Virus record (IMG/VR): IMGVR_UViG_3300027906_000025
Coordinates: 1 to 49,170 of that record
Strand: one strand, 5' to 3'
DNA from: a virus
DNA length: 49,170 bases
In this document: piece by piece, positions 1 to 49,170 of the stretch
Numbering within the stretch: position 1 is the first letter of the stretch
Layout of the letters: each line of letters opens with the position of its first letter
The notes under the pieces: model-generated
Told to the model about the DNA's origin: nothing
The model's input: the letters and a program-made list of their open reading frames with translations, nothing else
Database searches by the model: none
Position numbers and translations under genes: made by a program

Positions 1-151
1 GTGTTGTATTAGTTTCCAACTTATTCAATCGCTCAATCACACCGAAGTAAGCCCACACTCCCATAGCAACAGCGCCTACAATGGCAATTAAATTCTTCAT
101 CGGCATACTTACTGCCGTTGAATCAGATACTCTTATTTCATTCTTACTCAT
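1..151 (-). CDS. Small membrane protein of the lysis-end cluster (partial, cut by window edge)
   Basis: The reading frame opens with ATG at 151 and is still open at base 1, so only the first 50 codons are visible. The visible protein begins MSKNEIRVSDSTAVSMP and has one hydrophobic segment (about residues 20-39). It continues into IERLNKLE, which looks like the start of a coiled coil. The start overlaps the end of the outer spanin gene by 8 bases (ATGAGTAA), as expected for translational coupling. Function is unknown. The position next to the spanins suggests a membrane role in lysis or superinfection, which is inference. Confidence 0.75.
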   Translation of the reverse strand, partial: MSKNEIRVSDSTAVSMPMKNLIAIVGAVAMGVWAYFGVIERLNKLETNTT

Positions 152-542
152 TCTTATTCTCTATCTTCTTTTCAGGTTCATAATACTCTTTATATTTATC
201 TAGTAAATCATTTGTAATCTTCAATTGATTCCTAATTTGTGCAAAATTCTTTGCTAGCAATTCAAAATCCTTGTCTGTAAGACCCCATAACACAGGATCA
301 ATCCCTTGTTCCTCTAGTTTTTTAAACACTTCCTCAGCGTTCTCACTAGTGATAATGATCCATCTTAAATTTTCTAATTGTAGTGCTGTCGGTTTGTTCA
401 GATTGAGTTTTTCTCTAGGAACTTCTTTCTTAAAAATCTCTAACTGCTTTACTCCTGAACAACCTGATAAAAATATACACAGCATTAATGGTACTGCTAT
501 TATCCAAGCAAGTCTGTATGTTTTATCTTTAGTATGGGACAT
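144..542 (-). CDS. Outer-membrane spanin-like lipoprotein (Rz1-type)
   Basis: About 132 residues. A short basic N-terminus is followed by a hydrophobic stretch and a lipobox (LSGC, Cys near residue 28 from this start), so the protein should be lipid-anchored and face the periplasm. The rest is polar and helical. I chose ATG 542 (MSHTKDK) over ATG 572 because it puts the lipobox at a normal distance and leaves only 14 bases of overlap with the inner-spanin gene upstream. Overlapping inner and outer spanin genes are the classic Rz/Rz1 arrangement. The family was assigned from architecture, not from a recognised motif. Confidence 0.7.
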   Translation of the reverse strand: MSHTKDKTYRLAWIIAVPLMLCIFLSGCSGVKQLEIFKKEVPREKLNLNKPTALQLENLRWIIITSENAEEVFKKLEEQGIDPVLWGLTDKDFELLAKNFAQIRNQLKITNDLLDKYKEYYEPEKKIENKNE

Positions 543-999
543 AATTTGGATTTGCAATACTAGGGCACTCACTATTAATTTCAGACTTCTTTGTAGCAGT
601 CTTTTCTTTTTCTGTTAATGGCGACCCACTCGCAATTTCAATACATCTTGTAGCAAGTGCTGACGCACCGTTTGTAATTCTTTCAATGGCTTTTGTTTTT
701 GCTATTGCTAGTTTACCAACATCTCTATTCTTCTTGTTAAATCTTTTGTCTAAATTTTCTAAATCTTTTTTTAATACTCCTACTAATTCATTCATCTTAT
801 TATTAGCGTCTAGTATCTCCTGAAAATCTTTCTTTTGACTAACGATCAGCTCTTTTTGAGAGCTGACCGCTTCTTCTAATTTTACTTGGTTCGCTTTTAG
901 AATAGCGTTGTCTGATCTTAACTTCATCACATACATACCTGCGCCTGCGATTCCTGTTATTAACAAACCAACCATCACTAATCTAATTGAACCAAACAT
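529..999 (-). CDS. Inner-membrane spanin-like protein (Rz-type)
   Basis: 156 residues: one N-terminal transmembrane helix (about residues 7-25), then a long charged coiled coil (about 28-100), then a periplasmic tail with two cysteines (ATRCIEIASG and NSECPSIANP) that could form disulfides. This is the layout of an i-spanin, which spans the periplasm and joins the outer-membrane lipoprotein to fuse the two membranes at lysis. Its 3' end overlaps the lipoprotein gene. The architecture is seen directly; the spanin role is inferred from architecture and pairing. Confidence 0.7.
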   Translation of the reverse strand: MFGSIRLVMVGLLITGIAGAGMYVMKLRSDNAILKANQVKLEEAVSSQKELIVSQKKDFQEILDANNKMNELVGVLKKDLENLDKRFNKKNRDVGKLAIAKTKAIERITNGASALATRCIEIASGSPLTEKEKTATKKSEINSECPSIANPNYVPY

Positions 1000-1003
1000 T
1001 ATA

Positions 1004-1102
1004 TTACTTCCAGAATACTGCTCTTTTTTTAATCCAGTCCCATTTGTCGTTTATGAACCAGCCAAGAACAAATCCTATAATTATACCTAATGTAAAAAAC
1101 AT
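1004..1102 (-). CDS. Very small membrane protein, 32 residues
   Basis: ATG at 1102, stop TAA at 1004-1006. GGAG lies eight bases before the start. The product starts MFFTLGIIIGFVLGWF, a single hydrophobic helix, followed by a basic aromatic tail (WDWIKKRAVFWK). It fills the space between the DUF1353 gene and the inner spanin with 1- to 4-base gaps, which supports it as a real gene. It could be a holin-like or antiholin-like peptide, but nothing in the sequence shows that. Confidence 0.6.
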   Translation of the reverse strand: MFFTLGIIIGFVLGWFINDKWDWIKKRAVFWK

Positions 1103-1103
1103 A

Positions 1104-1688
1104 TTAGTCTCCTATTTTTGCGTTTCTTTTTCTATGTCCATTCCACGCAACCCAGCCACCTAATCTTAATGACCAGTATGCCAAATGATTCATTGTATAG
1201 AAACCGTTAACTTCAATATTAATATCTCTAAAGATTCTATCTGCTTCTTTTTGATTTACTAACATTAAAGGATTAGCGTCGCTACTTGGTCTGCAAGCAG
1301 CATACTTGTACATATAGTCGTGTACAAGCCCACCGATTAGTAATACACCAACTGGTGAGAAAAATGTTCTTAAAAATTTAGGAATACTTGCACCATCAAA
1401 TGTAAAACCTGCTGGTATTACATACTTAACACCATTGATGTTATAGTGCCAATCTTTTGTTATTTCCCAATTTCTAGTTGCAAGTAACCACATTACAATA
1501 CCTTTCCAGAAACCCTTGCCTTTTGTTTTAATTGCAATAGGTTTTAGTTCAGGCATTTCATCATAACTGAATTGTAAATTACTTACTTTCTTTTTGTCTA
1601 ATAAATTAATTAAAAATGTTATTATTACTACACCAATTAGAATTGACCATTGCCAAAATTTCATTGCTAGTGTGATTAATAGTTCCAT
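1104..1688 (-). CDS. DUF1353 family protein
   Basis: 194 residues with an N-terminal transmembrane helix (about 12-30). The body carries the DUF1353 signature: FTFDGASIPKFLR around residue 95, GGLVHDYMYKY around 118, and a conserved KEADRIF helix around 145. DUF1353 proteins are common near lysis genes of T4-like marine phages; their biochemical role is not established. AAGGAG sits four bases before the ATG. The gene heads the spanin cluster, suggesting an envelope role (inference). Confidence 0.8.
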   Translation of the reverse strand: MELLITLAMKFWQWSILIGVVIITFLINLLDKKKVSNLQFSYDEMPELKPIAIKTKGKGFWKGIVMWLLATRNWEITKDWHYNINGVKYVIPAGFTFDGASIPKFLRTFFSPVGVLLIGGLVHDYMYKYAACRPSSDANPLMLVNQKEADRIFRDINIEVNGFYTMNHLAYWSLRLGGWVAWNGHRKRNAKIGD

Positions 1689-1696
1689 ATTACTCC

Positions 1697-2128
1697 TTAT
1701 TTGTTTTCATTAACTGCTTTAGCGACACCTAAATCGTATCTTCTCAATTGGTCATTTCTGACTCTTCTATCTAATACTTTTCTCACTATGTCTTTTGCTG
1801 AATCAGCGTCTTTTGCTGTAATTTTAATTGTTTTGTCTATTGGTTTCGCTTTATTTGCCACACCGCCAGGTGTTTGCATTTTACCTACGTTTTTAGAACC
1901 TTTATAACTTACTGCAAATTTTTGACTTGCACTTAAACTTGACATAGGTTGCGTTGTTCCTAGACCAGGACCTTTAAAACTTGCTGACATAGCAGGCATT
2001 GTAGTTGCTGATCTGTATTGAGGAAAGAATTGACTGCCGCCCATAGACGCCATTGGTTTTGCCATTGCAGCACCATGTGTTGCAAATCCTCTTGTCATTT
2101 CTCTTAACTCTTTAAAAGTTTTACTCAT
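1697..2128 (-). CDS. Unknown protein with capsid-targeting-like N-terminus
   Basis: 143 residues. It starts MSKTFKELRE|M, which resembles the T4 capsid-targeting peptide ending in (L/I)xE. The middle (residues 20-75) is low in charge and rich in Met, Ser, Gly and Ala; the C-terminal half is basic. The start overlaps the stop of the upstream gene by 8 bases. I do not recognise a fold. A head-internal protein is an inference from the N-terminus and from neighbours that share it. Confidence 0.65.
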   Translation of the reverse strand: MSKTFKELREMTRGFATHGAAMAKPMASMGGSQFFPQYRSATTMPAMSASFKGPGLGTTQPMSSLSASQKFAVSYKGSKNVGKMQTPGGVANKAKPIDKTIKITAKDADSAKDIVRKVLDRRVRNDQLRRYDLGVAKAVNENK

Positions 2129-2735
2129 ATTTTGTTAATAGAGATGTAGCGATTTTGTCTTTTTGTTCTTCAGGTAATTTTGTTTGTTGATCAACAACAT
2201 ATCTCATAGCCGCAAGACCAAATTCTTCAGTATATGTGCCTTTTTCTTTTTTCTTTGCTATGTTATTTAAAATAGGTTTAATTTGATTATCTTCTATTTC
2301 CTGATTAGTAGTAATCTTATTGATTACATTTTCTACTTCAACTCTATTGTAGTCCTCTCGTTTTAATAGTCCTAGGACAGTATTCTTTTTCTTTTTTACA
2401 TTTACGCCAGGTTCTACTGAAGGTGGTAATGCAACTCCTGAACCATCACCTACTGCATTAGCAGGAGCGTCTTCTTTCATAGATTTAATAGGCATACCTT
2501 TTTTAATCATACGTGATAATGCAAGACCAGATAAGAAAGGTATATGTTTTCTTCTTAAAGCGTCTAATGCTCTATCTGGTATTCTATTAAATATCTGTCT
2601 TAATTTGTTTGCCTGATCTATTGAGATTGTTTTATCCTTTAGTCCTGCATATTGTCTTGCTAACATATCTATTTGACTATCAGAAAATTCTCTTAAATCA
2701 TCATTGTGGGTTCTTAAATCTTTAAAGGTTTTCAT
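2121..2735 (-). CDS. Unknown protein, possible head-associated protein
   Basis: 204 residues. The N-terminus MKTFKDLRTHNDDLRE is like the capsid-targeting peptides of its neighbours but lacks Glu at the usual place; a later LRE could serve. There is a helical N-terminal half, a Gly/Pro/Val-rich linker (about residues 90-115) and a helical C-terminal domain. Similar linkers occur in structural proteins of marine T4-like phages (recollection, not checked). The gene shares one base with the upstream gene (stop/start junction at 2735). Confidence 0.6.
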   Translation of the reverse strand: MKTFKDLRTHNDDLREFSDSQIDMLARQYAGLKDKTISIDQANKLRQIFNRIPDRALDALRRKHIPFLSGLALSRMIKKGMPIKSMKEDAPANAVGDGSGVALPPSVEPGVNVKKKKNTVLGLLKREDYNRVEVENVINKITTNQEIEDNQIKPILNNIAKKKEKGTYTEEFGLAAMRYVVDQQTKLPEEQKDKIATSLLTKYE

Positions 2736-3325
2736 TAAAATTTTATTCTCTCTATGTTATCCTCTGATACAATTATTTGTTTTTCTGTATCTTCGTTTAT
2801 CACATGGTATAGATTTACTCCAAAATAGTTATCAAAAGGTTTTTGATTTTCTGCTGTATAAACTATATCACCTATTTCAGCAGTTGTTTTACCATTCAAG
2901 TCTTCTAAACTATCTGTAATTGTAAATTTGCCTTTAGGTAAAAAGTCAAAATCTACATCTTCTCTTAAATCATCATCAAAGTTTATAAGATCATTTTCTC
3001 TTAAATGTTTATATAAAACTTTTTCTAATTCAACTGCGTTAATTTCTTTTTGTTCTTTTAGTAATAAACCTAAGGCAGCAGCATATGTGCCTAATTTAGA
3101 TTTACCACCAGGTATAAAGTTAATAATTCTTTTTAAATTAAAAACAAATCTGTGTAGTATCGTATAACTATCTTTTTCTTTAGCAACGCTTAGAGTTTTG
3201 TTCTTTCTTAACACCTTACCATTCTGATCAATAATCCCATACTTGTATGCGTCAGTTTTTTCAAAGGGTGTTACCAACATTTTGATAACCCTATACGTTA
3301 TTAATAAATCTATTGCTCTTCCCAT
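2735..3325 (-). CDS. Conserved hypothetical protein of T4-like marine phages
   Basis: 196 residues. Distinctive blocks are YRVIKMLVTPFEKTDAYKYG near the N-terminus, HRFVFNLKRI around residue 85 and GGKSKLGTYAAAL around 100. I recall this pattern from other marine T4-like phages, where it has no assigned function. No catalytic motif is apparent. Position among virion-associated genes and single-base overlaps on both sides suggest co-expression with them. Confidence 0.65.
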   Translation of the reverse strand: MGRAIDLLITYRVIKMLVTPFEKTDAYKYGIIDQNGKVLRKNKTLSVAKEKDSYTILHRFVFNLKRIINFIPGGKSKLGTYAAALGLLLKEQKEINAVELEKVLYKHLRENDLINFDDDLREDVDFDFLPKGKFTITDSLEDLNGKTTAEIGDIVYTAENQKPFDNYFGVNLYHVINEDTEKQIIVSEDNIERIKF

Positions 3326-3687
3326 TATAATTTCTCTAAACTTGATAACAAAGTTTTGTTTATTTTGATCTGTGGCATTTCATCTTCTCTCATTACATTT
3401 AAGTATTGTAAGAAAGTCTTTAATACAGACCAATATTCTCTTTCAATCTTAAATAATAATAAAGTCGCAGCTGCCTCATTACCAAATACATTTGTTAATA
3501 CTATAATATGATTTAATACTAATCTAGTTTTCAGTTCACCTGTGGTTTTATATTTACGAAATAGACGTTTAAGATACTTAAATCTTTTCACATCTTCATA
3601 AAACTCCTGTTCAGAATCTAGGTTCGGAACATTGTAGTTTTTTATGGCGTAAAATAACCAATTCTTCTTTGTTATCTTATCAAACAT
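3325..3687 (-). CDS. Conserved hypothetical protein (YAIKNY...RFKYLKRLF type)
   Basis: 120 residues, basic and helical. Recognisable blocks are EFYEDVKRFKYLKRLFRKY (about 28-46) and LVLNHIIVLTNVFGNEAA (about 57-74). The same layout occurs in marine T4-like phages as a small conserved protein of unknown function. No enzyme motif is seen. It overlaps both neighbours by one base. Confidence 0.65.
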   Translation of the reverse strand: MFDKITKKNWLFYAIKNYNVPNLDSEQEFYEDVKRFKYLKRLFRKYKTTGELKTRLVLNHIIVLTNVFGNEAAATLLLFKIEREYWSVLKTFLQYLNVMREDEMPQIKINKTLLSSLEKL

Positions 3688-4121
3688 TAGCCAAGCTCTG
3701 CATAAACTTTAACAGCGCCGTTCTCTAATGTTTCGTATCTACCTTTTAATTTTAACTCTTTACCAACTTTGTGTGTTAAACCATCATCATTTATATCACT
3801 ACCGTCAGTATCTTTACCGAAACGACCACCATTTGCACTTAATCCGCTTTCAAAAGTTCCTTGCTTACCTTCTATTGCTATTGAGTCTTTTAATTGAACA
3901 CCTATCGTTGCTAATTGATTCTCTAATTGAGATAACGCAGCTTGTGGCTGTACATATTCTCTATCAGCAATAGCACCAACATAAGCATTCACTCTTTGTA
4001 AGATTGCAGGACTTGAAATGTCTGCTGGGTTCATCACAGAATCTTCTGCTGAAGCACTATGTGAAGTAGTCCCTACACCCATTTGTCCGCCTTCTTTTAT
4101 ATGTTGTTTAAATGTTTTCAT
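3687..4121 (-). CDS. Unknown protein with capsid-targeting-like N-terminus
   Basis: 144 residues, starting MKTFKQHIKE|GG. This matches the T4 internal-protein leader pattern (MKTYQEFIAE, cut after Glu). The body is acidic, with a helical middle (INRVNAY-like block around 40-60) and a Gly/Asp-rich stretch (DTDGSDINDDG, about residues 109-119) before a short beta-rich C-terminus. No fold was recognised. The start overlaps the end of the upstream 58-codon gene by 14 bases. Confidence 0.65.
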   Translation of the reverse strand: MKTFKQHIKEGGQMGVGTTSHSASAEDSVMNPADISSPAILQRVNAYVGAIADREYVQPQAALSQLENQLATIGVQLKDSIAIEGKQGTFESGLSANGGRFGKDTDGSDINDDGLTHKVGKELKLKGRYETLENGAVKVYAELG

Positions 4122-4284
4122 TTTTTTCCTTTTTCTCTTTTCTTAATGCCTTAAAAGACTTGCCGCCCATAAGGTCTTGTTCAACATCTTTTACATCTGA
4201 CTCTTTTAACTTCTCATCAAACTGCTCAGAGTTTGGTGTATTGTTTGCCAAGTCGTTTAAAAAACCGTTGAGATTTTCCTTCAT
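4108..4284 (-). CDS. Small hypothetical protein, 58 residues
   Basis: ATG at 4284 overlaps the upstream TGA (ATGA), and TAA at 4108-4110 lies inside the next gene. The protein is charged and helical, with NSEQFDEKLKESDVKDVEQD in the middle and a GGKSFKALRKEKKEK end. Coupling on both sides supports expression. Function is unknown. Confidence 0.6.
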   Translation of the reverse strand: MKENLNGFLNDLANNTPNSEQFDEKLKESDVKDVEQDLMGGKSFKALRKEKKEKNENI

Positions 4285-4544
4285 TTATCTTCCTCGTTTA
4301 ATAATTCAGGTTGTTCTTTTTCACTAATATCCAAAGACGTTTGTTTAGCACCTTCTCCGTTGCCAAAATTTTTATCTAAAGATATTAACTTGTCAATCTG
4401 TTGTATTGCACCACCTACAGCATTCAAATTATTTCTGTAAGCAGTAGTTTCCTTTTCAATCATTTGCAATTTACCTTGCAACTCATCAAAAGTCTTTTTC
4501 AATACGCTACGCTCATCGTGTAATTGTTTTGTACTTATTCCCAT
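4281..4544 (-). CDS. Small coiled-coil protein
   Basis: 87 residues. The first 60 form a heptad-rich helix (ERSVLKKTFDELQGKLQMI and on), followed by an acidic tail. AGGAG lies seven bases before ATG 4544. It could be a chaperone, scaffold or structural accessory; nothing decides this. The gene begins a run of coupled genes down to position 1697. Confidence 0.6.
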   Translation of the reverse strand: MGISTKQLHDERSVLKKTFDELQGKLQMIEKETTAYRNNLNAVGGAIQQIDKLISLDKNFGNGEGAKQTSLDISEKEQPELLNEEDK

Positions 4545-4564
4545 TATATACTCCTAATAATATA

Positions 4565-5023
4565 TTACGCTACTACGAAACCGTGACCTGTGATCACATT
4601 CCACTTCGCATTTTTAAATAAACAAGTAACCGTTTCTCCTTCAGCATTCAAAGTAATAGTTGTTCCACCTCTTAAATTAGTTGGTGTGATTACTACATTG
4701 TTTGTGCCTGAAGTTGATACATTGATAAATGTTTTAATTTGTCCTTCTGCACCATCAGCAAGTGATAAATTACCTACAGCAGCAGTCGCATTTACTTCCG
4801 TGACTGCGTGTGTGATATTTGCTACCTGTGATGAAGCGTCAGCAGTAATTGCCTCTGAAGCCTGTGCCAAACCTAAAAATGTAGGTATGTTATTGAACAC
4901 ATTTGCTGCTGAAATTTTCTTGTTAATTGGTGTGCCAGATGGATCATCTACCACGTGGAACAAATCTACGTCTGCGATTGCTGTTCCTAGATCGGTCAAA
5001 GCCGTTATCTTTTTGTCTGCCAT
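4565..5023 (-). CDS. Virion structural protein (head or fibre decoration-like)
   Basis: 152 residues. The N-terminal block KKITALTDLGTAIADVDLFHVVDD plus an NKKISAANVFNNIP stretch, and the beta-rich C-terminus (TNNVVITPTNLRGGTTITLN then KWNVITGHG), are typical of structural proteins in marine phages. The TNNVVITP part is a repeated-strand domain often seen in fibres and decoration proteins. A sigma-70-type promoter with an inverted repeat lies upstream (5051-5079), and AGGAG precedes the ATG. The exact place in the virion is unknown. Confidence 0.7.
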   Translation of the reverse strand: MADKKITALTDLGTAIADVDLFHVVDDPSGTPINKKISAANVFNNIPTFLGLAQASEAITADASSQVANITHAVTEVNATAAVGNLSLADGAEGQIKTFINVSTSGTNNVVITPTNLRGGTTITLNAEGETVTCLFKNAKWNVITGHGFVVA

Positions 5024-5050
5024 TTTCTTCTCCTGTTAACCCTTTCGGGA

Positions 5051-5079
5051 ATGCTACTCTAGGTATTTGCCTAGATCAA
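5051..5079 (-). promoter_or_regulatory. Sigma-70-type promoter with inverted repeat in the spacer
   Basis: Reading the minus strand: TTGATC (5074-5079), 17-base spacer, TAGCAT (5051-5056). The same TAGCAT -10 with a 17-base spacer occurs before the CobS-like gene and the zincin/VWA gene. A perfect 6-bp inverted repeat TCTAGG-N6-CCTAGA (5058-5075) fills the spacer and could be an operator. A CCC-GAAA-GGG mini-hairpin (5040-5049) then lies in the leader. Confidence 0.45.
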
Positions 5080-5098
5080 TTTGTTCATATAGTATATA

Positions 5099-5121
5099 TA
5101 AGGGCACATTAAGCGCCCTTA
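5099..5121 (-). terminator. Hairpin after the 5136-5747 gene
   Basis: Minus-strand RNA TAAGGGCGC-TTAAT-GTGCCCTTA forms a 9-bp stem with one G-U pair. It sits between the stop of one structural gene and the promoter of the next. The following bases are TATATATAC rather than a U-run, so it may stabilise the 3' end more than terminate. Confidence 0.5.
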
Positions 5122-5135
5122 CATAGTATTCGTTA

Positions 5136-5747
5136 TTAACTTGATACAGTTTTAGCAACTGCAACACCACTAGCATAAGTTAGTGCCGCTGCTGTTGAAC
5201 CATCAGCTGTGTCTTTGATTGTTCCACCATTTAATGCTAAAGTTGAAACAGTCATAACGTCTGTATTACCAGCACCAGCAGATGTTTTTCTAAATCTTAA
5301 CTGGTTAGCTGTTGATAATGATGACACATAGCTCAATGTTAAATTACCATATCCACCACCTGATTGGTTACCGTTAGTTACCGTCAATTGTGGTGTTCCT
5401 GTTACCGTGACAGCCTCGTCAAAAGTGACTTCTACGTCAATTTGGAAGTTGGCGTCATTTGCTGTAAAGTCTGTATTTGCTGTAGTACCAACTACGAATC
5501 TTGTTCTCGTAATTGTTGGTGCTCTTAAACCTGTTGTAGATGAAGAACCTGCAAGACCGCCGATTGCAACTAGGACTTCTGGTGCTGCATTTGCATTACC
5601 ATTTCCTGAAGCTTTCGTACCAGCCTTTTGTACCCAACCAGAGTTTGTTGCGTATATATCTGCTCTGTTGTTAGGTGCGTTCTCATCCACAGGAGCAAAC
5701 TTAGGCTTATTGTCTGCACTTGCGTGTGCTTTTCCCCATAAAGGCAT
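5136..5747 (-). CDS. Virion structural protein with SwmB/Ig-like C-terminal domain
   Basis: 203 residues. The N-terminus MPLWGKAHASADNKPKF is the start of a structural protein known from T4-like marine phages. The C-terminal half (about 95-203) has the SwmB-repeat pattern: VEVTFDEAVTVTGTPQLTV, then LRFRKTSAG and LNGGTIKDTADGS. This is an Ig-like beta domain common in surface-exposed adhesins. A head or tail decoration role is inferred. AAGGAGAG precedes the ATG, and a TATAAATA late promoter lies about 60 bases upstream. Confidence 0.7.
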   Translation of the reverse strand: MPLWGKAHASADNKPKFAPVDENAPNNRADIYATNSGWVQKAGTKASGNGNANAAPEVLVAIGGLAGSSSTTGLRAPTITRTRFVVGTTANTDFTANDANFQIDVEVTFDEAVTVTGTPQLTVTNGNQSGGGYGNLTLSYVSSLSTANQLRFRKTSAGAGNTDVMTVSTLALNGGTIKDTADGSTAAALTYASGVAVAKTVSS

Positions 5748-5807
5748 AATTTTCTCTCCTTATTAATAAGTTATTAAAAAACTTTATTTGTTGTTATATA
5801 ACAATAC

Positions 5808-5815
5808 TATTTATA
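5808..5815 (-). promoter_or_regulatory. Late promoter TATAAATA
   Basis: A perfect T4-type late -10 box on the minus strand, about 60 bases before ATG 5747. The leader holds a 14-base palindrome (TTGTTATATAACAA, 5791-5804) and an AAGGAG ribosome site. It is a late promoter that leaves a normal leader, unlike the start-adjacent ones elsewhere in the window. Confidence 0.7.
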
Positions 5816-5818
5816 AGA

Positions 5819-6307
5819 TTAGAACCCTAGTCTTTTAAGTTCTGCGATTGTTTTAGATGTGTTTGTGTGATGTATTCCTTGACCACCTGCATTGATAAAC
5901 TCTCGTATATTCTTCTCATAATCGTCAATAAGTATTGATGGTTTGCCTTTTCTAGCAAACAATTTTTTCTCTTTTCGTCTAACTAGATTAATTTTTGATC
6001 TGTTAGATATACCTGCATTTTTACTTAACCATTTAGACTTACCAGGTATACAGTTAGAGTCATAAGACTCTTCTACGTATGCTGATAATATATGAGGATC
6101 AAATTTTGATATGTAAGACCATAGTTGTCTGCCACCAGGCATCCAAGGTAGTGTGTGCCAGAAATCTTTTTTTGCTTTAATGAGCGACCACTTTTCTCTG
6201 GACGAGGGTATATTCATCCATTTATTAATAGACATTCCTGTTGTTCTTTGAGCAGCTGTTTTAAAGTCTGCAAGAACACCATCCATGTCACAATATATAA
6301 TCGCCAT
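5819..6307 (-). CDS. HAD-superfamily 5'-nucleotidase-like phosphatase
   Basis: 162 residues. Motif I is DMDGVLADF (nucleophile Asp7, acid/base Asp9); motif IV is ILIDDYEKN near residue 126, with Asp pairs for Mg2+. DGVLADF plus the PGGRQLWSYI helix and a small cap resembles the deoxyribonucleotidase (NT5C-like) branch, which removes phosphate from (d)NMPs. This may balance nucleotide pools during infection. Motif II appears as HILSAYV (Ser). The general HAD call is secure; the substrate is inferred. Confidence 0.75.
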   Translation of the reverse strand: MAIIYCDMDGVLADFKTAAQRTTGMSINKWMNIPSSREKWSLIKAKKDFWHTLPWMPGGRQLWSYISKFDPHILSAYVEESYDSNCIPGKSKWLSKNAGISNRSKINLVRRKEKKLFARKGKPSILIDDYEKNIREFINAGGQGIHHTNTSKTIAELKRLGF

Positions 6308-6316
6308 GTAATGTCC

Positions 6317-6820
6317 TTAAATAGGTCTTGCGAATGGTTCTAATTCTATAACACCAGCAGATTTACCTGTTGCTGTTTTTCCTTTATCACCTAACTTAAC
6401 TAGTTTTGATTCAGCAGTAGCAGGTTTAGTTTCACTTCTTAATTCTTTATAAGTTTTTTGACAAGCTTCTTTTTTAACATCTTTAGATATTGCGACTCTT
6501 TTTTTATGTAAATACTTATCAGTTGAATCTGTATCTCCATCGTTGTCAATGTCTTTGTCTTTTCTATCGTCAAACTTTTTCTTAACTGCAACAGGATTAA
6601 CTGTATCTAACGCTTCACGTACCACGTCTTCTATTCCTTCACTTACAACTTTAGAAGCTGCGTCTGCAATTGAACCTGGTTTAGTTTCAAAGTATGTTTT
6701 TTCTGCTGATAGTTTAACGTTTGGTTTGTATTCTGCACTTATTGAAGGCTGTTTAGAAGCAATATCACTTATCTTATCCTCTACACTTCCTTCTTTACTA
6801 TCAAAATATTTCTTGTTCAT
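6317..6820 (-). CDS. Unknown protein with internal repeat and EF-hand/dockerin-like Ca2+ loop
   Basis: 167 residues. Two copies of a short repeat open the protein: KYFDSKEGSVED (4-15) and TYFETKPGSIAD (42-53). A loop with Asp at 90, 92, 94, 96, 98 and 101 (DIDNDGDTDSTD) fits an EF-hand or dockerin-type calcium site. A basic stretch KYLHKKR follows. Related proteins occur in marine T4-like phages. A structural or head-internal role is inferred from the position. It overlaps the next upstream gene by 4 bases. Confidence 0.65.
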   Translation of the reverse strand: MNKKYFDSKEGSVEDKISDIASKQPSISAEYKPNVKLSAEKTYFETKPGSIADAASKVVSEGIEDVVREALDTVNPVAVKKKFDDRKDKDIDNDGDTDSTDKYLHKKRVAISKDVKKEACQKTYKELRSETKPATAESKLVKLGDKGKTATGKSAGVIELEPFARPI

Positions 6821-7704
6821 TTTTTCCCCTTAATTAGCCTTGCAATCAGATATTCATATATTTTTTTTGCAGGATGTTCTTTTGTTTCTGTTCTTGCTTG
6901 TTTCTGTTTTAATTGATCCATTTTCATTTGGATATTTTCCAGATCATTCTTTGTGATCTCAATAGGTGTTTTGTCTTTAGGATCACCTACATCTAAATCT
7001 TTTAATTTAGTTTGTAAAACCATCTGTCTAGTTCTCATTGTAGCCATCTTTTCACTATCAGTCATCTTTTCTTCTTTCATTGAACCAGCGTGTTTCATAT
7101 CACCAACTTTTCTTTTACCTGCAACACTTCTTGCCATATTAGATACAAAGTTTATACCTGCTTGTGCAAGTTGCATTAATGTATCTGTTGAATATTTGTC
7201 TAAAAAGTTATTTAATGTTTTTGTTTTTTCAGGCGTCATAGTTTTTATTTGTGCCCAAGTATCTTTTAACTTTTTAATCTGTGCAGGATTCATTGCTTCT
7301 GTTATCATTGACTCTGCTATCTGTTTGATAGACTCATCAATATCTTCGGTAGTCATAATTGCCTTACCGCCTTTTGCAATAACAGATTTAACAAACTTGT
7401 CAGCGTCTTCTTTATCGTCATAATAAGCATTAGCAATTTTACCACCTTTTGAGTATGAAAATTTAACTGAATATCTTTCACTTAAATTACTTTCTTTAAA
7501 CTTGCCTCTTAAAATATCTTTTGTAATTTCTATTTCTTTAACACCATCTCTTTTCAATTGTGTCATTTTATCTCTTGCTTTATCAGCAGTTTTGTATGGT
7601 ATTGCAAATCTTTTTTTGTTTAAAGGATCTCTATATCTAACGGTATGCGATAACGCAAACTCCATTAAATCTTCTTGTTGCCATGTTGCTCTATATTTAC
7701 TCAT
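6817..7704 (-). CDS. Unknown protein, possibly processed by prohead protease
   Basis: 295 residues, basic and helical. Two short alpha/beta repeats lie in the first 125 residues: a DKARDKMTQLKRDGVKEIEI unit and a DADKFVKSVIAKGGKAIMTT unit, each pairing a helix with a strand. After them comes MITE|AMNP (cut predicted after residue 136), a good match to the (L/I)xE|A prohead-protease site. A C-terminal coiled coil runs from about 205 to 275. No enzymatic motif is visible. Confidence 0.6.
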   Translation of the reverse strand: MSKYRATWQQEDLMEFALSHTVRYRDPLNKKRFAIPYKTADKARDKMTQLKRDGVKEIEITKDILRGKFKESNLSERYSVKFSYSKGGKIANAYYDDKEDADKFVKSVIAKGGKAIMTTEDIDESIKQIAESMITEAMNPAQIKKLKDTWAQIKTMTPEKTKTLNNFLDKYSTDTLMQLAQAGINFVSNMARSVAGKRKVGDMKHAGSMKEEKMTDSEKMATMRTRQMVLQTKLKDLDVGDPKDKTPIEITKNDLENIQMKMDQLKQKQARTETKEHPAKKIYEYLIARLIKGKK

Positions 7705-7706
7705 TT

Positions 7707-10391
7707 TTATTTACCTTTAGTCTGCTTCCACTCGTAGCAGTTCCAATATCTTTCTTTTGTTTTAGGACCTGGATTATCACAATCCTGTCTTGCACCAAAT
7801 TCAAAATCTTCGTCCATTGTACCTGGACCAAATGGTATTTTCTTTACCATATCACCGTCTTTTACATATACCTCATATTTGTTATTTTCTTTTTTAATTG
7901 GGTCATTTAATTTTACTTTTTGACCTTGGTATTCTGCCTCGGTAATTGTTGATGGTAAGATACCCCACTCATTTACTTCTTCAGCAAACTCTTTAAATGA
8001 TACTTTAAAGCCTTCAGAAGCACCTAATGATTTTCTCATATCTGCTTTAGACTTATTGTATTTTCTTTGGAATTCTTCTGGATCTAATCCGCCTTTTTCC
8101 TTAGTCATAAGGTCTATAGCGATGTCTTTCATTCTACCTTCTTGCATATTACTATTGGTATCTATTACTTTTGAAAACATCTTTTCGTATGTTTCCTCTA
8201 TTTTAGATTCCCATTCCTCTCCGTATCTTTCCTTATATTTATGTATAGTTTCTTCTTTAGTTGCCCATTCCTCAATGTCTTTGAGTTCTACCTTCTTGCT
8301 CATATCTACTTCTTTCTTTGCGTTTATGTTTATGAGGTTACTACTAGGTTTACTAGGGATGTAAGATGTGCCTTGAAATTTAGGACTATAAAACTTCTCA
8401 CCAGGAGTTATACTTGAAGTGTATTTTGCATAGTCATGGCCTATATCATAGGCCTCTGGTATACCACTATCCTGAAATTCAGTTCCTCTATGTTGAGGTT
8501 CTGTTTCATTTTTTGGTTTTGTTTTAAGTTCGCCATAAATCTCTTTAAATCTTTTAGTATTTTTACTTGCTTTACTTTGTATTTTGAAACCAGCAAGTTC
8601 ATTTGAATCTTTTAATCCTTTGTCTTTAGATTGTTCTTTTTGTTCTTTCAATACTTTGGCTCTTTCTTCTAGTATTACTGGATAGACAGGTGTTTCCATA
8701 ATATTGTATAACCAACATTTGTGTAATTTCATATCTTCATCTTCCAGGGTAACATAGTTTGTTCCTCTTCTTACAATGACGCCTGTTAAATTTGATTCTA
8801 CATCATCTACTATATCACCTACATCATATAGGTGTTCCGTGATGTACTTATCTCTTAGCGTCATCTTCTCTAACTCCTCTTTTGTAGAGGCAGTTATAAA
8901 TGGTTTAAATCTTAATGCGTCTGTTGATTCTGGTTCAAACGAAGCAGCCAACATCATTCCTTTTCTTACGTTTCTGAAAAGGTCTTGTGCATTTCTAGTT
9001 CTAGCAAATGAAGATGGCAATCCTTTTTTGAAAGTTGCAAAGTCTTTTTCTTTTGCAGCCGATCTCATTTTACTAGCACTCATTCCTGTAGCACCTTCAG
9101 CGTCAGGATCTCTTTCTCCTGCTGAAACTACAGATATACTATCAAAGTCATATAGACCATGACGGCTCTTAACGCCGTTATATTTTTTTAAGATAGTATC
9201 AAATTCTCTTACTCTATCTGAACCTGCAACCATCGTTATGTTTGAATAACCTCTACTTTGTAAATCGGTTACTATATCTAACAATACATTGGTTGGATTC
9301 AATACAATGTTTCTAGCGTGTCTAGGAAACATTTGCTTCATTGTTGCTAACTTAACTCTAGCATTCAATGGGTTTTTAGTTGTATCTTCACTCTTACTTA
9401 AATAAATTTTGTAGTCATCTGTTCTTTGTTGTGCTACTTTATTAATAAGTTTTTCGTGTCCTGTTGTAGGTGGATTGAAGCGACCAAAGGTAAATGCTAT
9501 TGATCTACCTTTGGCCTCTTTTATTTTTGATAATGATTTCAGTTCAGCAGGTGTAATCTTGCCGTCTTCCATAATCTCGTTCAACTTTTTGAAAAATTTG
9601 AGATAATGATACTTTTCTAACATTTTATAAATCACATTTTTCGGAAGTCGGTTTTTCACACCAAACTTTCTGATCTCGTCTGGCGACATATCTTTGTCAA
9701 AAGCATCCTTTCGGTTTGCGATTGTCTTGGCGCCAATATCAATTAATGTGTTAATAGAAGATTTAATCTCATCTAACTTTTTAGAAATTAGGGATTGTAA
9801 GTTGTCTATTTCTCCACTACTTAAATCCTTTAACTCCTCATAATCAATCATATCACGTGCTAATTCACCTTTAACAACATCTATTTCAGAAACCTTTTTC
9901 TGAAAATCCGCTACGTATTTTTCTGGTTCAAAGGTTCCAGGTTCTGGCTTTTTGATAAACTTATTAAGGTCTATGTCAAAAGTGCCATCAGCCATGTCCC
10001 GAGCCTTACTAAATGTAGCAGGATCTATGATGGAAAAGTAGTTGATAGGATGCTCTGTGCCTGGTATATTTTTACCATTAATCTCTCCTTGATATTCTCT
10101 TATTTGATCGTGTACCTTTTCTTGTTCTGCTTTTGAACCAGGTATATCAAATAAGATATTTACATCAAGGTCTGCGTCTGCCCTATATTGTTTTGTTAAT
10201 ATACTACCAATTAATGTATATTTAACTACTTTACCAAATTTTTCAAATGTCTTTATACCATCTATTACCATTTTCTTTACAGATGGTTTTAATTTTGGAG
10301 CGCCTGTATTTGCGTTATCAAATACGCCTCTTGCATATGTCTTTCTAGGTATGTCTATAATAGACTCTTTTATAAAATCTTTAAATCTCAT
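7707..10391 (-). CDS. Polymerase-beta-like nucleotidyltransferase fused to an NMNAT/cytidylyltransferase-like domain
   Basis: 894 residues. The start MRFKDFIKE|S resembles a capsid-targeting peptide. Domain 1 (about 25-150) has the Pol-beta-fold pattern IGS (61-63) followed by ADLD with Asp74 and Asp76. Domain 2 (about 295-455) has FGRFNPPTTGH, with the (H/T)xGH signature at 309-312, and SASKMR at 438-443, matching the ISxxxxR motif of nicotinamide-mononucleotide adenylyltransferase-like enzymes. A second predicted protease site, IKE|A (290-293), lies just before domain 2. The last 400 residues are charged and unrecognised, ending in a Cys/Trp-rich tail. Substrates are unknown. It overlaps the upstream kinase gene by 4 bases. 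Confidence 0.75.
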   Translation of the reverse strand: MRFKDFIKESIIDIPRKTYARGVFDNANTGAPKLKPSVKKMVIDGIKTFEKFGKVVKYTLIGSILTKQYRADADLDVNILFDIPGSKAEQEKVHDQIREYQGEINGKNIPGTEHPINYFSIIDPATFSKARDMADGTFDIDLNKFIKKPEPGTFEPEKYVADFQKKVSEIDVVKGELARDMIDYEELKDLSSGEIDNLQSLISKKLDEIKSSINTLIDIGAKTIANRKDAFDKDMSPDEIRKFGVKNRLPKNVIYKMLEKYHYLKFFKKLNEIMEDGKITPAELKSLSKIKEAKGRSIAFTFGRFNPPTTGHEKLINKVAQQRTDDYKIYLSKSEDTTKNPLNARVKLATMKQMFPRHARNIVLNPTNVLLDIVTDLQSRGYSNITMVAGSDRVREFDTILKKYNGVKSRHGLYDFDSISVVSAGERDPDAEGATGMSASKMRSAAKEKDFATFKKGLPSSFARTRNAQDLFRNVRKGMMLAASFEPESTDALRFKPFITASTKEELEKMTLRDKYITEHLYDVGDIVDDVESNLTGVIVRRGTNYVTLEDEDMKLHKCWLYNIMETPVYPVILEERAKVLKEQKEQSKDKGLKDSNELAGFKIQSKASKNTKRFKEIYGELKTKPKNETEPQHRGTEFQDSGIPEAYDIGHDYAKYTSSITPGEKFYSPKFQGTSYIPSKPSSNLININAKKEVDMSKKVELKDIEEWATKEETIHKYKERYGEEWESKIEETYEKMFSKVIDTNSNMQEGRMKDIAIDLMTKEKGGLDPEEFQRKYNKSKADMRKSLGASEGFKVSFKEFAEEVNEWGILPSTITEAEYQGQKVKLNDPIKKENNKYEVYVKDGDMVKKIPFGPGTMDEDFEFGARQDCDNPGPKTKERYWNCYEWKQTKGK

Positions 10392-11074
10392 CTTTTTTTC
10401 TTTTTTAATTCTTTTCTAACCCATTGTTTTGCAATATGATTTTTAACAGGTGCTCTTAAATATTTATTTACAATCTTAGCCACCTTGTTCATTGTAAGGG
10501 TTGTTAATTCAAAATCTGATTTATTGTTATCAACAACAATAAAATTACTCATACCAAATAGTCTTTGGTATCTACCCATATGACTTTGTGTTTCATTCCA
10601 GTTTTTAGTTGTTATATACTCTGGCACCGTTCTTTCTCGTCTAGCATTTCTTTCTAATGCAACATCTAAACTTGTATTTACAAATATCATATAAGTATCG
10701 TAACCCATAGTTTTAAAATAATTAACATGGCGTGCAACCATATCGTAATCTCTACCTGTTGAATCTATAACCATACCTAATCTACCTCTTACCCACATTG
10801 ATAGAGATGAAAGAGCAGTCATTTTTGAGTGGACTCTAACTCTATGTCTTTCGTCTGCCTCATCATCTGGCATTTGCATTGATAATCCTGCCTTCTTTAA
10901 TTCTCTTTCAAAGTAAGTATCACTATTTACTACTTTTAATCCTGTGCCTGCAAATACACTTTTAGTCACAAATGTTTTACCACTACCTGGACCACCTGCA
11001 AGAATAAATGCTTTAAATATACCTGGGTCATAGACACCTTCGTTTAACATCATATCAATACTATTCAGATTCAT
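10388..11074 (-). CDS. P-loop kinase (zeta-toxin / AAA_33-like)
   Basis: 228 residues. Walker A is GGPGSGKT (about 27-34). VVNSDTYFE follows with the Asp usual in small-molecule kinases, and VIDSTGRDYD serves as a Walker-B-like strand. Basic LERNARRERTVPE resembles a lid. This is the zeta-toxin/polynucleotide-kinase class; the phosphate acceptor cannot be read from sequence. The N-terminus has MLNE|GVYDPG, again an LxE|G site. It overlaps adenylate kinase by 14 bases and the fusion gene by 4, so the three are coupled. Confidence 0.8.
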   Translation of the reverse strand: MNLNSIDMMLNEGVYDPGIFKAFILAGGPGSGKTFVTKSVFAGTGLKVVNSDTYFERELKKAGLSMQMPDDEADERHRVRVHSKMTALSSLSMWVRGRLGMVIDSTGRDYDMVARHVNYFKTMGYDTYMIFVNTSLDVALERNARRERTVPEYITTKNWNETQSHMGRYQRLFGMSNFIVVDNNKSDFELTTLTMNKVAKIVNKYLRAPVKNHIAKQWVRKELKKKKR

Positions 11075-11648
11075 TTTCTATCCTCTTTATAATTTCGTTA
11101 GCAGTTTCTTCTGGTGTGCCGCCCTCTGCTTTTATTTCTAAAAACCCTGGTCTCTTTCTTAAATATTCTATTACAGGACCTGTTTCTTTTTTGTATAATT
11201 TTATTCTGTTACCTATGATCTCTTTTGTATCATCTGCTCTACCTCTAGCAAGTAATCTTCTTATTACTTCTTCGGTACTTACTTCTAAAAATACTGCATA
11301 GTCGTAACCTATTCCTGCCTTGTCCATATCTTCTACTTGTTCCATATATCTAGGCCAACCGTCTAGTATATAACCTTTAGGCGATTGTTCTACTTTTGCT
11401 ACTATCAAGTCTAATACTATTTGATTAGGTACAAACTCACCTCTATCAATAATTGATTTAACTTGTTTTCCTATTTCACTATTCTTTTCTACTTCTTTTC
11501 TTAACATACCACCTGGGTAAATATGTGTAATATCAAAGTGTTCAATTAAGTATTTTGAGTATGTTGATTTACCTGAACCAGGACCACCTAACATAATGAT
11601 TCTTTTTCTACCTAATTTTTCAAATATAAAATCTCTAAAAGTTTTCAT
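11061..11648 (-). CDS. adk: Adenylate kinase family protein
   Basis: 195 residues from ATG 11648. Walker A is GGPGSGKSTYSK; the NMP-binding part has PGGMLRKEV and GEFVPNQIV; DGWPRYMEQ matches the conserved DGFPR motif; LARGRADDT holds the lid arginines of a short-lid adenylate kinase. I took ATG 11648 because it gives MKTFRDFIFE|K, the same leader as neighbouring genes, and overlaps the preceding stop as ATGA. Adenylate kinase interconverts AMP, ADP and ATP. With this leader it may be packed in the virion (inference). Confidence 0.85.
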   Translation of the reverse strand: MKTFRDFIFEKLGRKRIIMLGGPGSGKSTYSKYLIEHFDITHIYPGGMLRKEVEKNSEIGKQVKSIIDRGEFVPNQIVLDLIVAKVEQSPKGYILDGWPRYMEQVEDMDKAGIGYDYAVFLEVSTEEVIRRLLARGRADDTKEIIGNRIKLYKKETGPVIEYLRKRPGFLEIKAEGGTPEETANEIIKRIENESE

Positions 11649-11716
11649 TTCTTTTCCCATGCCTCTGGGCATATTTTTTTCATTGCCTCTATAATTTCTT
11701 CTATTGTATATGTCAT
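11645..11716 (-). CDS. Possible 23-residue coupled micro-ORF
   Basis: The ATG at 11716 overlaps the TGA of the KxDG protein gene, and its own TGA overlaps the ATG of adenylate kinase, so both ends use ATGA. The product begins MTYTIEEIIEAMKKICPEA, an amphipathic helix with one Cys. Exact stitching on both sides is the main support. It may act only to carry ribosomes from one gene to the next. It is too short to assign. Confidence 0.45.
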   Translation of the reverse strand: MTYTIEEIIEAMKKICPEAWEKK

Positions 11717-12936
11717 CCTCGGATCCAATCTTTTGGCATTGTAAAGTTCGCTCTACTAAATTCTAATCTATCTACAAGTTTTACTGCGTTGCCCATTCTA
11801 TCTACAGCAACATAACCTTCAGGATCGGTTACTCTAAAACCATTACCTGTTTGTAAAAATGTGCCAATAGATTTAATTTGATTCATCTTACTTACTAAAA
11901 AGTTCTTAATTCTTTGTAAGGTTACATATGTTGCAATTGCAAAATATATTTCTGTGTCATTACTATCAATAAATCTTAAACCTTCGTTTTTTATCATCTC
12001 GTATTTCTTTTTAGCATTAGCAGTTTTTCTTTTAGATACTTCATCATCTAAAGCGTCTGCATAATATTTTCTAAATTCTTTTTGTAATTTTGCAACACCA
12101 CCTATTGTTTCACCATTTCTAATTTTAGTATTAAAGAATATTTTAAGTCTTGCACCAACAGATAATAAGTTGTGTTGTCTTTTTAATAATTCTAAAACTT
12201 TCTTACCTTTTTGAAGTGACCCATTTGCCATTCTTATCAATGCGTCATATCTGTCAGACTCAGCAGTTGAAAATGTTGATACACCTGAAGTGTCTTTATA
12301 TGAAGCGTCATCATAAAATACTGATGGCGTCTTTGCAAATCTTCTTACATTGACGCCAAAACTTGCTTTAAGACTAGCCATTTTTCTTCCTGTGTAAGTA
12401 GTGTGAAAAATGATACCTAATTTAGCTCTTAAAATTCTTCTTGCAAGATCAGTATTTTCTGGAACAGCATATGTTATGGTGTTCGGTGTAAAGGCAATAG
12501 CATCCTCGCCTCTAATTGCTACCTTTTTAAGATCAGCAGGTGTAAATAACAAGTCGCCTTGAACAACACCTCTAATACCTAATTTAGGTAATTCTTTTAA
12601 ACATACAGATAATTTAGCTGCTAAACCACCTGGATGATTTTTTCTTATGTCCGCTTGTGTGTAGTTGATTTTAGGTTTTACGTTGAATACAGATTTTGAT
12701 CCTACAAAGAATCTGCCGTTCTCTGGATTGACGCCACAGAATACTGCTGGAGCACCATCCCATTTTACTGAAACATTTAATTTTCTACGAGATGAACCAG
12801 TAAGCATATTTCTTAATGATTTAAGAAACTCTATACTCGCTAACCCGCCTTGATAGCCATCGTTAATAATGCTATCTTCTAAATGTTCTAAATGAGTATT
12901 TTTTGACTCACTTAAATATTGTTTGAAACTATACAT
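11713..12936 (-). CDS. KxDG nucleotidyltransferase-like protein (DUF6267-like) with capsid-targeting-like leader
   Basis: 407 residues. The leader MYSFKQYLSE|S fits the prohead-protease rule. VSVKWDGAPAVFCG (56-69) looks like ligase/capping motif I (KxDG, Lys58). FFVGSKS about 20 residues later resembles motif Ia, and VVQGDLLF (about 125-131) resembles motif III. The rest is basic and helical. I recall this as a conserved phage protein of unknown function (DUF6267). A ligase-like adenylyltransferase activity is inferred from motif order only; motifs IV and V were not located with confidence. It has a leader with GGAGAG before the ATG and both early and late promoters upstream. Confidence 0.65.
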   Translation of the reverse strand: MYSFKQYLSESKNTHLEHLEDSIINDGYQGGLASIEFLKSLRNMLTGSSRRKLNVSVKWDGAPAVFCGVNPENGRFFVGSKSVFNVKPKINYTQADIRKNHPGGLAAKLSVCLKELPKLGIRGVVQGDLLFTPADLKKVAIRGEDAIAFTPNTITYAVPENTDLARRILRAKLGIIFHTTYTGRKMASLKASFGVNVRRFAKTPSVFYDDASYKDTSGVSTFSTAESDRYDALIRMANGSLQKGKKVLELLKRQHNLLSVGARLKIFFNTKIRNGETIGGVAKLQKEFRKYYADALDDEVSKRKTANAKKKYEMIKNEGLRFIDSNDTEIYFAIATYVTLQRIKNFLVSKMNQIKSIGTFLQTGNGFRVTDPEGYVAVDRMGNAVKLVDRLEFSRANFTMPKDWIRG

Positions 12937-12953
12937 ATCTCTCCACTATATCC

Positions 12954-12982
12954 ATTATATCAAAATTTAGTGCCTTTGTCAA
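12954..12982 (-). promoter_or_regulatory. Consensus sigma-70 promoter
   Basis: TTGACA (12977-12982), 17-base spacer, TATAAT (12954-12959): a perfect match to the bacterial housekeeping consensus. The leader to ATG 12936 carries GGAGAG. It drives the KxDG protein, adenylate kinase and kinase run. Confidence 0.85.
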
Positions 12983-13028
12983 GCAAAAAATTACACGAAT
13001 TCCATTAATAAATCACTACTTACTAGAC

Positions 13029-13036
13029 TATTTATA
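13029..13036 (-). promoter_or_regulatory. Late promoter TATAAATA
   Basis: A perfect late -10 box in the gap before the sigma-70 promoter at 12954. Early plus late promoters in tandem would express the 12936-to-10388 genes twice, consistent with products needed when capsids are assembled. Confidence 0.65.
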
Positions 13037-13039
13037 ATA

Positions 13040-14368
13040 TTAATCTTTTGCGATAACAAAAGGAGAGGAGTTTATTGTTCTGGACGCCACATATGCAAAT
13101 ATAGTTCTCATTACATTATGCGTTTTTTCATTAGGTTTTTTGAAGTAATCGGATATGACTTTTCTTAAAGGATTCATTAATGTTATAGCAGATATAGCAC
13201 CAACATCTGCATTAAATTGATCTTTTAATTGTTTCTTTTCTTGTTGTTTTAAACCACCTGGTGGATTATATCTTCTATTGCCACCACCATGTTCATTATA
13301 TACTTTCATTGCCTTTTCAAATGCTGTATAACCTGTCTTAAAAGTATCGTGCATTTTTTTTCCAAAGGAAGGATCATTAATTTTAATCTGTTCTACTAGT
13401 ATAGGGAATGATGTAACCTGGCCACCGAGTGCTGACGCACCCTCATATTTTAAAACAACCTTAAATCCTGGCGATGGTTTACCACTAGCAGCAGGCGTGT
13501 GTCTAAATTGTAAAGTGCCATTGTATTTACCTGATTTTAATTTTGCATAGATGTCCCTATAACCACCTCTACCTGTAGAGTATTTTTGTACCCACTTAAA
13601 TGATTTATTTCCTACTTTATAACTACCTGCCATATCTTTATAAGGAAGAACACCGTTAGCAAATGTTTCTGCTAATAGTGCTTCTTCATCACTTCTTTTA
13701 AAGTTCACTACTTTTAATACAACATCTGATTTTGATTTAACTTGTTTAAGTGATAGTGGTAATAGTTCTCCTGCTTGGATCAGTTTACCTATCTTTGTAT
13801 TTAAAGTAGCAAATTTTAGATTACTTGCTTTAGTTTCTGGATCATCAACCATTTTTTTAATTTGTTTTTTTGCCAAATCTGTAGCAAAATAAATGTCTGC
13901 AGGCGACCACTTGTTTATATTACCAAAGAAAGTTGATTTTTTTGATTTTTTCCATTCTTCGTTTGCTGACTTATATAGAAGTGACATACCTTTCATCACT
14001 AGATCATCACCATGTTTATAAAAAATACCTTGTGCTTTAGGTGCCTGTATCCTTCCAAAGTTTTTAGATACTATAGATTGTATTTCTGTAATTAAATGTT
14101 CTGCGATTTTAAGTGATGAGATAAACCATTCAGGATTTTTTTCAATATAAGTTATTATAACAGTTTTTGATCTTTCTGTTTTAACTTCGCCTGATGAATA
14201 TCCTCTCTCTATTATTTTCTTATGCTGATCAAAAAATTCATCTGCACCTTTCATCTTTTTAATATAGGGTGCAAATTCTGTTTTAGTTTTTTTAACTCCT
14301 AAAACATCTGCTATATAACAGAATAGTGCTTGAGCGCCTTCAGCTTCTGGTGTGTTTGTTATTGCCAT
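13040..14368 (-). CDS. Unknown protein, possible PD-(D/E)xK-like fold
   Basis: 442 residues. The middle has NKWSPADIYFA (about 150-160), then about 45 residues on LLPLSLKQV. The spacing of a conserved Asp and a later S-L-K in a strand resembles PD-(D/E)xK nucleases, but I could not confirm the rest of the core, so nuclease activity is a hypothesis. Later blocks include YSTGRGGYRDIYAK and LQFRHTPAAS. A GATAAATA box ends five bases before the ATG, with no spaced Shine-Dalgarno, so the mRNA may be leaderless and late. Confidence 0.6.
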   Translation of the reverse strand: MAITNTPEAEGAQALFCYIADVLGVKKTKTEFAPYIKKMKGADEFFDQHKKIIERGYSSGEVKTERSKTVIITYIEKNPEWFISSLKIAEHLITEIQSIVSKNFGRIQAPKAQGIFYKHGDDLVMKGMSLLYKSANEEWKKSKKSTFFGNINKWSPADIYFATDLAKKQIKKMVDDPETKASNLKFATLNTKIGKLIQAGELLPLSLKQVKSKSDVVLKVVNFKRSDEEALLAETFANGVLPYKDMAGSYKVGNKSFKWVQKYSTGRGGYRDIYAKLKSGKYNGTLQFRHTPAASGKPSPGFKVVLKYEGASALGGQVTSFPILVEQIKINDPSFGKKMHDTFKTGYTAFEKAMKVYNEHGGGNRRYNPPGGLKQQEKKQLKDQFNADVGAISAITLMNPLRKVISDYFKKPNEKTHNVMRTIFAYVASRTINSSPFVIAKD

Positions 14369-14373
14369 ACATA

Positions 14374-14381
14374 TATTTATC
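14374..14381 (-). promoter_or_regulatory. Start-adjacent late promoter GATAAATA
   Basis: The box is followed by five bases (TATGT) and then ATG 14368. In T4 the late box spans about -13 to -6, so transcription would begin at the A of the start codon. The box overlaps the stop codon of the upstream gene. Confidence 0.6.
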
Positions 14382-14655
14382 TTCTCCCACGTCTTCTTGC
14401 TGGGGCTTTATATGATGATTTCCCTTTATCTAATATTCTTTCTTTTTCTGATCTTTGATCAAAGAAATTAGGAAAACCAAATATTCCAAACGTTTTATTT
14501 TTGTTTTGAAACTTGACTATCTTCTTAACATCTTCCTCAAAGAAAGATTGTTTTAAGACTAACTTACTAGGCATTTCTACAGCACGCCAAAGTATCTCAC
14601 CTTTTACTTTGACCATTTCTGTCTTATAATATATTGATGGTTTATTTTTCCTCAT
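14377..14655 (-). CDS. Small basic hypothetical protein
   Basis: 92 residues, highly basic, ending in RRRGRR. A central IVKFQNKNKTFGIFGFPNFF block may be beta-rich. It sits directly downstream of the gp41 helicase gene with a 4-base overlap, so it is probably made with the replication proteins. A nucleic-acid-binding role is a guess from charge. Confidence 0.6.
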   Translation of the reverse strand: MRKNKPSIYYKTEMVKVKGEILWRAVEMPSKLVLKQSFFEEDVKKIVKFQNKNKTFGIFGFPNFFDQRSEKERILDKGKSSYKAPARRRGRR

Positions 14656-16043
14656 ACTTTAAAATCACTAAATTTATCATACACATCAACATCTTGTGGA
14701 CCTGATGGTTTGTTTATTTGTTTTTCAGACTCTTGGTTGCCATCTGATAGATTTTGTGCTGATTGTTCTACATCATATAATCTCATCTTACTTCTATCAA
14801 CACCTATAATGAAAGCACGATTGACAGCAGGATCATTATATCTATTCTTTAATTGTTTAACTTTGATCTGTCCTAGTTCTTCTAACTCATCATTACTAAT
14901 TAAAGCAAACATAAAGTCAGCCGTTGCAGGAAGACCAAATGATTCTGATGTATCTTCTAAACCAACATCACTTGAAAGATAACCTGATCTTGTTGTTTGA
15001 GTTGCACTAACTATTGGTACATCATATTGTACTGCAAGACCTCTTAATTCTTCAGCGATTGCCTTAACATAGAAATATGAAGATATATTACCACCTTTAA
15101 ATCTACTACTAGAGCAAATGTTTAGATAGTCAATGAATACTATATCAGGTTTAAATGATTTCTTTAAAGAAAGTTCATCCATTAAATTTTTAAAATGACC
15201 TGCGTGAGCAGCTGCTGTAGGATATTCTTTAATGATTAATTGACCATTGATCTTACTTTGTAATCTTTTTGTCTTGGTATCGTATATGTCTTTTGGCATT
15301 TCATAAAGATCATCTATGGTCACGTCTAATAAATTAGCGTCAATTCTTTCTGCAATTCTTTCCTCTGCCATCTCTAAAGTTATGTACAATACATTTTTAC
15401 CTTGAGCAATTACACTACTTGCAACGTGGCACATAAACAAAGATTTACCAACACCTGTACCTGCAAGAGCAACGTTAAGTGTTTTAGGTGGAAGACCACC
15501 TTTTGTAATTCTATTGAAGTATGATAGATCAAATTTTAATCGTTCTTCTACTCTATGGTAATAATCAAATCGGTCATCTGCTTGAGCAATATAATCGTGA
15601 CCAATATGTCTATCAAACGAAACTCCTAATGCTTCTGATAATATACTTGGTATTGCTTCTGGTGTATTTTTTTTATCTTTACCATCAATGATTTTAATAC
15701 CATGCAATACTGCATTATACACAGCACGATCTTTACACCATTTTTCTGTTGTATCTAATAACCATTGTTGTTCAACTTCTTCGTGTGTTAAACTATTTAA
15801 TAATTGATTTGTATTTTTAAATTCATCTTCGGTTAGAGTTTTATTATTTGATAACTCAATAGCGATTGCTTCTTTTGAAGGCAATGCATTATACTTAATA
15901 ACAAAAGCATTTATGATATTGTATATTGTAACCTCATCTCTATTTCTAAAGAAGTCAGGTTTAATAAAAGGAATAGTTCTTCTGGTAAAGTCTTCGTTAT
16001 GGATTAGATTACTTAAAAGTGTTTTTTCAAATTGATCAGACAT
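14652..16043 (-). CDS. 41: Replicative DNA helicase (gp41, DnaB-like)
   Basis: 463 residues, close to T4 gp41 length. The N-terminal helical domain is followed by a RecA-type motor: Walker A AGTGVGKS (194-201), VLYITLEMAEERIAER (H1a), a Walker-B strand DIVFIDYLNIC, and a QTTRSG sensor. It unwinds the fork in the 5' to 3' direction with the primase. The acidic C-terminus ends DKFSDFKV. It overlaps the 2OG oxygenase gene upstream by 8 bases. Confidence 0.93.
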   Translation of the reverse strand: MSDQFEKTLLSNLIHNEDFTRRTIPFIKPDFFRNRDEVTIYNIINAFVIKYNALPSKEAIAIELSNNKTLTEDEFKNTNQLLNSLTHEEVEQQWLLDTTEKWCKDRAVYNAVLHGIKIIDGKDKKNTPEAIPSILSEALGVSFDRHIGHDYIAQADDRFDYYHRVEERLKFDLSYFNRITKGGLPPKTLNVALAGTGVGKSLFMCHVASSVIAQGKNVLYITLEMAEERIAERIDANLLDVTIDDLYEMPKDIYDTKTKRLQSKINGQLIIKEYPTAAAHAGHFKNLMDELSLKKSFKPDIVFIDYLNICSSSRFKGGNISSYFYVKAIAEELRGLAVQYDVPIVSATQTTRSGYLSSDVGLEDTSESFGLPATADFMFALISNDELEELGQIKVKQLKNRYNDPAVNRAFIIGVDRSKMRLYDVEQSAQNLSDGNQESEKQINKPSGPQDVDVYDKFSDFKV

Positions 16044-16599
16044 AATGTAGATAACTTCCTATAATATACTTTGGTTGATTGATTGGTTTTTCTCCTGTAT
16101 GTTTATAAGTCCATAAAGGTGGGAACACTAACACTTTACCTGCTTCAGGTTTTACTGATATATCATAATCAGGAAATGTTGTTTCGCCTTTATCGTTATT
16201 GTTTAAATACATAAAAAAAACTAAAAATCTTCTTGCACTATTATAGTCGGTGACATCCACGTGGGTTTTAAATTCGTCTGTTTCTGGTTCATACTTCTTA
16301 AATCTTATCTGTTCAAAGCCAAACTTATCTGGCCATTGTTTTATTCTATCTATATTAACATCTTCTATATACTTTGTCAATACGCCACGAAGCTTTGTAA
16401 AGATTGTCTTTGTATATTCTTGCCAATCTTCGTGCATAGAAACATTTATTTCTGTAAATGATCTATGATTCTCTAATTCTGTTTTTACCCATTGTGATTG
16501 TGAGTCTTCAAACTTATCTATTAAGTGTTGGCATTGGTCTGCCGTCATCACATTATCGTATGTTCTTATATACTTATTTGTTAAATCTGATTGTGCCAT
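16036..16599 (-). CDS. 2OG-Fe(II) oxygenase (prolyl-4-hydroxylase-like)
   Basis: 187 residues. The iron site is HVD (His113, Asp115) with distal His167 in YKHTGEKP; Lys177 lies where the 2-oxoglutarate carboxylate is bound in P4H-type enzymes. ETTFPDYD and AGKVLVFPP are typical strand motifs. Such genes are common in marine T4-like phages between uvsX and gp41. The substrate, protein or nucleic acid, is unknown. It overlaps both neighbours. Confidence 0.85.
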   Translation of the reverse strand: MAQSDLTNKYIRTYDNVMTADQCQHLIDKFEDSQSQWVKTELENHRSFTEINVSMHEDWQEYTKTIFTKLRGVLTKYIEDVNIDRIKQWPDKFGFEQIRFKKYEPETDEFKTHVDVTDYNSARRFLVFFMYLNNNDKGETTFPDYDISVKPEAGKVLVFPPLWTYKHTGEKPINQPKYIIGSYLHYV

Positions 16600-16861
16600 C
16601 TTGTAATTGTTTGTCTACCACTTCAACTAATATATCACCTACGTAATTTCTAAAATCCATACTTGTTGTATCAACATTATTAGGATTCTCTTTTATATCA
16701 TAAGTAAATTTTAAAGGCATTTCACCTTGAGCATTTGCTTCACTAGCAAATTGTACTTTGCCATAGGTGTAAATTATGTCTTTATAATTACCTTCTACAA
16801 TTTTTATACAACTAAAGTCGTCAACATCACGTTGAGCAAAGACGTATCTATTCTGCGCCAT
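16574..16861 (-). CDS. Conserved hypothetical protein downstream of uvsX
   Basis: 95 residues from ATG 16861 ([16 protein letters not shown]). A longer frame exists upstream, but it would run far back into uvsX; the chosen start gives a 14-base overlap. The protein looks beta-rich with a helical C-terminus ([18 protein letters not shown]). It overlaps the oxygenase gene by 26 bases. Function is unknown; T4 has gene 40 at the same place, but I see no clear similarity. Confidence 0.6.
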
Positions 16862-17867
16862 AGAGGAACTCTCTTTTGGCTGCTTCGTCAATTTTAGCGA
16901 GAACATCTTTAGTATAAAATTTAGTAGGTTCATTATTGATTGTTTTAGCATATTGTTTTGATCCGTCAGGTAATTCTATTCTTGTTGATACAGATTTAAA
17001 GATACCATGTTTTACTGCAAGTTCTAATAGACCATAGTGTTGATCTAAACCTTTGTCGTAAGTTAATCTTACATCAATCATAGCATTTTCTTTTGTTAAT
17101 CTGCTCTTATAATTCTTACAATGTATTACATTACCAATTACTTCTTTACCATCTTTTTCTTTTCTTTTTGATAGATAAACTATATTACTTGCAGCGTATT
17201 TTAATCCAGATCCTCCACCCATTTCTTTTTGTGGGAACATAGAACCAATTACATCATAGGTATGATTAGTCATAATCATTGGCACTTTAGCCTTACCTAA
17301 TTTTAAAGTTAATACTCTAAATGCAGCCTTGACTATTTGTGATCTAGTCATATCTCTTGTTTCTTTACCTTCGGCTGTATCTGTCATTTCTTTTGTAGTA
17401 GATAACATACCTAAACTATCTAATACAAACATAATAGGTTTTCTTTTACCTTCGTCTTGTTCTAAATATTTGTCAATCACTTTTATTGATTGATGTCTAA
17501 ATTCTTGTACTGTGGCAACTGGTACTACAACCATTCTCTTACTATCAATGCCACGACTTTCAACTAAATCTTTTGTTAAAGCACTTTCTGATTCAAAGTA
17601 AATAACACCTGCGTCTTTGTTTTTATCAAGGAAGTGTTTTACAATACCTAACGCAAAAAATGTTTTACCTGTTGCAGCTTCACCTGCGATTGCTGTTATC
17701 TTATTACTTGGTAGTCCACCAAATATACTGCCCGATAATAGGGCGTTTAATGTGTATGATCCTGTATCTATGAAACCATCTACGTCACCTGCCGTCATAC
17801 CGTCAGCAACTAGACTTGCATATTCATTGCCAGTTTCTTTTATAATGTCTTTTAAAAAATCACTCAT
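16848..17867 (-). CDS. uvsX: UvsX, RecA-like recombinase
   Basis: 339 residues. The Walker A is GEAATGKT (62-69). A catalytic Glu lies in [10 protein letters not shown], Walker B is [12 protein letters not shown], and [13 protein letters not shown] is the RecA-type L2 region. UvsX forms filaments on ssDNA for strand exchange and recombination-dependent replication, working with UvsY and UvsW, both present here. AAGGAGAAG precedes the ATG. A sigma-70-type promoter lies at 17912-17940. Confidence 0.93.
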
Positions 17868-17968
17868 TCATCTTCTCCTTGATAATTTATACAATAATAT
17901 TTTATACTTAAAGTATAACACATTTTACGTATCTCGTCAAGCTGCTCTCGCTTGAAGTTATATGTCAT
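17864..17968 (-). CDS. Possible 34-residue ORF coupled to uvsX
   Basis: ATG 17968 to TGA 17864-17866, overlapping the uvsX start as ATGA. The product begins [20 protein letters not shown], a plausible amphipathic helix. However, the uvsX promoter lies inside this frame, and no Shine-Dalgarno precedes the ATG. It may be a chance frame. Confidence 0.3.
17912..17940 (-). promoter_or_regulatory. Sigma-70-type promoter of uvsX
   Basis: TTGACG (17935-17940), 17-base spacer, TATACT (17912-17917). A 6-bp inverted repeat TCAAGC/GCTTGA overlaps the -35 box on its upstream side. The leader to uvsX is about 40 bases and includes TATAAATT, close to a late box, and AAGGAG. Confidence 0.75.
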
Positions 17969-17981
17969 TGTTTGTTTGTTC

Positions 17982-18269
17982 TTATATATCACTATTTGCA
18001 TTAAATTTTAGTGGTTCTCCCTCCCATTCGAATCGCAATTTATCGTCTTCTGGGATCCAAATTGATGGGGGATGCTCTAAATCGTCTTGTCTTATATCTG
18101 TCCATATCTTATCATACAGATCACCTGTGTCCATAGGTCCTAATTGTGTAAAGACACTACCTTTCATTTTAGAGAGTCTTTGTCTTAATAACTCTCTATT
18201 ATATTGTAGTAGTCTTTGATAATCCCAATACGCTTTCTTATCTTCGTAATCGGTTTTAGATATAGCCAT
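17982..18269 (-). CDS. Small hypothetical protein, predicted leaderless start
   Basis: 95 residues from ATG 18269 (MAISKTDYEDKKAYWDYQ). An ATG six bases earlier (18275) is possible, but the AATAAATA box sits exactly five bases before 18269, the spacing seen at other starts, so I prefer the second Met. The protein is charged, with a helical first half and a Pro/Trp-rich end (HPPSIWIPEDDKLRFEWEG). Function is unknown. It follows the SPASM-like gene. Confidence 0.6.
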   Translation of the reverse strand: MAISKTDYEDKKAYWDYQRLLQYNRELLRQRLSKMKGSVFTQLGPMDTGDLYDKIWTDIRQDDLEHPPSIWIPEDDKLRFEWEGEPLKFNANSDI

Positions 18270-18274
18270 ACTCA

Positions 18275-18282
18275 TATTTATT
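18275..18282 (-). promoter_or_regulatory. Start-adjacent late promoter AATAAATA
   Basis: The box is followed by TGAGT and then ATG 18269. It overlaps the stop codon of the SPASM-like gene. Confidence 0.5.
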
Positions 18283-18586
18283 ATTTGACCTTACAATATC
18301 TTTGACATGGACCTGGAGCTGTGTCAGGATCCTTCCATGTATCTGGTAGTTTTTTAGAAAACAATTCACTATCAACTATTTCTTTCATACTATGGTTGTC
18401 TAAATTATATTTTTCTTTGTTTTCTAAATACTCATCAACCCAAGGATGTGCCCCTTTGATAAAATGGTCATCTTCATCAAGTCTATCAAAGTTCCTTTTT
18501 AAATAACAACATTGAAATACTTGTCCATCTGGATTGACCAAGTATCTATTATTATTCTCACGCCATTTACAAATTATTTTCGCCAT
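18281..18586 (-). CDS. SPASM-like iron-sulfur domain protein, separate from its radical SAM partner
   Basis: 101 residues with five cysteines: Cys6 (IICKWRE), Cys26-Cys27 (DGQVFQCCYLK) and Cys94/Cys98 (PCQRYCKVK). C-x(n)-DGxVxxCC ... CxxxC resembles the SPASM/twitch auxiliary cluster domain normally fused to the C-terminus of radical SAM enzymes. The gene overlaps the end of the radical SAM gene by 20 bases in another frame, as if one enzyme were encoded as two chains. It could also be a sequencing frameshift of a single gene. Confidence 0.65.
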   Translation of the reverse strand: MAKIICKWRENNNRYLVNPDGQVFQCCYLKRNFDRLDEDDHFIKGAHPWVDEYLENKEKYNLDNHSMKEIVDSELFSKKLPDTWKDPDTAPGPCQRYCKVK

Positions 18587-19259
18587 GTGTTGTTTTCTCT
18601 AAAAATTCTTTTTGGCCTTTCTCGTTAGTAAAATGCCATTCCTTTTTACTATCAAATCTATCACTATAATAGTGTTGGTGATTAAGTGAGCCATGTGCTA
18701 GTGCTAAATCTTTTATCTCATCCATATAATCTTCATTGTGTTTAAATATAATACTTTGTGATAAAGGTATTGCTTTAGTCGCTGATAAACTTGTTAAAGC
18801 GTCTAATGATTTTTTAAGTGATGTACTTCTTCTATATTTCGTATGCATTTCTTCATCTATACCATCTACATCTATAACCATTGATAAACGTCTACCACAA
18901 TAAACACCTAGGTCCCAATAAAATTTATCTGTACGAATACTACCATTTGTAGTTATAAGCACTTTTGCTTTACTATAATCCATAATATAATGTACAATGG
19001 GTTGTATATCTTTTGCCATTAAAGGATCACCCCACGTTCCACAAAAACTTACTTCGCTTATATCTTTTAAACAATGTGTTGTAAATCGTTTTTTAAAATC
19101 TTCAAGCGACCATGTCGTTAAAGGTAAAGTCTTAACTGTACCTAAACCATTTACATCTGTTCTTTGGCATTGAGGACATTTTGCATTACACAAGTTCGTT
19201 ATTGCTACATCAACTGTCAAAGCCTTTTGTCTTAATAACCTTGGATTAATTACTAACAT
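18567..19259 (-). CDS. Radical SAM protein
   Basis: 230 residues. CNAKCPQC (Cys24, Cys28, Cys31) is the CxxxCxxC motif that binds the 4Fe-4S cluster. SFCGTWGDPLM is the GGEP-like strand, and KVLITTNGS and VIDVDGID continue the partial TIM barrel. The C-terminus lacks a second cluster; that is supplied by the next gene. SPASM-type partners usually modify peptides or proteins, so a peptide-modifying role is possible. AATAAATA-N5-ATG precedes the gene with no Shine-Dalgarno. Confidence 0.8.
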   Translation of the reverse strand: MLVINPRLLRQKALTVDVAITNLCNAKCPQCQRTDVNGLGTVKTLPLTTWSLEDFKKRFTTHCLKDISEVSFCGTWGDPLMAKDIQPIVHYIMDYSKAKVLITTNGSIRTDKFYWDLGVYCGRRLSMVIDVDGIDEEMHTKYRRSTSLKKSLDALTSLSATKAIPLSQSIIFKHNEDYMDEIKDLALAHGSLNHQHYYSDRFDSKKEWHFTNEKGQKEFLEKTTHGENNL

Positions 19260-19264
19260 AAGAC

Positions 19265-19272
19265 TATTTATT
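19265..19272 (-). promoter_or_regulatory. Start-adjacent late promoter AATAAATA
   Basis: Followed by GTCTT and then ATG 19259, five bases as at the other start-adjacent boxes. No purine-rich ribosome site lies upstream. Confidence 0.55.
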
Positions 19273-19273
19273 T

Positions 19274-20536
19274 TTAAAATAAAGTTGCTCTTCTACTGTA
19301 CCTAAAGTAATCTAGTTTTTCTTTTGAAAAACACCAAACGTTTTCAATGTAAATACGATTCATAAACTCTGCTTTTTCTTCTTCACTTTTAAATAGTTTA
19401 TCTGATTTAGGTCGTTGCATAATTCTCATACCTATTTGACCGACAAAATTATCTTTTAAACTATCAACTAATTCATCACTTGAATAATATCTCTTATTCT
19501 TAATATTAGGATCCATGATATTAACAAACATATGCTTTGATCTTTCTAAACTCTTTTTTGCAACAGGTAAATAAAAATCATCACGCCATTTAGAATACTC
19601 ATCAAATTTAGACCATGATTGATTTTCTTCTTTTTCACCACCCTCGTTATATCTTTCTGTTGAAAAATATGGTGGTGATGTAAAGGCACAATCTATATTG
19701 TCTATCTGATCCCATGGTAGGTCTTCAGCACCACAATTATAGATTGTGACTTTTTTAGGTGTTGAGAGAAAACTATTATATGTTTCTATTTGTTTTAAAT
19801 ATTGTTTGTAAGTATTAGGATTAGGATCACAGCCGATATATTCTGTTGCGTCACTAGCAAAGAAACCTGCAAGTCTATCGCCCCAACCACAACTTGTATC
19901 TAACACTCTTTTAGCATCCGTCATTTGATATATTGTTTTTGCAACATTAGGTTTAAATTGTGTTGCAATATATGTACCTAATCTAAAGGCAGATATATAA
20001 CTCTTATCTGTTAATGAGCCACCTCTTAATTCTTCTTTGCCATCAATCATTACTGGTTTCATACTATTAATACCACGCCATATAGGACCTAGACAACGCC
20101 ATATATCTTTTGCTGTACCATTCTCCCATACATCCATTGGTGCTCTAAAACCAAAACTACCACAATTTAATCTTAAATGTTGATGAAAGTAATTACTCAC
20201 ATCATTATATACTGATGGTGCGTCTATGATACCTAGACCATGGTCTTTAAAATTATATTTGTAATCATCATACTTTTCTTTTATATTCTTTTCAACTTGT
20301 TCTATGGGTTTTACAAACTCCCATACATCTTGTTTCTGTAAAGATTTAAAACATTGACGCATTACATCAGCAGATATTTGTTTTAAAGGAAAGCAAGGTC
20401 TTACTTCAGCAATATATTCTGCTAATAGTTCTCTAAACTTCTCTTTACCTAAATCATTTGTGACCGTTTCAAAGGTCTGTTGATCCATTATAGGCAACTT
20501 ATTTTCATCTGCGTATTTACTTAACTGATTCATCAT
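19274..20536 (-). CDS. SPPY-type SAM-dependent methyltransferase (DNA methylase-like)
   Basis: 420 residues. SAM motif I is VLDTSCGWGDRLAGF (from 211), with YIGCDPNPNTY following, and the catalytic motif is FTSPPYF (285-291). Motif I precedes motif IV. TSPPYF fits amino-methyltransferases acting on adenine N6 or cytosine N4. The N-terminal 200 residues are helical and unassigned. A paralogous gene lies at 33211-34287. No cognate restriction gene is seen, so self-protection or host DNA marking is inference. Confidence 0.75.
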   Translation of the reverse strand: MMNQLSKYADENKLPIMDQQTFETVTNDLGKEKFRELLAEYIAEVRPCFPLKQISADVMRQCFKSLQKQDVWEFVKPIEQVEKNIKEKYDDYKYNFKDHGLGIIDAPSVYNDVSNYFHQHLRLNCGSFGFRAPMDVWENGTAKDIWRCLGPIWRGINSMKPVMIDGKEELRGGSLTDKSYISAFRLGTYIATQFKPNVAKTIYQMTDAKRVLDTSCGWGDRLAGFFASDATEYIGCDPNPNTYKQYLKQIETYNSFLSTPKKVTIYNCGAEDLPWDQIDNIDCAFTSPPYFSTERYNEGGEKEENQSWSKFDEYSKWRDDFYLPVAKKSLERSKHMFVNIMDPNIKNKRYYSSDELVDSLKDNFVGQIGMRIMQRPKSDKLFKSEEEKAEFMNRIYIENVWCFSKEKLDYFRYSRRATLF

Positions 20537-20609
20537 TCCATTTCTTTAATAACCATATTACAAAACCATATATTATTATAACATATATTATCGCTAATGT
20601 CAATTCCAT
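20517..20609 (-). CDS. Possible 30-residue membrane peptide
   Basis: ATG 20609 to TAA 20517. It overlaps the end of the MT-A70 gene and the start of the methyltransferase gene. The product begins MELTLAIIYVIIIYGFVIWL, a transmembrane helix, and ends with a polar tail. A perfect sigma-70 promoter (20575-20603) lies inside the frame, so this may be an AT-rich chance ORF. Confidence 0.3.
   Translation of the reverse strand: MELTLAIIYVIIIYGFVIWLLKKWNDESVK
20575..20603 (-). promoter_or_regulatory. Consensus sigma-70 promoter
   Basis: TTGACA (20598-20603), 17-base spacer, TATAAT (20575-20580): full consensus. It drives the 420-residue methyltransferase, starting within the last bases of the MT-A70 gene. 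Confidence 0.8.
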
Positions 20610-21151
20610 TTGGTTACCTCATTTCCCCATACATCCCAACCAGGAAAACTCTCTCTAGCAAACAATTCTATTCTTGGTAAGTCACCACAAAGGTTAACTA
20701 TATCATTTCTGATTCTATCTGGTTTTCTGCTATGTTCTCGTCTTTCATCTACAACTAATCTATCTACATTACCACTTACTCTTTTTGGTTTTCCTTTTGT
20801 TGCTAATATACAAGTTTCAGTATTTGCTCTTGTCCAATAACCTGGCCCTTTAAAGTAATAGTTTTTAATTCTATCTTTATTAGTCTTCACCCAGGTAAAC
20901 CCTACGGTCTTGTATTGAAATCCCCATTTCTCAACAATAGGTATTTGTTTGTGTAATAATGGATCAGTACACCACATAAACAATACACAATCTTTATCTG
21001 CTAAATCACCAATAGGTAAATTCTCTATGTCTTTCATAGTCATTGTTGGATAATGATTTGCTGGATTAGTCTGTGCCTTATCATTATTCCAATTCTGAAA
21101 ATGCCAAGGTGGGTCAGCGTATATTATGTTATATTTTTTATTAGTATCCAT
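20600..21151 (-). CDS. MT-A70 family adenine methyltransferase
   Basis: 183 residues. DPPW (13-16) in YNIIYADPPWHFQNW is the catalytic motif IV of MT-A70/IME4-like enzymes that methylate adenine N6. DCVLFMWCTDPLLHK, TVGFTWVKTNKD and GYWTRANTETCILATKGKP are family strands. ELFARESFPGWDVWGNE is the conserved end. In phages these act on DNA. This is one of three methyltransferases in the window. It is coupled upstream to a small membrane ORF. Confidence 0.9.
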   Translation of the reverse strand: MDTNKKYNIIYADPPWHFQNWNNDKAQTNPANHYPTMTMKDIENLPIGDLADKDCVLFMWCTDPLLHKQIPIVEKWGFQYKTVGFTWVKTNKDRIKNYYFKGPGYWTRANTETCILATKGKPKRVSGNVDRLVVDERREHSRKPDRIRNDIVNLCGDLPRIELFARESFPGWDVWGNEVTKWN

Positions 21152-21267
21152 ATAGTTAATATTATAATGAAAAACATTTTAGTATCTATTTGAGTCATAG
21201 CAATTCTTTCACCTGCTTTAGCGGCTATCCAAATTGTCAGATATAAAAATAACATTGCCTCCATCAT
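21124..21267 (-). CDS. Small two-helix membrane protein, 47 residues
   Basis: ATG 21267 overlaps the TGA of the acetyltransferase gene (ATGA); TAA lies at 21124-21126 inside the MT-A70 start. The product starts MMEAMLFLYLTIWIAAKAGE and has a second hydrophobic stretch (FFIIILTIWILI). GGAGG occurs just after the first two Met codons, so the fifth codon could be an alternative start. No function is assigned. Confidence 0.5.
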   Translation of the reverse strand: MMEAMLFLYLTIWIAAKAGERIAMTQIDTKMFFIIILTIWILIKNIT

Positions 21268-21734
21268 AATTTGTATTCAAAATTTTGTGTCTCCTCATTA
21301 ATGTGTATTTGTTTTGCACCATTTCTAATATGAAAGTGTGTTGCCATTGGTGTTAAGGGTGATAAGGTTACCAATCTTTCAGACTTATTCTTTTTAATCC
21401 ATTCAGCTAATTTATTAATAATCTCTTTACCTGCACCTCTCTTACGTGACCATACTGTATATGCAACAGCAATATTACCATCTTTAACTCTGGACATATA
21501 ATCCATTTCTCTAACGGTATAAGGTACTTCAGGACAAAATGCAACGCAAACTATTGCTTCAATCTCATCATTATATTTTAATCCAAATATTTTTCTATCG
21601 TGTGTAATTCTAAAACCTAAAGTCAATTCAGGTCTAACAGGATCCTCTGCTACATCTATATCGTCTAGTTCAACTAAATCTGTTCCTTTGACCCATTTAA
21701 AAAAGTCATCTATATTATCTTTAAACTTTTTCAT
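21264..21734 (-). CDS. GNAT-type N-acetyltransferase-like protein
   Basis: 156 residues. The acetyl-CoA loop appears as WSRKRGAGKEIINKLAEWIK (about 96-115), like motif A of GNAT enzymes (RxxGxG/A). Preceding strands include EAIVCVAFCPEVPY and NIAVAYTV. After it, LVTLSPLTPMATHFHIRNGA fits motif B. The substrate is unknown. It overlaps the DNA polymerase gene by 4 bases and is co-transcribed with it. Confidence 0.65.
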   Translation of the reverse strand: MKKFKDNIDDFFKWVKGTDLVELDDIDVAEDPVRPELTLGFRITHDRKIFGLKYNDEIEAIVCVAFCPEVPYTVREMDYMSRVKDGNIAVAYTVWSRKRGAGKEIINKLAEWIKKNKSERLVTLSPLTPMATHFHIRNGAKQIHINEETQNFEYKL

Positions 21735-24232
21735 CCGAAGAAAGCCTCCAATGTTGCCTCACGTTCTAACTTCCACCCTATACTTTCCAATACAAGTCGT
21801 AATGGATCTGTAAATGTTTTAGTAAATTGTGTATCGTAATCTACATATTTGTGTAAATCAAATTCAGTAGGTATCTTTGTTGAGAAAGATATAACGGTAT
21901 CTTTAATTGTATTAGGTTGTTTTATCATTAAAAACTTTATCTTGTCACCATCTTTTATCAATGGATATTTTCTTTGTAATTTATTTTTAAGTAGATAATG
22001 ATTATATATTAAACTGCCTTTTACATGGATTGGTGTGCCTTTCTTATAGATTGAATTAGGATCAATATATTTGTCCAAGTAATTACAACTTCTAGGAAAG
22101 GCAACCTCCTCTGGCGAGAGTGTCTTAAATACTTCTTTGAAATCTGCAACAAACTTTATTAGAGAGTCTTCGCTCTCGTTCATTATAACTCTTATGGCGT
22201 CTTTAATCTTACCACGGCAGACTTCAGGTGTAGAAGACTTAACTGCTTCTACGCCCATAATTTTTAATTTAGGTTTATCAAATCTAATACCTTCTTCATC
22301 AAATACATTCATCATATATCTTTTTTTAGCAACCCATATTGCTTTGTTAGCAATTGATTCTCGTTTCATAATCATTTTTTGTTGATAAGCATTTACATAG
22401 TGAGCAAGGTTTTGAAAACTATCGTCAATTACTTTTTGTATTTTTTCTTCAGCAGCCTTGTTTATAAAATCTGTAATCTGTTGTGGTGATTTATCTTTAC
22501 AAACTTTTTCTACTAACTTATCTAATTTTAAATAAATTGAATCTGTATCAGACGCAACAACATAATTTACATTGGTTGTATTTAAAATCTTGTTCATAAA
22601 TTTATTGACATCTCTTTCAACCCAACGAATAGATAACTGACCACCCATTGTAATCGCCTCTGCTATTTTCACATCAAAATATCTAAAGTATTGATTGCCG
22701 ATTGCACCATAAGCAGAGTTAAGAGCAATCTTTTTTGCCATTTGAATATTATTACATCTACTAATCTCATTCTTATAGATAGGATCTTTTGTTTTTTGAA
22801 ATTCTTTTTTTGCGTCTATCGTTTTCTTTTTAAATACAACACGATCACCATACATCTTTTCCATAAGTTCAGGTAAGAAACCTTGTTTATCTCGTCTATA
22901 CATTGAGCCGTTAGGTGCAACGGTCACATTTTTATCTCTTGTCCATTGTAAATCAAACTTCTCATTTAGATAATTTTCTACACCCATATTCTTTGGTTCA
23001 ACACCGATTAGTGTTTCAGGCGATAAATTATACTGCATAATTAAATGTGGATATAGTGAGTTCAAATCAAACGAAACAATCCAATTATGCATACCTAGTT
23101 GTGGATCTTTTACATATGCACCTTCGTATTGTGTATCCTTATTGTGTTCTTCTCTAGGTGGTATGATAATATTCTTTTTAAGTAAATGATTATAGATGAT
23201 TGTATCCCAAACTCTTACCTGTGAATAGACATCTGTATAATTAACTTTGGCCTCATACGCCATAGTTAAGCATAGTTCAATCAATCTCATTTTATCTTCT
23301 AACTTATCAACTAGTTCAACATCTTGGATATTGTATTCTACAAATTGTTGATAGTCTTTTGTATAGAAGTCTTTAAATGTTTCATATGGATTATCTATTT
23401 TAGTTTCACCTAGTTCTACTTTGGCAATGTAATTTAGTTTATAAGACTCTTGCCTTACATAAGTAAATTTTTTATACAGATCAAAATAATCTAATATAGA
23501 TACGCCTAGTATATTCCAATATTGTTGATTCTTTTGGCCCAATTGTATTCTATCTGCATTGACATAATTCCATGGAGACATTTTATTAATTGTATCGTTA
23601 TCAAATATCATCCTCATTCTATTCATCAAATAAGGTATATCAAAAAACTTAACATTCCATCCAGTCACAATATCAGGATGATTTTTACACCAAAACTTTA
23701 GAAACTCTAGCAACATATGCTTTTCGTTCTGGCATTTTATATAGGTCACATTTGTTTTTTTAGAAATGAAATCACCTGTGCCCCAAGTTAATATCTGTTT
23801 ATTGCTATGATTTTTTACCGTAATACATATAACCGTTTCTTTTGCAGTATCAGGATCGGGAAAGCCGCTCTCACACTCGGTTTCAATATCAAGTGTGAAT
23901 ATCTTAATGTAATCTTTATTCCATCTTATCTCGTCTTTATATTCGTCACCTATGAATTGATAGTTGTATCTATTCATACCAAAGATTTTATACTCTGGTA
24001 TTGTACTATACTCACTATAGAAATGTTTTGCTTTTGATATAGAATTAAACTGCTTAGGTTTTAGTTTAGTACCGTCTAGTGCTTTAAATTTTGATTGTTC
24101 TTTTGTTGGCAGATATAGTTTAGGACTATAATTGATTCTGCTTAAATATGATTCACCATTATTGACACCTCGGATAAGTAATTTACCCTTGTATTCAATA
24201 ACATTCGTATAAAAACTACTCGCCAAATTCAT
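21731..24232 (-). CDS. 43: DNA polymerase, family B (gp43)
   Basis: 833 residues, slightly shorter than T4 gp43. The exonuclease has DIE (115-117), NVKFFDIPYL and YNIQDVELVD. The polymerase has motif A DLNSLYPHLI, motif B KIALNSAYGAIGN and motif C ASDTDSIY, all with the catalytic Asp residues present, so both activities should be intact. The ending LEREATLEAFFG resembles the clamp-binding tail. A consensus promoter puts TATAAT five bases from the ATG with no Shine-Dalgarno. In T4, RegA and gp43 control their own translation; here a leaderless start would change that. Confidence 0.97.
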   Translation of the reverse strand: MNLASSFYTNVIEYKGKLLIRGVNNGESYLSRINYSPKLYLPTKEQSKFKALDGTKLKPKQFNSISKAKHFYSEYSTIPEYKIFGMNRYNYQFIGDEYKDEIRWNKDYIKIFTLDIETECESGFPDPDTAKETVICITVKNHSNKQILTWGTGDFISKKTNVTYIKCQNEKHMLLEFLKFWCKNHPDIVTGWNVKFFDIPYLMNRMRMIFDNDTINKMSPWNYVNADRIQLGQKNQQYWNILGVSILDYFDLYKKFTYVRQESYKLNYIAKVELGETKIDNPYETFKDFYTKDYQQFVEYNIQDVELVDKLEDKMRLIELCLTMAYEAKVNYTDVYSQVRVWDTIIYNHLLKKNIIIPPREEHNKDTQYEGAYVKDPQLGMHNWIVSFDLNSLYPHLIMQYNLSPETLIGVEPKNMGVENYLNEKFDLQWTRDKNVTVAPNGSMYRRDKQGFLPELMEKMYGDRVVFKKKTIDAKKEFQKTKDPIYKNEISRCNNIQMAKKIALNSAYGAIGNQYFRYFDVKIAEAITMGGQLSIRWVERDVNKFMNKILNTTNVNYVVASDTDSIYLKLDKLVEKVCKDKSPQQITDFINKAAEEKIQKVIDDSFQNLAHYVNAYQQKMIMKRESIANKAIWVAKKRYMMNVFDEEGIRFDKPKLKIMGVEAVKSSTPEVCRGKIKDAIRVIMNESEDSLIKFVADFKEVFKTLSPEEVAFPRSCNYLDKYIDPNSIYKKGTPIHVKGSLIYNHYLLKNKLQRKYPLIKDGDKIKFLMIKQPNTIKDTVISFSTKIPTEFDLHKYVDYDTQFTKTFTDPLRLVLESIGWKLEREATLEAFFG

Positions 24233-24237
24233 AATAT

Positions 24238-24266
24238 ATTATAACACGATTGCCGCTTAATGTCAA
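24238..24266 (-). promoter_or_regulatory. Consensus sigma-70 promoter, start-adjacent, for gp43
   Basis: TTGACA (24261-24266), 17-base spacer, TATAAT (24238-24243), then ATATT and ATG 24232. The transcript should begin at or within a base or two of the start codon. The -35 box overlaps the stop of the upstream gene. Confidence 0.8.
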
Positions 24267-24565
24267 GTAATGATTTTTGCTTGAGGTGGCGTGACTAATT
24301 GACCAGTATTTTGTTGGTATGCATTGATCATATTGTCGTCTGGTGTTGTCTCGGTTATAATATTGTTCTTTTTGATTTTGATTGTCTTGTCTTTTGTGTA
24401 TGGTATGTAAGGATGAAACCCTATCTTCATTGGTTTGCCTGGATCACCTTGCATTGGTATCAACACAAATGGTTGTTTTATGCCTTGAGAAGCGTCTGTT
24501 GTAGTTTCTTCGTCAGGCGTTCCTATAATGTCCTCACCTGTTGTGAGTCTGTATAATCTAATCAT
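24263..24565 (-). CDS. Small beta-rich protein, possibly Sm/Hfq-like
   Basis: 100 residues. MIRLYRLTTGEDIIG followed by further strands (KQPFVLIPMQ, KIGFHPYIPYT) recalls the Sm1 pattern of LSm/Hfq proteins (strand, tGexI.G, strand). A second protein with the same opening (KIIRLVSGEEI) is at 42672-43145. The family is known to me only as a conserved protein in marine T4-like phages; RNA binding is inference. AGGAT precedes the ATG. It lies between regA and gp43. Confidence 0.6.
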   Translation of the reverse strand: MIRLYRLTTGEDIIGTPDEETTTDASQGIKQPFVLIPMQGDPGKPMKIGFHPYIPYTKDKTIKIKKNNIITETTPDDNMINAYQQNTGQLVTPPQAKIIT

Positions 24566-24573
24566 AATATATC

Positions 24574-25005
24574 CTATTCAGTTTTTTCTTCAGTTGATTG
24601 TTTTTTTCCTATATTGTACTTTGCTTGTAAATTCCATTGACTTTTTTCTTTAAAAGCAATGATCTTTATTTGTGATAGAGGTGCTTTGTTTTCAGCAGCC
24701 TCTGGTTTAACTATTGATAATAGATTCCAATCTTGTAATAAAACACTAATTGTATTTCGTCTTTGTATATCGTTCTCAACTAGTGTAGCCTTCTTGCCAT
24801 CTAAAGCAAAAAGTTCTTTGAAATGTACTATGTAGTATTTACCTTGTTTGTGTAGTATGTGGCAACTTTGAAATAAAGTTTTATCTTTACGACTTGCAAC
24901 ACCTATTCTGGATAAAGTTTCCCTTATCTTTAAGAAATCATCTGGCTGTTTAAGTGTAACCTCTAACATCTGCTCAGGTGACCAATTAAAATTGTCTTCA
25001 CTCAT
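24574..25005 (-). CDS. regA: RegA translational repressor
   Basis: 143 residues; T4 RegA has 122. Close matches include LEVTLKQPDDFLKIRETLSR, GVASRKDKTLFQSCHILHK, YYIVHFKELFALDG and SQWNLQAKYNIGK. RegA binds start regions of early mRNAs and blocks ribosomes. There is an extra acidic 12-residue N-terminus and a C-terminal KQSTEEKTE tail. It overlaps the gp62 gene by 4 bases in the T4 order. Confidence 0.95.
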   Translation of the reverse strand: MSEDNFNWSPEQMLEVTLKQPDDFLKIRETLSRIGVASRKDKTLFQSCHILHKQGKYYIVHFKELFALDGKKATLVENDIQRRNTISVLLQDWNLLSIVKPEAAENKAPLSQIKIIAFKEKSQWNLQAKYNIGKKQSTEEKTE

Positions 25006-25400
25006 CTTTTTCTCCCACCCTTATCAAGTTTCTCTTTGATAAGATTCAATTGTTTTTTATCTAATATGTTAAGGGCAACCTTTGCTTTTGAATTACTATA
25101 GCCGTAGTATTCTTTAACATAATCTAAATTTTTTGATTTAGCTGTGGTGACCCACTTGCCGCCAAATCTTTTTCTCTTACGAATACTATTTAGTAGAAAG
25201 TGAAATTGCAGTCGTTTAGTGAGGCTGTGATGGATATTCATCTCGTTTGCCATCATTATACTATCAATATGTTGTGATAGGCAACGATTTATGATGTATG
25301 GTGGAAACTTCTTTTCCCAAGTCAAATCATCTCCGTCTAACAAATTAACTTTTGTCCAGTTAATTGCATTTAGATAATCAGATAATTTATACTCAATCAT
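25002..25400 (-). CDS. 62: Clamp-loader small subunit (gp62)
   Basis: 132 residues, shorter than T4 gp62 (about 187) but with the marine-phage pattern: FPPYIINRCLSQHIDSI, MANEMNIHH, FHFLLNSIRKRKRFGGKW, EYYGYSNSKAKVAL and a GG end. It forms the loader with gp44 that places the gp45 clamp on DNA. Position between gp44 and regA supports the call. Confidence 0.88.
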   Translation of the reverse strand: MIEYKLSDYLNAINWTKVNLLDGDDLTWEKKFPPYIINRCLSQHIDSIMMANEMNIHHSLTKRLQFHFLLNSIRKRKRFGGKWVTTAKSKNLDYVKEYYGYSNSKAKVALNILDKKQLNLIKEKLDKGGRKR

Positions 25401-25552
25401 TAATGCTTCTCGTGTTTTTTGTGACCTTTATGAGAACCCATATAGTAATCGCTTGGTTCATAATCCCAAACTTTACCGTGATGTCCTCTCCAGTCAGCCC
25501 AAAACATTCTTGCTCTAACTATAAGTCTTCGCCAAAGTGTTCTTCTTGCCAT
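25400..25552 (-). CDS. Small basic His/Trp-rich protein between gp44 and gp62
   Basis: 50 residues: ATG 25552, TAA 25400-25402, sharing one base with the gp62 start (TAATG). GGAG precedes the ATG. The sequence MARRTLWRRLIVRARMFWAD is Arg/Trp-rich, and the end is His/Lys-rich (HKGHKKHEKH). I recall similar short proteins at this place in related marine phages. A nucleic-acid- or metal-binding accessory of the clamp loader is speculation. Confidence 0.7.
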   Translation of the reverse strand: MARRTLWRRLIVRARMFWADWRGHHGKVWDYEPSDYYMGSHKGHKKHEKH

Positions 25553-25560
25553 TATCTCCT

Positions 25561-26505
25561 CTACTTAAATTTACATTCTGCCATGATCTGTGTCAGGCAC
25601 GCAACCATATTTATCTCATGGTCGGCCACAAAGGCGGATTTATATTGGTAATCAGCAATTGTTAGAACGGCTGCAGGTATAGATTGAGGTTGAAGATGTT
25701 TGTATAGGATATCATAGATAGATGAGAATAGACTACTAGGGTCTTTATCTAGGTTTTGAATAACCCATTTTCTCATATCGCCAAATCGTTTTTCTTTTAA
25801 TAACTTGACTAGTTCTTTATTATTGATCTCGGATAAACTGACTAATATACCACTATCAACTTTACCTCTTACTGAATATCTTTGTAATTCATTAATAGTT
25901 CTACGGAAGTCAGGATAATGTCTTTGTATTAGTTCAGCAAGGACCTTATTATCAAACTCTATATTCTCTGCCTTTAATAGTTCACCTAGTCGTTTCATAA
26001 ACGCACTAGCAGTTTTTACTTTCTGACCATTGGTGATTCTAAAATCAATAACGGTGCAACGACTATGTAATGCAGGGATTATCTTGTTCTTAAAATTACA
26101 AGTAAATATAAATCTACAATTCTTGTAAAATGTTTCAATGAAATTACGCAACGCAGGTTGAACACTATCAGCGTTCATATAGTCTGCCTCGTCTATAATA
26201 ACGACCTTGTGAGTAGATGACTCGTCTAATGATACAGTTGACGCAAAGTTCTTAATAGTCGTTCTTAGCGTGTCTATATGACGGCCTTCATCTGATCCAT
26301 TGATGATTATATAATCTGCCTTTAGTTCTTCACATAAAGCACGAGCAACAGTAGTCTTACCTGTTCCTGCTGTGCCTGATAGAAGAAGATTAGGAATCTC
26401 TTTTTGTTTTAGAAACTTACTAAAGGTATTCTTTAGGTCTTCGGTTAATATGCAATCCTTAATTGCTCGTGGTCTGTATTTCTCCACCCATAGGAAATCA
26501 CTCAT
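25561..26505 (-). CDS. 44: Clamp-loader large subunit, AAA+ ATPase (gp44)
   Basis: 314 residues. Opening EKYRPRAIKDCIL, Walker A GTAGTGKT (44-51), Walker B VVIIDEADYM, sensor 1 FIFTCNFKNKI and SRC box LHSRC are all present, as in RFC/gp44. It hydrolyses ATP to load the sliding clamp. A good ribosome site (AAGGAG) precedes the ATG. Confidence 0.95.
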   Translation of the reverse strand: MSDFLWVEKYRPRAIKDCILTEDLKNTFSKFLKQKEIPNLLLSGTAGTGKTTVARALCEELKADYIIINGSDEGRHIDTLRTTIKNFASTVSLDESSTHKVVIIDEADYMNADSVQPALRNFIETFYKNCRFIFTCNFKNKIIPALHSRCTVIDFRITNGQKVKTASAFMKRLGELLKAENIEFDNKVLAELIQRHYPDFRRTINELQRYSVRGKVDSGILVSLSEINNKELVKLLKEKRFGDMRKWVIQNLDKDPSSLFSSIYDILYKHLQPQSIPAAVLTIADYQYKSAFVADHEINMVACLTQIMAECKFK

Positions 26506-26516
26506 ATGTAATCTCC

Positions 26517-27182
26517 TTAAAATGTTGAATCAGCTTCTAATGCAATCCAGTATTGGACTTTAACTTTCTTATTGATAAAGTGAGCAATCTTTGCCTTTGA
26601 TAATGCAACATCATAATCGCCAGGAATAATTTTCATATTCTCGGCCTTGATATATGCAGTAAATTCTAAATCAGTTTCGCCGACTTCTACAGACGACTGG
26701 TTTGAGTTAGAGTTCTTTTTATCTAATGCAACAAGTTTTATCTTGCCTTTCTCACCTTTGAAAGCAATATCAGGTAGCGATAAGTTAGTATATAACTTCT
26801 TAACAGACTCATAGTCGCTATTCTTTAATGTAAATGCAACCGTCTTGTCTGGCATTGATATTGTTTTTGTTGGATATCTCAATGTAGATTTATCAGCAAA
26901 TGCATATCTAGCATTTAATGATGACTTCTCATCTTTGATTTTTAAATTAGCAGTACCATTAAAGTTCAACACAGGTTGTTGAAAACTATCTAATGCTCTT
27001 AAAAACTCTGGTAAGTCATATACTCCAAACTCACTTTCAAAGTTTTCTTCTACGTCTGCTTTTGCCATAATATTTCTCATGGTTGACATTGTTTGTAATG
27101 TCTTACCAGGAGTAAATAATATATTAGCATTAATATCGCTAAAATTTCTTAGGATACCAATTGTACTATCACTTATTTTCAT
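26517..27182 (-). CDS. 45: Sliding clamp (gp45)
   Basis: 221 residues, near T4 gp45 (228). The opening ISDSTIGILRNFSDINANIL and the strand pattern with KTISMPDKTVAFTLKNSDYE fit the trimeric clamp. In T4 it is both the polymerase processivity factor and the mobile activator of late transcription with gp55, whose gene is also here. AAGGAGATGAAATG gives the start. Confidence 0.92.
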   Translation of the reverse strand: MKISDSTIGILRNFSDINANILFTPGKTLQTMSTMRNIMAKADVEENFESEFGVYDLPEFLRALDSFQQPVLNFNGTANLKIKDEKSSLNARYAFADKSTLRYPTKTISMPDKTVAFTLKNSDYESVKKLYTNLSLPDIAFKGEKGKIKLVALDKKNSNSNQSSVEVGETDLEFTAYIKAENMKIIPGDYDVALSKAKIAHFINKKVKVQYWIALEADSTF

Positions 27183-27442
27183 TTCATCTCCTTATCATAA
27201 TTTAATAATAATATAACATAGTGTACTGCTTTTAATAAGTCAGCACGATTATGTCCCTTCTTCTTCCCATACCTACACAAATATTTAATTGCATTTGCAT
27301 GGCAAAAATCTTTTCCAATGTTTAGTGTTTTTAATAAGTCTAAAACTTGAAAGCCTTTTTGATCACTTGAATAGTGTTGGCCGTAAGTTGACTTAACATA
27401 ATCACCAATCTCTTTTAATATTTTATCTTCGTTGTATTTCAT
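27179..27442 (-). CDS. DUF3310 family protein
   Basis: 87 residues with HYSSDQKGFQVLDLL, then HANAIKYLCRYGKKKGHNRADLLKAVHY, the conserved DUF3310 core (nucleotide-kinase-like annotation in some databases, activity unproven). It overlaps gp45 by 4 bases. TATAAT lies six bases before the ATG and no Shine-Dalgarno exists, so the mRNA of the whole replisome operon may begin at this start codon. Confidence 0.85.
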   Translation of the reverse strand: MKYNEDKILKEIGDYVKSTYGQHYSSDQKGFQVLDLLKTLNIGKDFCHANAIKYLCRYGKKKGHNRADLLKAVHYVILLLNYDKEMK

Positions 27443-27448
27443 AATATA

Positions 27449-27477
27449 ATTATAACATTATTCTTTGTTAGAGTCAA
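27449..27477 (-). promoter_or_regulatory. Sigma-70 promoter, start-adjacent, of the replisome operon
   Basis: TTGACT (27472-27477), 17-base spacer, TATAAT (27449-27454), then TATATT and ATG 27442. The -35 lies inside the end of the peroxiredoxin gene. Confidence 0.8.
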
Positions 27478-27982
27478 GCGTTGATTGTTGTAAATATTTT
27501 AATACAGACTCAGGACTAGATACCTCATAAGGATCGCCAGTTGTATTATTATCTTTACCTTCTTCTTCAAATACTTTTTCTACAATACCATCATTGATAA
27601 TTGCAGAATAACGCCATGATCTTTTACCAAACCCTTGTGGGTTTTTATCAACTAGCATATTCACACCATCAGTAAATTGACAGTTGCCATCAGGTATGAC
27701 TTTAATGTTTTCTAATTTTTGATCTGCTGCCCAAGCATTCATCACAAACGAATCATTTACAGACATACAAAATATTTCATCTATGCCATGTTCTTTAAAT
27801 ACGCTGTGTAATTTTTCGTAATTCGGTAGCATTTGATTTGAACAAATAGGTGTAAATGCTCCAGGTAATGAAAATAGAATAACTCTCTTACCTTTAAAAT
27901 AATCATCTGTAGTTTTATTAAACCAATCACCCATTGATCTAACTTTGAAATCTACATTTGGTAGTTTATCGCCTTGTTTCAT
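27458..27982 (-). CDS. Peroxiredoxin (Prx5-like)
   Basis: 174 residues. PGAFTPICSNQMLPNY carries the peroxidatic Cys47 with Thr44, the PxxxTxxC signature. GFGKRSWRYSAI supplies the conserved Arg region, and NDSFVMNAWA is the typical helix. It reduces H2O2 or organic peroxides. I see no clear second (resolving) Cys in the usual Prx5 place, so it may be 1-Cys. AGGAG precedes the ATG. A host-derived stress gene is a plausible origin. Confidence 0.88.
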   Translation of the reverse strand: MKQGDKLPNVDFKVRSMGDWFNKTTDDYFKGKRVILFSLPGAFTPICSNQMLPNYEKLHSVFKEHGIDEIFCMSVNDSFVMNAWAADQKLENIKVIPDGNCQFTDGVNMLVDKNPQGFGKRSWRYSAIINDGIVEKVFEEEGKDNNTTGDPYEVSSPESVLKYLQQSTLDSNKE

Positions 27983-28016
27983 TATATATTTCTCCTAAAA
28001 ATTTTATATATAAACT

Positions 28017-28045
28017 ATTATATACTAAAAAGGGCGACTAGTCAA
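28017..28045 (-). promoter_or_regulatory. Sigma-70 promoter of the peroxiredoxin gene
   Basis: TTGACT (28040-28045), 17-base spacer, TATAAT (28017-28022), leader with AGGAG. Its -35 lies in the loop of the hsp20 terminator. Confidence 0.8.
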
Positions 28046-28060
28046 GTAGCCAGCCGCCCT
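28031..28060 (-). terminator. Rho-independent terminator of hsp20
   Basis: Minus-strand RNA AGGGCG ... CGCCCT pairs as a 6-bp GC-rich stem, followed by a U-run. It lies ten bases after the hsp20 stop. The 18-base loop contains the next promoter's -35 box. Confidence 0.75.
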
Positions 28061-28070
28061 ATCTATGATA

Positions 28071-28538
28071 TTATTTAATTGAGATAGTTCTAGCTTTTTT
28101 ATGTTCTGGAACAATTCTCTCTAAAGATATTCTCAATAGTCCATCTTTTAGTTCAGCGCCTTTGACTTCACAGTCCTCAGCGATTGTAAAAGACTTCTTA
28201 AAGTATCTTTTAGCGATACCTTTATGAATCATCTCCTCGTCTTTATCAGCGTCAGCGCCAACAGAATCGTTGACAACTTCTTTGACTTTAGACTCGATAG
28301 ATAGAACACCTTCCTCAAGGTTAATGTCTATATCTTTTTTGTTATAACCTGCAAGAGCGATTTGAATATCGTACTTGTTCTTTCCTTGTTTCGCTATATT
28401 GTAATGCGGGAAAGCAGGGATGTTTTTAATATGATCTAATTGATGATCAAACATTGATTCAAAATGTCTGAACGTGTCATCAAACCCTACGGTTAATGGT
28501 CTTAATTGATTGAAAATAGATAGTGCTTTATTGGTCAT
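28071..28538 (-). CDS. Small heat-shock protein, Hsp20 family
   Basis: 155 residues: helical N-terminus (FRHFESMFDHQL), then an alpha-crystallin domain (about 50-145) with YDIQIALAGYNKKDIDINLEEG and GLLRISLERIVPE, and a C-terminal K-x-I-x-I-like tail (ARTISIK). It is an ATP-independent holdase. Marine T4-like phages often carry it; a role in capsid assembly or host stress is proposed generally, not shown here. GGAGG precedes the ATG, and the leader contains a hairpin. Confidence 0.93.
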   Translation of the reverse strand: MTNKALSIFNQLRPLTVGFDDTFRHFESMFDHQLDHIKNIPAFPHYNIAKQGKNKYDIQIALAGYNKKDIDINLEEGVLSIESKVKEVVNDSVGADADKDEEMIHKGIAKRYFKKSFTIAEDCEVKGAELKDGLLRISLERIVPEHKKARTISIK

Positions 28539-28573
28539 TGTAACCTCCTTTTATTAAGCAAAGTTAATTTTCT

Positions 28574-28595
28574 GACAACCCTATAAGGCGTTGTC
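28574..28595 (-). promoter_or_regulatory. 5'-leader hairpin of hsp20
   Basis: Minus-strand RNA GACAACGCC-TTATA-GGGTTGTC forms a 6- to 8-bp stem with one unpaired G. It lies between the promoters and the ribosome site without covering GGAGG. It could protect the 5' end or take part in temperature control. Confidence 0.45.
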
Positions 28596-28599
28596 TATT

Positions 28600-28629
28600 A
28601 TTATATAGTAATTATTTATAATATTTCAA
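28600..28629 (-). promoter_or_regulatory. Nested early (sigma-70) and late promoters of hsp20
   Basis: TTGAAA (28624-28629), 18-base spacer, TATAAT (28600-28605). A perfect late box TATAAATA (28613-28620) lies inside the spacer. Hsp20 could thus be transcribed both early and late from sites about 13 bases apart. Confidence 0.6.
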
Positions 28630-28639
28630 GTGTATATAA

Positions 28640-28767
28640 TAATGCTGGGGGTGTTTTATAGTGTCTATGACTAAAGGCACACCCCTTACCTTTCTATACC
28701 CCTACAAGGTCTTATGAATCGCCTCATAGTAATAATATATATAACATCAACAGACGGCATAGAATAC
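28640..28767. other. Non-coding stretch between S21 and hsp20
   Basis: Part of the longest gene-free gap (28539-28767). The most visible element is an inverted repeat GGGGTGT ... ACACCCC on the minus strand (about 28648-28686) with a long AU-rich loop and no U-run. It may be a 3'-end structure of the S21 transcript. I see no convincing ORF or RNA gene here. Confidence 0.35.
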
Positions 28768-29010
28768 TTAAATTTTTTTAACTTTAGTTCCTTTAACCCA
28801 ACGATACCCTAATAATTCATCATTTGCTTTCTGAGCTTTTCTGATTAACTTTGATCGTTCTTTGGCCTTTTCACGTTTTTTTTCAGATGGTTTCATAAAG
28901 TATTGCCTTGCTCTTACTTCTTTTACAAGACCTGCCTTCATAACTTTCTTCTTTAAGACTCTCATGGCCTTCTCTAAATTACCACCTCTTACTTCAACTG
29001 TAATTGACAT
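28768..29010 (-). CDS. rpsU: Ribosomal protein bS21
   Basis: 80 residues. SITVEVRGGNLEKAMRVLKK and RARQYFMKPSEKKREKAKER are the bS21 core; the basic helix RSKLIRKAQKA follows. The family is known in bacteria and in several phages, where it may replace host S21 on 30S subunits and bias initiation, since bS21 lies near the anti-Shine-Dalgarno. The phage version has a short C-terminal extension (GYRWVKGTKVKKI). A GGAGG site precedes the ATG. Confidence 0.93.
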   Translation of the reverse strand: MSITVEVRGGNLEKAMRVLKKKVMKAGLVKEVRARQYFMKPSEKKREKAKERSKLIRKAQKANDELLGYRWVKGTKVKKI

Positions 29011-29013
29011 ATG

Positions 29014-29274
29014 TTATCTACCTCCTCCCCATAAAATTAACATTAATAATATTGGCACAACTATTGTAAGTGGCCAAAAATTTAATATATCAATATAACT
29101 AACTTGTTTTTCTTTAACCTTTTTGTTAATTGATCTTTTAATCTCCATCATTAAATCGTGTATTGGTTCTCCTTTTTGATATGCAGGAAAACCTAAATCT
29201 CTTTGCACTCTAACTATATTCATTGCCTCTAATATAGTTTTCTTTTTTAAATCTATTGTAACCTTATTTGCCAC
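29014..29274 (-). CDS. Small protein with C-terminal membrane anchor
   Basis: 86 residues if the GTG at 29274 is the start: GGGAG lies seven bases before it and the overlap with the upstream gene is then only 11 bases. ATG 29292 in the same frame is the alternative. The N-terminal two-thirds is a charged helical domain (VTIDLKKKTILEAMNIVRV), and the C-terminus is a transmembrane helix (WPLTIVVPILLMLILW) ending GGGR. Function is unknown; it is three bases from S21. Confidence 0.55.
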   Translation of the reverse strand: MANKVTIDLKKKTILEAMNIVRVQRDLGFPAYQKGEPIHDLMMEIKRSINKKVKEKQVSYIDILNFWPLTIVVPILLMLILWGGGR

Positions 29275-29593
29275 CTTTATCTCCCTTATCATTTGATTGT
29301 ATCCACACAGGTGGATTATCACCACCTACATCATAGTCGTGGTATGATCCTTTTTTATATGTACTATAATCTGGTTTAGGTGCGTGTCCTTGTACACCTT
29401 TCTCAATATCATCTTTTGTATAGGCAGGTTTCTTACTCTTATCTAAACTACCTACATTGATAGGATAACCAGGTTTTAATTTCTGAACCTTGCCACCTTT
29501 ATCTAAAAATTCTTTCATCATACGATCCCTTTCCTCTTTTGAGGTTTTAGGTCTCATATGTTCTAATCCGCTATTATCTTTAAAATTGCTCAT
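29264..29593 (-). CDS. Hypothetical hydrophilic protein
   Basis: 109 residues, very polar and probably partly unfolded. A helical ERDRMMKEFLDKGGKVQKL block (about 21-39) is followed by a Gly/Lys/Asp/Tyr-rich tail. AAAGGA precedes the ATG. It is the first gene after the terminator at 29619 and heads a short operon with the anchor protein and S21. I found no clear promoter, so read-through may be needed. Confidence 0.55.
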   Translation of the reverse strand: MSNFKDNSGLEHMRPKTSKEERDRMMKEFLDKGGKVQKLKPGYPINVGSLDKSKKPAYTKDDIEKGVQGHAPKPDYSTYKKGSYHDYDVGGDNPPVWIQSNDKGDKGGK

Positions 29594-29618
29594 ATTTTAT
29601 TTCCTTTGTGTGTAAAAA

Positions 29619-29644
29619 CTTGTGGCGATTTGACTCGCCACAAG
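29619..29644 (-). terminator. Rho-independent terminator of the CobS-like gene
   Basis: Minus-strand RNA CTTGTGGCGA-GTCAAA-TCGCCACAAG is a perfect 10-bp stem with a six-base loop, followed by UUUUU. It is the strongest terminator in the window and lies 22 bases after the stop. Confidence 0.9.
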
Positions 29645-29666
29645 CGGACTTACACTATGGATAGAT

Positions 29667-30863
29667 TTAGACGTTGAAGTCGTCCTCAGCGTCCTCCTCA
29701 CTATCATCGGATTTCTTTTCTGATAGGATTTCAGCTTCTTCAGCCTTCTTCTTATCAGCAAGAATATTCTCTACACTAGCACCAGAATCTACTTTGGTAT
29801 ATAGATCAGTAAAAGATGATTTTGTATCATCATCAAATCTGTTGGTACAAACTTGTATTGCCTTCATTTTATTTTTGAAGATACCATATGCCTCAGCAAT
29901 ATGGACAAGTCTTCTAGTTGATATAATCTCATCAACTCCACCGTCATTATAAGTTTTTCTTATAACGTCAGCCCAAGTCACAAGATTATGTGCAAATTTA
30001 ACATCTGATTTACCAGCAGACTTTAATTTCTGAGCAACAATTTTTTCTTCTATTTTAGCAGAAGGATATTGTTGTTCAAAGGTTACTGGAAATCTTTCAA
30101 GGAATGCCTCGTTAAGAACATTAGTCCCGATAAACTTACCGTCATCTGAACCTTGACCCTTTGTATTCGCAGTAGCGATCACATTGAATCCAAGTTTAGG
30201 TTTAACAAACTTGTTTATCTTTTTAACATAGACACCCGAACCTTCAAGGATAGGTTGAAGACACATTATTTTATTACTTGCAAGGTCAATCTCATCAAGT
30301 AGTAAAACAGCGCCTCTCTCCATCGCCTCAATTACAGGACCATTTTGCCAAACGGTTTGACCATCTTTAAGTCTATAACCTCCCAGTAAATCGTCCTCAT
30401 CGGTTTCAATCGTAATATTACATCTTATCATTTCTCTTTTACTATCAGCACACGCCTGAGTCACAGCAAGAGTTTTACCGTTACCCGACAGACCAGTAAT
30501 AAAAACAGGATAAAACTTTTTACATTTTACGATATTTCTAATATCTGAATAGTTACCAAAATTAACAAAGTCTGTATCCTTCGCAGGAACAACATTATCG
30601 GTCAATGAAGATACGATATAAGCCGCCTTTGTGTCATTTGATATTTTAGTTTCGGTTGTTTTAGATTCAGATTTATCAGAATCAATATTGATATTATAAA
30701 CTCCTCTATCAACTTTGAATCTATCTGATTTCAACCAAGAAGGATTTGATATTACCTTCTTATCAACAAGAGCATTTATCTCTGCCCTAGTCACCGTATC
30801 TTTTTTGTAAGTATCTTTTAATACTTTCAACACGGTTTTTTGTGTTTTGTTTAACTCAATCAT
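29667..30863 (-). CDS. CobS/MoxR-like AAA+ ATPase
   Basis: 398 residues. The N-terminus (1-55) looks like a small winged-helix domain (KTVLKVLKDTYKK, TRAEINALVDKK). Walker A is GLSGNGKT (about 125), Walker B is AVLLLDEIDLA, sensor 1 is VIATANTKGQ and an arginine finger region is FLERFPVTF. The acidic tail ends in DDSEEDAEDDFNV. CobS in bacteria is the ATPase of cobalt chelatase, but phage members are probably general MoxR-type remodelling motors. Its upstream neighbour is a VWA protein, the usual MoxR partner. AAGGAC precedes the ATG. Confidence 0.88.
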   Translation of the reverse strand: MIELNKTQKTVLKVLKDTYKKDTVTRAEINALVDKKVISNPSWLKSDRFKVDRGVYNINIDSDKSESKTTETKISNDTKAAYIVSSLTDNVVPAKDTDFVNFGNYSDIRNIVKCKKFYPVFITGLSGNGKTLAVTQACADSKREMIRCNITIETDEDDLLGGYRLKDGQTVWQNGPVIEAMERGAVLLLDEIDLASNKIMCLQPILEGSGVYVKKINKFVKPKLGFNVIATANTKGQGSDDGKFIGTNVLNEAFLERFPVTFEQQYPSAKIEEKIVAQKLKSAGKSDVKFAHNLVTWADVIRKTYNDGGVDEIISTRRLVHIAEAYGIFKNKMKAIQVCTNRFDDDTKSSFTDLYTKVDSGASVENILADKKKAEEAEILSEKKSDDSEEDAEDDFNV

Positions 30864-30897
30864 TATATAAGTCCTTTCATATTTAAGTTATACATAT

Positions 30898-30926
30898 ATG
30901 CTATCATTTTTTGGGGTAAAAGTCAA
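30898..30926 (-). promoter_or_regulatory. Sigma-70-type promoter of the CobS-like gene
   Basis: TTGACT (30921-30926), 17-base spacer, TAGCAT (30898-30903). A U7 run right after the upstream stop (near 30935) lies just before the -35. Confidence 0.7.
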
Positions 30927-30944
30927 GCGAAAAAAACCCTTCAT

Positions 30945-33101
30945 TTATGCGATCCTTTTGATAAAGTTTTGTAATAATACTCTGGAACTGATTCGTTTCT
31001 TCATTCCCGACATAAATGACTTCTTTAATAATCTCTTGCTGGTTGTATCTATATTATTTGATACATTGTTAGAAACTCTGGTATCCGACTTAACATAGAA
31101 ATAAACATCATAAGCAGTATTGTAGTCAGCAATAAACTTATCTTTACTAAACATTTTTCTAGCCAACATTTCCTTATTGTATGGCACTCTTAATTGATAT
31201 TGTAATTCTCTATATTTAGCAACAAGGTAGAAACCGATAGTTTGTAAATCATATTTCTTTTTTAAAAATCTTAACATAGTTGAAGTAAAATCTCTTTTAT
31301 CATTATAGTATGATCCTGCCATATGATACTTGCCGTTAAGTCTTAAATACAGATCACCAAGACCTTGTTTATTCATACTATTTGAAGCACCGTCAGTTAA
31401 AGTAACCAATGATAACTTGTCGGTCTGATAATCAGACTTAAATTTTTTAATAATATGATCCATTGCAATCAACGACTCATTAAGTGGTGTTGAAGATAGA
31501 TAGTAGTCATGGTTAATTGATGGTACAGTTTCATCTTCTAACATATGATCAGGTCTTCTCCAGTTATAATAACCATTAAAGTACATTGCAGCCCTATGTA
31601 ATATAGTAGCACACCTCATATAGTCAACTTTGGTTTGTTTATGTGAAAACAATTGAACAAGTTTAGTTGAAGCGTCTGGTAATAAAGTAGTCTTACCAAT
31701 TTTAAATCCTGAATCTGTATAATCAGTAGCAGTACCTGATCTATGATTATTCATAAATGCATATACTGAAAAAGGTATATTAATCTTTTTACAAAATAAA
31801 GTTAAGTTTAATAATTGTTCTACTGTTGGTAGTAAATGTTTTTGCATTGATCCTGACCAATCAAGTAATAAAATCATACCGTGATTTTTTTGATTAGGTA
31901 CAGTTGTGATCTTTTTAAATATATCTTCAGCAAATTTATAACTATGTAATTTTAGAGGATCAATAATTCCTGTTTTATCCTGTGAAGCACGAGCATATAA
32001 TTTAGCATTTTTCTTCATCTCAAATTCTTTAACTAGATAATTTACAACATTAGAAGAATCTTTAATAAATTTTTGTGTTCTAATTCTTGCCTTCTCAATT
32101 TGTCCTCTATTATATTCATCATTATTTTGTTCCTTATCATAAAGCATAATATCTCTAATAAATTTATTGTAAGGTATAATTAATTTTTTAAGATTAACTT
32201 CTGGTAGATCAGCATAACATCTTTCATAAGCATTTTCATCTGTAATACCTTGTACCGATGTTTCATAATGTTCAGCAGTTAAAGGTCTAATTTCTGTCGG
32301 TGTATTGTCAGGTGATCCTGCACCACTACCTCCAGTTGAGTTAGTATCTTTTTTATTAGCGTCATCTTCGCCTGTATCTGATTCTGATTTCTTATCTAAC
32401 CATTCATCTAATTTTTGATCAGTAGTTTTATCACCGTCATTAGTAGAGTTATTTGAATCTACATCTGACTCACCTTCTTGTTTTTGTTTTACTTCACTTT
32501 TTTTATAAACTTTTTTAAGTTCAGGTTTCTTCTTTAATTCTTCTTTACAATATCCTAATATTTCTTCTGATAATTTTAAAACATCATCAAAGGTCTTACA
32601 ATTATCAACAGCATTAACTAGGATTTTTTCTTTAGGAGTAAATTTAAAATCTAATTTTTTTGAAGACTTATAGTATAAGTTGATTTTATCAATTAATGCA
32701 TAATCGGATAATGTTCTATTTTTAGTTCCGAAGAAATTATCTTTATACATCTTATCAAATCCTTTTAAATAGTCATTTGTTAAACCAGGATATTTCTTTT
32801 GTATAAGTTTATCAATTCTAGCGTCTTCAATAACATTAACAAACATCTTAAATTCTTTTGATCTATCCCCTAACTCTTTCCATGAATCTGCAGGTGTATG
32901 TAAAGCGTGGGAAACTTCGTGTCCAACAAGCATATCATATACGTGTTTGGATTTATGTTCTTCTTTAAATATAGGGATTGTTAAAATTCTATTGACTACA
33001 TCAAACGAAGCAGTCTTAACTTGATTCTCTTGTACTTCAATATTTTCAGTAGCAAGTAGTTTTGCAAGTTGTGATTTATTTTTCATAGTATTTTTATTCA
33101 T
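30945..33101 (-). CDS. Zincin-like metallopeptidase with VWA domain (CobT-like)
   Basis: 718 residues from ATG 33101; a GTG at 33110 is an alternative. HEVSH (61-65) followed by NVIEDARID (about 89-97) fits a gluzincin/M48-like metal site. A long acidic Ser/Thr/Asp linker (about 205-275) leads to a VWA domain opening ILLLDWSGSM, with the DxSxS metal-adhesion motif and later LVTLTDGAS. CobT proteins have the acidic linker plus VWA; a peptidase domain in front is less usual. It probably works with the CobS-like ATPase next door, as MoxR-VWA pairs do. Confidence 0.8.
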   Translation of the reverse strand: MNKNTMKNKSQLAKLLATENIEVQENQVKTASFDVVNRILTIPIFKEEHKSKHVYDMLVGHEVSHALHTPADSWKELGDRSKEFKMFVNVIEDARIDKLIQKKYPGLTNDYLKGFDKMYKDNFFGTKNRTLSDYALIDKINLYYKSSKKLDFKFTPKEKILVNAVDNCKTFDDVLKLSEEILGYCKEELKKKPELKKVYKKSEVKQKQEGESDVDSNNSTNDGDKTTDQKLDEWLDKKSESDTGEDDANKKDTNSTGGSGAGSPDNTPTEIRPLTAEHYETSVQGITDENAYERCYADLPEVNLKKLIIPYNKFIRDIMLYDKEQNNDEYNRGQIEKARIRTQKFIKDSSNVVNYLVKEFEMKKNAKLYARASQDKTGIIDPLKLHSYKFAEDIFKKITTVPNQKNHGMILLLDWSGSMQKHLLPTVEQLLNLTLFCKKINIPFSVYAFMNNHRSGTATDYTDSGFKIGKTTLLPDASTKLVQLFSHKQTKVDYMRCATILHRAAMYFNGYYNWRRPDHMLEDETVPSINHDYYLSSTPLNESLIAMDHIIKKFKSDYQTDKLSLVTLTDGASNSMNKQGLGDLYLRLNGKYHMAGSYYNDKRDFTSTMLRFLKKKYDLQTIGFYLVAKYRELQYQLRVPYNKEMLARKMFSKDKFIADYNTAYDVYFYVKSDTRVSNNVSNNIDTTSKRLLKKSFMSGMKKRISSRVLLQNFIKRIA

Positions 33102-33112
33102 AATATACACTT

Positions 33113-33141
33113 ATGCTATACTATATTGAGCAATAAATCAA
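33113..33141 (-). promoter_or_regulatory. Sigma-70-type promoter of the zincin/VWA gene
   Basis: TTGATT (33136-33141), 17-base spacer, TAGCAT (33113-33118). The ATG lies 11 bases downstream of the -10 without a Shine-Dalgarno, so any leader would be only a few bases. Confidence 0.55.
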
Positions 33142-33210
33142 GCAAATAATGGTACGTGAAATAAGGGTTTTTAGGAATAATGGCTAGAACAAAGAGAGAA
33201 CATCTGATTT

Positions 33211-34287
33211 TTACTTGATTCCTATGAATATAGGTTCGTATTTTCTGCCTGGAATGTCAGGTCTTGCGAATCGTCCTATATAGTTATTTTTCTGTTTTGG
33301 ATCTATTTCAACATTATGTAGTGTAGCTTGTACCTTCGTTCCTTGTTGAGTTGATAGTGATAACCACCAAACTTGTATATCTCTAAATCCTGCCTCAACC
33401 ATAGAATCGTAGGTGTCTTCTTCAAAGGTCTTATATGTTTTTACGTTTGCAACATTGAAAGCTGCATATTTACCTGGTTTCAAACCTGTGTATGCGTTTT
33501 TAATAGTCTGTAATAAGAAACCCTCTTTCCATTCAGATTGATATTTAAACTTGTTATATGATTGTTCAGGTTCATCACCGTATTGTTCGTGTCCTAAATA
33601 AGGTGGACTTGTAAATACAAAATCTAAACTATTCATATCAGGTAAAAACGTTTCACTACCTTGTTTTAATAGTGTATATTTTTTATGTGGGTGACCATAA
33701 TCATCCCTAATCTTTTCTAATCCTGCATATGTGGGAACACAAGGGTCTGTGCCTATATAATTTACGCCAGCAGCAATTGCCCCTACTATACGACCACCAT
33801 AACCCATACTAGGATCCCAAACTGTACCTGCTTCAGTACCCTCTAGTGGACTATCTTTTTGTACAAATATATCATATAGAGTTGCAGCAGCAGTTGGTCT
33901 AAAATTAGATACCATTTGAGTGCCTGAATATCGTCTTAACATTGCTCTCATATCTGATGGTGTTATATTGTGTGCTTCTTTCTTTTTAAAGAAAGTTCCT
34001 GTAAGTATCTTATTGATACCCTTTTCTAAATGCGTTTCATCTTCCCATATCTCCATAGGTGTCTTCATCTTACCACATTTAATAGACCATGCGTGGTGCA
34101 TATACGACCATGCAAGTGTTAATCCGTGTGTTGATTGACCTATGATTTTATTCTTTGTATCTAATAAAGTATCTCTATTAAATGACATAAGTTTTTTAAA
34201 CTCCTCATCTCTCCATTTTCTATCTTCGGGATAGTAAGGAAATCCTTTATTCTCTTTCCAATCTTTTATTACATCTAAAGCACTCAT
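33211..34287 (-). CDS. SPPY-type SAM-dependent methyltransferase, paralogue of the one at 19274
   Basis: 358 residues. Motif I is VWDPSMGYGGRIVGA (from 156) and motif IV FTSPPYLG (225-232), in the same order as the 420-residue protein. Shared blocks before the fold are TPMEIWE versus APMDVWE, and NFRPTAAATLY versus QFKPNVAKTIY. Probable amino-methyltransferase on DNA. It is the last gene of a coupled cluster of metabolic enzymes, with a 4-base overlap. Confidence 0.75.
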   Translation of the reverse strand: MSALDVIKDWKENKGFPYYPEDRKWRDEEFKKLMSFNRDTLLDTKNKIIGQSTHGLTLAWSYMHHAWSIKCGKMKTPMEIWEDETHLEKGINKILTGTFFKKKEAHNITPSDMRAMLRRYSGTQMVSNFRPTAAATLYDIFVQKDSPLEGTEAGTVWDPSMGYGGRIVGAIAAGVNYIGTDPCVPTYAGLEKIRDDYGHPHKKYTLLKQGSETFLPDMNSLDFVFTSPPYLGHEQYGDEPEQSYNKFKYQSEWKEGFLLQTIKNAYTGLKPGKYAAFNVANVKTYKTFEEDTYDSMVEAGFRDIQVWWLSLSTQQGTKVQATLHNVEIDPKQKNNYIGRFARPDIPGRKYEPIFIGIK

Positions 34288-35099
34288 TCAAACATTATCC
34301 TTTCCGTTCTTTGTAATACAGGTTTATAATTTTTACAATCGTTTTCTATACAATCTTTTATTACATTTTCTAAATGATCAAAATAATACTTGTCTTTTTC
34401 ATAACTAAAATTATGTTGCCAAGCTGTATGTTTTGTATAAAAGACTTTGTTTGTATTTAAAAGTTCATCTCTATTTTTACTATCCAATGTATCAATATGT
34501 GCTACTGTTATATTGTCTATGTTTCTTAATAATGAATCGTTATCTAATACATCTGCTCTACTTACAGATATTAACTTACCTTTAAAATGTTTCAATATAC
34601 TATCATTGATATAGTGTTTATTATTTTCAGGTGGTATTGATACGACTAAAGTATCGTGTAAAGCAAGTTGTTTTTGTATCTCGTCTTTTGTTGTATTTCT
34701 TTTAACTATAAATGAAGGCCATGGGTGATTTATCTTTTTTGCAATTTCACCATAACCTATAAACATAACTCTATCGTGTGGTTTTAATTTATCCATTATC
34801 CAGTCTGCTGTAGGTTTTGCAAATGGTTTAGTATTTACAACACCGATACCTCTACTTTCGCACTCGTCTAAATTTACATTATCAAAACCATGCTGTCTAA
34901 CAACAATCCATTTAAGATTAGGAAATGCATTATAACTCTTTTCACCCACTTTTGTAAATTGAACAGATAATAATTCTGTATCGTTATCAACAAATTGCAG
35001 GCTGTCGTATTGACCATGTGATTCCCATTTATAATCTTTTAGAAATTCACTAGGCGAATACTTAATATCTTTTTTATCTTTTACTATTACTTTAGGCAT
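34284..35099 (-). CDS. D-2-hydroxyacid dehydrogenase-like protein
   Basis: 271 residues, shorter than the usual 310-400. FPNLKWIVVRQHGFDNVNL and RGIGVVNTKPFAKPTADWI match the catalytic-domain hinge. FIGYGEIAKKI (113-123) is the dinucleotide loop, and ISVSRADVLDNDSL holds the catalytic Arg181. His224 (TKHTAWQ) stands where the catalytic His is expected. The first half of the NAD fold is compact, so cofactor choice is unclear. The substrate is unknown. Confidence 0.7.
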   Translation of the reverse strand: MPKVIVKDKKDIKYSPSEFLKDYKWESHGQYDSLQFVDNDTELLSVQFTKVGEKSYNAFPNLKWIVVRQHGFDNVNLDECESRGIGVVNTKPFAKPTADWIMDKLKPHDRVMFIGYGEIAKKINHPWPSFIVKRNTTKDEIQKQLALHDTLVVSIPPENNKHYINDSILKHFKGKLISVSRADVLDNDSLLRNIDNITVAHIDTLDSKNRDELLNTNKVFYTKHTAWQHNFSYEKDKYYFDHLENVIKDCIENDCKNYKPVLQRTERIMFE

Positions 35100-36070
35100 T
35101 TACTTAATATGTTATCAAACTCTTTATAATATTCTTTTTCAGTTGGTAGTTTATTTAAGAAATTTGTCTTTATCTTATTTAACCACTTATCTGACTTTTT
35201 TACTTCTCTTATTTTATCACATAACTCATCTTTTGTAAAGACTCTCTGGAAAGTGTCTGCTACTAGTATGTTATTTGTATCATATTCTTTCCATACAAAT
35301 GGGAATACATCACAAGCAAGTGATTCGGGATATCTACCTGTGACAGCAGTTTGATCAATCCAGTTAAAACAAACGGTTGTTATTGCCTCATCTAGGTAAC
35401 CTACAATCTCGTTCATTTTGATCCACTTCTTTTCTACAGGAAAAGGCCATCTTCCTATAATAGTTGATGATACTTCTTTGTCTTTGTTTATCTCTTTTAT
35501 AATTTTAAGTCTATCATCACCTGTCTTAACGCCTCCTGCGTTTTTACTTTTATCTGATCCCCAATATATAAAATCAAATTTCTTCTCACTAGGAAATCTA
35601 TATTGTCTTTGTATGTAATGATATTTTAAAGCGTGTAATCCTAGTTTAAAATCCATTTCATCTATTGTTGTAAATGATTTAGGTTTTACTTTGTTCTCAA
35701 ATGTATATTGCATTATAAGATTTTCATTTACACCTCTATCTTGTGTAAGTAATATAATATGTTTATTGTTAAGATACTCATATGCTTTTCTAATCTCTGC
35801 TTGTGATTTTTCTATATCTCGTGGGTGCATAGCATTTGCAAAGTAAATAAATTCTTGTACAGCAGGGAATATAATTACTTCAGCGTCTTTAAGATTTTCT
35901 AAATTTCTTTCTGCACCTTTATTAGCAAACGCAAAATTGTAATAACTATATTCGTGTTGTTTATTATTGTTGGCATACTCTCTAAAACATTCATAGAAAA
36001 CGTCCATACCATATTGTAATACTTCGGTATAATTAACTTTCTTTCTTAAACTTGCAAAACAAATTTTCAT
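35087..36070 (-). CDS. Possible GT-B glycosyltransferase
   Basis: 327 residues. The N-terminal half is Rossmann-like (MKICFASLRKK, AEVIIFPAVQEFIYF, HIILLTQDRG). The C-terminal half has DFIYWGSDKSKN and VSSTIIGRWP, then TGRYPESLACDVFPFVWKEY, which resembles the nucleotide-sugar end of GT-B enzymes (gR.yEaLacG..p), and a terminal helix. No DxD is needed in this fold. I am unsure of family and donor; it could modify DNA, lipopolysaccharide or a small molecule. It overlaps the dehydrogenase gene by 13 bases. Confidence 0.5.
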   Translation of the reverse strand: MKICFASLRKKVNYTEVLQYGMDVFYECFREYANNNKQHEYSYYNFAFANKGAERNLENLKDAEVIIFPAVQEFIYFANAMHPRDIEKSQAEIRKAYEYLNNKHIILLTQDRGVNENLIMQYTFENKVKPKSFTTIDEMDFKLGLHALKYHYIQRQYRFPSEKKFDFIYWGSDKSKNAGGVKTGDDRLKIIKEINKDKEVSSTIIGRWPFPVEKKWIKMNEIVGYLDEAITTVCFNWIDQTAVTGRYPESLACDVFPFVWKEYDTNNILVADTFQRVFTKDELCDKIREVKKSDKWLNKIKTNFLNKLPTEKEYYKEFDNILSKCLK

Positions 36071-36882
36071 ATATTACCACCTATATTCCAAAACATTATA
36101 TCACCTTCTAGTTGTTCTATGTTTTGTTCTAACCACCACCATGCTTTTCTATCCCACGTTCCATTGCAAGGAAAAGGTACTTCATAATCTGTCATCATAT
36201 CTTCAAAGGGATATTGTGTTTTGTATATGTTGATTGAATCAGAGGTCATACTATAATCTTTTTTAAACTTATCATCTATTGTTGATATATTTGAAACGGT
36301 TATAATGTGTGCTTGTTTATTTGAATTAGAAAACAAATCATCACCTGGTTGAAATGCCTCTACTATACCAGAAGAGGTTACGCCTGATCCTGCTGATACA
36401 ACAAGATGATCTACTAAATGTTCTTTAAATGTTTTATCTGCTCTTGTCTTTAAATCGTTTCTATAATCCTGATGGTCAAACGCATACGGCAACATCTGTA
36501 TATCATTTTGTCTTGCATATTTTTTTACTTGTGCATATAGTATTGCCATCATATTAGGTTTAAGTTTATAAAATTCACACTTGTTTGCTTTTGCTTTATC
36601 TAATATAAATTGACTATATGTTTTAGATGGTGCATATGCATAGATAAATTTTATACCTCTTCTCTTACATAGTTCAGATAATGCCCAGCCTGACCATGAC
36701 CCATTTACTGCAAGGTGTATTAAAGGATATTTAGGATTAATATGTTTTTGAAGTAGGGCGTCTATACCTGTTATCTTACCCCAAGGTGGTAGAATATTAT
36801 TGTCGCCTACTAGATCATCACGTTTAACTAGTATTGTTCTACCTTTTAAAGTATATTTTTCAACAGGTGTATTTTGATTCAT
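36067..36882 (-). CDS. PLP-dependent enzyme, ACC deaminase/D-cysteine desulfhydrase-like
   Basis: 271 residues, shorter than bacterial relatives (about 330). VKRDDLVG then PPWGKITGI puts the PLP lysine at Lys36. SAGSGVTSSGIVEAF is the phosphate-binding loop. The end FWNIGG resembles the family's C-terminal strand. This fold-type II family deaminates or desulfhydrates small amino acids. Which substrate is used is unknown. TATAAT lies seven bases before the ATG without a Shine-Dalgarno, so this cluster's transcript may be leaderless. Confidence 0.75.
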   Translation of the reverse strand: MNQNTPVEKYTLKGRTILVKRDDLVGDNNILPPWGKITGIDALLQKHINPKYPLIHLAVNGSWSGWALSELCKRRGIKFIYAYAPSKTYSQFILDKAKANKCEFYKLKPNMMAILYAQVKKYARQNDIQMLPYAFDHQDYRNDLKTRADKTFKEHLVDHLVVSAGSGVTSSGIVEAFQPGDDLFSNSNKQAHIITVSNISTIDDKFKKDYSMTSDSINIYKTQYPFEDMMTDYEVPFPCNGTWDRKAWWWLEQNIEQLEGDIMFWNIGGNI

Positions 36883-36889
36883 AGTATAT

Positions 36890-36918
36890 ATTATACACTA
36901 TAACTAGAAAATTGTCAA
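36890..36918 (-). promoter_or_regulatory. Sigma-70 promoter, start-adjacent, of the metabolic cluster
   Basis: TTGACA (36913-36918), 17-base spacer, TATAAT (36890-36895), then ATATACT and ATG 36882. Confidence 0.8.
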
Positions 36919-37997
36919 TCCCTCAAAATCTCTCGTGTTTTCTCACTACTCCACACGTCAGCGACTAGGTGTATTCGTATATCATCGCCGTTATTGATTG
37001 CTGTATGTGGTCTTCTTGTATCTAAAAACCAACACTCACCCTTTTTCATATTATAGATTTTGTTTTCGCCATCGTTATTCCATGATGTAAAGATTACCTT
37101 ATCGTTTGTTTTAAGAGGTATGTGTAATCTCATCATCTTACCATCTGTTGTTCCCCACGTTGGGTCTGTCTGATCGGTATGTCTTTTAAGTTCGCCACCA
37201 CCAGGTTTAAGAGTCATAAATCTAACTCTATCAAACTTGCCTGGTATCTTATCTAAAAAGTGATCACATACTTTTTTTAGTTTATTATATAGGTCTGTTT
37301 TGACTAATGGTCTGTCTTCTTTTAAATCTGCTTTTTTATCAACATATGTGCTGTCTTTTTCAAACCCTAATATTGATAGTGCCTTCCATGATTGCCCTCT
37401 ATTGTAATTACTATTATGATTTGTATATTTTAAATTCATACTAATTAGTTCTTTGACTAATTCATCTATAATTTTGTGATCAAATTTTAGTGTTGTCTTT
37501 TTCATATTGATATTTTCTGTATCAATAACAGGCGTAAATTTTCTTTCCCCTTTAAAATATATGCCTATGACATTGCTGTATGTATCGTATCTTGTGCCTA
37601 TCTTTTTAAAACCTGCACTAACAGCTGCTTCTTTAATTAATTTGTTTTCTTCAAATAAATGTAACCATGCAGGTGCTTTGATTTTATCTAGCACAGGTAC
37701 TACATCAAAAAATTCTTTTGTATTGGCTGCAATTTTAGAAATGATTGTATCGCCTTTTTGTGTCTTTGCAAAAGGGGGACCTGCGTTGAACATATTTACT
37801 TTAGAAGAGGCCTTGGCAGTTCTCATCATATAGACTACATTGTTTTCTTCGTATATCTCACCTCTTTCTAAAGCAGATACTAGAAAAAACTTTTTAACTT
37901 GTAAAAATGGATTGTGATTGTATGAATTAAAGTTTTTAAACTTCTCAACCCAATGTTCAAGTTCTTCTATTGTATAACCTTTTTGCCAAGCCTTCAT
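36915..37997 (-). CDS. Fusion: GNAT-like domain with aspartyl/asparaginyl beta-hydroxylase-like 2OG domain
   Basis: 360 residues. Residues about 30-150 look like a GNAT fold: FFLVSALERGEIY, then WLHLFEENKLIKEAAVSAGF and KIGTRYDTYSN, with the typical late asparagine helix. Residues about 240-350 are a 2OG-Fe(II) domain: KRHTDQTD (His273, Asp275), RRPHTAIN (His331) and DDIRIHLVAD (Arg341), the aspartyl-hydroxylase pattern. The oxygenase call is firm; the acetyltransferase part is tentative. Substrates are unknown. It abuts a degenerate paralogue of its oxygenase domain. Confidence 0.75.
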   Translation of the reverse strand: MKAWQKGYTIEELEHWVEKFKNFNSYNHNPFLQVKKFFLVSALERGEIYEENNVVYMMRTAKASSKVNMFNAGPPFAKTQKGDTIISKIAANTKEFFDVVPVLDKIKAPAWLHLFEENKLIKEAAVSAGFKKIGTRYDTYSNVIGIYFKGERKFTPVIDTENINMKKTTLKFDHKIIDELVKELISMNLKYTNHNSNYNRGQSWKALSILGFEKDSTYVDKKADLKEDRPLVKTDLYNKLKKVCDHFLDKIPGKFDRVRFMTLKPGGGELKRHTDQTDPTWGTTDGKMMRLHIPLKTNDKVIFTSWNNDGENKIYNMKKGECWFLDTRRPHTAINNGDDIRIHLVADVWSSEKTREILRD

Positions 37998-38446
37998 TAA
38001 AATCCTATTGGACTACATATATCAAATTCTTCTGCTTGTTCTAACAGATTATCTAGTTTAGGATTAGTATAACAATCTACTACTAGATGTAGCATATCAG
38101 TTATTGACTTATTATGTATTGCGTGATCTTTTGATACATCAACATAATAGTATTTTCCTTGTTCTAAATTATAATGATTTTCTTTCTTATCTTCCCATAA
38201 GTAGAAATGAACATTGTTTGCTGTTTGTAAAGGTATGTGTATTCTTACAAGGTCCTTATCTTTATTCTTCTTATGTCTTTTGATAGAGTGGCCTGCTTTC
38301 AATTTCATATATTTTACATTTGCAAATTCAGCAGGTATGTGTATTAAGATTTCTCTTATTGCTAGTAAGTCTTTTGTTATATCACCTGTAAATTTTTCTT
38401 TAAATACAGGTAAGTCTAGTTGCTTAAGTATTTTGCTTTTTGGCAT
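37997..38446 (-). CDS. Degenerate aspartyl-hydroxylase-like protein (likely pseudoenzyme)
   Basis: 149 residues that align with the C-terminal oxygenase domain of the next gene: VKYMKLKAGHSIKRHKKNKD, VRIHIPLQTANNVHFYLWED, YYVDVSKDHAIHN and MLHLVVD. His58 and His108 remain, but the iron Asp is Lys60 and the 2OG-binding Arg is replaced by Met or Leu. It probably cannot bind Fe(II) and 2OG in the usual way, and may serve as a partner or regulator of the active neighbour. The two genes share one base. Confidence 0.65.
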   Translation of the reverse strand: MPKSKILKQLDLPVFKEKFTGDITKDLLAIREILIHIPAEFANVKYMKLKAGHSIKRHKKNKDKDLVRIHIPLQTANNVHFYLWEDKKENHYNLEQGKYYYVDVSKDHAIHNKSITDMLHLVVDCYTNPKLDNLLEQAEEFDICSPIGF

Positions 38447-38981
38447 ATAATTTACTTATCCTTTTTATTTCTTTTTCTCTCTTTTTTAGAGCCATATCTA
38501 GTTTTAATTTACTTACTAATTCAGTAAATACTTTACCTTGCATATGGTCTAATTCGTGTTGATAACATCTACTTACAATGCCATCTAATTCTTCTTCTAC
38601 TGTTTCTAGTTTTTCATTTAGATATTTGACCTTAACTTTTTGTGGTCTTTCAATATCTAAAAACAAGAAAGGGAATGTAAGGCAACCCTCTTTATACCTA
38701 ATTAGTTCTTTAGACATATCAGTTATTTCAGGATTGATACATACCCATTTCTTGCCATTTGCAATATCTTTATTATCGCCCATAATAAACATACGATATG
38801 GTTTACCTATTTGATTTGCCGACAATCCAATGCCGCCATAGTTCTTCATAGTTTCAAACATATCTGCTACAAATTCTTCTAAGGTTTTCTTACCTTCTAA
38901 TTCTTTAAAGTTTTCTGCTGTAAAGGGTGCAATGCTTGATAGCACTCTTTCATCATTTGGTGGTAGTAATTTTAATATCAT
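38424..38981 (-). CDS. def: Peptide deformylase
   Basis: 185 residues. All three motifs are present: GGIGLSANQIG (49-59), EGCLTFPF (Cys100) and QHELDHMQG (His142, Glu143, His146), the metal ligands and catalytic Glu. It removes formyl from the first Met of new proteins. Unlike many phage versions it has a C-terminal extension rich in Lys. It overlaps both gp46 (4 bases) and the next gene (23 bases). Confidence 0.93.
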   Translation of the reverse strand: MILKLLPPNDERVLSSIAPFTAENFKELEGKKTLEEFVADMFETMKNYGGIGLSANQIGKPYRMFIMGDNKDIANGKKWVCINPEITDMSKELIRYKEGCLTFPFLFLDIERPQKVKVKYLNEKLETVEEELDGIVSRCYQHELDHMQGKVFTELVSKLKLDMALKKREKEIKRISKLYAKKQNT

Positions 38982-40690
38982 TCTGCTATCCTTGTAAAGT
39001 TGTGTACTTTTTCAAATTTTATAATGGACGTAAATTTATCAAATAGTATATCGCCTTTGTGTGATATAATAAATGTGTTTTCATTTTGCAAACTTTGAAT
39101 AATCTTAAAGAAGTCATCTGTGCCTTGACCGTCTAAACTAGAATCAAATATCTCATCTAGGATTAATAAATTTGTATTCGTGCTGTTCTTCATTTTTGCA
39201 ATAGCACGCCAAGTAAATAACAAGGCCAAATCTATTCTTAACTTCTCTCCTTCACTAAAACTTTCATAATTAAATGTATCTCTAAATCTACTTTTAATTG
39301 TTTCGTTAAACTCACTATCTAAATTAAAATTAACGAAAAAATCCAATTGAGTTAGAAATTTGTTTATTAGGTTATTTATGATCGGCACATATTTCTTAAT
39401 TACATTTGACTTAACACCTGTATCGTTTAGTATTTCTCTAGCAATATCAATGTATTTCTTTTCTTCTACGGCCTTATTTTTTTCTTCATTTACTAATTCT
39501 AAATCTTGTTTTATTTGTTCTAACTCTTTTTGTATTTGATTTGAGTTATCATCTGTATTTTCTAGTTTAGTAATTTCTGTATCTAATCTATTTGAGTGTC
39601 TATTGATTTCTGAAATAGATGTATTTACTTTTGCTACATTTATATCTAAATCATTTAATCTTTTTTCTACTGCCTTATACTCTTTTATCTTCTCTTGTGT
39701 CTTCCCCATCTCGGCTTCTAATTGTTGTAAGCCTTCTTCTAGTTCGCTAATCTTTTTCTTGCCTTCGTATATTTCAGTTTGTTTAAATCTTAAATCAATG
39801 GGTTGTGTACAAGTAGGACAGTTGTCGTTTTGTTCAAAAAACTCTACATCTTTTTTTTCTCTTTCAAGTTTATGTTCTATCTTTGATTCTAATTTATCTA
39901 ATTCTTTTTCTTTTTTAAATACTTTTTCACTACCCCATATTTCTGCCTTTGTAGATATAATCTTTTCATTAAGGGTTTGTAGTTTTTGATTGTATTCGTA
40001 ATTACTTTGTTCGTTTTCTTTTAGCTGTTGTCTTCTATCTTCAACATCTGACTTATCTCTATTTTGTATTTCTTCAAAATGTTTCTTTTGTAATTCGTAT
40101 TTTTCTGTCATTAGGTCATATCTATGTTTTACATCAACAACAGATTTATTTAACTCACCTTGTTTTGATCTTAACAATAAATCCATATATGTAAAAACTC
40201 TTATGTCTAATATTTCTTCTACAACCTCTCGTCTATGTTTTGCTCTTAAATGCATAAATGGTAAATAAGTTGATGAACCTAATATGACCACTTGTTTAAA
40301 GGCACGAAAGTTGCATTTTAAAATATTGTTTTCTAATATGTTTTGATAGTCTATACTATTAGCATCCTGATTTAACATTACATCATCACAATAAATTTCA
40401 AACTTGCTAGGTTTGATACCTCTTATAACTTTATATTTTTTGTTAGCAGTTTCAAATTCTACTTGTATCTCACAATCTTGTTGATTGATTGTATTAACTA
40501 TTTGTTCTTTCTTAATATTTCTAAATGGTTTATTAAATAGAACATAACATAATGCGTCAAGGAAAGTTGACTTACCTGATCCGTTTTTACCTATGATCAA
40601 AGTTGATTGCGACTTTGCCATATCTATTTCCATAAACTGATTACCAGTAGATAAAAAATTCTTCCATCTTAATTTTTTAAAATATATCAT
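38978..40690 (-). CDS. 46: Recombination endonuclease subunit gp46 (Rad50-like)
   Basis: 570 residues. Walker A is GKNGSGKS (34-41), the coiled coil carries a CPTC zinc hook (about residue 290), the signature is SFSEGEKLRIDLA and Walker B is LLILDEIFDSSLD. With gp47 it resects DNA ends for recombination and degrades host DNA. It overlaps gp47 by 4 bases. Confidence 0.95.
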   Translation of the reverse strand: MIYFKKLRWKNFLSTGNQFMEIDMAKSQSTLIIGKNGSGKSTFLDALCYVLFNKPFRNIKKEQIVNTINQQDCEIQVEFETANKKYKVIRGIKPSKFEIYCDDVMLNQDANSIDYQNILENNILKCNFRAFKQVVILGSSTYLPFMHLRAKHRREVVEEILDIRVFTYMDLLLRSKQGELNKSVVDVKHRYDLMTEKYELQKKHFEEIQNRDKSDVEDRRQQLKENEQSNYEYNQKLQTLNEKIISTKAEIWGSEKVFKKEKELDKLESKIEHKLEREKKDVEFFEQNDNCPTCTQPIDLRFKQTEIYEGKKKISELEEGLQQLEAEMGKTQEKIKEYKAVEKRLNDLDINVAKVNTSISEINRHSNRLDTEITKLENTDDNSNQIQKELEQIKQDLELVNEEKNKAVEEKKYIDIAREILNDTGVKSNVIKKYVPIINNLINKFLTQLDFFVNFNLDSEFNETIKSRFRDTFNYESFSEGEKLRIDLALLFTWRAIAKMKNSTNTNLLILDEIFDSSLDGQGTDDFFKIIQSLQNENTFIISHKGDILFDKFTSIIKFEKVHNFTRIAE

Positions 40691-41754
40691 GCTGTCTTAT
40701 CACTTGCCTCTATGTATATTGATTTTAAATATTCTTTTAGTTTGTGTTTGTCCACATCTGTTTCTAATTGATCAACATAGTTGTTTAAATATGTAACCGT
40801 ATCTTCACCCATTTCTAATACGTCATCTCTTACGCTGGTTTTTATATCAGAAAAATCCTCTATAATATTCAGGTCGTGTATTGTTGCTTCATTATAACAT
40901 CTGTATAAAAATTTATCAAACATCTCATCATTTGTCTTTTGTAATACGACTAATTTTACAAGATGGTTATTATATGGTGTTAGATCAAAGTTATTATAAT
41001 CGTGTTTCTTATCATCATAAATTATTTTTTTATGTATTGTAAGTGGATTAGGTATTCTTGTTATCTCTCTAGTTTCTGTATCAAATATATGAAATGCTTT
41101 TGGGTCTTTATAATCTGACCAAGTCATCTCATATTGAGCACCACAATAAAATATCTGGCCATCATCTGTATGTTTATGAAAGTGACCTGATATAACTCTT
41201 TCAAATCTTTTAAAATCTGATTTTAGACTACCGTGTTCATTGATTACACCATTCTGCATTTCTATGCCTTTGATTTCTAAATGACCCATTACTATTTCTG
41301 CTGTTGAAGTTTTTAACTTCTCCATAGTGTGTTCGTAATTGTCATCACATATCCAAGGCACAAACAATATATTACATCCATCAATATCTACTTCGGTTGA
41401 TCTAGTGTAAATATATGGTTCGTTTCTTTTATCAAAGGTCGTGTACAAGTTTTCAATTGCGTTGACCTCGTTTGTGTTTTTGAAATAGGTATCGTGGTTA
41501 CCTATAATAATGTGTGTGTCAATTTGTTCTTCGTAAAGTTTATCAAAAAATTGTTTTCTGAATATAGAAGCTGTTTGATGATTTATAAATTTTCTTCTAT
41601 CAACAACATCACCTAAATGCACCAAGGTTTTGATGTTATGGTCTTGCATATAAGGAAAAAAGATTTCGTTATAAAATCTTAATTGATAATTTCTAAATGC
41701 TTCACTATCATTTCTCACACCGAAGTGTGTATCGTTTAGAAGGGCGATCTTCAT
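40687..41754 (-). CDS. 47: Recombination endonuclease subunit gp47 (Mre11-like)
   Basis: 355 residues. The phosphoesterase motifs are in order: LNDTHFGVRND, HLGDVVDRR, IIGNHD, VMGHLEI and SGHFHKHTDDG, with all metal-binding His and Asp residues. It is the nuclease partner of gp46. It is about 5 bases downstream of gp55. Confidence 0.95.
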   Translation of the reverse strand: MKIALLNDTHFGVRNDSEAFRNYQLRFYNEIFFPYMQDHNIKTLVHLGDVVDRRKFINHQTASIFRKQFFDKLYEEQIDTHIIIGNHDTYFKNTNEVNAIENLYTTFDKRNEPYIYTRSTEVDIDGCNILFVPWICDDNYEHTMEKLKTSTAEIVMGHLEIKGIEMQNGVINEHGSLKSDFKRFERVISGHFHKHTDDGQIFYCGAQYEMTWSDYKDPKAFHIFDTETREITRIPNPLTIHKKIIYDDKKHDYNNFDLTPYNNHLVKLVVLQKTNDEMFDKFLYRCYNEATIHDLNIIEDFSDIKTSVRDDVLEMGEDTVTYLNNYVDQLETDVDKHKLKEYLKSIYIEASDKTA

Positions 41755-41758
41755 AATG

Positions 41759-42307
41759 TTATATATCTAATACGGAACTATAGGTTCTTCTCTTTCTTTT
41801 TTTTATTTTTATTTCTTTTTTATTAGGTGTTTCATCACTAGGTTTATTTTTTCTTAAAAATTCTAGGAACTGATTCTTGTAGTCGTTTTGAGTGTCTCCT
41901 GGTAATACGCTAAACTCGTCTATGTTACCTTGTTCAATCATCCGATACTTAATGTTAGTTTGTTTTTTCTCTTTCTGTATTCGTCTGATAAAAGCGTAAT
42001 AGATTATTTGCGTAAAGTAAGCAAAAGGATTATTACTCTTTTGAGGATTAAAGTTATCTAGGTATTGTAAGCAGTTTTCTATACCATCTGAAATCATATC
42101 ATCTCGGAATGTATAGTTTATAAAATTAGGTCTGTAAGACAAGTGGTTAGCAATCTTTAAAAAACACTCACCTATATAATTGGTCACAGGTGGCTTCTTT
42201 CTTTTTCTTTTTTCTGCTTTTTCAACTTTGTCTTTGTATTCAATCATCGCTTGTAGGAAGACTTTATTATCTACATAATGTTCTGATTTTTTTCTTGTTC
42301 GTGTCAT
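41759..42307 (-). CDS. 55: Late-transcription sigma factor gp55
   Basis: 182 residues, like T4 gp55 (185). FRDDMISDGIENCLQYLDNF with PFAYFTQIIYYAFIRRIQKE is the reduced sigma region 2 that reads the TATAAATA late box. The acidic/basic C-terminus would contact the clamp. The promoter lies six bases from the ATG and there is no Shine-Dalgarno, so gp55 itself may be made from a leaderless early message. Confidence 0.93.
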   Translation of the reverse strand: MTRTRKKSEHYVDNKVFLQAMIEYKDKVEKAEKRKRKKPPVTNYIGECFLKIANHLSYRPNFINYTFRDDMISDGIENCLQYLDNFNPQKSNNPFAYFTQIIYYAFIRRIQKEKKQTNIKYRMIEQGNIDEFSVLPGDTQNDYKNQFLEFLRKNKPSDETPNKKEIKIKKRKRRTYSSVLDI

Positions 42308-42313
42308 AATTAT

Positions 42314-42341
42314 ATTATATCATATTTGTTATATAAGTCAA
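42314..42341 (-). promoter_or_regulatory. Sigma-70 promoter, start-adjacent, of gp55
   Basis: TTGACT (42336-42341), 16-base spacer, TATAAT (42314-42319), then ATAATT and ATG 42307. Confidence 0.75.
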
Positions 42342-42351
42342 GGACCTATGG

Positions 42352-42597
42352 TTAAATTATCCAATTATATATGGCTCTCAATGCAAGAAGCAGATACATT
42401 AGTTCCATCAATGCTCTAGGTGTATCTCTATCTTTAAAACCCATATATATCCAAATCGTACAAGATGTTGACGCAATCAACCAACCCAACCATTGTGTAT
42501 TAGGGTTTGCATTAGATAACACGAATGCCCCAATAAAAGCAAGGATAAACCCCAGCCATCTCATTCCGTCTATGTTCTTGTAGTATCTAATTTTCAT
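42352..42597 (-). CDS. Small multi-pass membrane protein
   Basis: 81 residues with three hydrophobic segments (about 14-31, 35-53 and 61-80). The end DTPRALMELMYLLLALRAIYNW is a block I recall from marine T4-like phages. Function is unknown. It has neither a clear Shine-Dalgarno nor a clear minus-strand promoter; a strong promoter in the opposite direction lies just upstream. Confidence 0.65.
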   Translation of the reverse strand: MKIRYYKNIDGMRWLGFILAFIGAFVLSNANPNTQWLGWLIASTSCTIWIYMGFKDRDTPRALMELMYLLLALRAIYNWII

Positions 42598-42603
42598 GGT
42601 CGC

Positions 42604-42632
42604 TTGACATTATCTATTTTTCTTGTTATACT
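42604..42632 (+). promoter_or_regulatory. Consensus sigma-70 promoter on the plus strand
   Basis: TTGACA (42604-42609), 17-base spacer, TATACT (42627-42632), preceded by GC as at several minus-strand promoters. It points against all genes in the window. There is no plausible ORF downstream (frames end within about ten codons), so any product would be antisense RNA to the Sm-like gene and uvsW. Confidence 0.65.
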
Positions 42633-42659
42633 AACCATGCTGGTTCAAACCGAGGAACC
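42633..42659 (+). ncRNA. Possible antisense or small RNA 5' hairpin
   Basis: Just after the plus-strand promoter are AACCA-TGC-TGGTT and GGTTC-AAACCGAG-GAACC, two mutually exclusive hairpins. The second would form at the 5' end of an RNA starting near 42640. On the minus strand the same bases could be a weak 3' structure after the Sm-like gene. No 3' end is apparent. Confidence 0.35.
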
Positions 42660-42671
42660 TAGCTAGTACGA

Positions 42672-43145
42672 TTAATGAATCTTTTTAGAAGGCATTTTAA
42701 GTAGTTCAGCAACATTATCAAAGTCTTCCTTTCCTATATCTCTCTCATAAGGATCGGACTCAATTCCATTATCTAATTCTTTATCTGTCATATTTCTTTC
42801 AATATAACCTGGCAACTGCTGTTTAGCATTTTTTAATGAATGAGTAAGATCAGCATATCTACGAGTAAAAGCAGCCGTAGCATTGCATATGGTCACAATC
42901 TTATCTATTGGTATTGTGATTATTTTTTCATCTGTAAAACCAACCCACCTCACTAGCGCTATATAATCAGATATGCCATGTTCCGTTATACGAGGCACAT
43001 ACTTAATTAACATAGGTTCTTGTAATCTTAATAGTTTAGAGTTTTCAGGTAGTTGATTTTTATGTAAAGGAAACTTACAACAGATTTCCTCTCCAGAAAC
43101 CAGTCTGATAATCTTAACTGACTTTGTATCAATACGATTAATCAT
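42672..43145 (-). CDS. Possible Sm/Hfq-like protein
   Basis: 157 residues. The opening SVKIIRLVSGEEICCKF resembles that of the 100-residue protein next to regA (LYRLTTGEDIIG). Both have a strand, a Ser/Thr-Gly-Glu turn and a second strand, as in Sm domains. Then come IALVRWVGFTDEKIITIPIDKI, more strands, and a helical C-terminal extension. The fold is inferred. GATAAATA ends five bases before the ATG with no Shine-Dalgarno. Confidence 0.6.
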   Translation of the reverse strand: MINRIDTKSVKIIRLVSGEEICCKFPLHKNQLPENSKLLRLQEPMLIKYVPRITEHGISDYIALVRWVGFTDEKIITIPIDKIVTICNATAAFTRRYADLTHSLKNAKQQLPGYIERNMTDKELDNGIESDPYERDIGKEDFDNVAELLKMPSKKIH

Positions 43146-43149
43146 ATAA

Positions 43150-44616
43150 CTATTTATCTATTTCAATGGTGTGGATCTCATAATTAAATCCTTCCCTATT
43201 ATAGATATTAACCCTTTCTTTAAAGTGGTTTAAAGTAAAGTTATCTTTACCTTTATAAGATAGGTCATCGCTAATATCGTACACAGTAGCGCTATCTTTC
43301 TTATCACCAACCCTTAATCCTCTACCTATACTTTGTAATACTCTTATAGGGCTTTTAGTAGGGCTACTAAAAACAATGTTGTGTAAATTACGAATATTGA
43401 TACCCGTACTGAACGTGCCGTAAGAAGCCACGATAATAGCGTTGTCTTCTCTTTCGGTAATTGCTCTAATTTGTTCTCTATCATTTGTATCTGTTCCACC
43501 AAAAACGAAAAATACTTTTCGTTCTTTATCTGCTTTTTCTTTAATTAGTTTAAATAAAATCTCACCATGCTTTTCTACTAGTTGAAATAACAAAAGCGTG
43601 TTGCCTTTTAACGCTAGAGCAAGATTTCGTATGTATTTATTCCTTGGTTTGCTAGAAGTTATATACTCTAGTTCCTCAAAGTATTTTACATCTTTTACTT
43701 TCTTTGATTCAACATCATTGTATTTTAGATTTAAGCAGATAACCTTTAATTGAGCGAGTTGTTTTCGGTCAATGAGTTCAGCTGTAGATACCACCTTGTT
43801 GACCATACCAAACAAACCTTGCAATACTAACTTGTGAGTTTTACTATCATCTAAAGTTCCTGTAAGACCTATTCTGTATTTGCAATCAGTTAGTTTAGTC
43901 ATTATCTTCGTCAATGAAACGGCCTTAAATAAGTGTGCCTCATCTCCTATCACAGCACCATAGTCTTCAAAAAACTTCTTTGGTAGTTTATATAATGACT
44001 GCCAAGTTGAGATAACGATTCGTTTATTCTCATCTATATCATAGCCGTGATATTTTCTACTGACATTTGTTTCCACATCATAACCATATGATTTAAAGTC
44101 TTTGTATAATTGTTCTACTAGTGATGTTGTTGGTACAATGATTAAAATATTATTATCTATCATATTCAGATAGTGGCGAATCAACATATAGATAATAAGT
44201 GATTTACCAGAGGCAGTTGGTGATACAATCATACCACGATTGTGTTCTAACGCAAACTTGAAAGCTTCAATTTGATAATCCCTCGGTGTGATAGACATAT
44301 CGTACTCTTGTATTAATCCGTCTATATCGGCGGCTGTGTGTCTGCTATAATGCAAAATATCACTAGATTCAACTATATGTATGGATTTCTTATTACACCA
44401 GTCTTTTAGATAAGGGTATAATCCAAGATACATTTGACCTGTTGCATATGAAAAAAGTCTGATTTTACCATCCCAGACTCGTCTTCTAAATTGAGGTGTA
44501 AATTTATATCCTGGTACTTCAAAGGAGAAATAATCGCTTAACTCTCTTGTAATGGACTGATCGGCGTCTATACGAATATAAACATCATTCACTTTATCAA
44601 CGATTATGTTTTGCAT
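43150..44616 (-). CDS. uvsW: UvsW helicase
   Basis: 488 residues. Superfamily 2 motifs: TPRDYQIEAFKFAL (Q-like), SPTASGKS (132-139), VIGDEAHLF (DEAH), RIGLTGTLDD, VASYGTFSTGINIRNLHNI and SIGRGLRVGDK. The N-terminal domain with PQFRRRVWDGKIRLF is the UvsW DNA-binding part. It unwinds R-loops and branched DNA and shifts replication to the recombination mode. One base separates it from uvsY. Confidence 0.95.
   Translation of the reverse strand: MQNIIVDKVNDVYIRIDADQSITRELSDYFSFEVPGYKFTPQFRRRVWDGKIRLFSYATGQMYLGLYPYLKDWCNKKSIHIVESSDILHYSRHTAADIDGLIQEYDMSITPRDYQIEAFKFALEHNRGMIVSPTASGKSLIIYMLIRHYLNMIDNNILIIVPTTSLVEQLYKDFKSYGYDVETNVSRKYHGYDIDENKRIVISTWQSLYKLPKKFFEDYGAVIGDEAHLFKAVSLTKIMTKLTDCKYRIGLTGTLDDSKTHKLVLQGLFGMVNKVVSTAELIDRKQLAQLKVICLNLKYNDVESKKVKDVKYFEELEYITSSKPRNKYIRNLALALKGNTLLLFQLVEKHGEILFKLIKEKADKERKVFFVFGGTDTNDREQIRAITEREDNAIIVASYGTFSTGINIRNLHNIVFSSPTKSPIRVLQSIGRGLRVGDKKDSATVYDISDDLSYKGKDNFTLNHFKERVNIYNREGFNYEIHTIEIDK
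43151..43158 (-). promoter_or_regulatory. Start-adjacent late promoter GATAAATA
   Basis: The box is followed by GTTAT and then ATG 43145. It overlaps the final Asp-Lys-stop codons of uvsW. Confidence 0.6.
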
Positions 44617-44617
44617 T

Positions 44618-45046
44618 TTAGACTATGCCAGATGTAAATTTCTGCCAGTCTATTGCGTTCTTAATTTGAAAGCCACGATTAGAAATCATTTTAACTGTTC
44701 TATCTAGGTAATCAACAATGCTTGAAATATAAACTACTTTTTGTTCTAACTTAATAATCTCATCATCTGATTTTAGATACTTATCCACATCTTGTTTTAA
44801 TATTTTTAAATTGAAAGGTTTTAACTGATACACGCTAGGGTCTGCCTTACCTGTATAGTATTCCCATTTATCTCTTGTTAATTTTGCTAAATCTTGCTCG
44901 GCCTTCTTCAATAGATTAGTATATTGATTATGGAATTTCATCCACTTATTATGCAAGGCTGGTGTCTTTAATGATTCAATATCTAATTGAACATTGTCTA
45001 TCTTTAGGTCTTTTTCTGCTAGTTGTTGTAATTCGTCAAAGGTCAT
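44618..45046 (-). CDS. uvsY: UvsY recombination mediator
   Basis: 142 residues, near T4 UvsY (137). DNVQLDIESLKTPALHNKWM and KWEYYTGKADPSVYQLKPF are characteristic; a coiled-coil C-terminus follows. UvsY loads UvsX on gp32-coated ssDNA. Its start overlaps the HNH gene by 4 bases, so translation may depend on that gene. Confidence 0.92.
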   Translation of the reverse strand: MTFDELQQLAEKDLKIDNVQLDIESLKTPALHNKWMKFHNQYTNLLKKAEQDLAKLTRDKWEYYTGKADPSVYQLKPFNLKILKQDVDKYLKSDDEIIKLEQKVVYISSIVDYLDRTVKMISNRGFQIKNAIDWQKFTSGIV

Positions 45047-45513
45047 TGTATTGTCTTTCTCAATTGTTTCATTGCATATCCAAATAGAACGTGATTACGC
45101 ATTTGTAATCTGTCCTCTTTGGTATATATACGACCATATGAGCCGTTGTTTTTACCAGTTAATTTCTTACCGATAAGTGCTTTTGTTTCATCACTATGCT
45201 TTTGTCCTAGATGTGATCTATTACCTAACGCATTTTTATTACCTATCTTTGCTACTGATAGTTTTTTTATTGTTTCTTTAGACGCTTTTCTACCTAGTTG
45301 GGCAAGTCTTCTTTTCATTTGTATTAATTCATAACCCTTAATAGTTTTAGATAGACCTAGATAAGCAATCTTGTCTTGCCAATGACCATATTGTTCATAT
45401 AGTTTTTTATGTGCAAGAGCGTGTTGTTTTACGGAAAGTAATTTGATATTACTAGGGCGATTAGAACCACCCATATGCTTAGGAATTATATGATGTTTAT
45501 GCAATTTGTTCAT
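45043..45513 (-). CDS. HNH homing-type endonuclease
   Basis: 156 residues. HHIIPKHMGGSNRPSNIKLL and HALAHKKLY form the HNH core (His7-His8, Asn, His). Then come NUMOD-like DNA-binding segments with repeated KAS/SDETK, IGKKLTGKNNGSYG and KHSDETKAL. It is a free-standing endonuclease of the type that spreads in T4-like phages. It has its own start-adjacent promoter, and its stop overlaps the uvsY start. Confidence 0.9.
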   Translation of the reverse strand: MNKLHKHHIIPKHMGGSNRPSNIKLLSVKQHALAHKKLYEQYGHWQDKIAYLGLSKTIKGYELIQMKRRLAQLGRKASKETIKKLSVAKIGNKNALGNRSHLGQKHSDETKALIGKKLTGKNNGSYGRIYTKEDRLQMRNHVLFGYAMKQLRKTIQ

Positions 45514-45518
45514 ACTAT

Positions 45519-45547
45519 ATTATATCACTTATCAATTATTTAGTCAA
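45519..45547 (-). promoter_or_regulatory. Sigma-70 promoter, start-adjacent, of the HNH gene
   Basis: TTGACT (45542-45547), 17-base spacer, TATAAT (45519-45524), then ATAGT and ATG 45513. It probably also serves uvsY and uvsW. Confidence 0.8.
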
Positions 45548-45559
45548 GGACTAAAGGAC

Positions 45560-46378
45560 TTACGATACGACTTCTATCGTTGTATTACTTGTAATTGTAA
45601 CCGTTATTGCTGTTGATCCTGCAGGTGCTTTTGTAAATCTAACTACGTTACCTGATACGATATGATAGTCAACACCTCTTTTCATTAATACACCACCAAC
45701 TAGAATATCTGCTCTTTCAGCGGCTGTGCTTAGTGTAAATGAAGTTGTGATACCATCGCCTGTGAAAGAATCTACTATACCATTTGCTGTTGCAAACTCA
45801 TATATCTTATACTCAAAGGTCACATTTGCTGTTAGATAATTTATATCTGTTTCTTGTTGATTATAATCTAATCCAGATAATGAAAGAGGATATACATCTC
45901 TAAATCTTACTTCAATATTAGGGTTATTCTTACTTGTTAAAATAAAAAGAGTTGCGTCTGAATATAAACCACCGTCATCACCTGTTGGACTTTTGACTTG
46001 TCCTATATCATTAAATATTCCTTCATCTTTTGTTGTAGGATATCTATCAGAACCTGAATTTTGTATTGCTCTAAATTGTGAGTGATCTTTAGGAAATCCT
46101 AGACCAGTCATCCAACCATGTATCTCTCTATAGTTTTCTAAATTTTCATCTACTAAAAACGATATGTTAAGTGTACCGTATTCTACTTTATCACCAGGGA
46201 TAGGTATATCTTTTAAAGGTGTCGCCTGATTGAAAGTTCCCATTGTAATACCAGGGATATTTGCAGCCGTGCAAAAATACTCTACTTTAGGTAATTTAAG
46301 AAGACTAAACCTAAACTTTGTAGGTTCTGCATAGTCTAATTTAGATGGTTGTCTTGTGTATGCATTTATAACAGTCAT
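45560..46378 (-). CDS. Virion structural protein, tail-tube-like fold
   Basis: 272 residues. Residues 1-205 have KFRFSLLKLPKVEYFCTAAN, IPIPGDKVEYGTLNISFLVD and NYREIHGWMTGLGFP, a pattern I associate with tail-tube-like proteins of marine T4-like phages. Residues about 208-270 form a separate strand-rich tail domain (SFTGDGITTSFTLS, ILVGGVLMKRGVDYHIV). It could be a tube or baseplate component; I cannot assign a T4 gene number. GATAAATA-N5-ATG gives a late, leaderless start, which suits a structural protein. Confidence 0.7.
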   Translation of the reverse strand: MTVINAYTRQPSKLDYAEPTKFRFSLLKLPKVEYFCTAANIPGITMGTFNQATPLKDIPIPGDKVEYGTLNISFLVDENLENYREIHGWMTGLGFPKDHSQFRAIQNSGSDRYPTTKDEGIFNDIGQVKSPTGDDGGLYSDATLFILTSKNNPNIEVRFRDVYPLSLSGLDYNQQETDINYLTANVTFEYKIYEFATANGIVDSFTGDGITTSFTLSTAAERADILVGGVLMKRGVDYHIVSGNVVRFTKAPAGSTAITVTITSNTTIEVVS

Positions 46379-46382
46379 ACTA

Positions 46383-46628
46383 CTATTTATCTGTTTTATC
46401 TACTTCTTCCCACTCTTTTGTTTCGGCTTCAGTTTTAAGTTTCTTCTCATTATCTGTTAAAACACTTTGACTTTCCTCTGCTTTATCCATTCGTTCTTCT
46501 ATGTTTTCTAAAGGGCCAGGAGTTTGAAGATGATTAAGTGTGTAAGATAATAGGGCAAAAAGAGCGAATAACAATGCTAGACATTGTATAATCTTTATAA
46601 ACTCTTTTCGTTTTGGTAGATGTTTCAT
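46383..46628 (-). CDS. Small membrane protein with cytoplasmic or periplasmic coiled coil
   Basis: 81 residues: basic N-terminus, one transmembrane helix (IIQCLALLFALFALLSYTL, about 13-31), then a charged coiled coil to an acidic end. The layout is spanin-like or that of a membrane-anchored assembly factor, but nothing identifies it. TATAAATA-N5-ATG gives a late start without a Shine-Dalgarno. Confidence 0.65.
   Translation of the reverse strand: MKHLPKRKEFIKIIQCLALLFALFALLSYTLNHLQTPGPLENIEERMDKAEESQSVLTDNEKKLKTEAETKEWEEVDKTDK
46384..46391 (-). promoter_or_regulatory. Start-adjacent late promoter GATAAATA
   Basis: The box is followed by GTAGT and then ATG 46378. It overlaps the last codons of the upstream small gene. 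Confidence 0.65.
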
Positions 46629-46633
46629 ACTTT

Positions 46634-46641
46634 TATTTATA
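46634..46641 (-). promoter_or_regulatory. Start-adjacent late promoter TATAAATA
   Basis: A perfect late box followed by AAAGT and then ATG 46628. It shares three bases with the hairpin at 46639-46664. Confidence 0.75.
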
Positions 46642-46664
46642 AGGGGTGGGCGAAGCCCCCTTAT
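46639..46664 (-). terminator. Hairpin after the 46670-46906 gene
   Basis: Minus-strand RNA ATAAGGGG ... CCCCTTAT makes an 8-bp stem with a GC-rich loop. No U-run follows; the next bases are the late promoter. It starts six bases after the stop of the upstream gene. Confidence 0.6.
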
Positions 46665-46669
46665 ATTGT

Positions 46670-46906
46670 TTATACTTTTCTACTATCTGAAACAAAATCA
46701 TTAAACTTATTTGCTATGTTAATAACTTGGTCTGTAGATATTTGTAAATCTTTAGCAGGATAGTCTGGTAACTCTTTACCTGATTGCTCTGCTTTAAGTT
46801 TATCTTCGTAGTATTTGTTTGATATTTGACAATTGTTAGAATTTATCACTTCATTTGCCAATTTTAAAAGTTCAGCTCTTATTTCATAGCCTGATTTTTC
46901 TGCCAT
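46670..46906 (-). CDS. Small hypothetical protein
   Basis: 78 residues, helical and charged (GYEIRAELLKLANEVINS, then TDQVINIANKFNDFVSDS). It starts with AGGAGG eight bases before the ATG. A CATAAATA late box lies 40 bases upstream, so it has a normal leader. It is next to gp23 and could be a late assembly factor. Not recognised. Confidence 0.6.
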   Translation of the reverse strand: MAEKSGYEIRAELLKLANEVINSNNCQISNKYYEDKLKAEQSGKELPDYPAKDLQISTDQVINIANKFNDFVSDSRKV

Positions 46907-46945
46907 AATATACCTCCTGTGTGTTTGTGTGTTTTATAGCATTAT

Positions 46946-46953
46946 TATTTATG
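46946..46953 (-). promoter_or_regulatory. Late promoter CATAAATA
   Basis: The box lies right after the gp23 terminator and about 40 bases before ATG 46906, with AGGAGG in the leader. Confidence 0.6.
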
Positions 46954-46961
46954 CTAAAAAA

Positions 46962-46985
46962 AAGGGCGACTTTTACATCGCCCTT
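46962..46985 (-). terminator. Rho-independent terminator of gp23
   Basis: Minus-strand RNA AAGGGCGA-UGUAAAAG-UCGCCCUU is an 8-bp stem followed by a U-run. It is 22 bases after the gp23 stop and should end the highly expressed capsid transcript. Confidence 0.88.
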
Positions 46986-47007
46986 TTAATTTTGTTATCC
47001 AAACGGA

Positions 47008-48384
47008 TTACATTATGTTCGTAACCTGAACACGTCTGTAGTATCTGTTTGAGTTGATAGCACCAACACCATCAGCAGTAATATTACCAGAAGCAGAAGC
47101 GCCAGCAAAAGGATTTGCTACCATTCCGTATCTAGTCTTAAAGCCAATTTTCGGTTGGAAAGTATCTTGACCAACTGCTCTTACCATTTGTAATGGTACA
47201 TATGGACAATAAAATAGTCCTGAGTCATAAGGTGAAGTACCTTTATAACCAACAACATAGTATTGTTTAGTTCCAGCAGCGTTAGCAGCTAAGTTTGCAG
47301 CGTATGGATCAATATATACTCTATATTTTCCATTTAATACACCAGCAAAAGTATTTCCTGAGTCATCAACATTTAGATTGTTGTTTAACGCAGGAGTGTA
47401 GTCTAACACACCAGCCATTTGTAATGCAGAAGCAACATCAGAAGAACAGATAATCATATTACCTTTTCCTCTTCTTGTTCTTTGAGCGATTGTATTTGCA
47501 TCTCTTTCCACTTGGAACATAAGACCTTTAAATCTCTCAACAGACCATCGTCCATTAGAGTCTACGTCTAGGTCAAATATACCAGCAGCAGAAGTGTTGA
47601 TTGCAGCGTTTGAGTTTGCGTTATCAGCAGCACCTACTTCAGCAGTTCTGTAAATTGTTCTAACTACTTCTCTATTGATCTCAGCTAAGATTTCAGCAGA
47701 TAATATGTTAGACAATTCAGTTTCAGCGTCTAAGCCGTGAATTGCTTTAAGGTCTTGTGCTAATTCCATAGTGTACTCAGCCTTTAGAGCTCTTGATTTA
47801 GCAGTCACAGTTGATTTCTCAATTGAGAACGCCATTTCAGCAAAACTGTTAGCAGCAGCGTCGCCTAATGCCTCAGCGTAAGCTGTTGACATACCGTCGC
47901 CAGATGTGTATCCAGTTGATGTACCTATAGAGTCGTTAAGCACAGCAGGGTTAGAACCCGATTGTGCTACACTAGAAGCCCCACTTACTGATGATCCTGC
48001 TTTGTTTCTAGCAGAAAAATCTGTATCAGCTTCGTCAAAAAGAGCCTCGCCGCCATTCTGTGCATTGTATCTGCTTCTCATTGCAAATATCAAGCCAGTT
48101 GGACCAGACATAGGTTGAACGCCACAAATATCGTATGCGATAAGATTTGGCATTGCTCTTCTTACTAAGCTAATTAAAATAGGATTCCAGTTTTGTATAG
48201 AAGAACCAGTTGCGTTAGATGGAGCAGCTTCTGATAAGAATGCTGCGTCTTCTTTAAGCGCTTTTTCCTGGTTTTCTAATATAACTGAAGTGACTGCTCT
48301 TTTATAACTATCCTTTACCTCTGGTAAATCTGGATGGTCTAATACTGGCTGCCACTTTTGTTGTATTGATTCAGATAAAAACAT
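47008..48384 (-). CDS. 23: Major capsid protein gp23
   Basis: 458 residues, an HK97-fold capsid protein of the marine T4-like type. NWNPILISLVRRAMPNLIAY and GVQPMSGPTGLIFAMRSRY are diagnostic. The prohead protease site is probably FLSE|AAPS (cut after Glu52, cf. Glu65 in T4), giving the local rule LxE|A. Ending RVQVTNIM is as in relatives. GGAGAG precedes the ATG, and a 16-base palindrome (48404-48419) separates it from gp22. Confidence 0.96.
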   Translation of the reverse strand: MFLSESIQQKWQPVLDHPDLPEVKDSYKRAVTSVILENQEKALKEDAAFLSEAAPSNATGSSIQNWNPILISLVRRAMPNLIAYDICGVQPMSGPTGLIFAMRSRYNAQNGGEALFDEADTDFSARNKAGSSVSGASSVAQSGSNPAVLNDSIGTSTGYTSGDGMSTAYAEALGDAAANSFAEMAFSIEKSTVTAKSRALKAEYTMELAQDLKAIHGLDAETELSNILSAEILAEINREVVRTIYRTAEVGAADNANSNAAINTSAAGIFDLDVDSNGRWSVERFKGLMFQVERDANTIAQRTRRGKGNMIICSSDVASALQMAGVLDYTPALNNNLNVDDSGNTFAGVLNGKYRVYIDPYAANLAANAAGTKQYYVVGYKGTSPYDSGLFYCPYVPLQMVRAVGQDTFQPKIGFKTRYGMVANPFAGASASGNITADGVGAINSNRYYRRVQVTNIM

Positions 48385-48422
48385 TTTCTATCTCTCCTTT
48401 TTTTTAGTTAATTAACTAACCC

Positions 48423-49170
48423 TTACTTTACGTATGGGTTTTTCTTTGATTTACTAATTGCAGCGCTGTATGCAGCCATTGATTCAGATAAATTTGAATC
48501 AGCATTTCCCGCCACTTCATTAGATTCGTTATCACTTGCTTCTTTTTTAGGATAGTAAGAATTTTTTAATGTTTCTACACTATTTCTAAAACTTTCAGCA
48601 TCCTTATATTCAATACTCTCTGCCAATTTGCCAAGTTTCTCAGCTTCTGTAGCAGCAAGATCAGAGGATACCGAATTGATAATCTCTTGTCTGTTGTTTT
48701 CAGAAACTTTTTGATTTAACTCAACATTTTTTTCCATAGATTGGTTAACTTCTTCTTTTAACTTCTCTATTTCAGCAGCTTGAGATTCAATCACATCATA
48801 CTTCTCTTGTGGAACATTGATGTAATGTGACTCAAATAAAGATTTAAGACCACCGATAAAATCTTCAGTAATCTCATTTCTTAAGCCTTTCTCTATCGCT
48901 AATTCGTTTTCTTTCATCCACTCCTCAACGACATAGTTTAGATAAGCATCCACTTTGTCAACGATTTCTTCTTTAACTTCAGAAACTTTTTCGTTAACTT
49001 TAGTTTCATACTCGCCTTCTAATTTCTCAATTTCTTCAACGAGTTTTGCTTTAACAGAAGCTTCAAATATAGTAGCAGCTTTTGCCTTAAACTCTTCCGA
49101 TAGGTCTTCACCATCAGTTAGAGCAGCGACATCTTCTTTCATATCCATATCTTTAACTTTGTCTTTAGCA
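48423..49170 (-). CDS. 22: Prohead core scaffold protein gp22 (partial)
   Basis: The frame is open to the right edge, so the N-terminus is missing. What is visible is an acidic, Lys/Glu-rich coiled coil (EEIEKLEGEYETKVNEKVSE, then QAAEIEKLKEEVNQ), ending ISKSKKNPYVK. Order and composition match gp22, the core around which gp23 assembles and which is degraded by the gp21 protease. The first Met seen (49148) is probably internal. Confidence 0.88.
   Translation of the reverse strand, partial: AKDKVKDMDMKEDVAALTDGEDLSEEFKAKAATIFEASVKAKLVEEIEKLEGEYETKVNEKVSEVKEEIVDKVDAYLNYVVEEWMKENELAIEKGLRNEITEDFIGGLKSLFESHYINVPQEKYDVIESQAAEIEKLKEEVNQSMEKNVELNQKVSENNRQEIINSVSSDLAATEAEKLGKLAESIEYKDAESFRNSVETLKNSYYPKKEASDNESNEVAGNADSNLSESMAAYSAAISKSKKNPYVK

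Follow-up and report, generated by a model that had tools for sequence, protein, structure and literature searches.

T4-like phages of the pelagimyophage type express, with a probability that we put at roughly 85%, a subset of their genes from promoters fused to the AUG start codon, giving what would be leaderless mRNAs. The stretch of DNA analysed here (the window, 49,170 bases) derives from a T4-like phage that, among named phages, is closest to Pelagibacter phage Mosig EXVC030M. Its genes run in the order major capsid, small genes, gp3, uvsY, uvsW, the gene starting at 43145, gp55, gp47 and gp46, and it also encodes gp45 (the clamp, PF09116), RegA, DNA polymerase and the ribosomal protein bS21. 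The late sigma factor gp55 was assigned by synteny with Mosig and Syn9, together with a sub-threshold match to Sigma70_r2. The closest relative, the gene order shared with Mosig and HTVC008M, and bS21 all fit a phage of the pelagimyophage type (Kyanoviridae).

The late box ATAAATA occurs 16 times on the minus strand of the window, slightly more than the 14 or so estimated by eye in the initial annotation, and not at all on the plus strand. The six sites singled out there are all present: each reads NATAAATA-N5-ATG on the minus strand, with a spacer of exactly five bases (referred to below as N5).

14366–14381, minus strand: GATAAATA-tatgt before ATG 14368, predicted leaderless late start of a 442-aa gene (13040–14368)
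18267–18282, minus strand: AATAAATA-tgagt before ATG 18269, gene 17982–18269, the weakest case
19257–19272, minus strand: AATAAATA-gtctt before ATG 19259, radical-SAM-type gene 18567–19259
43143–43158, minus strand: GATAAATA-gttat before ATG 43145, gene 42672–43145, between uvsW and gp55 (PHROG 471, "methylamine utilization"-like)
46376–46391, minus strand: GATAAATA-gtagt before ATG 46378, gene 45560–46378, gp3-type tail completion or tail tube family (PHROG 45)
46626–46641, minus strand: TATAAATA-aaagt before ATG 46628, small protein of 81 aa downstream of the major capsid gene

In five of the six genes the N5 ATG is, as judged from the reading frames, the true start. No other ATG start lies within 110 nt of it, an in-frame stop is located 15–54 nt upstream, and the next in-frame ATG is 114–240 nt downstream; in-frame TTG codons follow the ATG at 39 nt (19259) and 54 nt (46628). 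ATG 18269 is the weakest of the six because a rival in-frame ATG at 18275, 6 nt upstream, overlaps the box and an AAGG stretch lies further upstream. A properly spaced Shine-Dalgarno (SD) sequence had been described as missing from these starts, and indeed no SD of at least 4 nt was found at any of them (0/6), compared to 27/54 of the other starts in the window. Upstream of ATG 46628, at 46634–46660, there is a GC-rich hairpin ggggcttcgccc, which lacks the U-run seen in related loci and has the look of a decayed terminator.

Four further boxes in the window provide an internal contrast, being separated from the ATG by a leader.

Box start 5814, minus strand: leadered late promoter, 60 nt to ATG
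Box start 13035, minus strand: leadered late promoter, 92 nt to ATG
Box start 28619, minus strand: leadered late promoter TATAAATA of the Hsp20 gene (28538–28620), 74 nt to ATG, AGGAGG ribosome site
Box start 46952, minus strand: leadered late promoter CATAAATA (46906–46952), 39 nt to ATG, AGGAGG ribosome site

The genes behind these four boxes carry ribosome sites of the ggag or aggagg type, as the initial annotation had stated, so that starts such as 46906, 28538 and 5747 combine a leader with a good SD.

The concentration of boxes at a single distance is very unlikely to be accidental. The window has six of its 16 ATAAATA boxes at N5, compared to 0 of 798 occurrences of 20 permuted 7-mers (binomial p ~1e-13). 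When ATGs are counted by distance from the box there are six at a distance of 5, whereas the other distances between 0 and 199 average 0.33 and never exceed 2. Random strands generated with a first-order Markov model contained 0.59 N5 patterns on average and never more than 4, a count that disregards whether the ATG opens a gene; in the window all six do. In a set of eight genomes, of the pelagimyophage type or related to it, the N5 arrangement is found at 44 of 350 boxes, in 28 gene families, compared to 21 of 13,346 for the permuted 7-mers. These genomes are the window (6/16), Mosig (5/56), HTVC008M (7/45), the OM43 phage Melnitz (3/42) and the IMG/VR genomes G001 (8/63), G002 (7/43), G004 (3/39) and G005 (5/46). 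In HTVC008M the ATGs concerned are located at 6280, 7562, 19456, 31132 and 49760 on the plus strand and at 18916 and 16007 on the minus strand. No N5 box was found in T4 (0/65), Syn9 (0/38) or S-PM2 (0/59), together 0/162, and two further cyanophages have 2/47 (P-SSM4) and 1/29 (P-HM1). Among called genes that begin with an NTG codon at N5, 44/46 use ATG.

An unbiased positional scan of 6-mers identified TAAATA at −11 to −6 as the second strongest signal in the pelagiphage set; the same scan of T4 and the cyanophages lacked this signal and gave only SD-like or weak ones. The strongest signal, TATATT at −6 to −1, proved to be of mixed origin, coming partly from SD spacers and partly from sigma70 −10 regions. 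The GC content of the window is only 32%, and the pattern could in principle be a chance product of A+T-rich sequence combined with selection by the reader. This explanation, to which we give almost no weight, is refuted by the permuted 7-mers, which have identical composition and show no peak; furthermore, the binomial p is far below 1e-10, and independent genomes repeat the pattern. The assertion that the six sites are far above chance is therefore upheld, and the genome-wide count of distances proposed at the same time gave the five-base peak both here and in the relatives.

The arrangement is strongly conserved at some of the genes concerned. For gp3 it is present in 78 of the 79 relatives whose upstream sequence could be read (the exception, L059, has N8), and it is kept across several unrelated upstream contexts, terminators among them. 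For the gene at 43145 it is present in all 80 related loci, which comprise 29 distinct upstream sequences, and for the gene at 14368 in 5/5 orthologs, with differing upstream sequences. The IMG/VR loci are partly redundant, and distinct upstream sequences were counted. Small genes placed similarly to the one at 46628, immediately behind strong terminators in L003, L010, L039, L061, L071 and L076, are also N5, as is a DNA-end-protector-type gene (identified from the HTVC008M annotation) in 6/8 genomes. Conservation differs among the six sites: gp3, 43145 and 14368 are conserved, but 18269 (3/9 related loci) is only weakly so, and N5 at 19259 was found only in the near-identical contig L087 and not in the distant relatives compared. 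Nor is the arrangement universal, because upstream of gp3 in Melnitz (L376:9243–9275) the sequence TATAAATAGTAGTATG is kept but its ATG is out of frame, and the gene starts 17 nt further on, behind a short leader with an SD-like AAGGG. This looks like a conversion between a leaderless and a leadered start.

The position of the box relative to the start codon can be compared with its known function. The late box of T4 occupies −13 to −6 (PMC1524935), and a five-base spacing therefore makes the A of the start codon position +1. Evidence that does not lean on T4 is provided by the leadered late boxes of these phages, 91% of which have a purine at the sixth base downstream; this is the sharpest purine position (others range from 33% to 70%), and at N5 the A of the ATG falls exactly there. 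The base at −1 of N5 sites is a pyrimidine in 43/44 cases, compared to 46% at other starts (p = 4e-13). A pyrimidine–purine step is the usual initiator. Both features support a predicted +1 at the A of the AUG. A start site shifted by a single base would give an incomplete AUG or a 1-nt leader.

Further evidence comes from terminators. At 21 of 113 distinct N5 sites, a hairpin followed by a U-run (an intrinsic terminator) ends 3–21 nt upstream of the box, and with a stricter cut-off terminators are found at 5/44 N5 starts (11%) but only 4/1125 other starts (0.4%). At such loci, transcription from upstream should stop just before the box, and the start of the mRNA must therefore lie no more than a few tens of bases from the ATG, in a stretch with no SD. 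From the spacing, the −1 pyrimidine and the upstream terminators, we infer that the mRNAs have their 5′ ends at the A of the N5 ATG and are hence leaderless. Weaker structure at the 5′ end of the N5 mRNAs was seen as a trend only (mean −2.3 vs −2.9 kcal/mol, p = 0.05).

Several boxes overlap the preceding gene's stop codon, where they read D-K-stop. Coding constraint could therefore account for part of the conservation of the box, and the genes may be co-transcribed and translationally coupled. One could propose that the box, although a genuine late promoter, serves mainly the downstream cistrons, with the first gene translated by coupling from read-through mRNA, and that the exact spacing is an outcome of compact gene packing. 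The frequent location of the upstream stop inside the box and the very compact genomes of both host and phage would suit such an arrangement, which we consider improbable: packing predicts neither one sharp distance (the counts in G001 are 8 at N5, 0 at N4 and 2 at N6) nor a pyrimidine at −1, in many loci terminators end the mRNA arriving from upstream immediately ahead of the box, and gp3 remains N5 where the upstream genes differ.

It is less probable still that ATAAATA next to the ATG is a translation signal in the RNA, such as an AU-rich enhancer or a protein-binding site (a RegA target, for example), and no promoter at all. The box does occupy the position of a ribosome site, and RegA is encoded in the window. 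However, the same box occurs 13–60 nt upstream of leadered genes that have an SD, these leadered boxes share its downstream preferences (T at position 2 in ~60%, purine at position 6), and the box is found directly behind terminators and matches the known late box of T4 and cyanophages.

Start codons fused to a promoter are not limited to late boxes. The k-mer scan led to five window genes, at 24232, 27442, 36882, 42307 and 45513, with the arrangement TTGAC-N16/17-TATAAT-N5–7-ATG on the minus strand.

24230–24266, minus strand: TTGACA-N17-TATAAT-N5-ATG, gp43 DNA polymerase, predicted leaderless, conserved in G001 and G002
27440–27477, minus strand: TTGACT-N17-TATAAT-N6-ATG, gene 27179–27442
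36880–36918, minus strand: TTGACA-N17-TATAAT-N7-ATG, gene 36067–36882
42305–42341, minus strand: TTGACT-N16-TATAAT-N6-ATG, gp55 late sigma (41759–42307), predicted leaderless
45511–45547, minus strand: TTGACT-N17-TATAAT-N5-ATG, gene 45043–45513, with no ortholog beyond the window for comparison

The strict consensus form is clearest in the window, G001 and G002. For gp55, 34 of 46 distinct upstream sequences of orthologs retain a sigma70-like promoter 4–8 nt from the start. By this consensus T4 has no sigma70-type promoter adjoining an ATG, and in cyanophages such promoters are located ~21–27 nt or more from the ATG. Judged by these motifs, mRNAs of the early or middle phase also appear to be leaderless, forming a second, early-type class. 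The leaderless mode suggested in the initial annotation is borne out by the spacing, the lack of SD, the conservation in relatives and the count of 0/65 in T4, but its restriction to late genes is too narrow, given the sigma70-type cases at gp55, gp43 and three other genes. A host-wide cause was considered and rejected. No ATG-adjacent sigma70-type promoter was found in three podoviruses that infect this Pelagibacter host (a weak test, with few promoters), and phiM19 and Cr30, T4-like phages of other alphaproteobacteria, have no N5 boxes, although their late box may differ.

We favor promoter–AUG fusion, for which the following mechanism may be proposed. Through the fixed placement of a −10-type element, transcription would initiate at the A of the start codon, with late boxes of the gp55 type (NATAAATA) exactly 5 nt before the ATG and sigma70-type −10 hexamers 5–7 nt before it. 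RNA would be begun at this A by the host RNA polymerase at the sigma70-type promoters and by the gp55 enzyme at the late boxes. The resulting mRNAs would have a 5′-terminal AUG and no SD, and 70S ribosomes presumably bind the 5′ AUG directly. Direct binding of the ribosome to the 5′ AUG is described for leaderless mRNAs (PMC9031893). For the N5 genes, we infer both the dependence on gp55 and the 70S-type initiation. Other late genes keep leaders and ribosome sites, such that both modes of starting would coexist in one phage.

The window encodes its own bS21, within the small-gene cluster upstream of the Hsp20 gene.

28768–29010, minus strand: bS21, phage-encoded ribosomal protein (Pfam PF01165, E = 9e-17)

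As an addition to promoter–AUG fusion rather than an alternative, the phage bS21 might alter the ribosome in favor of 5′-AUG mRNAs, as the initial annotation had suggested. bS21 is present in the window, Mosig, HTVC008M, Melnitz and G001–G003, and absent from T4, the tested cyanophages, phiM19 and Cr30; moreover, it is a core gene of pelagimyophages (PMC7029224), which also counts in favor of such a role. However, G004 and G005, whose records may not be complete, show the N5 peak without a bS21 match; gp55, which is needed before late transcription and expected to act ahead of the late genes, is itself among the genes with a sigma70-type leaderless start; and the correlation comes from one lineage only. 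The correlation is suggestive, yet bS21 is not shown to be necessary, and we regard help from it as doubtful. The contigs of G004 (L353–L359, 40% GC) and G005 (L360–L367, 37.5% GC) were located through a radical SAM gene. A slightly less doubtful, still speculative idea is that pelagimyophages use leaderless (sigma70-type and gp55 promoters) and SD-led modes within one infection, and that changes to the ribosome as infection proceeds, through phage bS21 and the shutting off of host initiation, move output from one set of mRNAs to the other, in the manner of a translational switch.

The arrangement shares features with several known systems. Late promoters of T4, which depend on gp55/gp33/gp45, resemble those of the window in having a TATAAATA-type box, no −35 element and a purine at the sixth base, and the window has homologs of gp55 and gp45; in T4, however, ~12–30 nt including an SD separate the box from the ATG, whereas a subset in the window is at exactly 5 nt. 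Late promoters of cyanomyoviruses (S-PM2, Syn9) have the same NATAAATA box and the same order around gp3-uvsY-uvsW-gp55, but with leaders of ~20–37 nt (boxes ~19–37 nt before the ATG) and no N5 boxes (0/97 in these two phages). The cI mRNA of phage lambda is a phage mRNA that begins at its AUG. It has been named as a model leaderless mRNA (PMC9031893); it represents, however, one repressor gene of a temperate phage, whereas the window has a recurrent promoter design at many genes. A similar layout is seen in promoters of Deinococcus-Thermus (PMC12340547), where a −10 element lies a short fixed distance before the start codon, with no SD and a leaderless mRNA; these use a bacterial housekeeping sigma factor, in contrast to the phage late sigma box and sigma70-type promoters of a lytic phage. 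Leaderless mRNAs and T4-type late boxes are thus both known already, and it is their fixed fusion at many genes that we did not find described. No description of leaderless late mRNAs in T4-like phages was found in the open-access literature, although one may exist elsewhere, for instance in the Syn9 start-site study, and the published pelagiphage transcriptome concerns podovirus-type phages and contains no start-site mapping.

T4 late transcription is the textbook system of leadered, SD-bearing mRNAs. A group of its relatives, phages of SAR11 among them, seems to fuse promoter and start codon at many genes, among them gp55 and DNA polymerase. Prediction of middle and late promoters in pelagimyophages was unsuccessful (PMC7029224), and for the late promoters AUG-fused promoters may explain this failure. 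The fusion yields exact predictions of 5′ ends for dozens of genes and corrects the annotation of starts. It would also offer a natural test of leaderless initiation by the ribosomes of streamlined bacteria, and of the role of the phage bS21.
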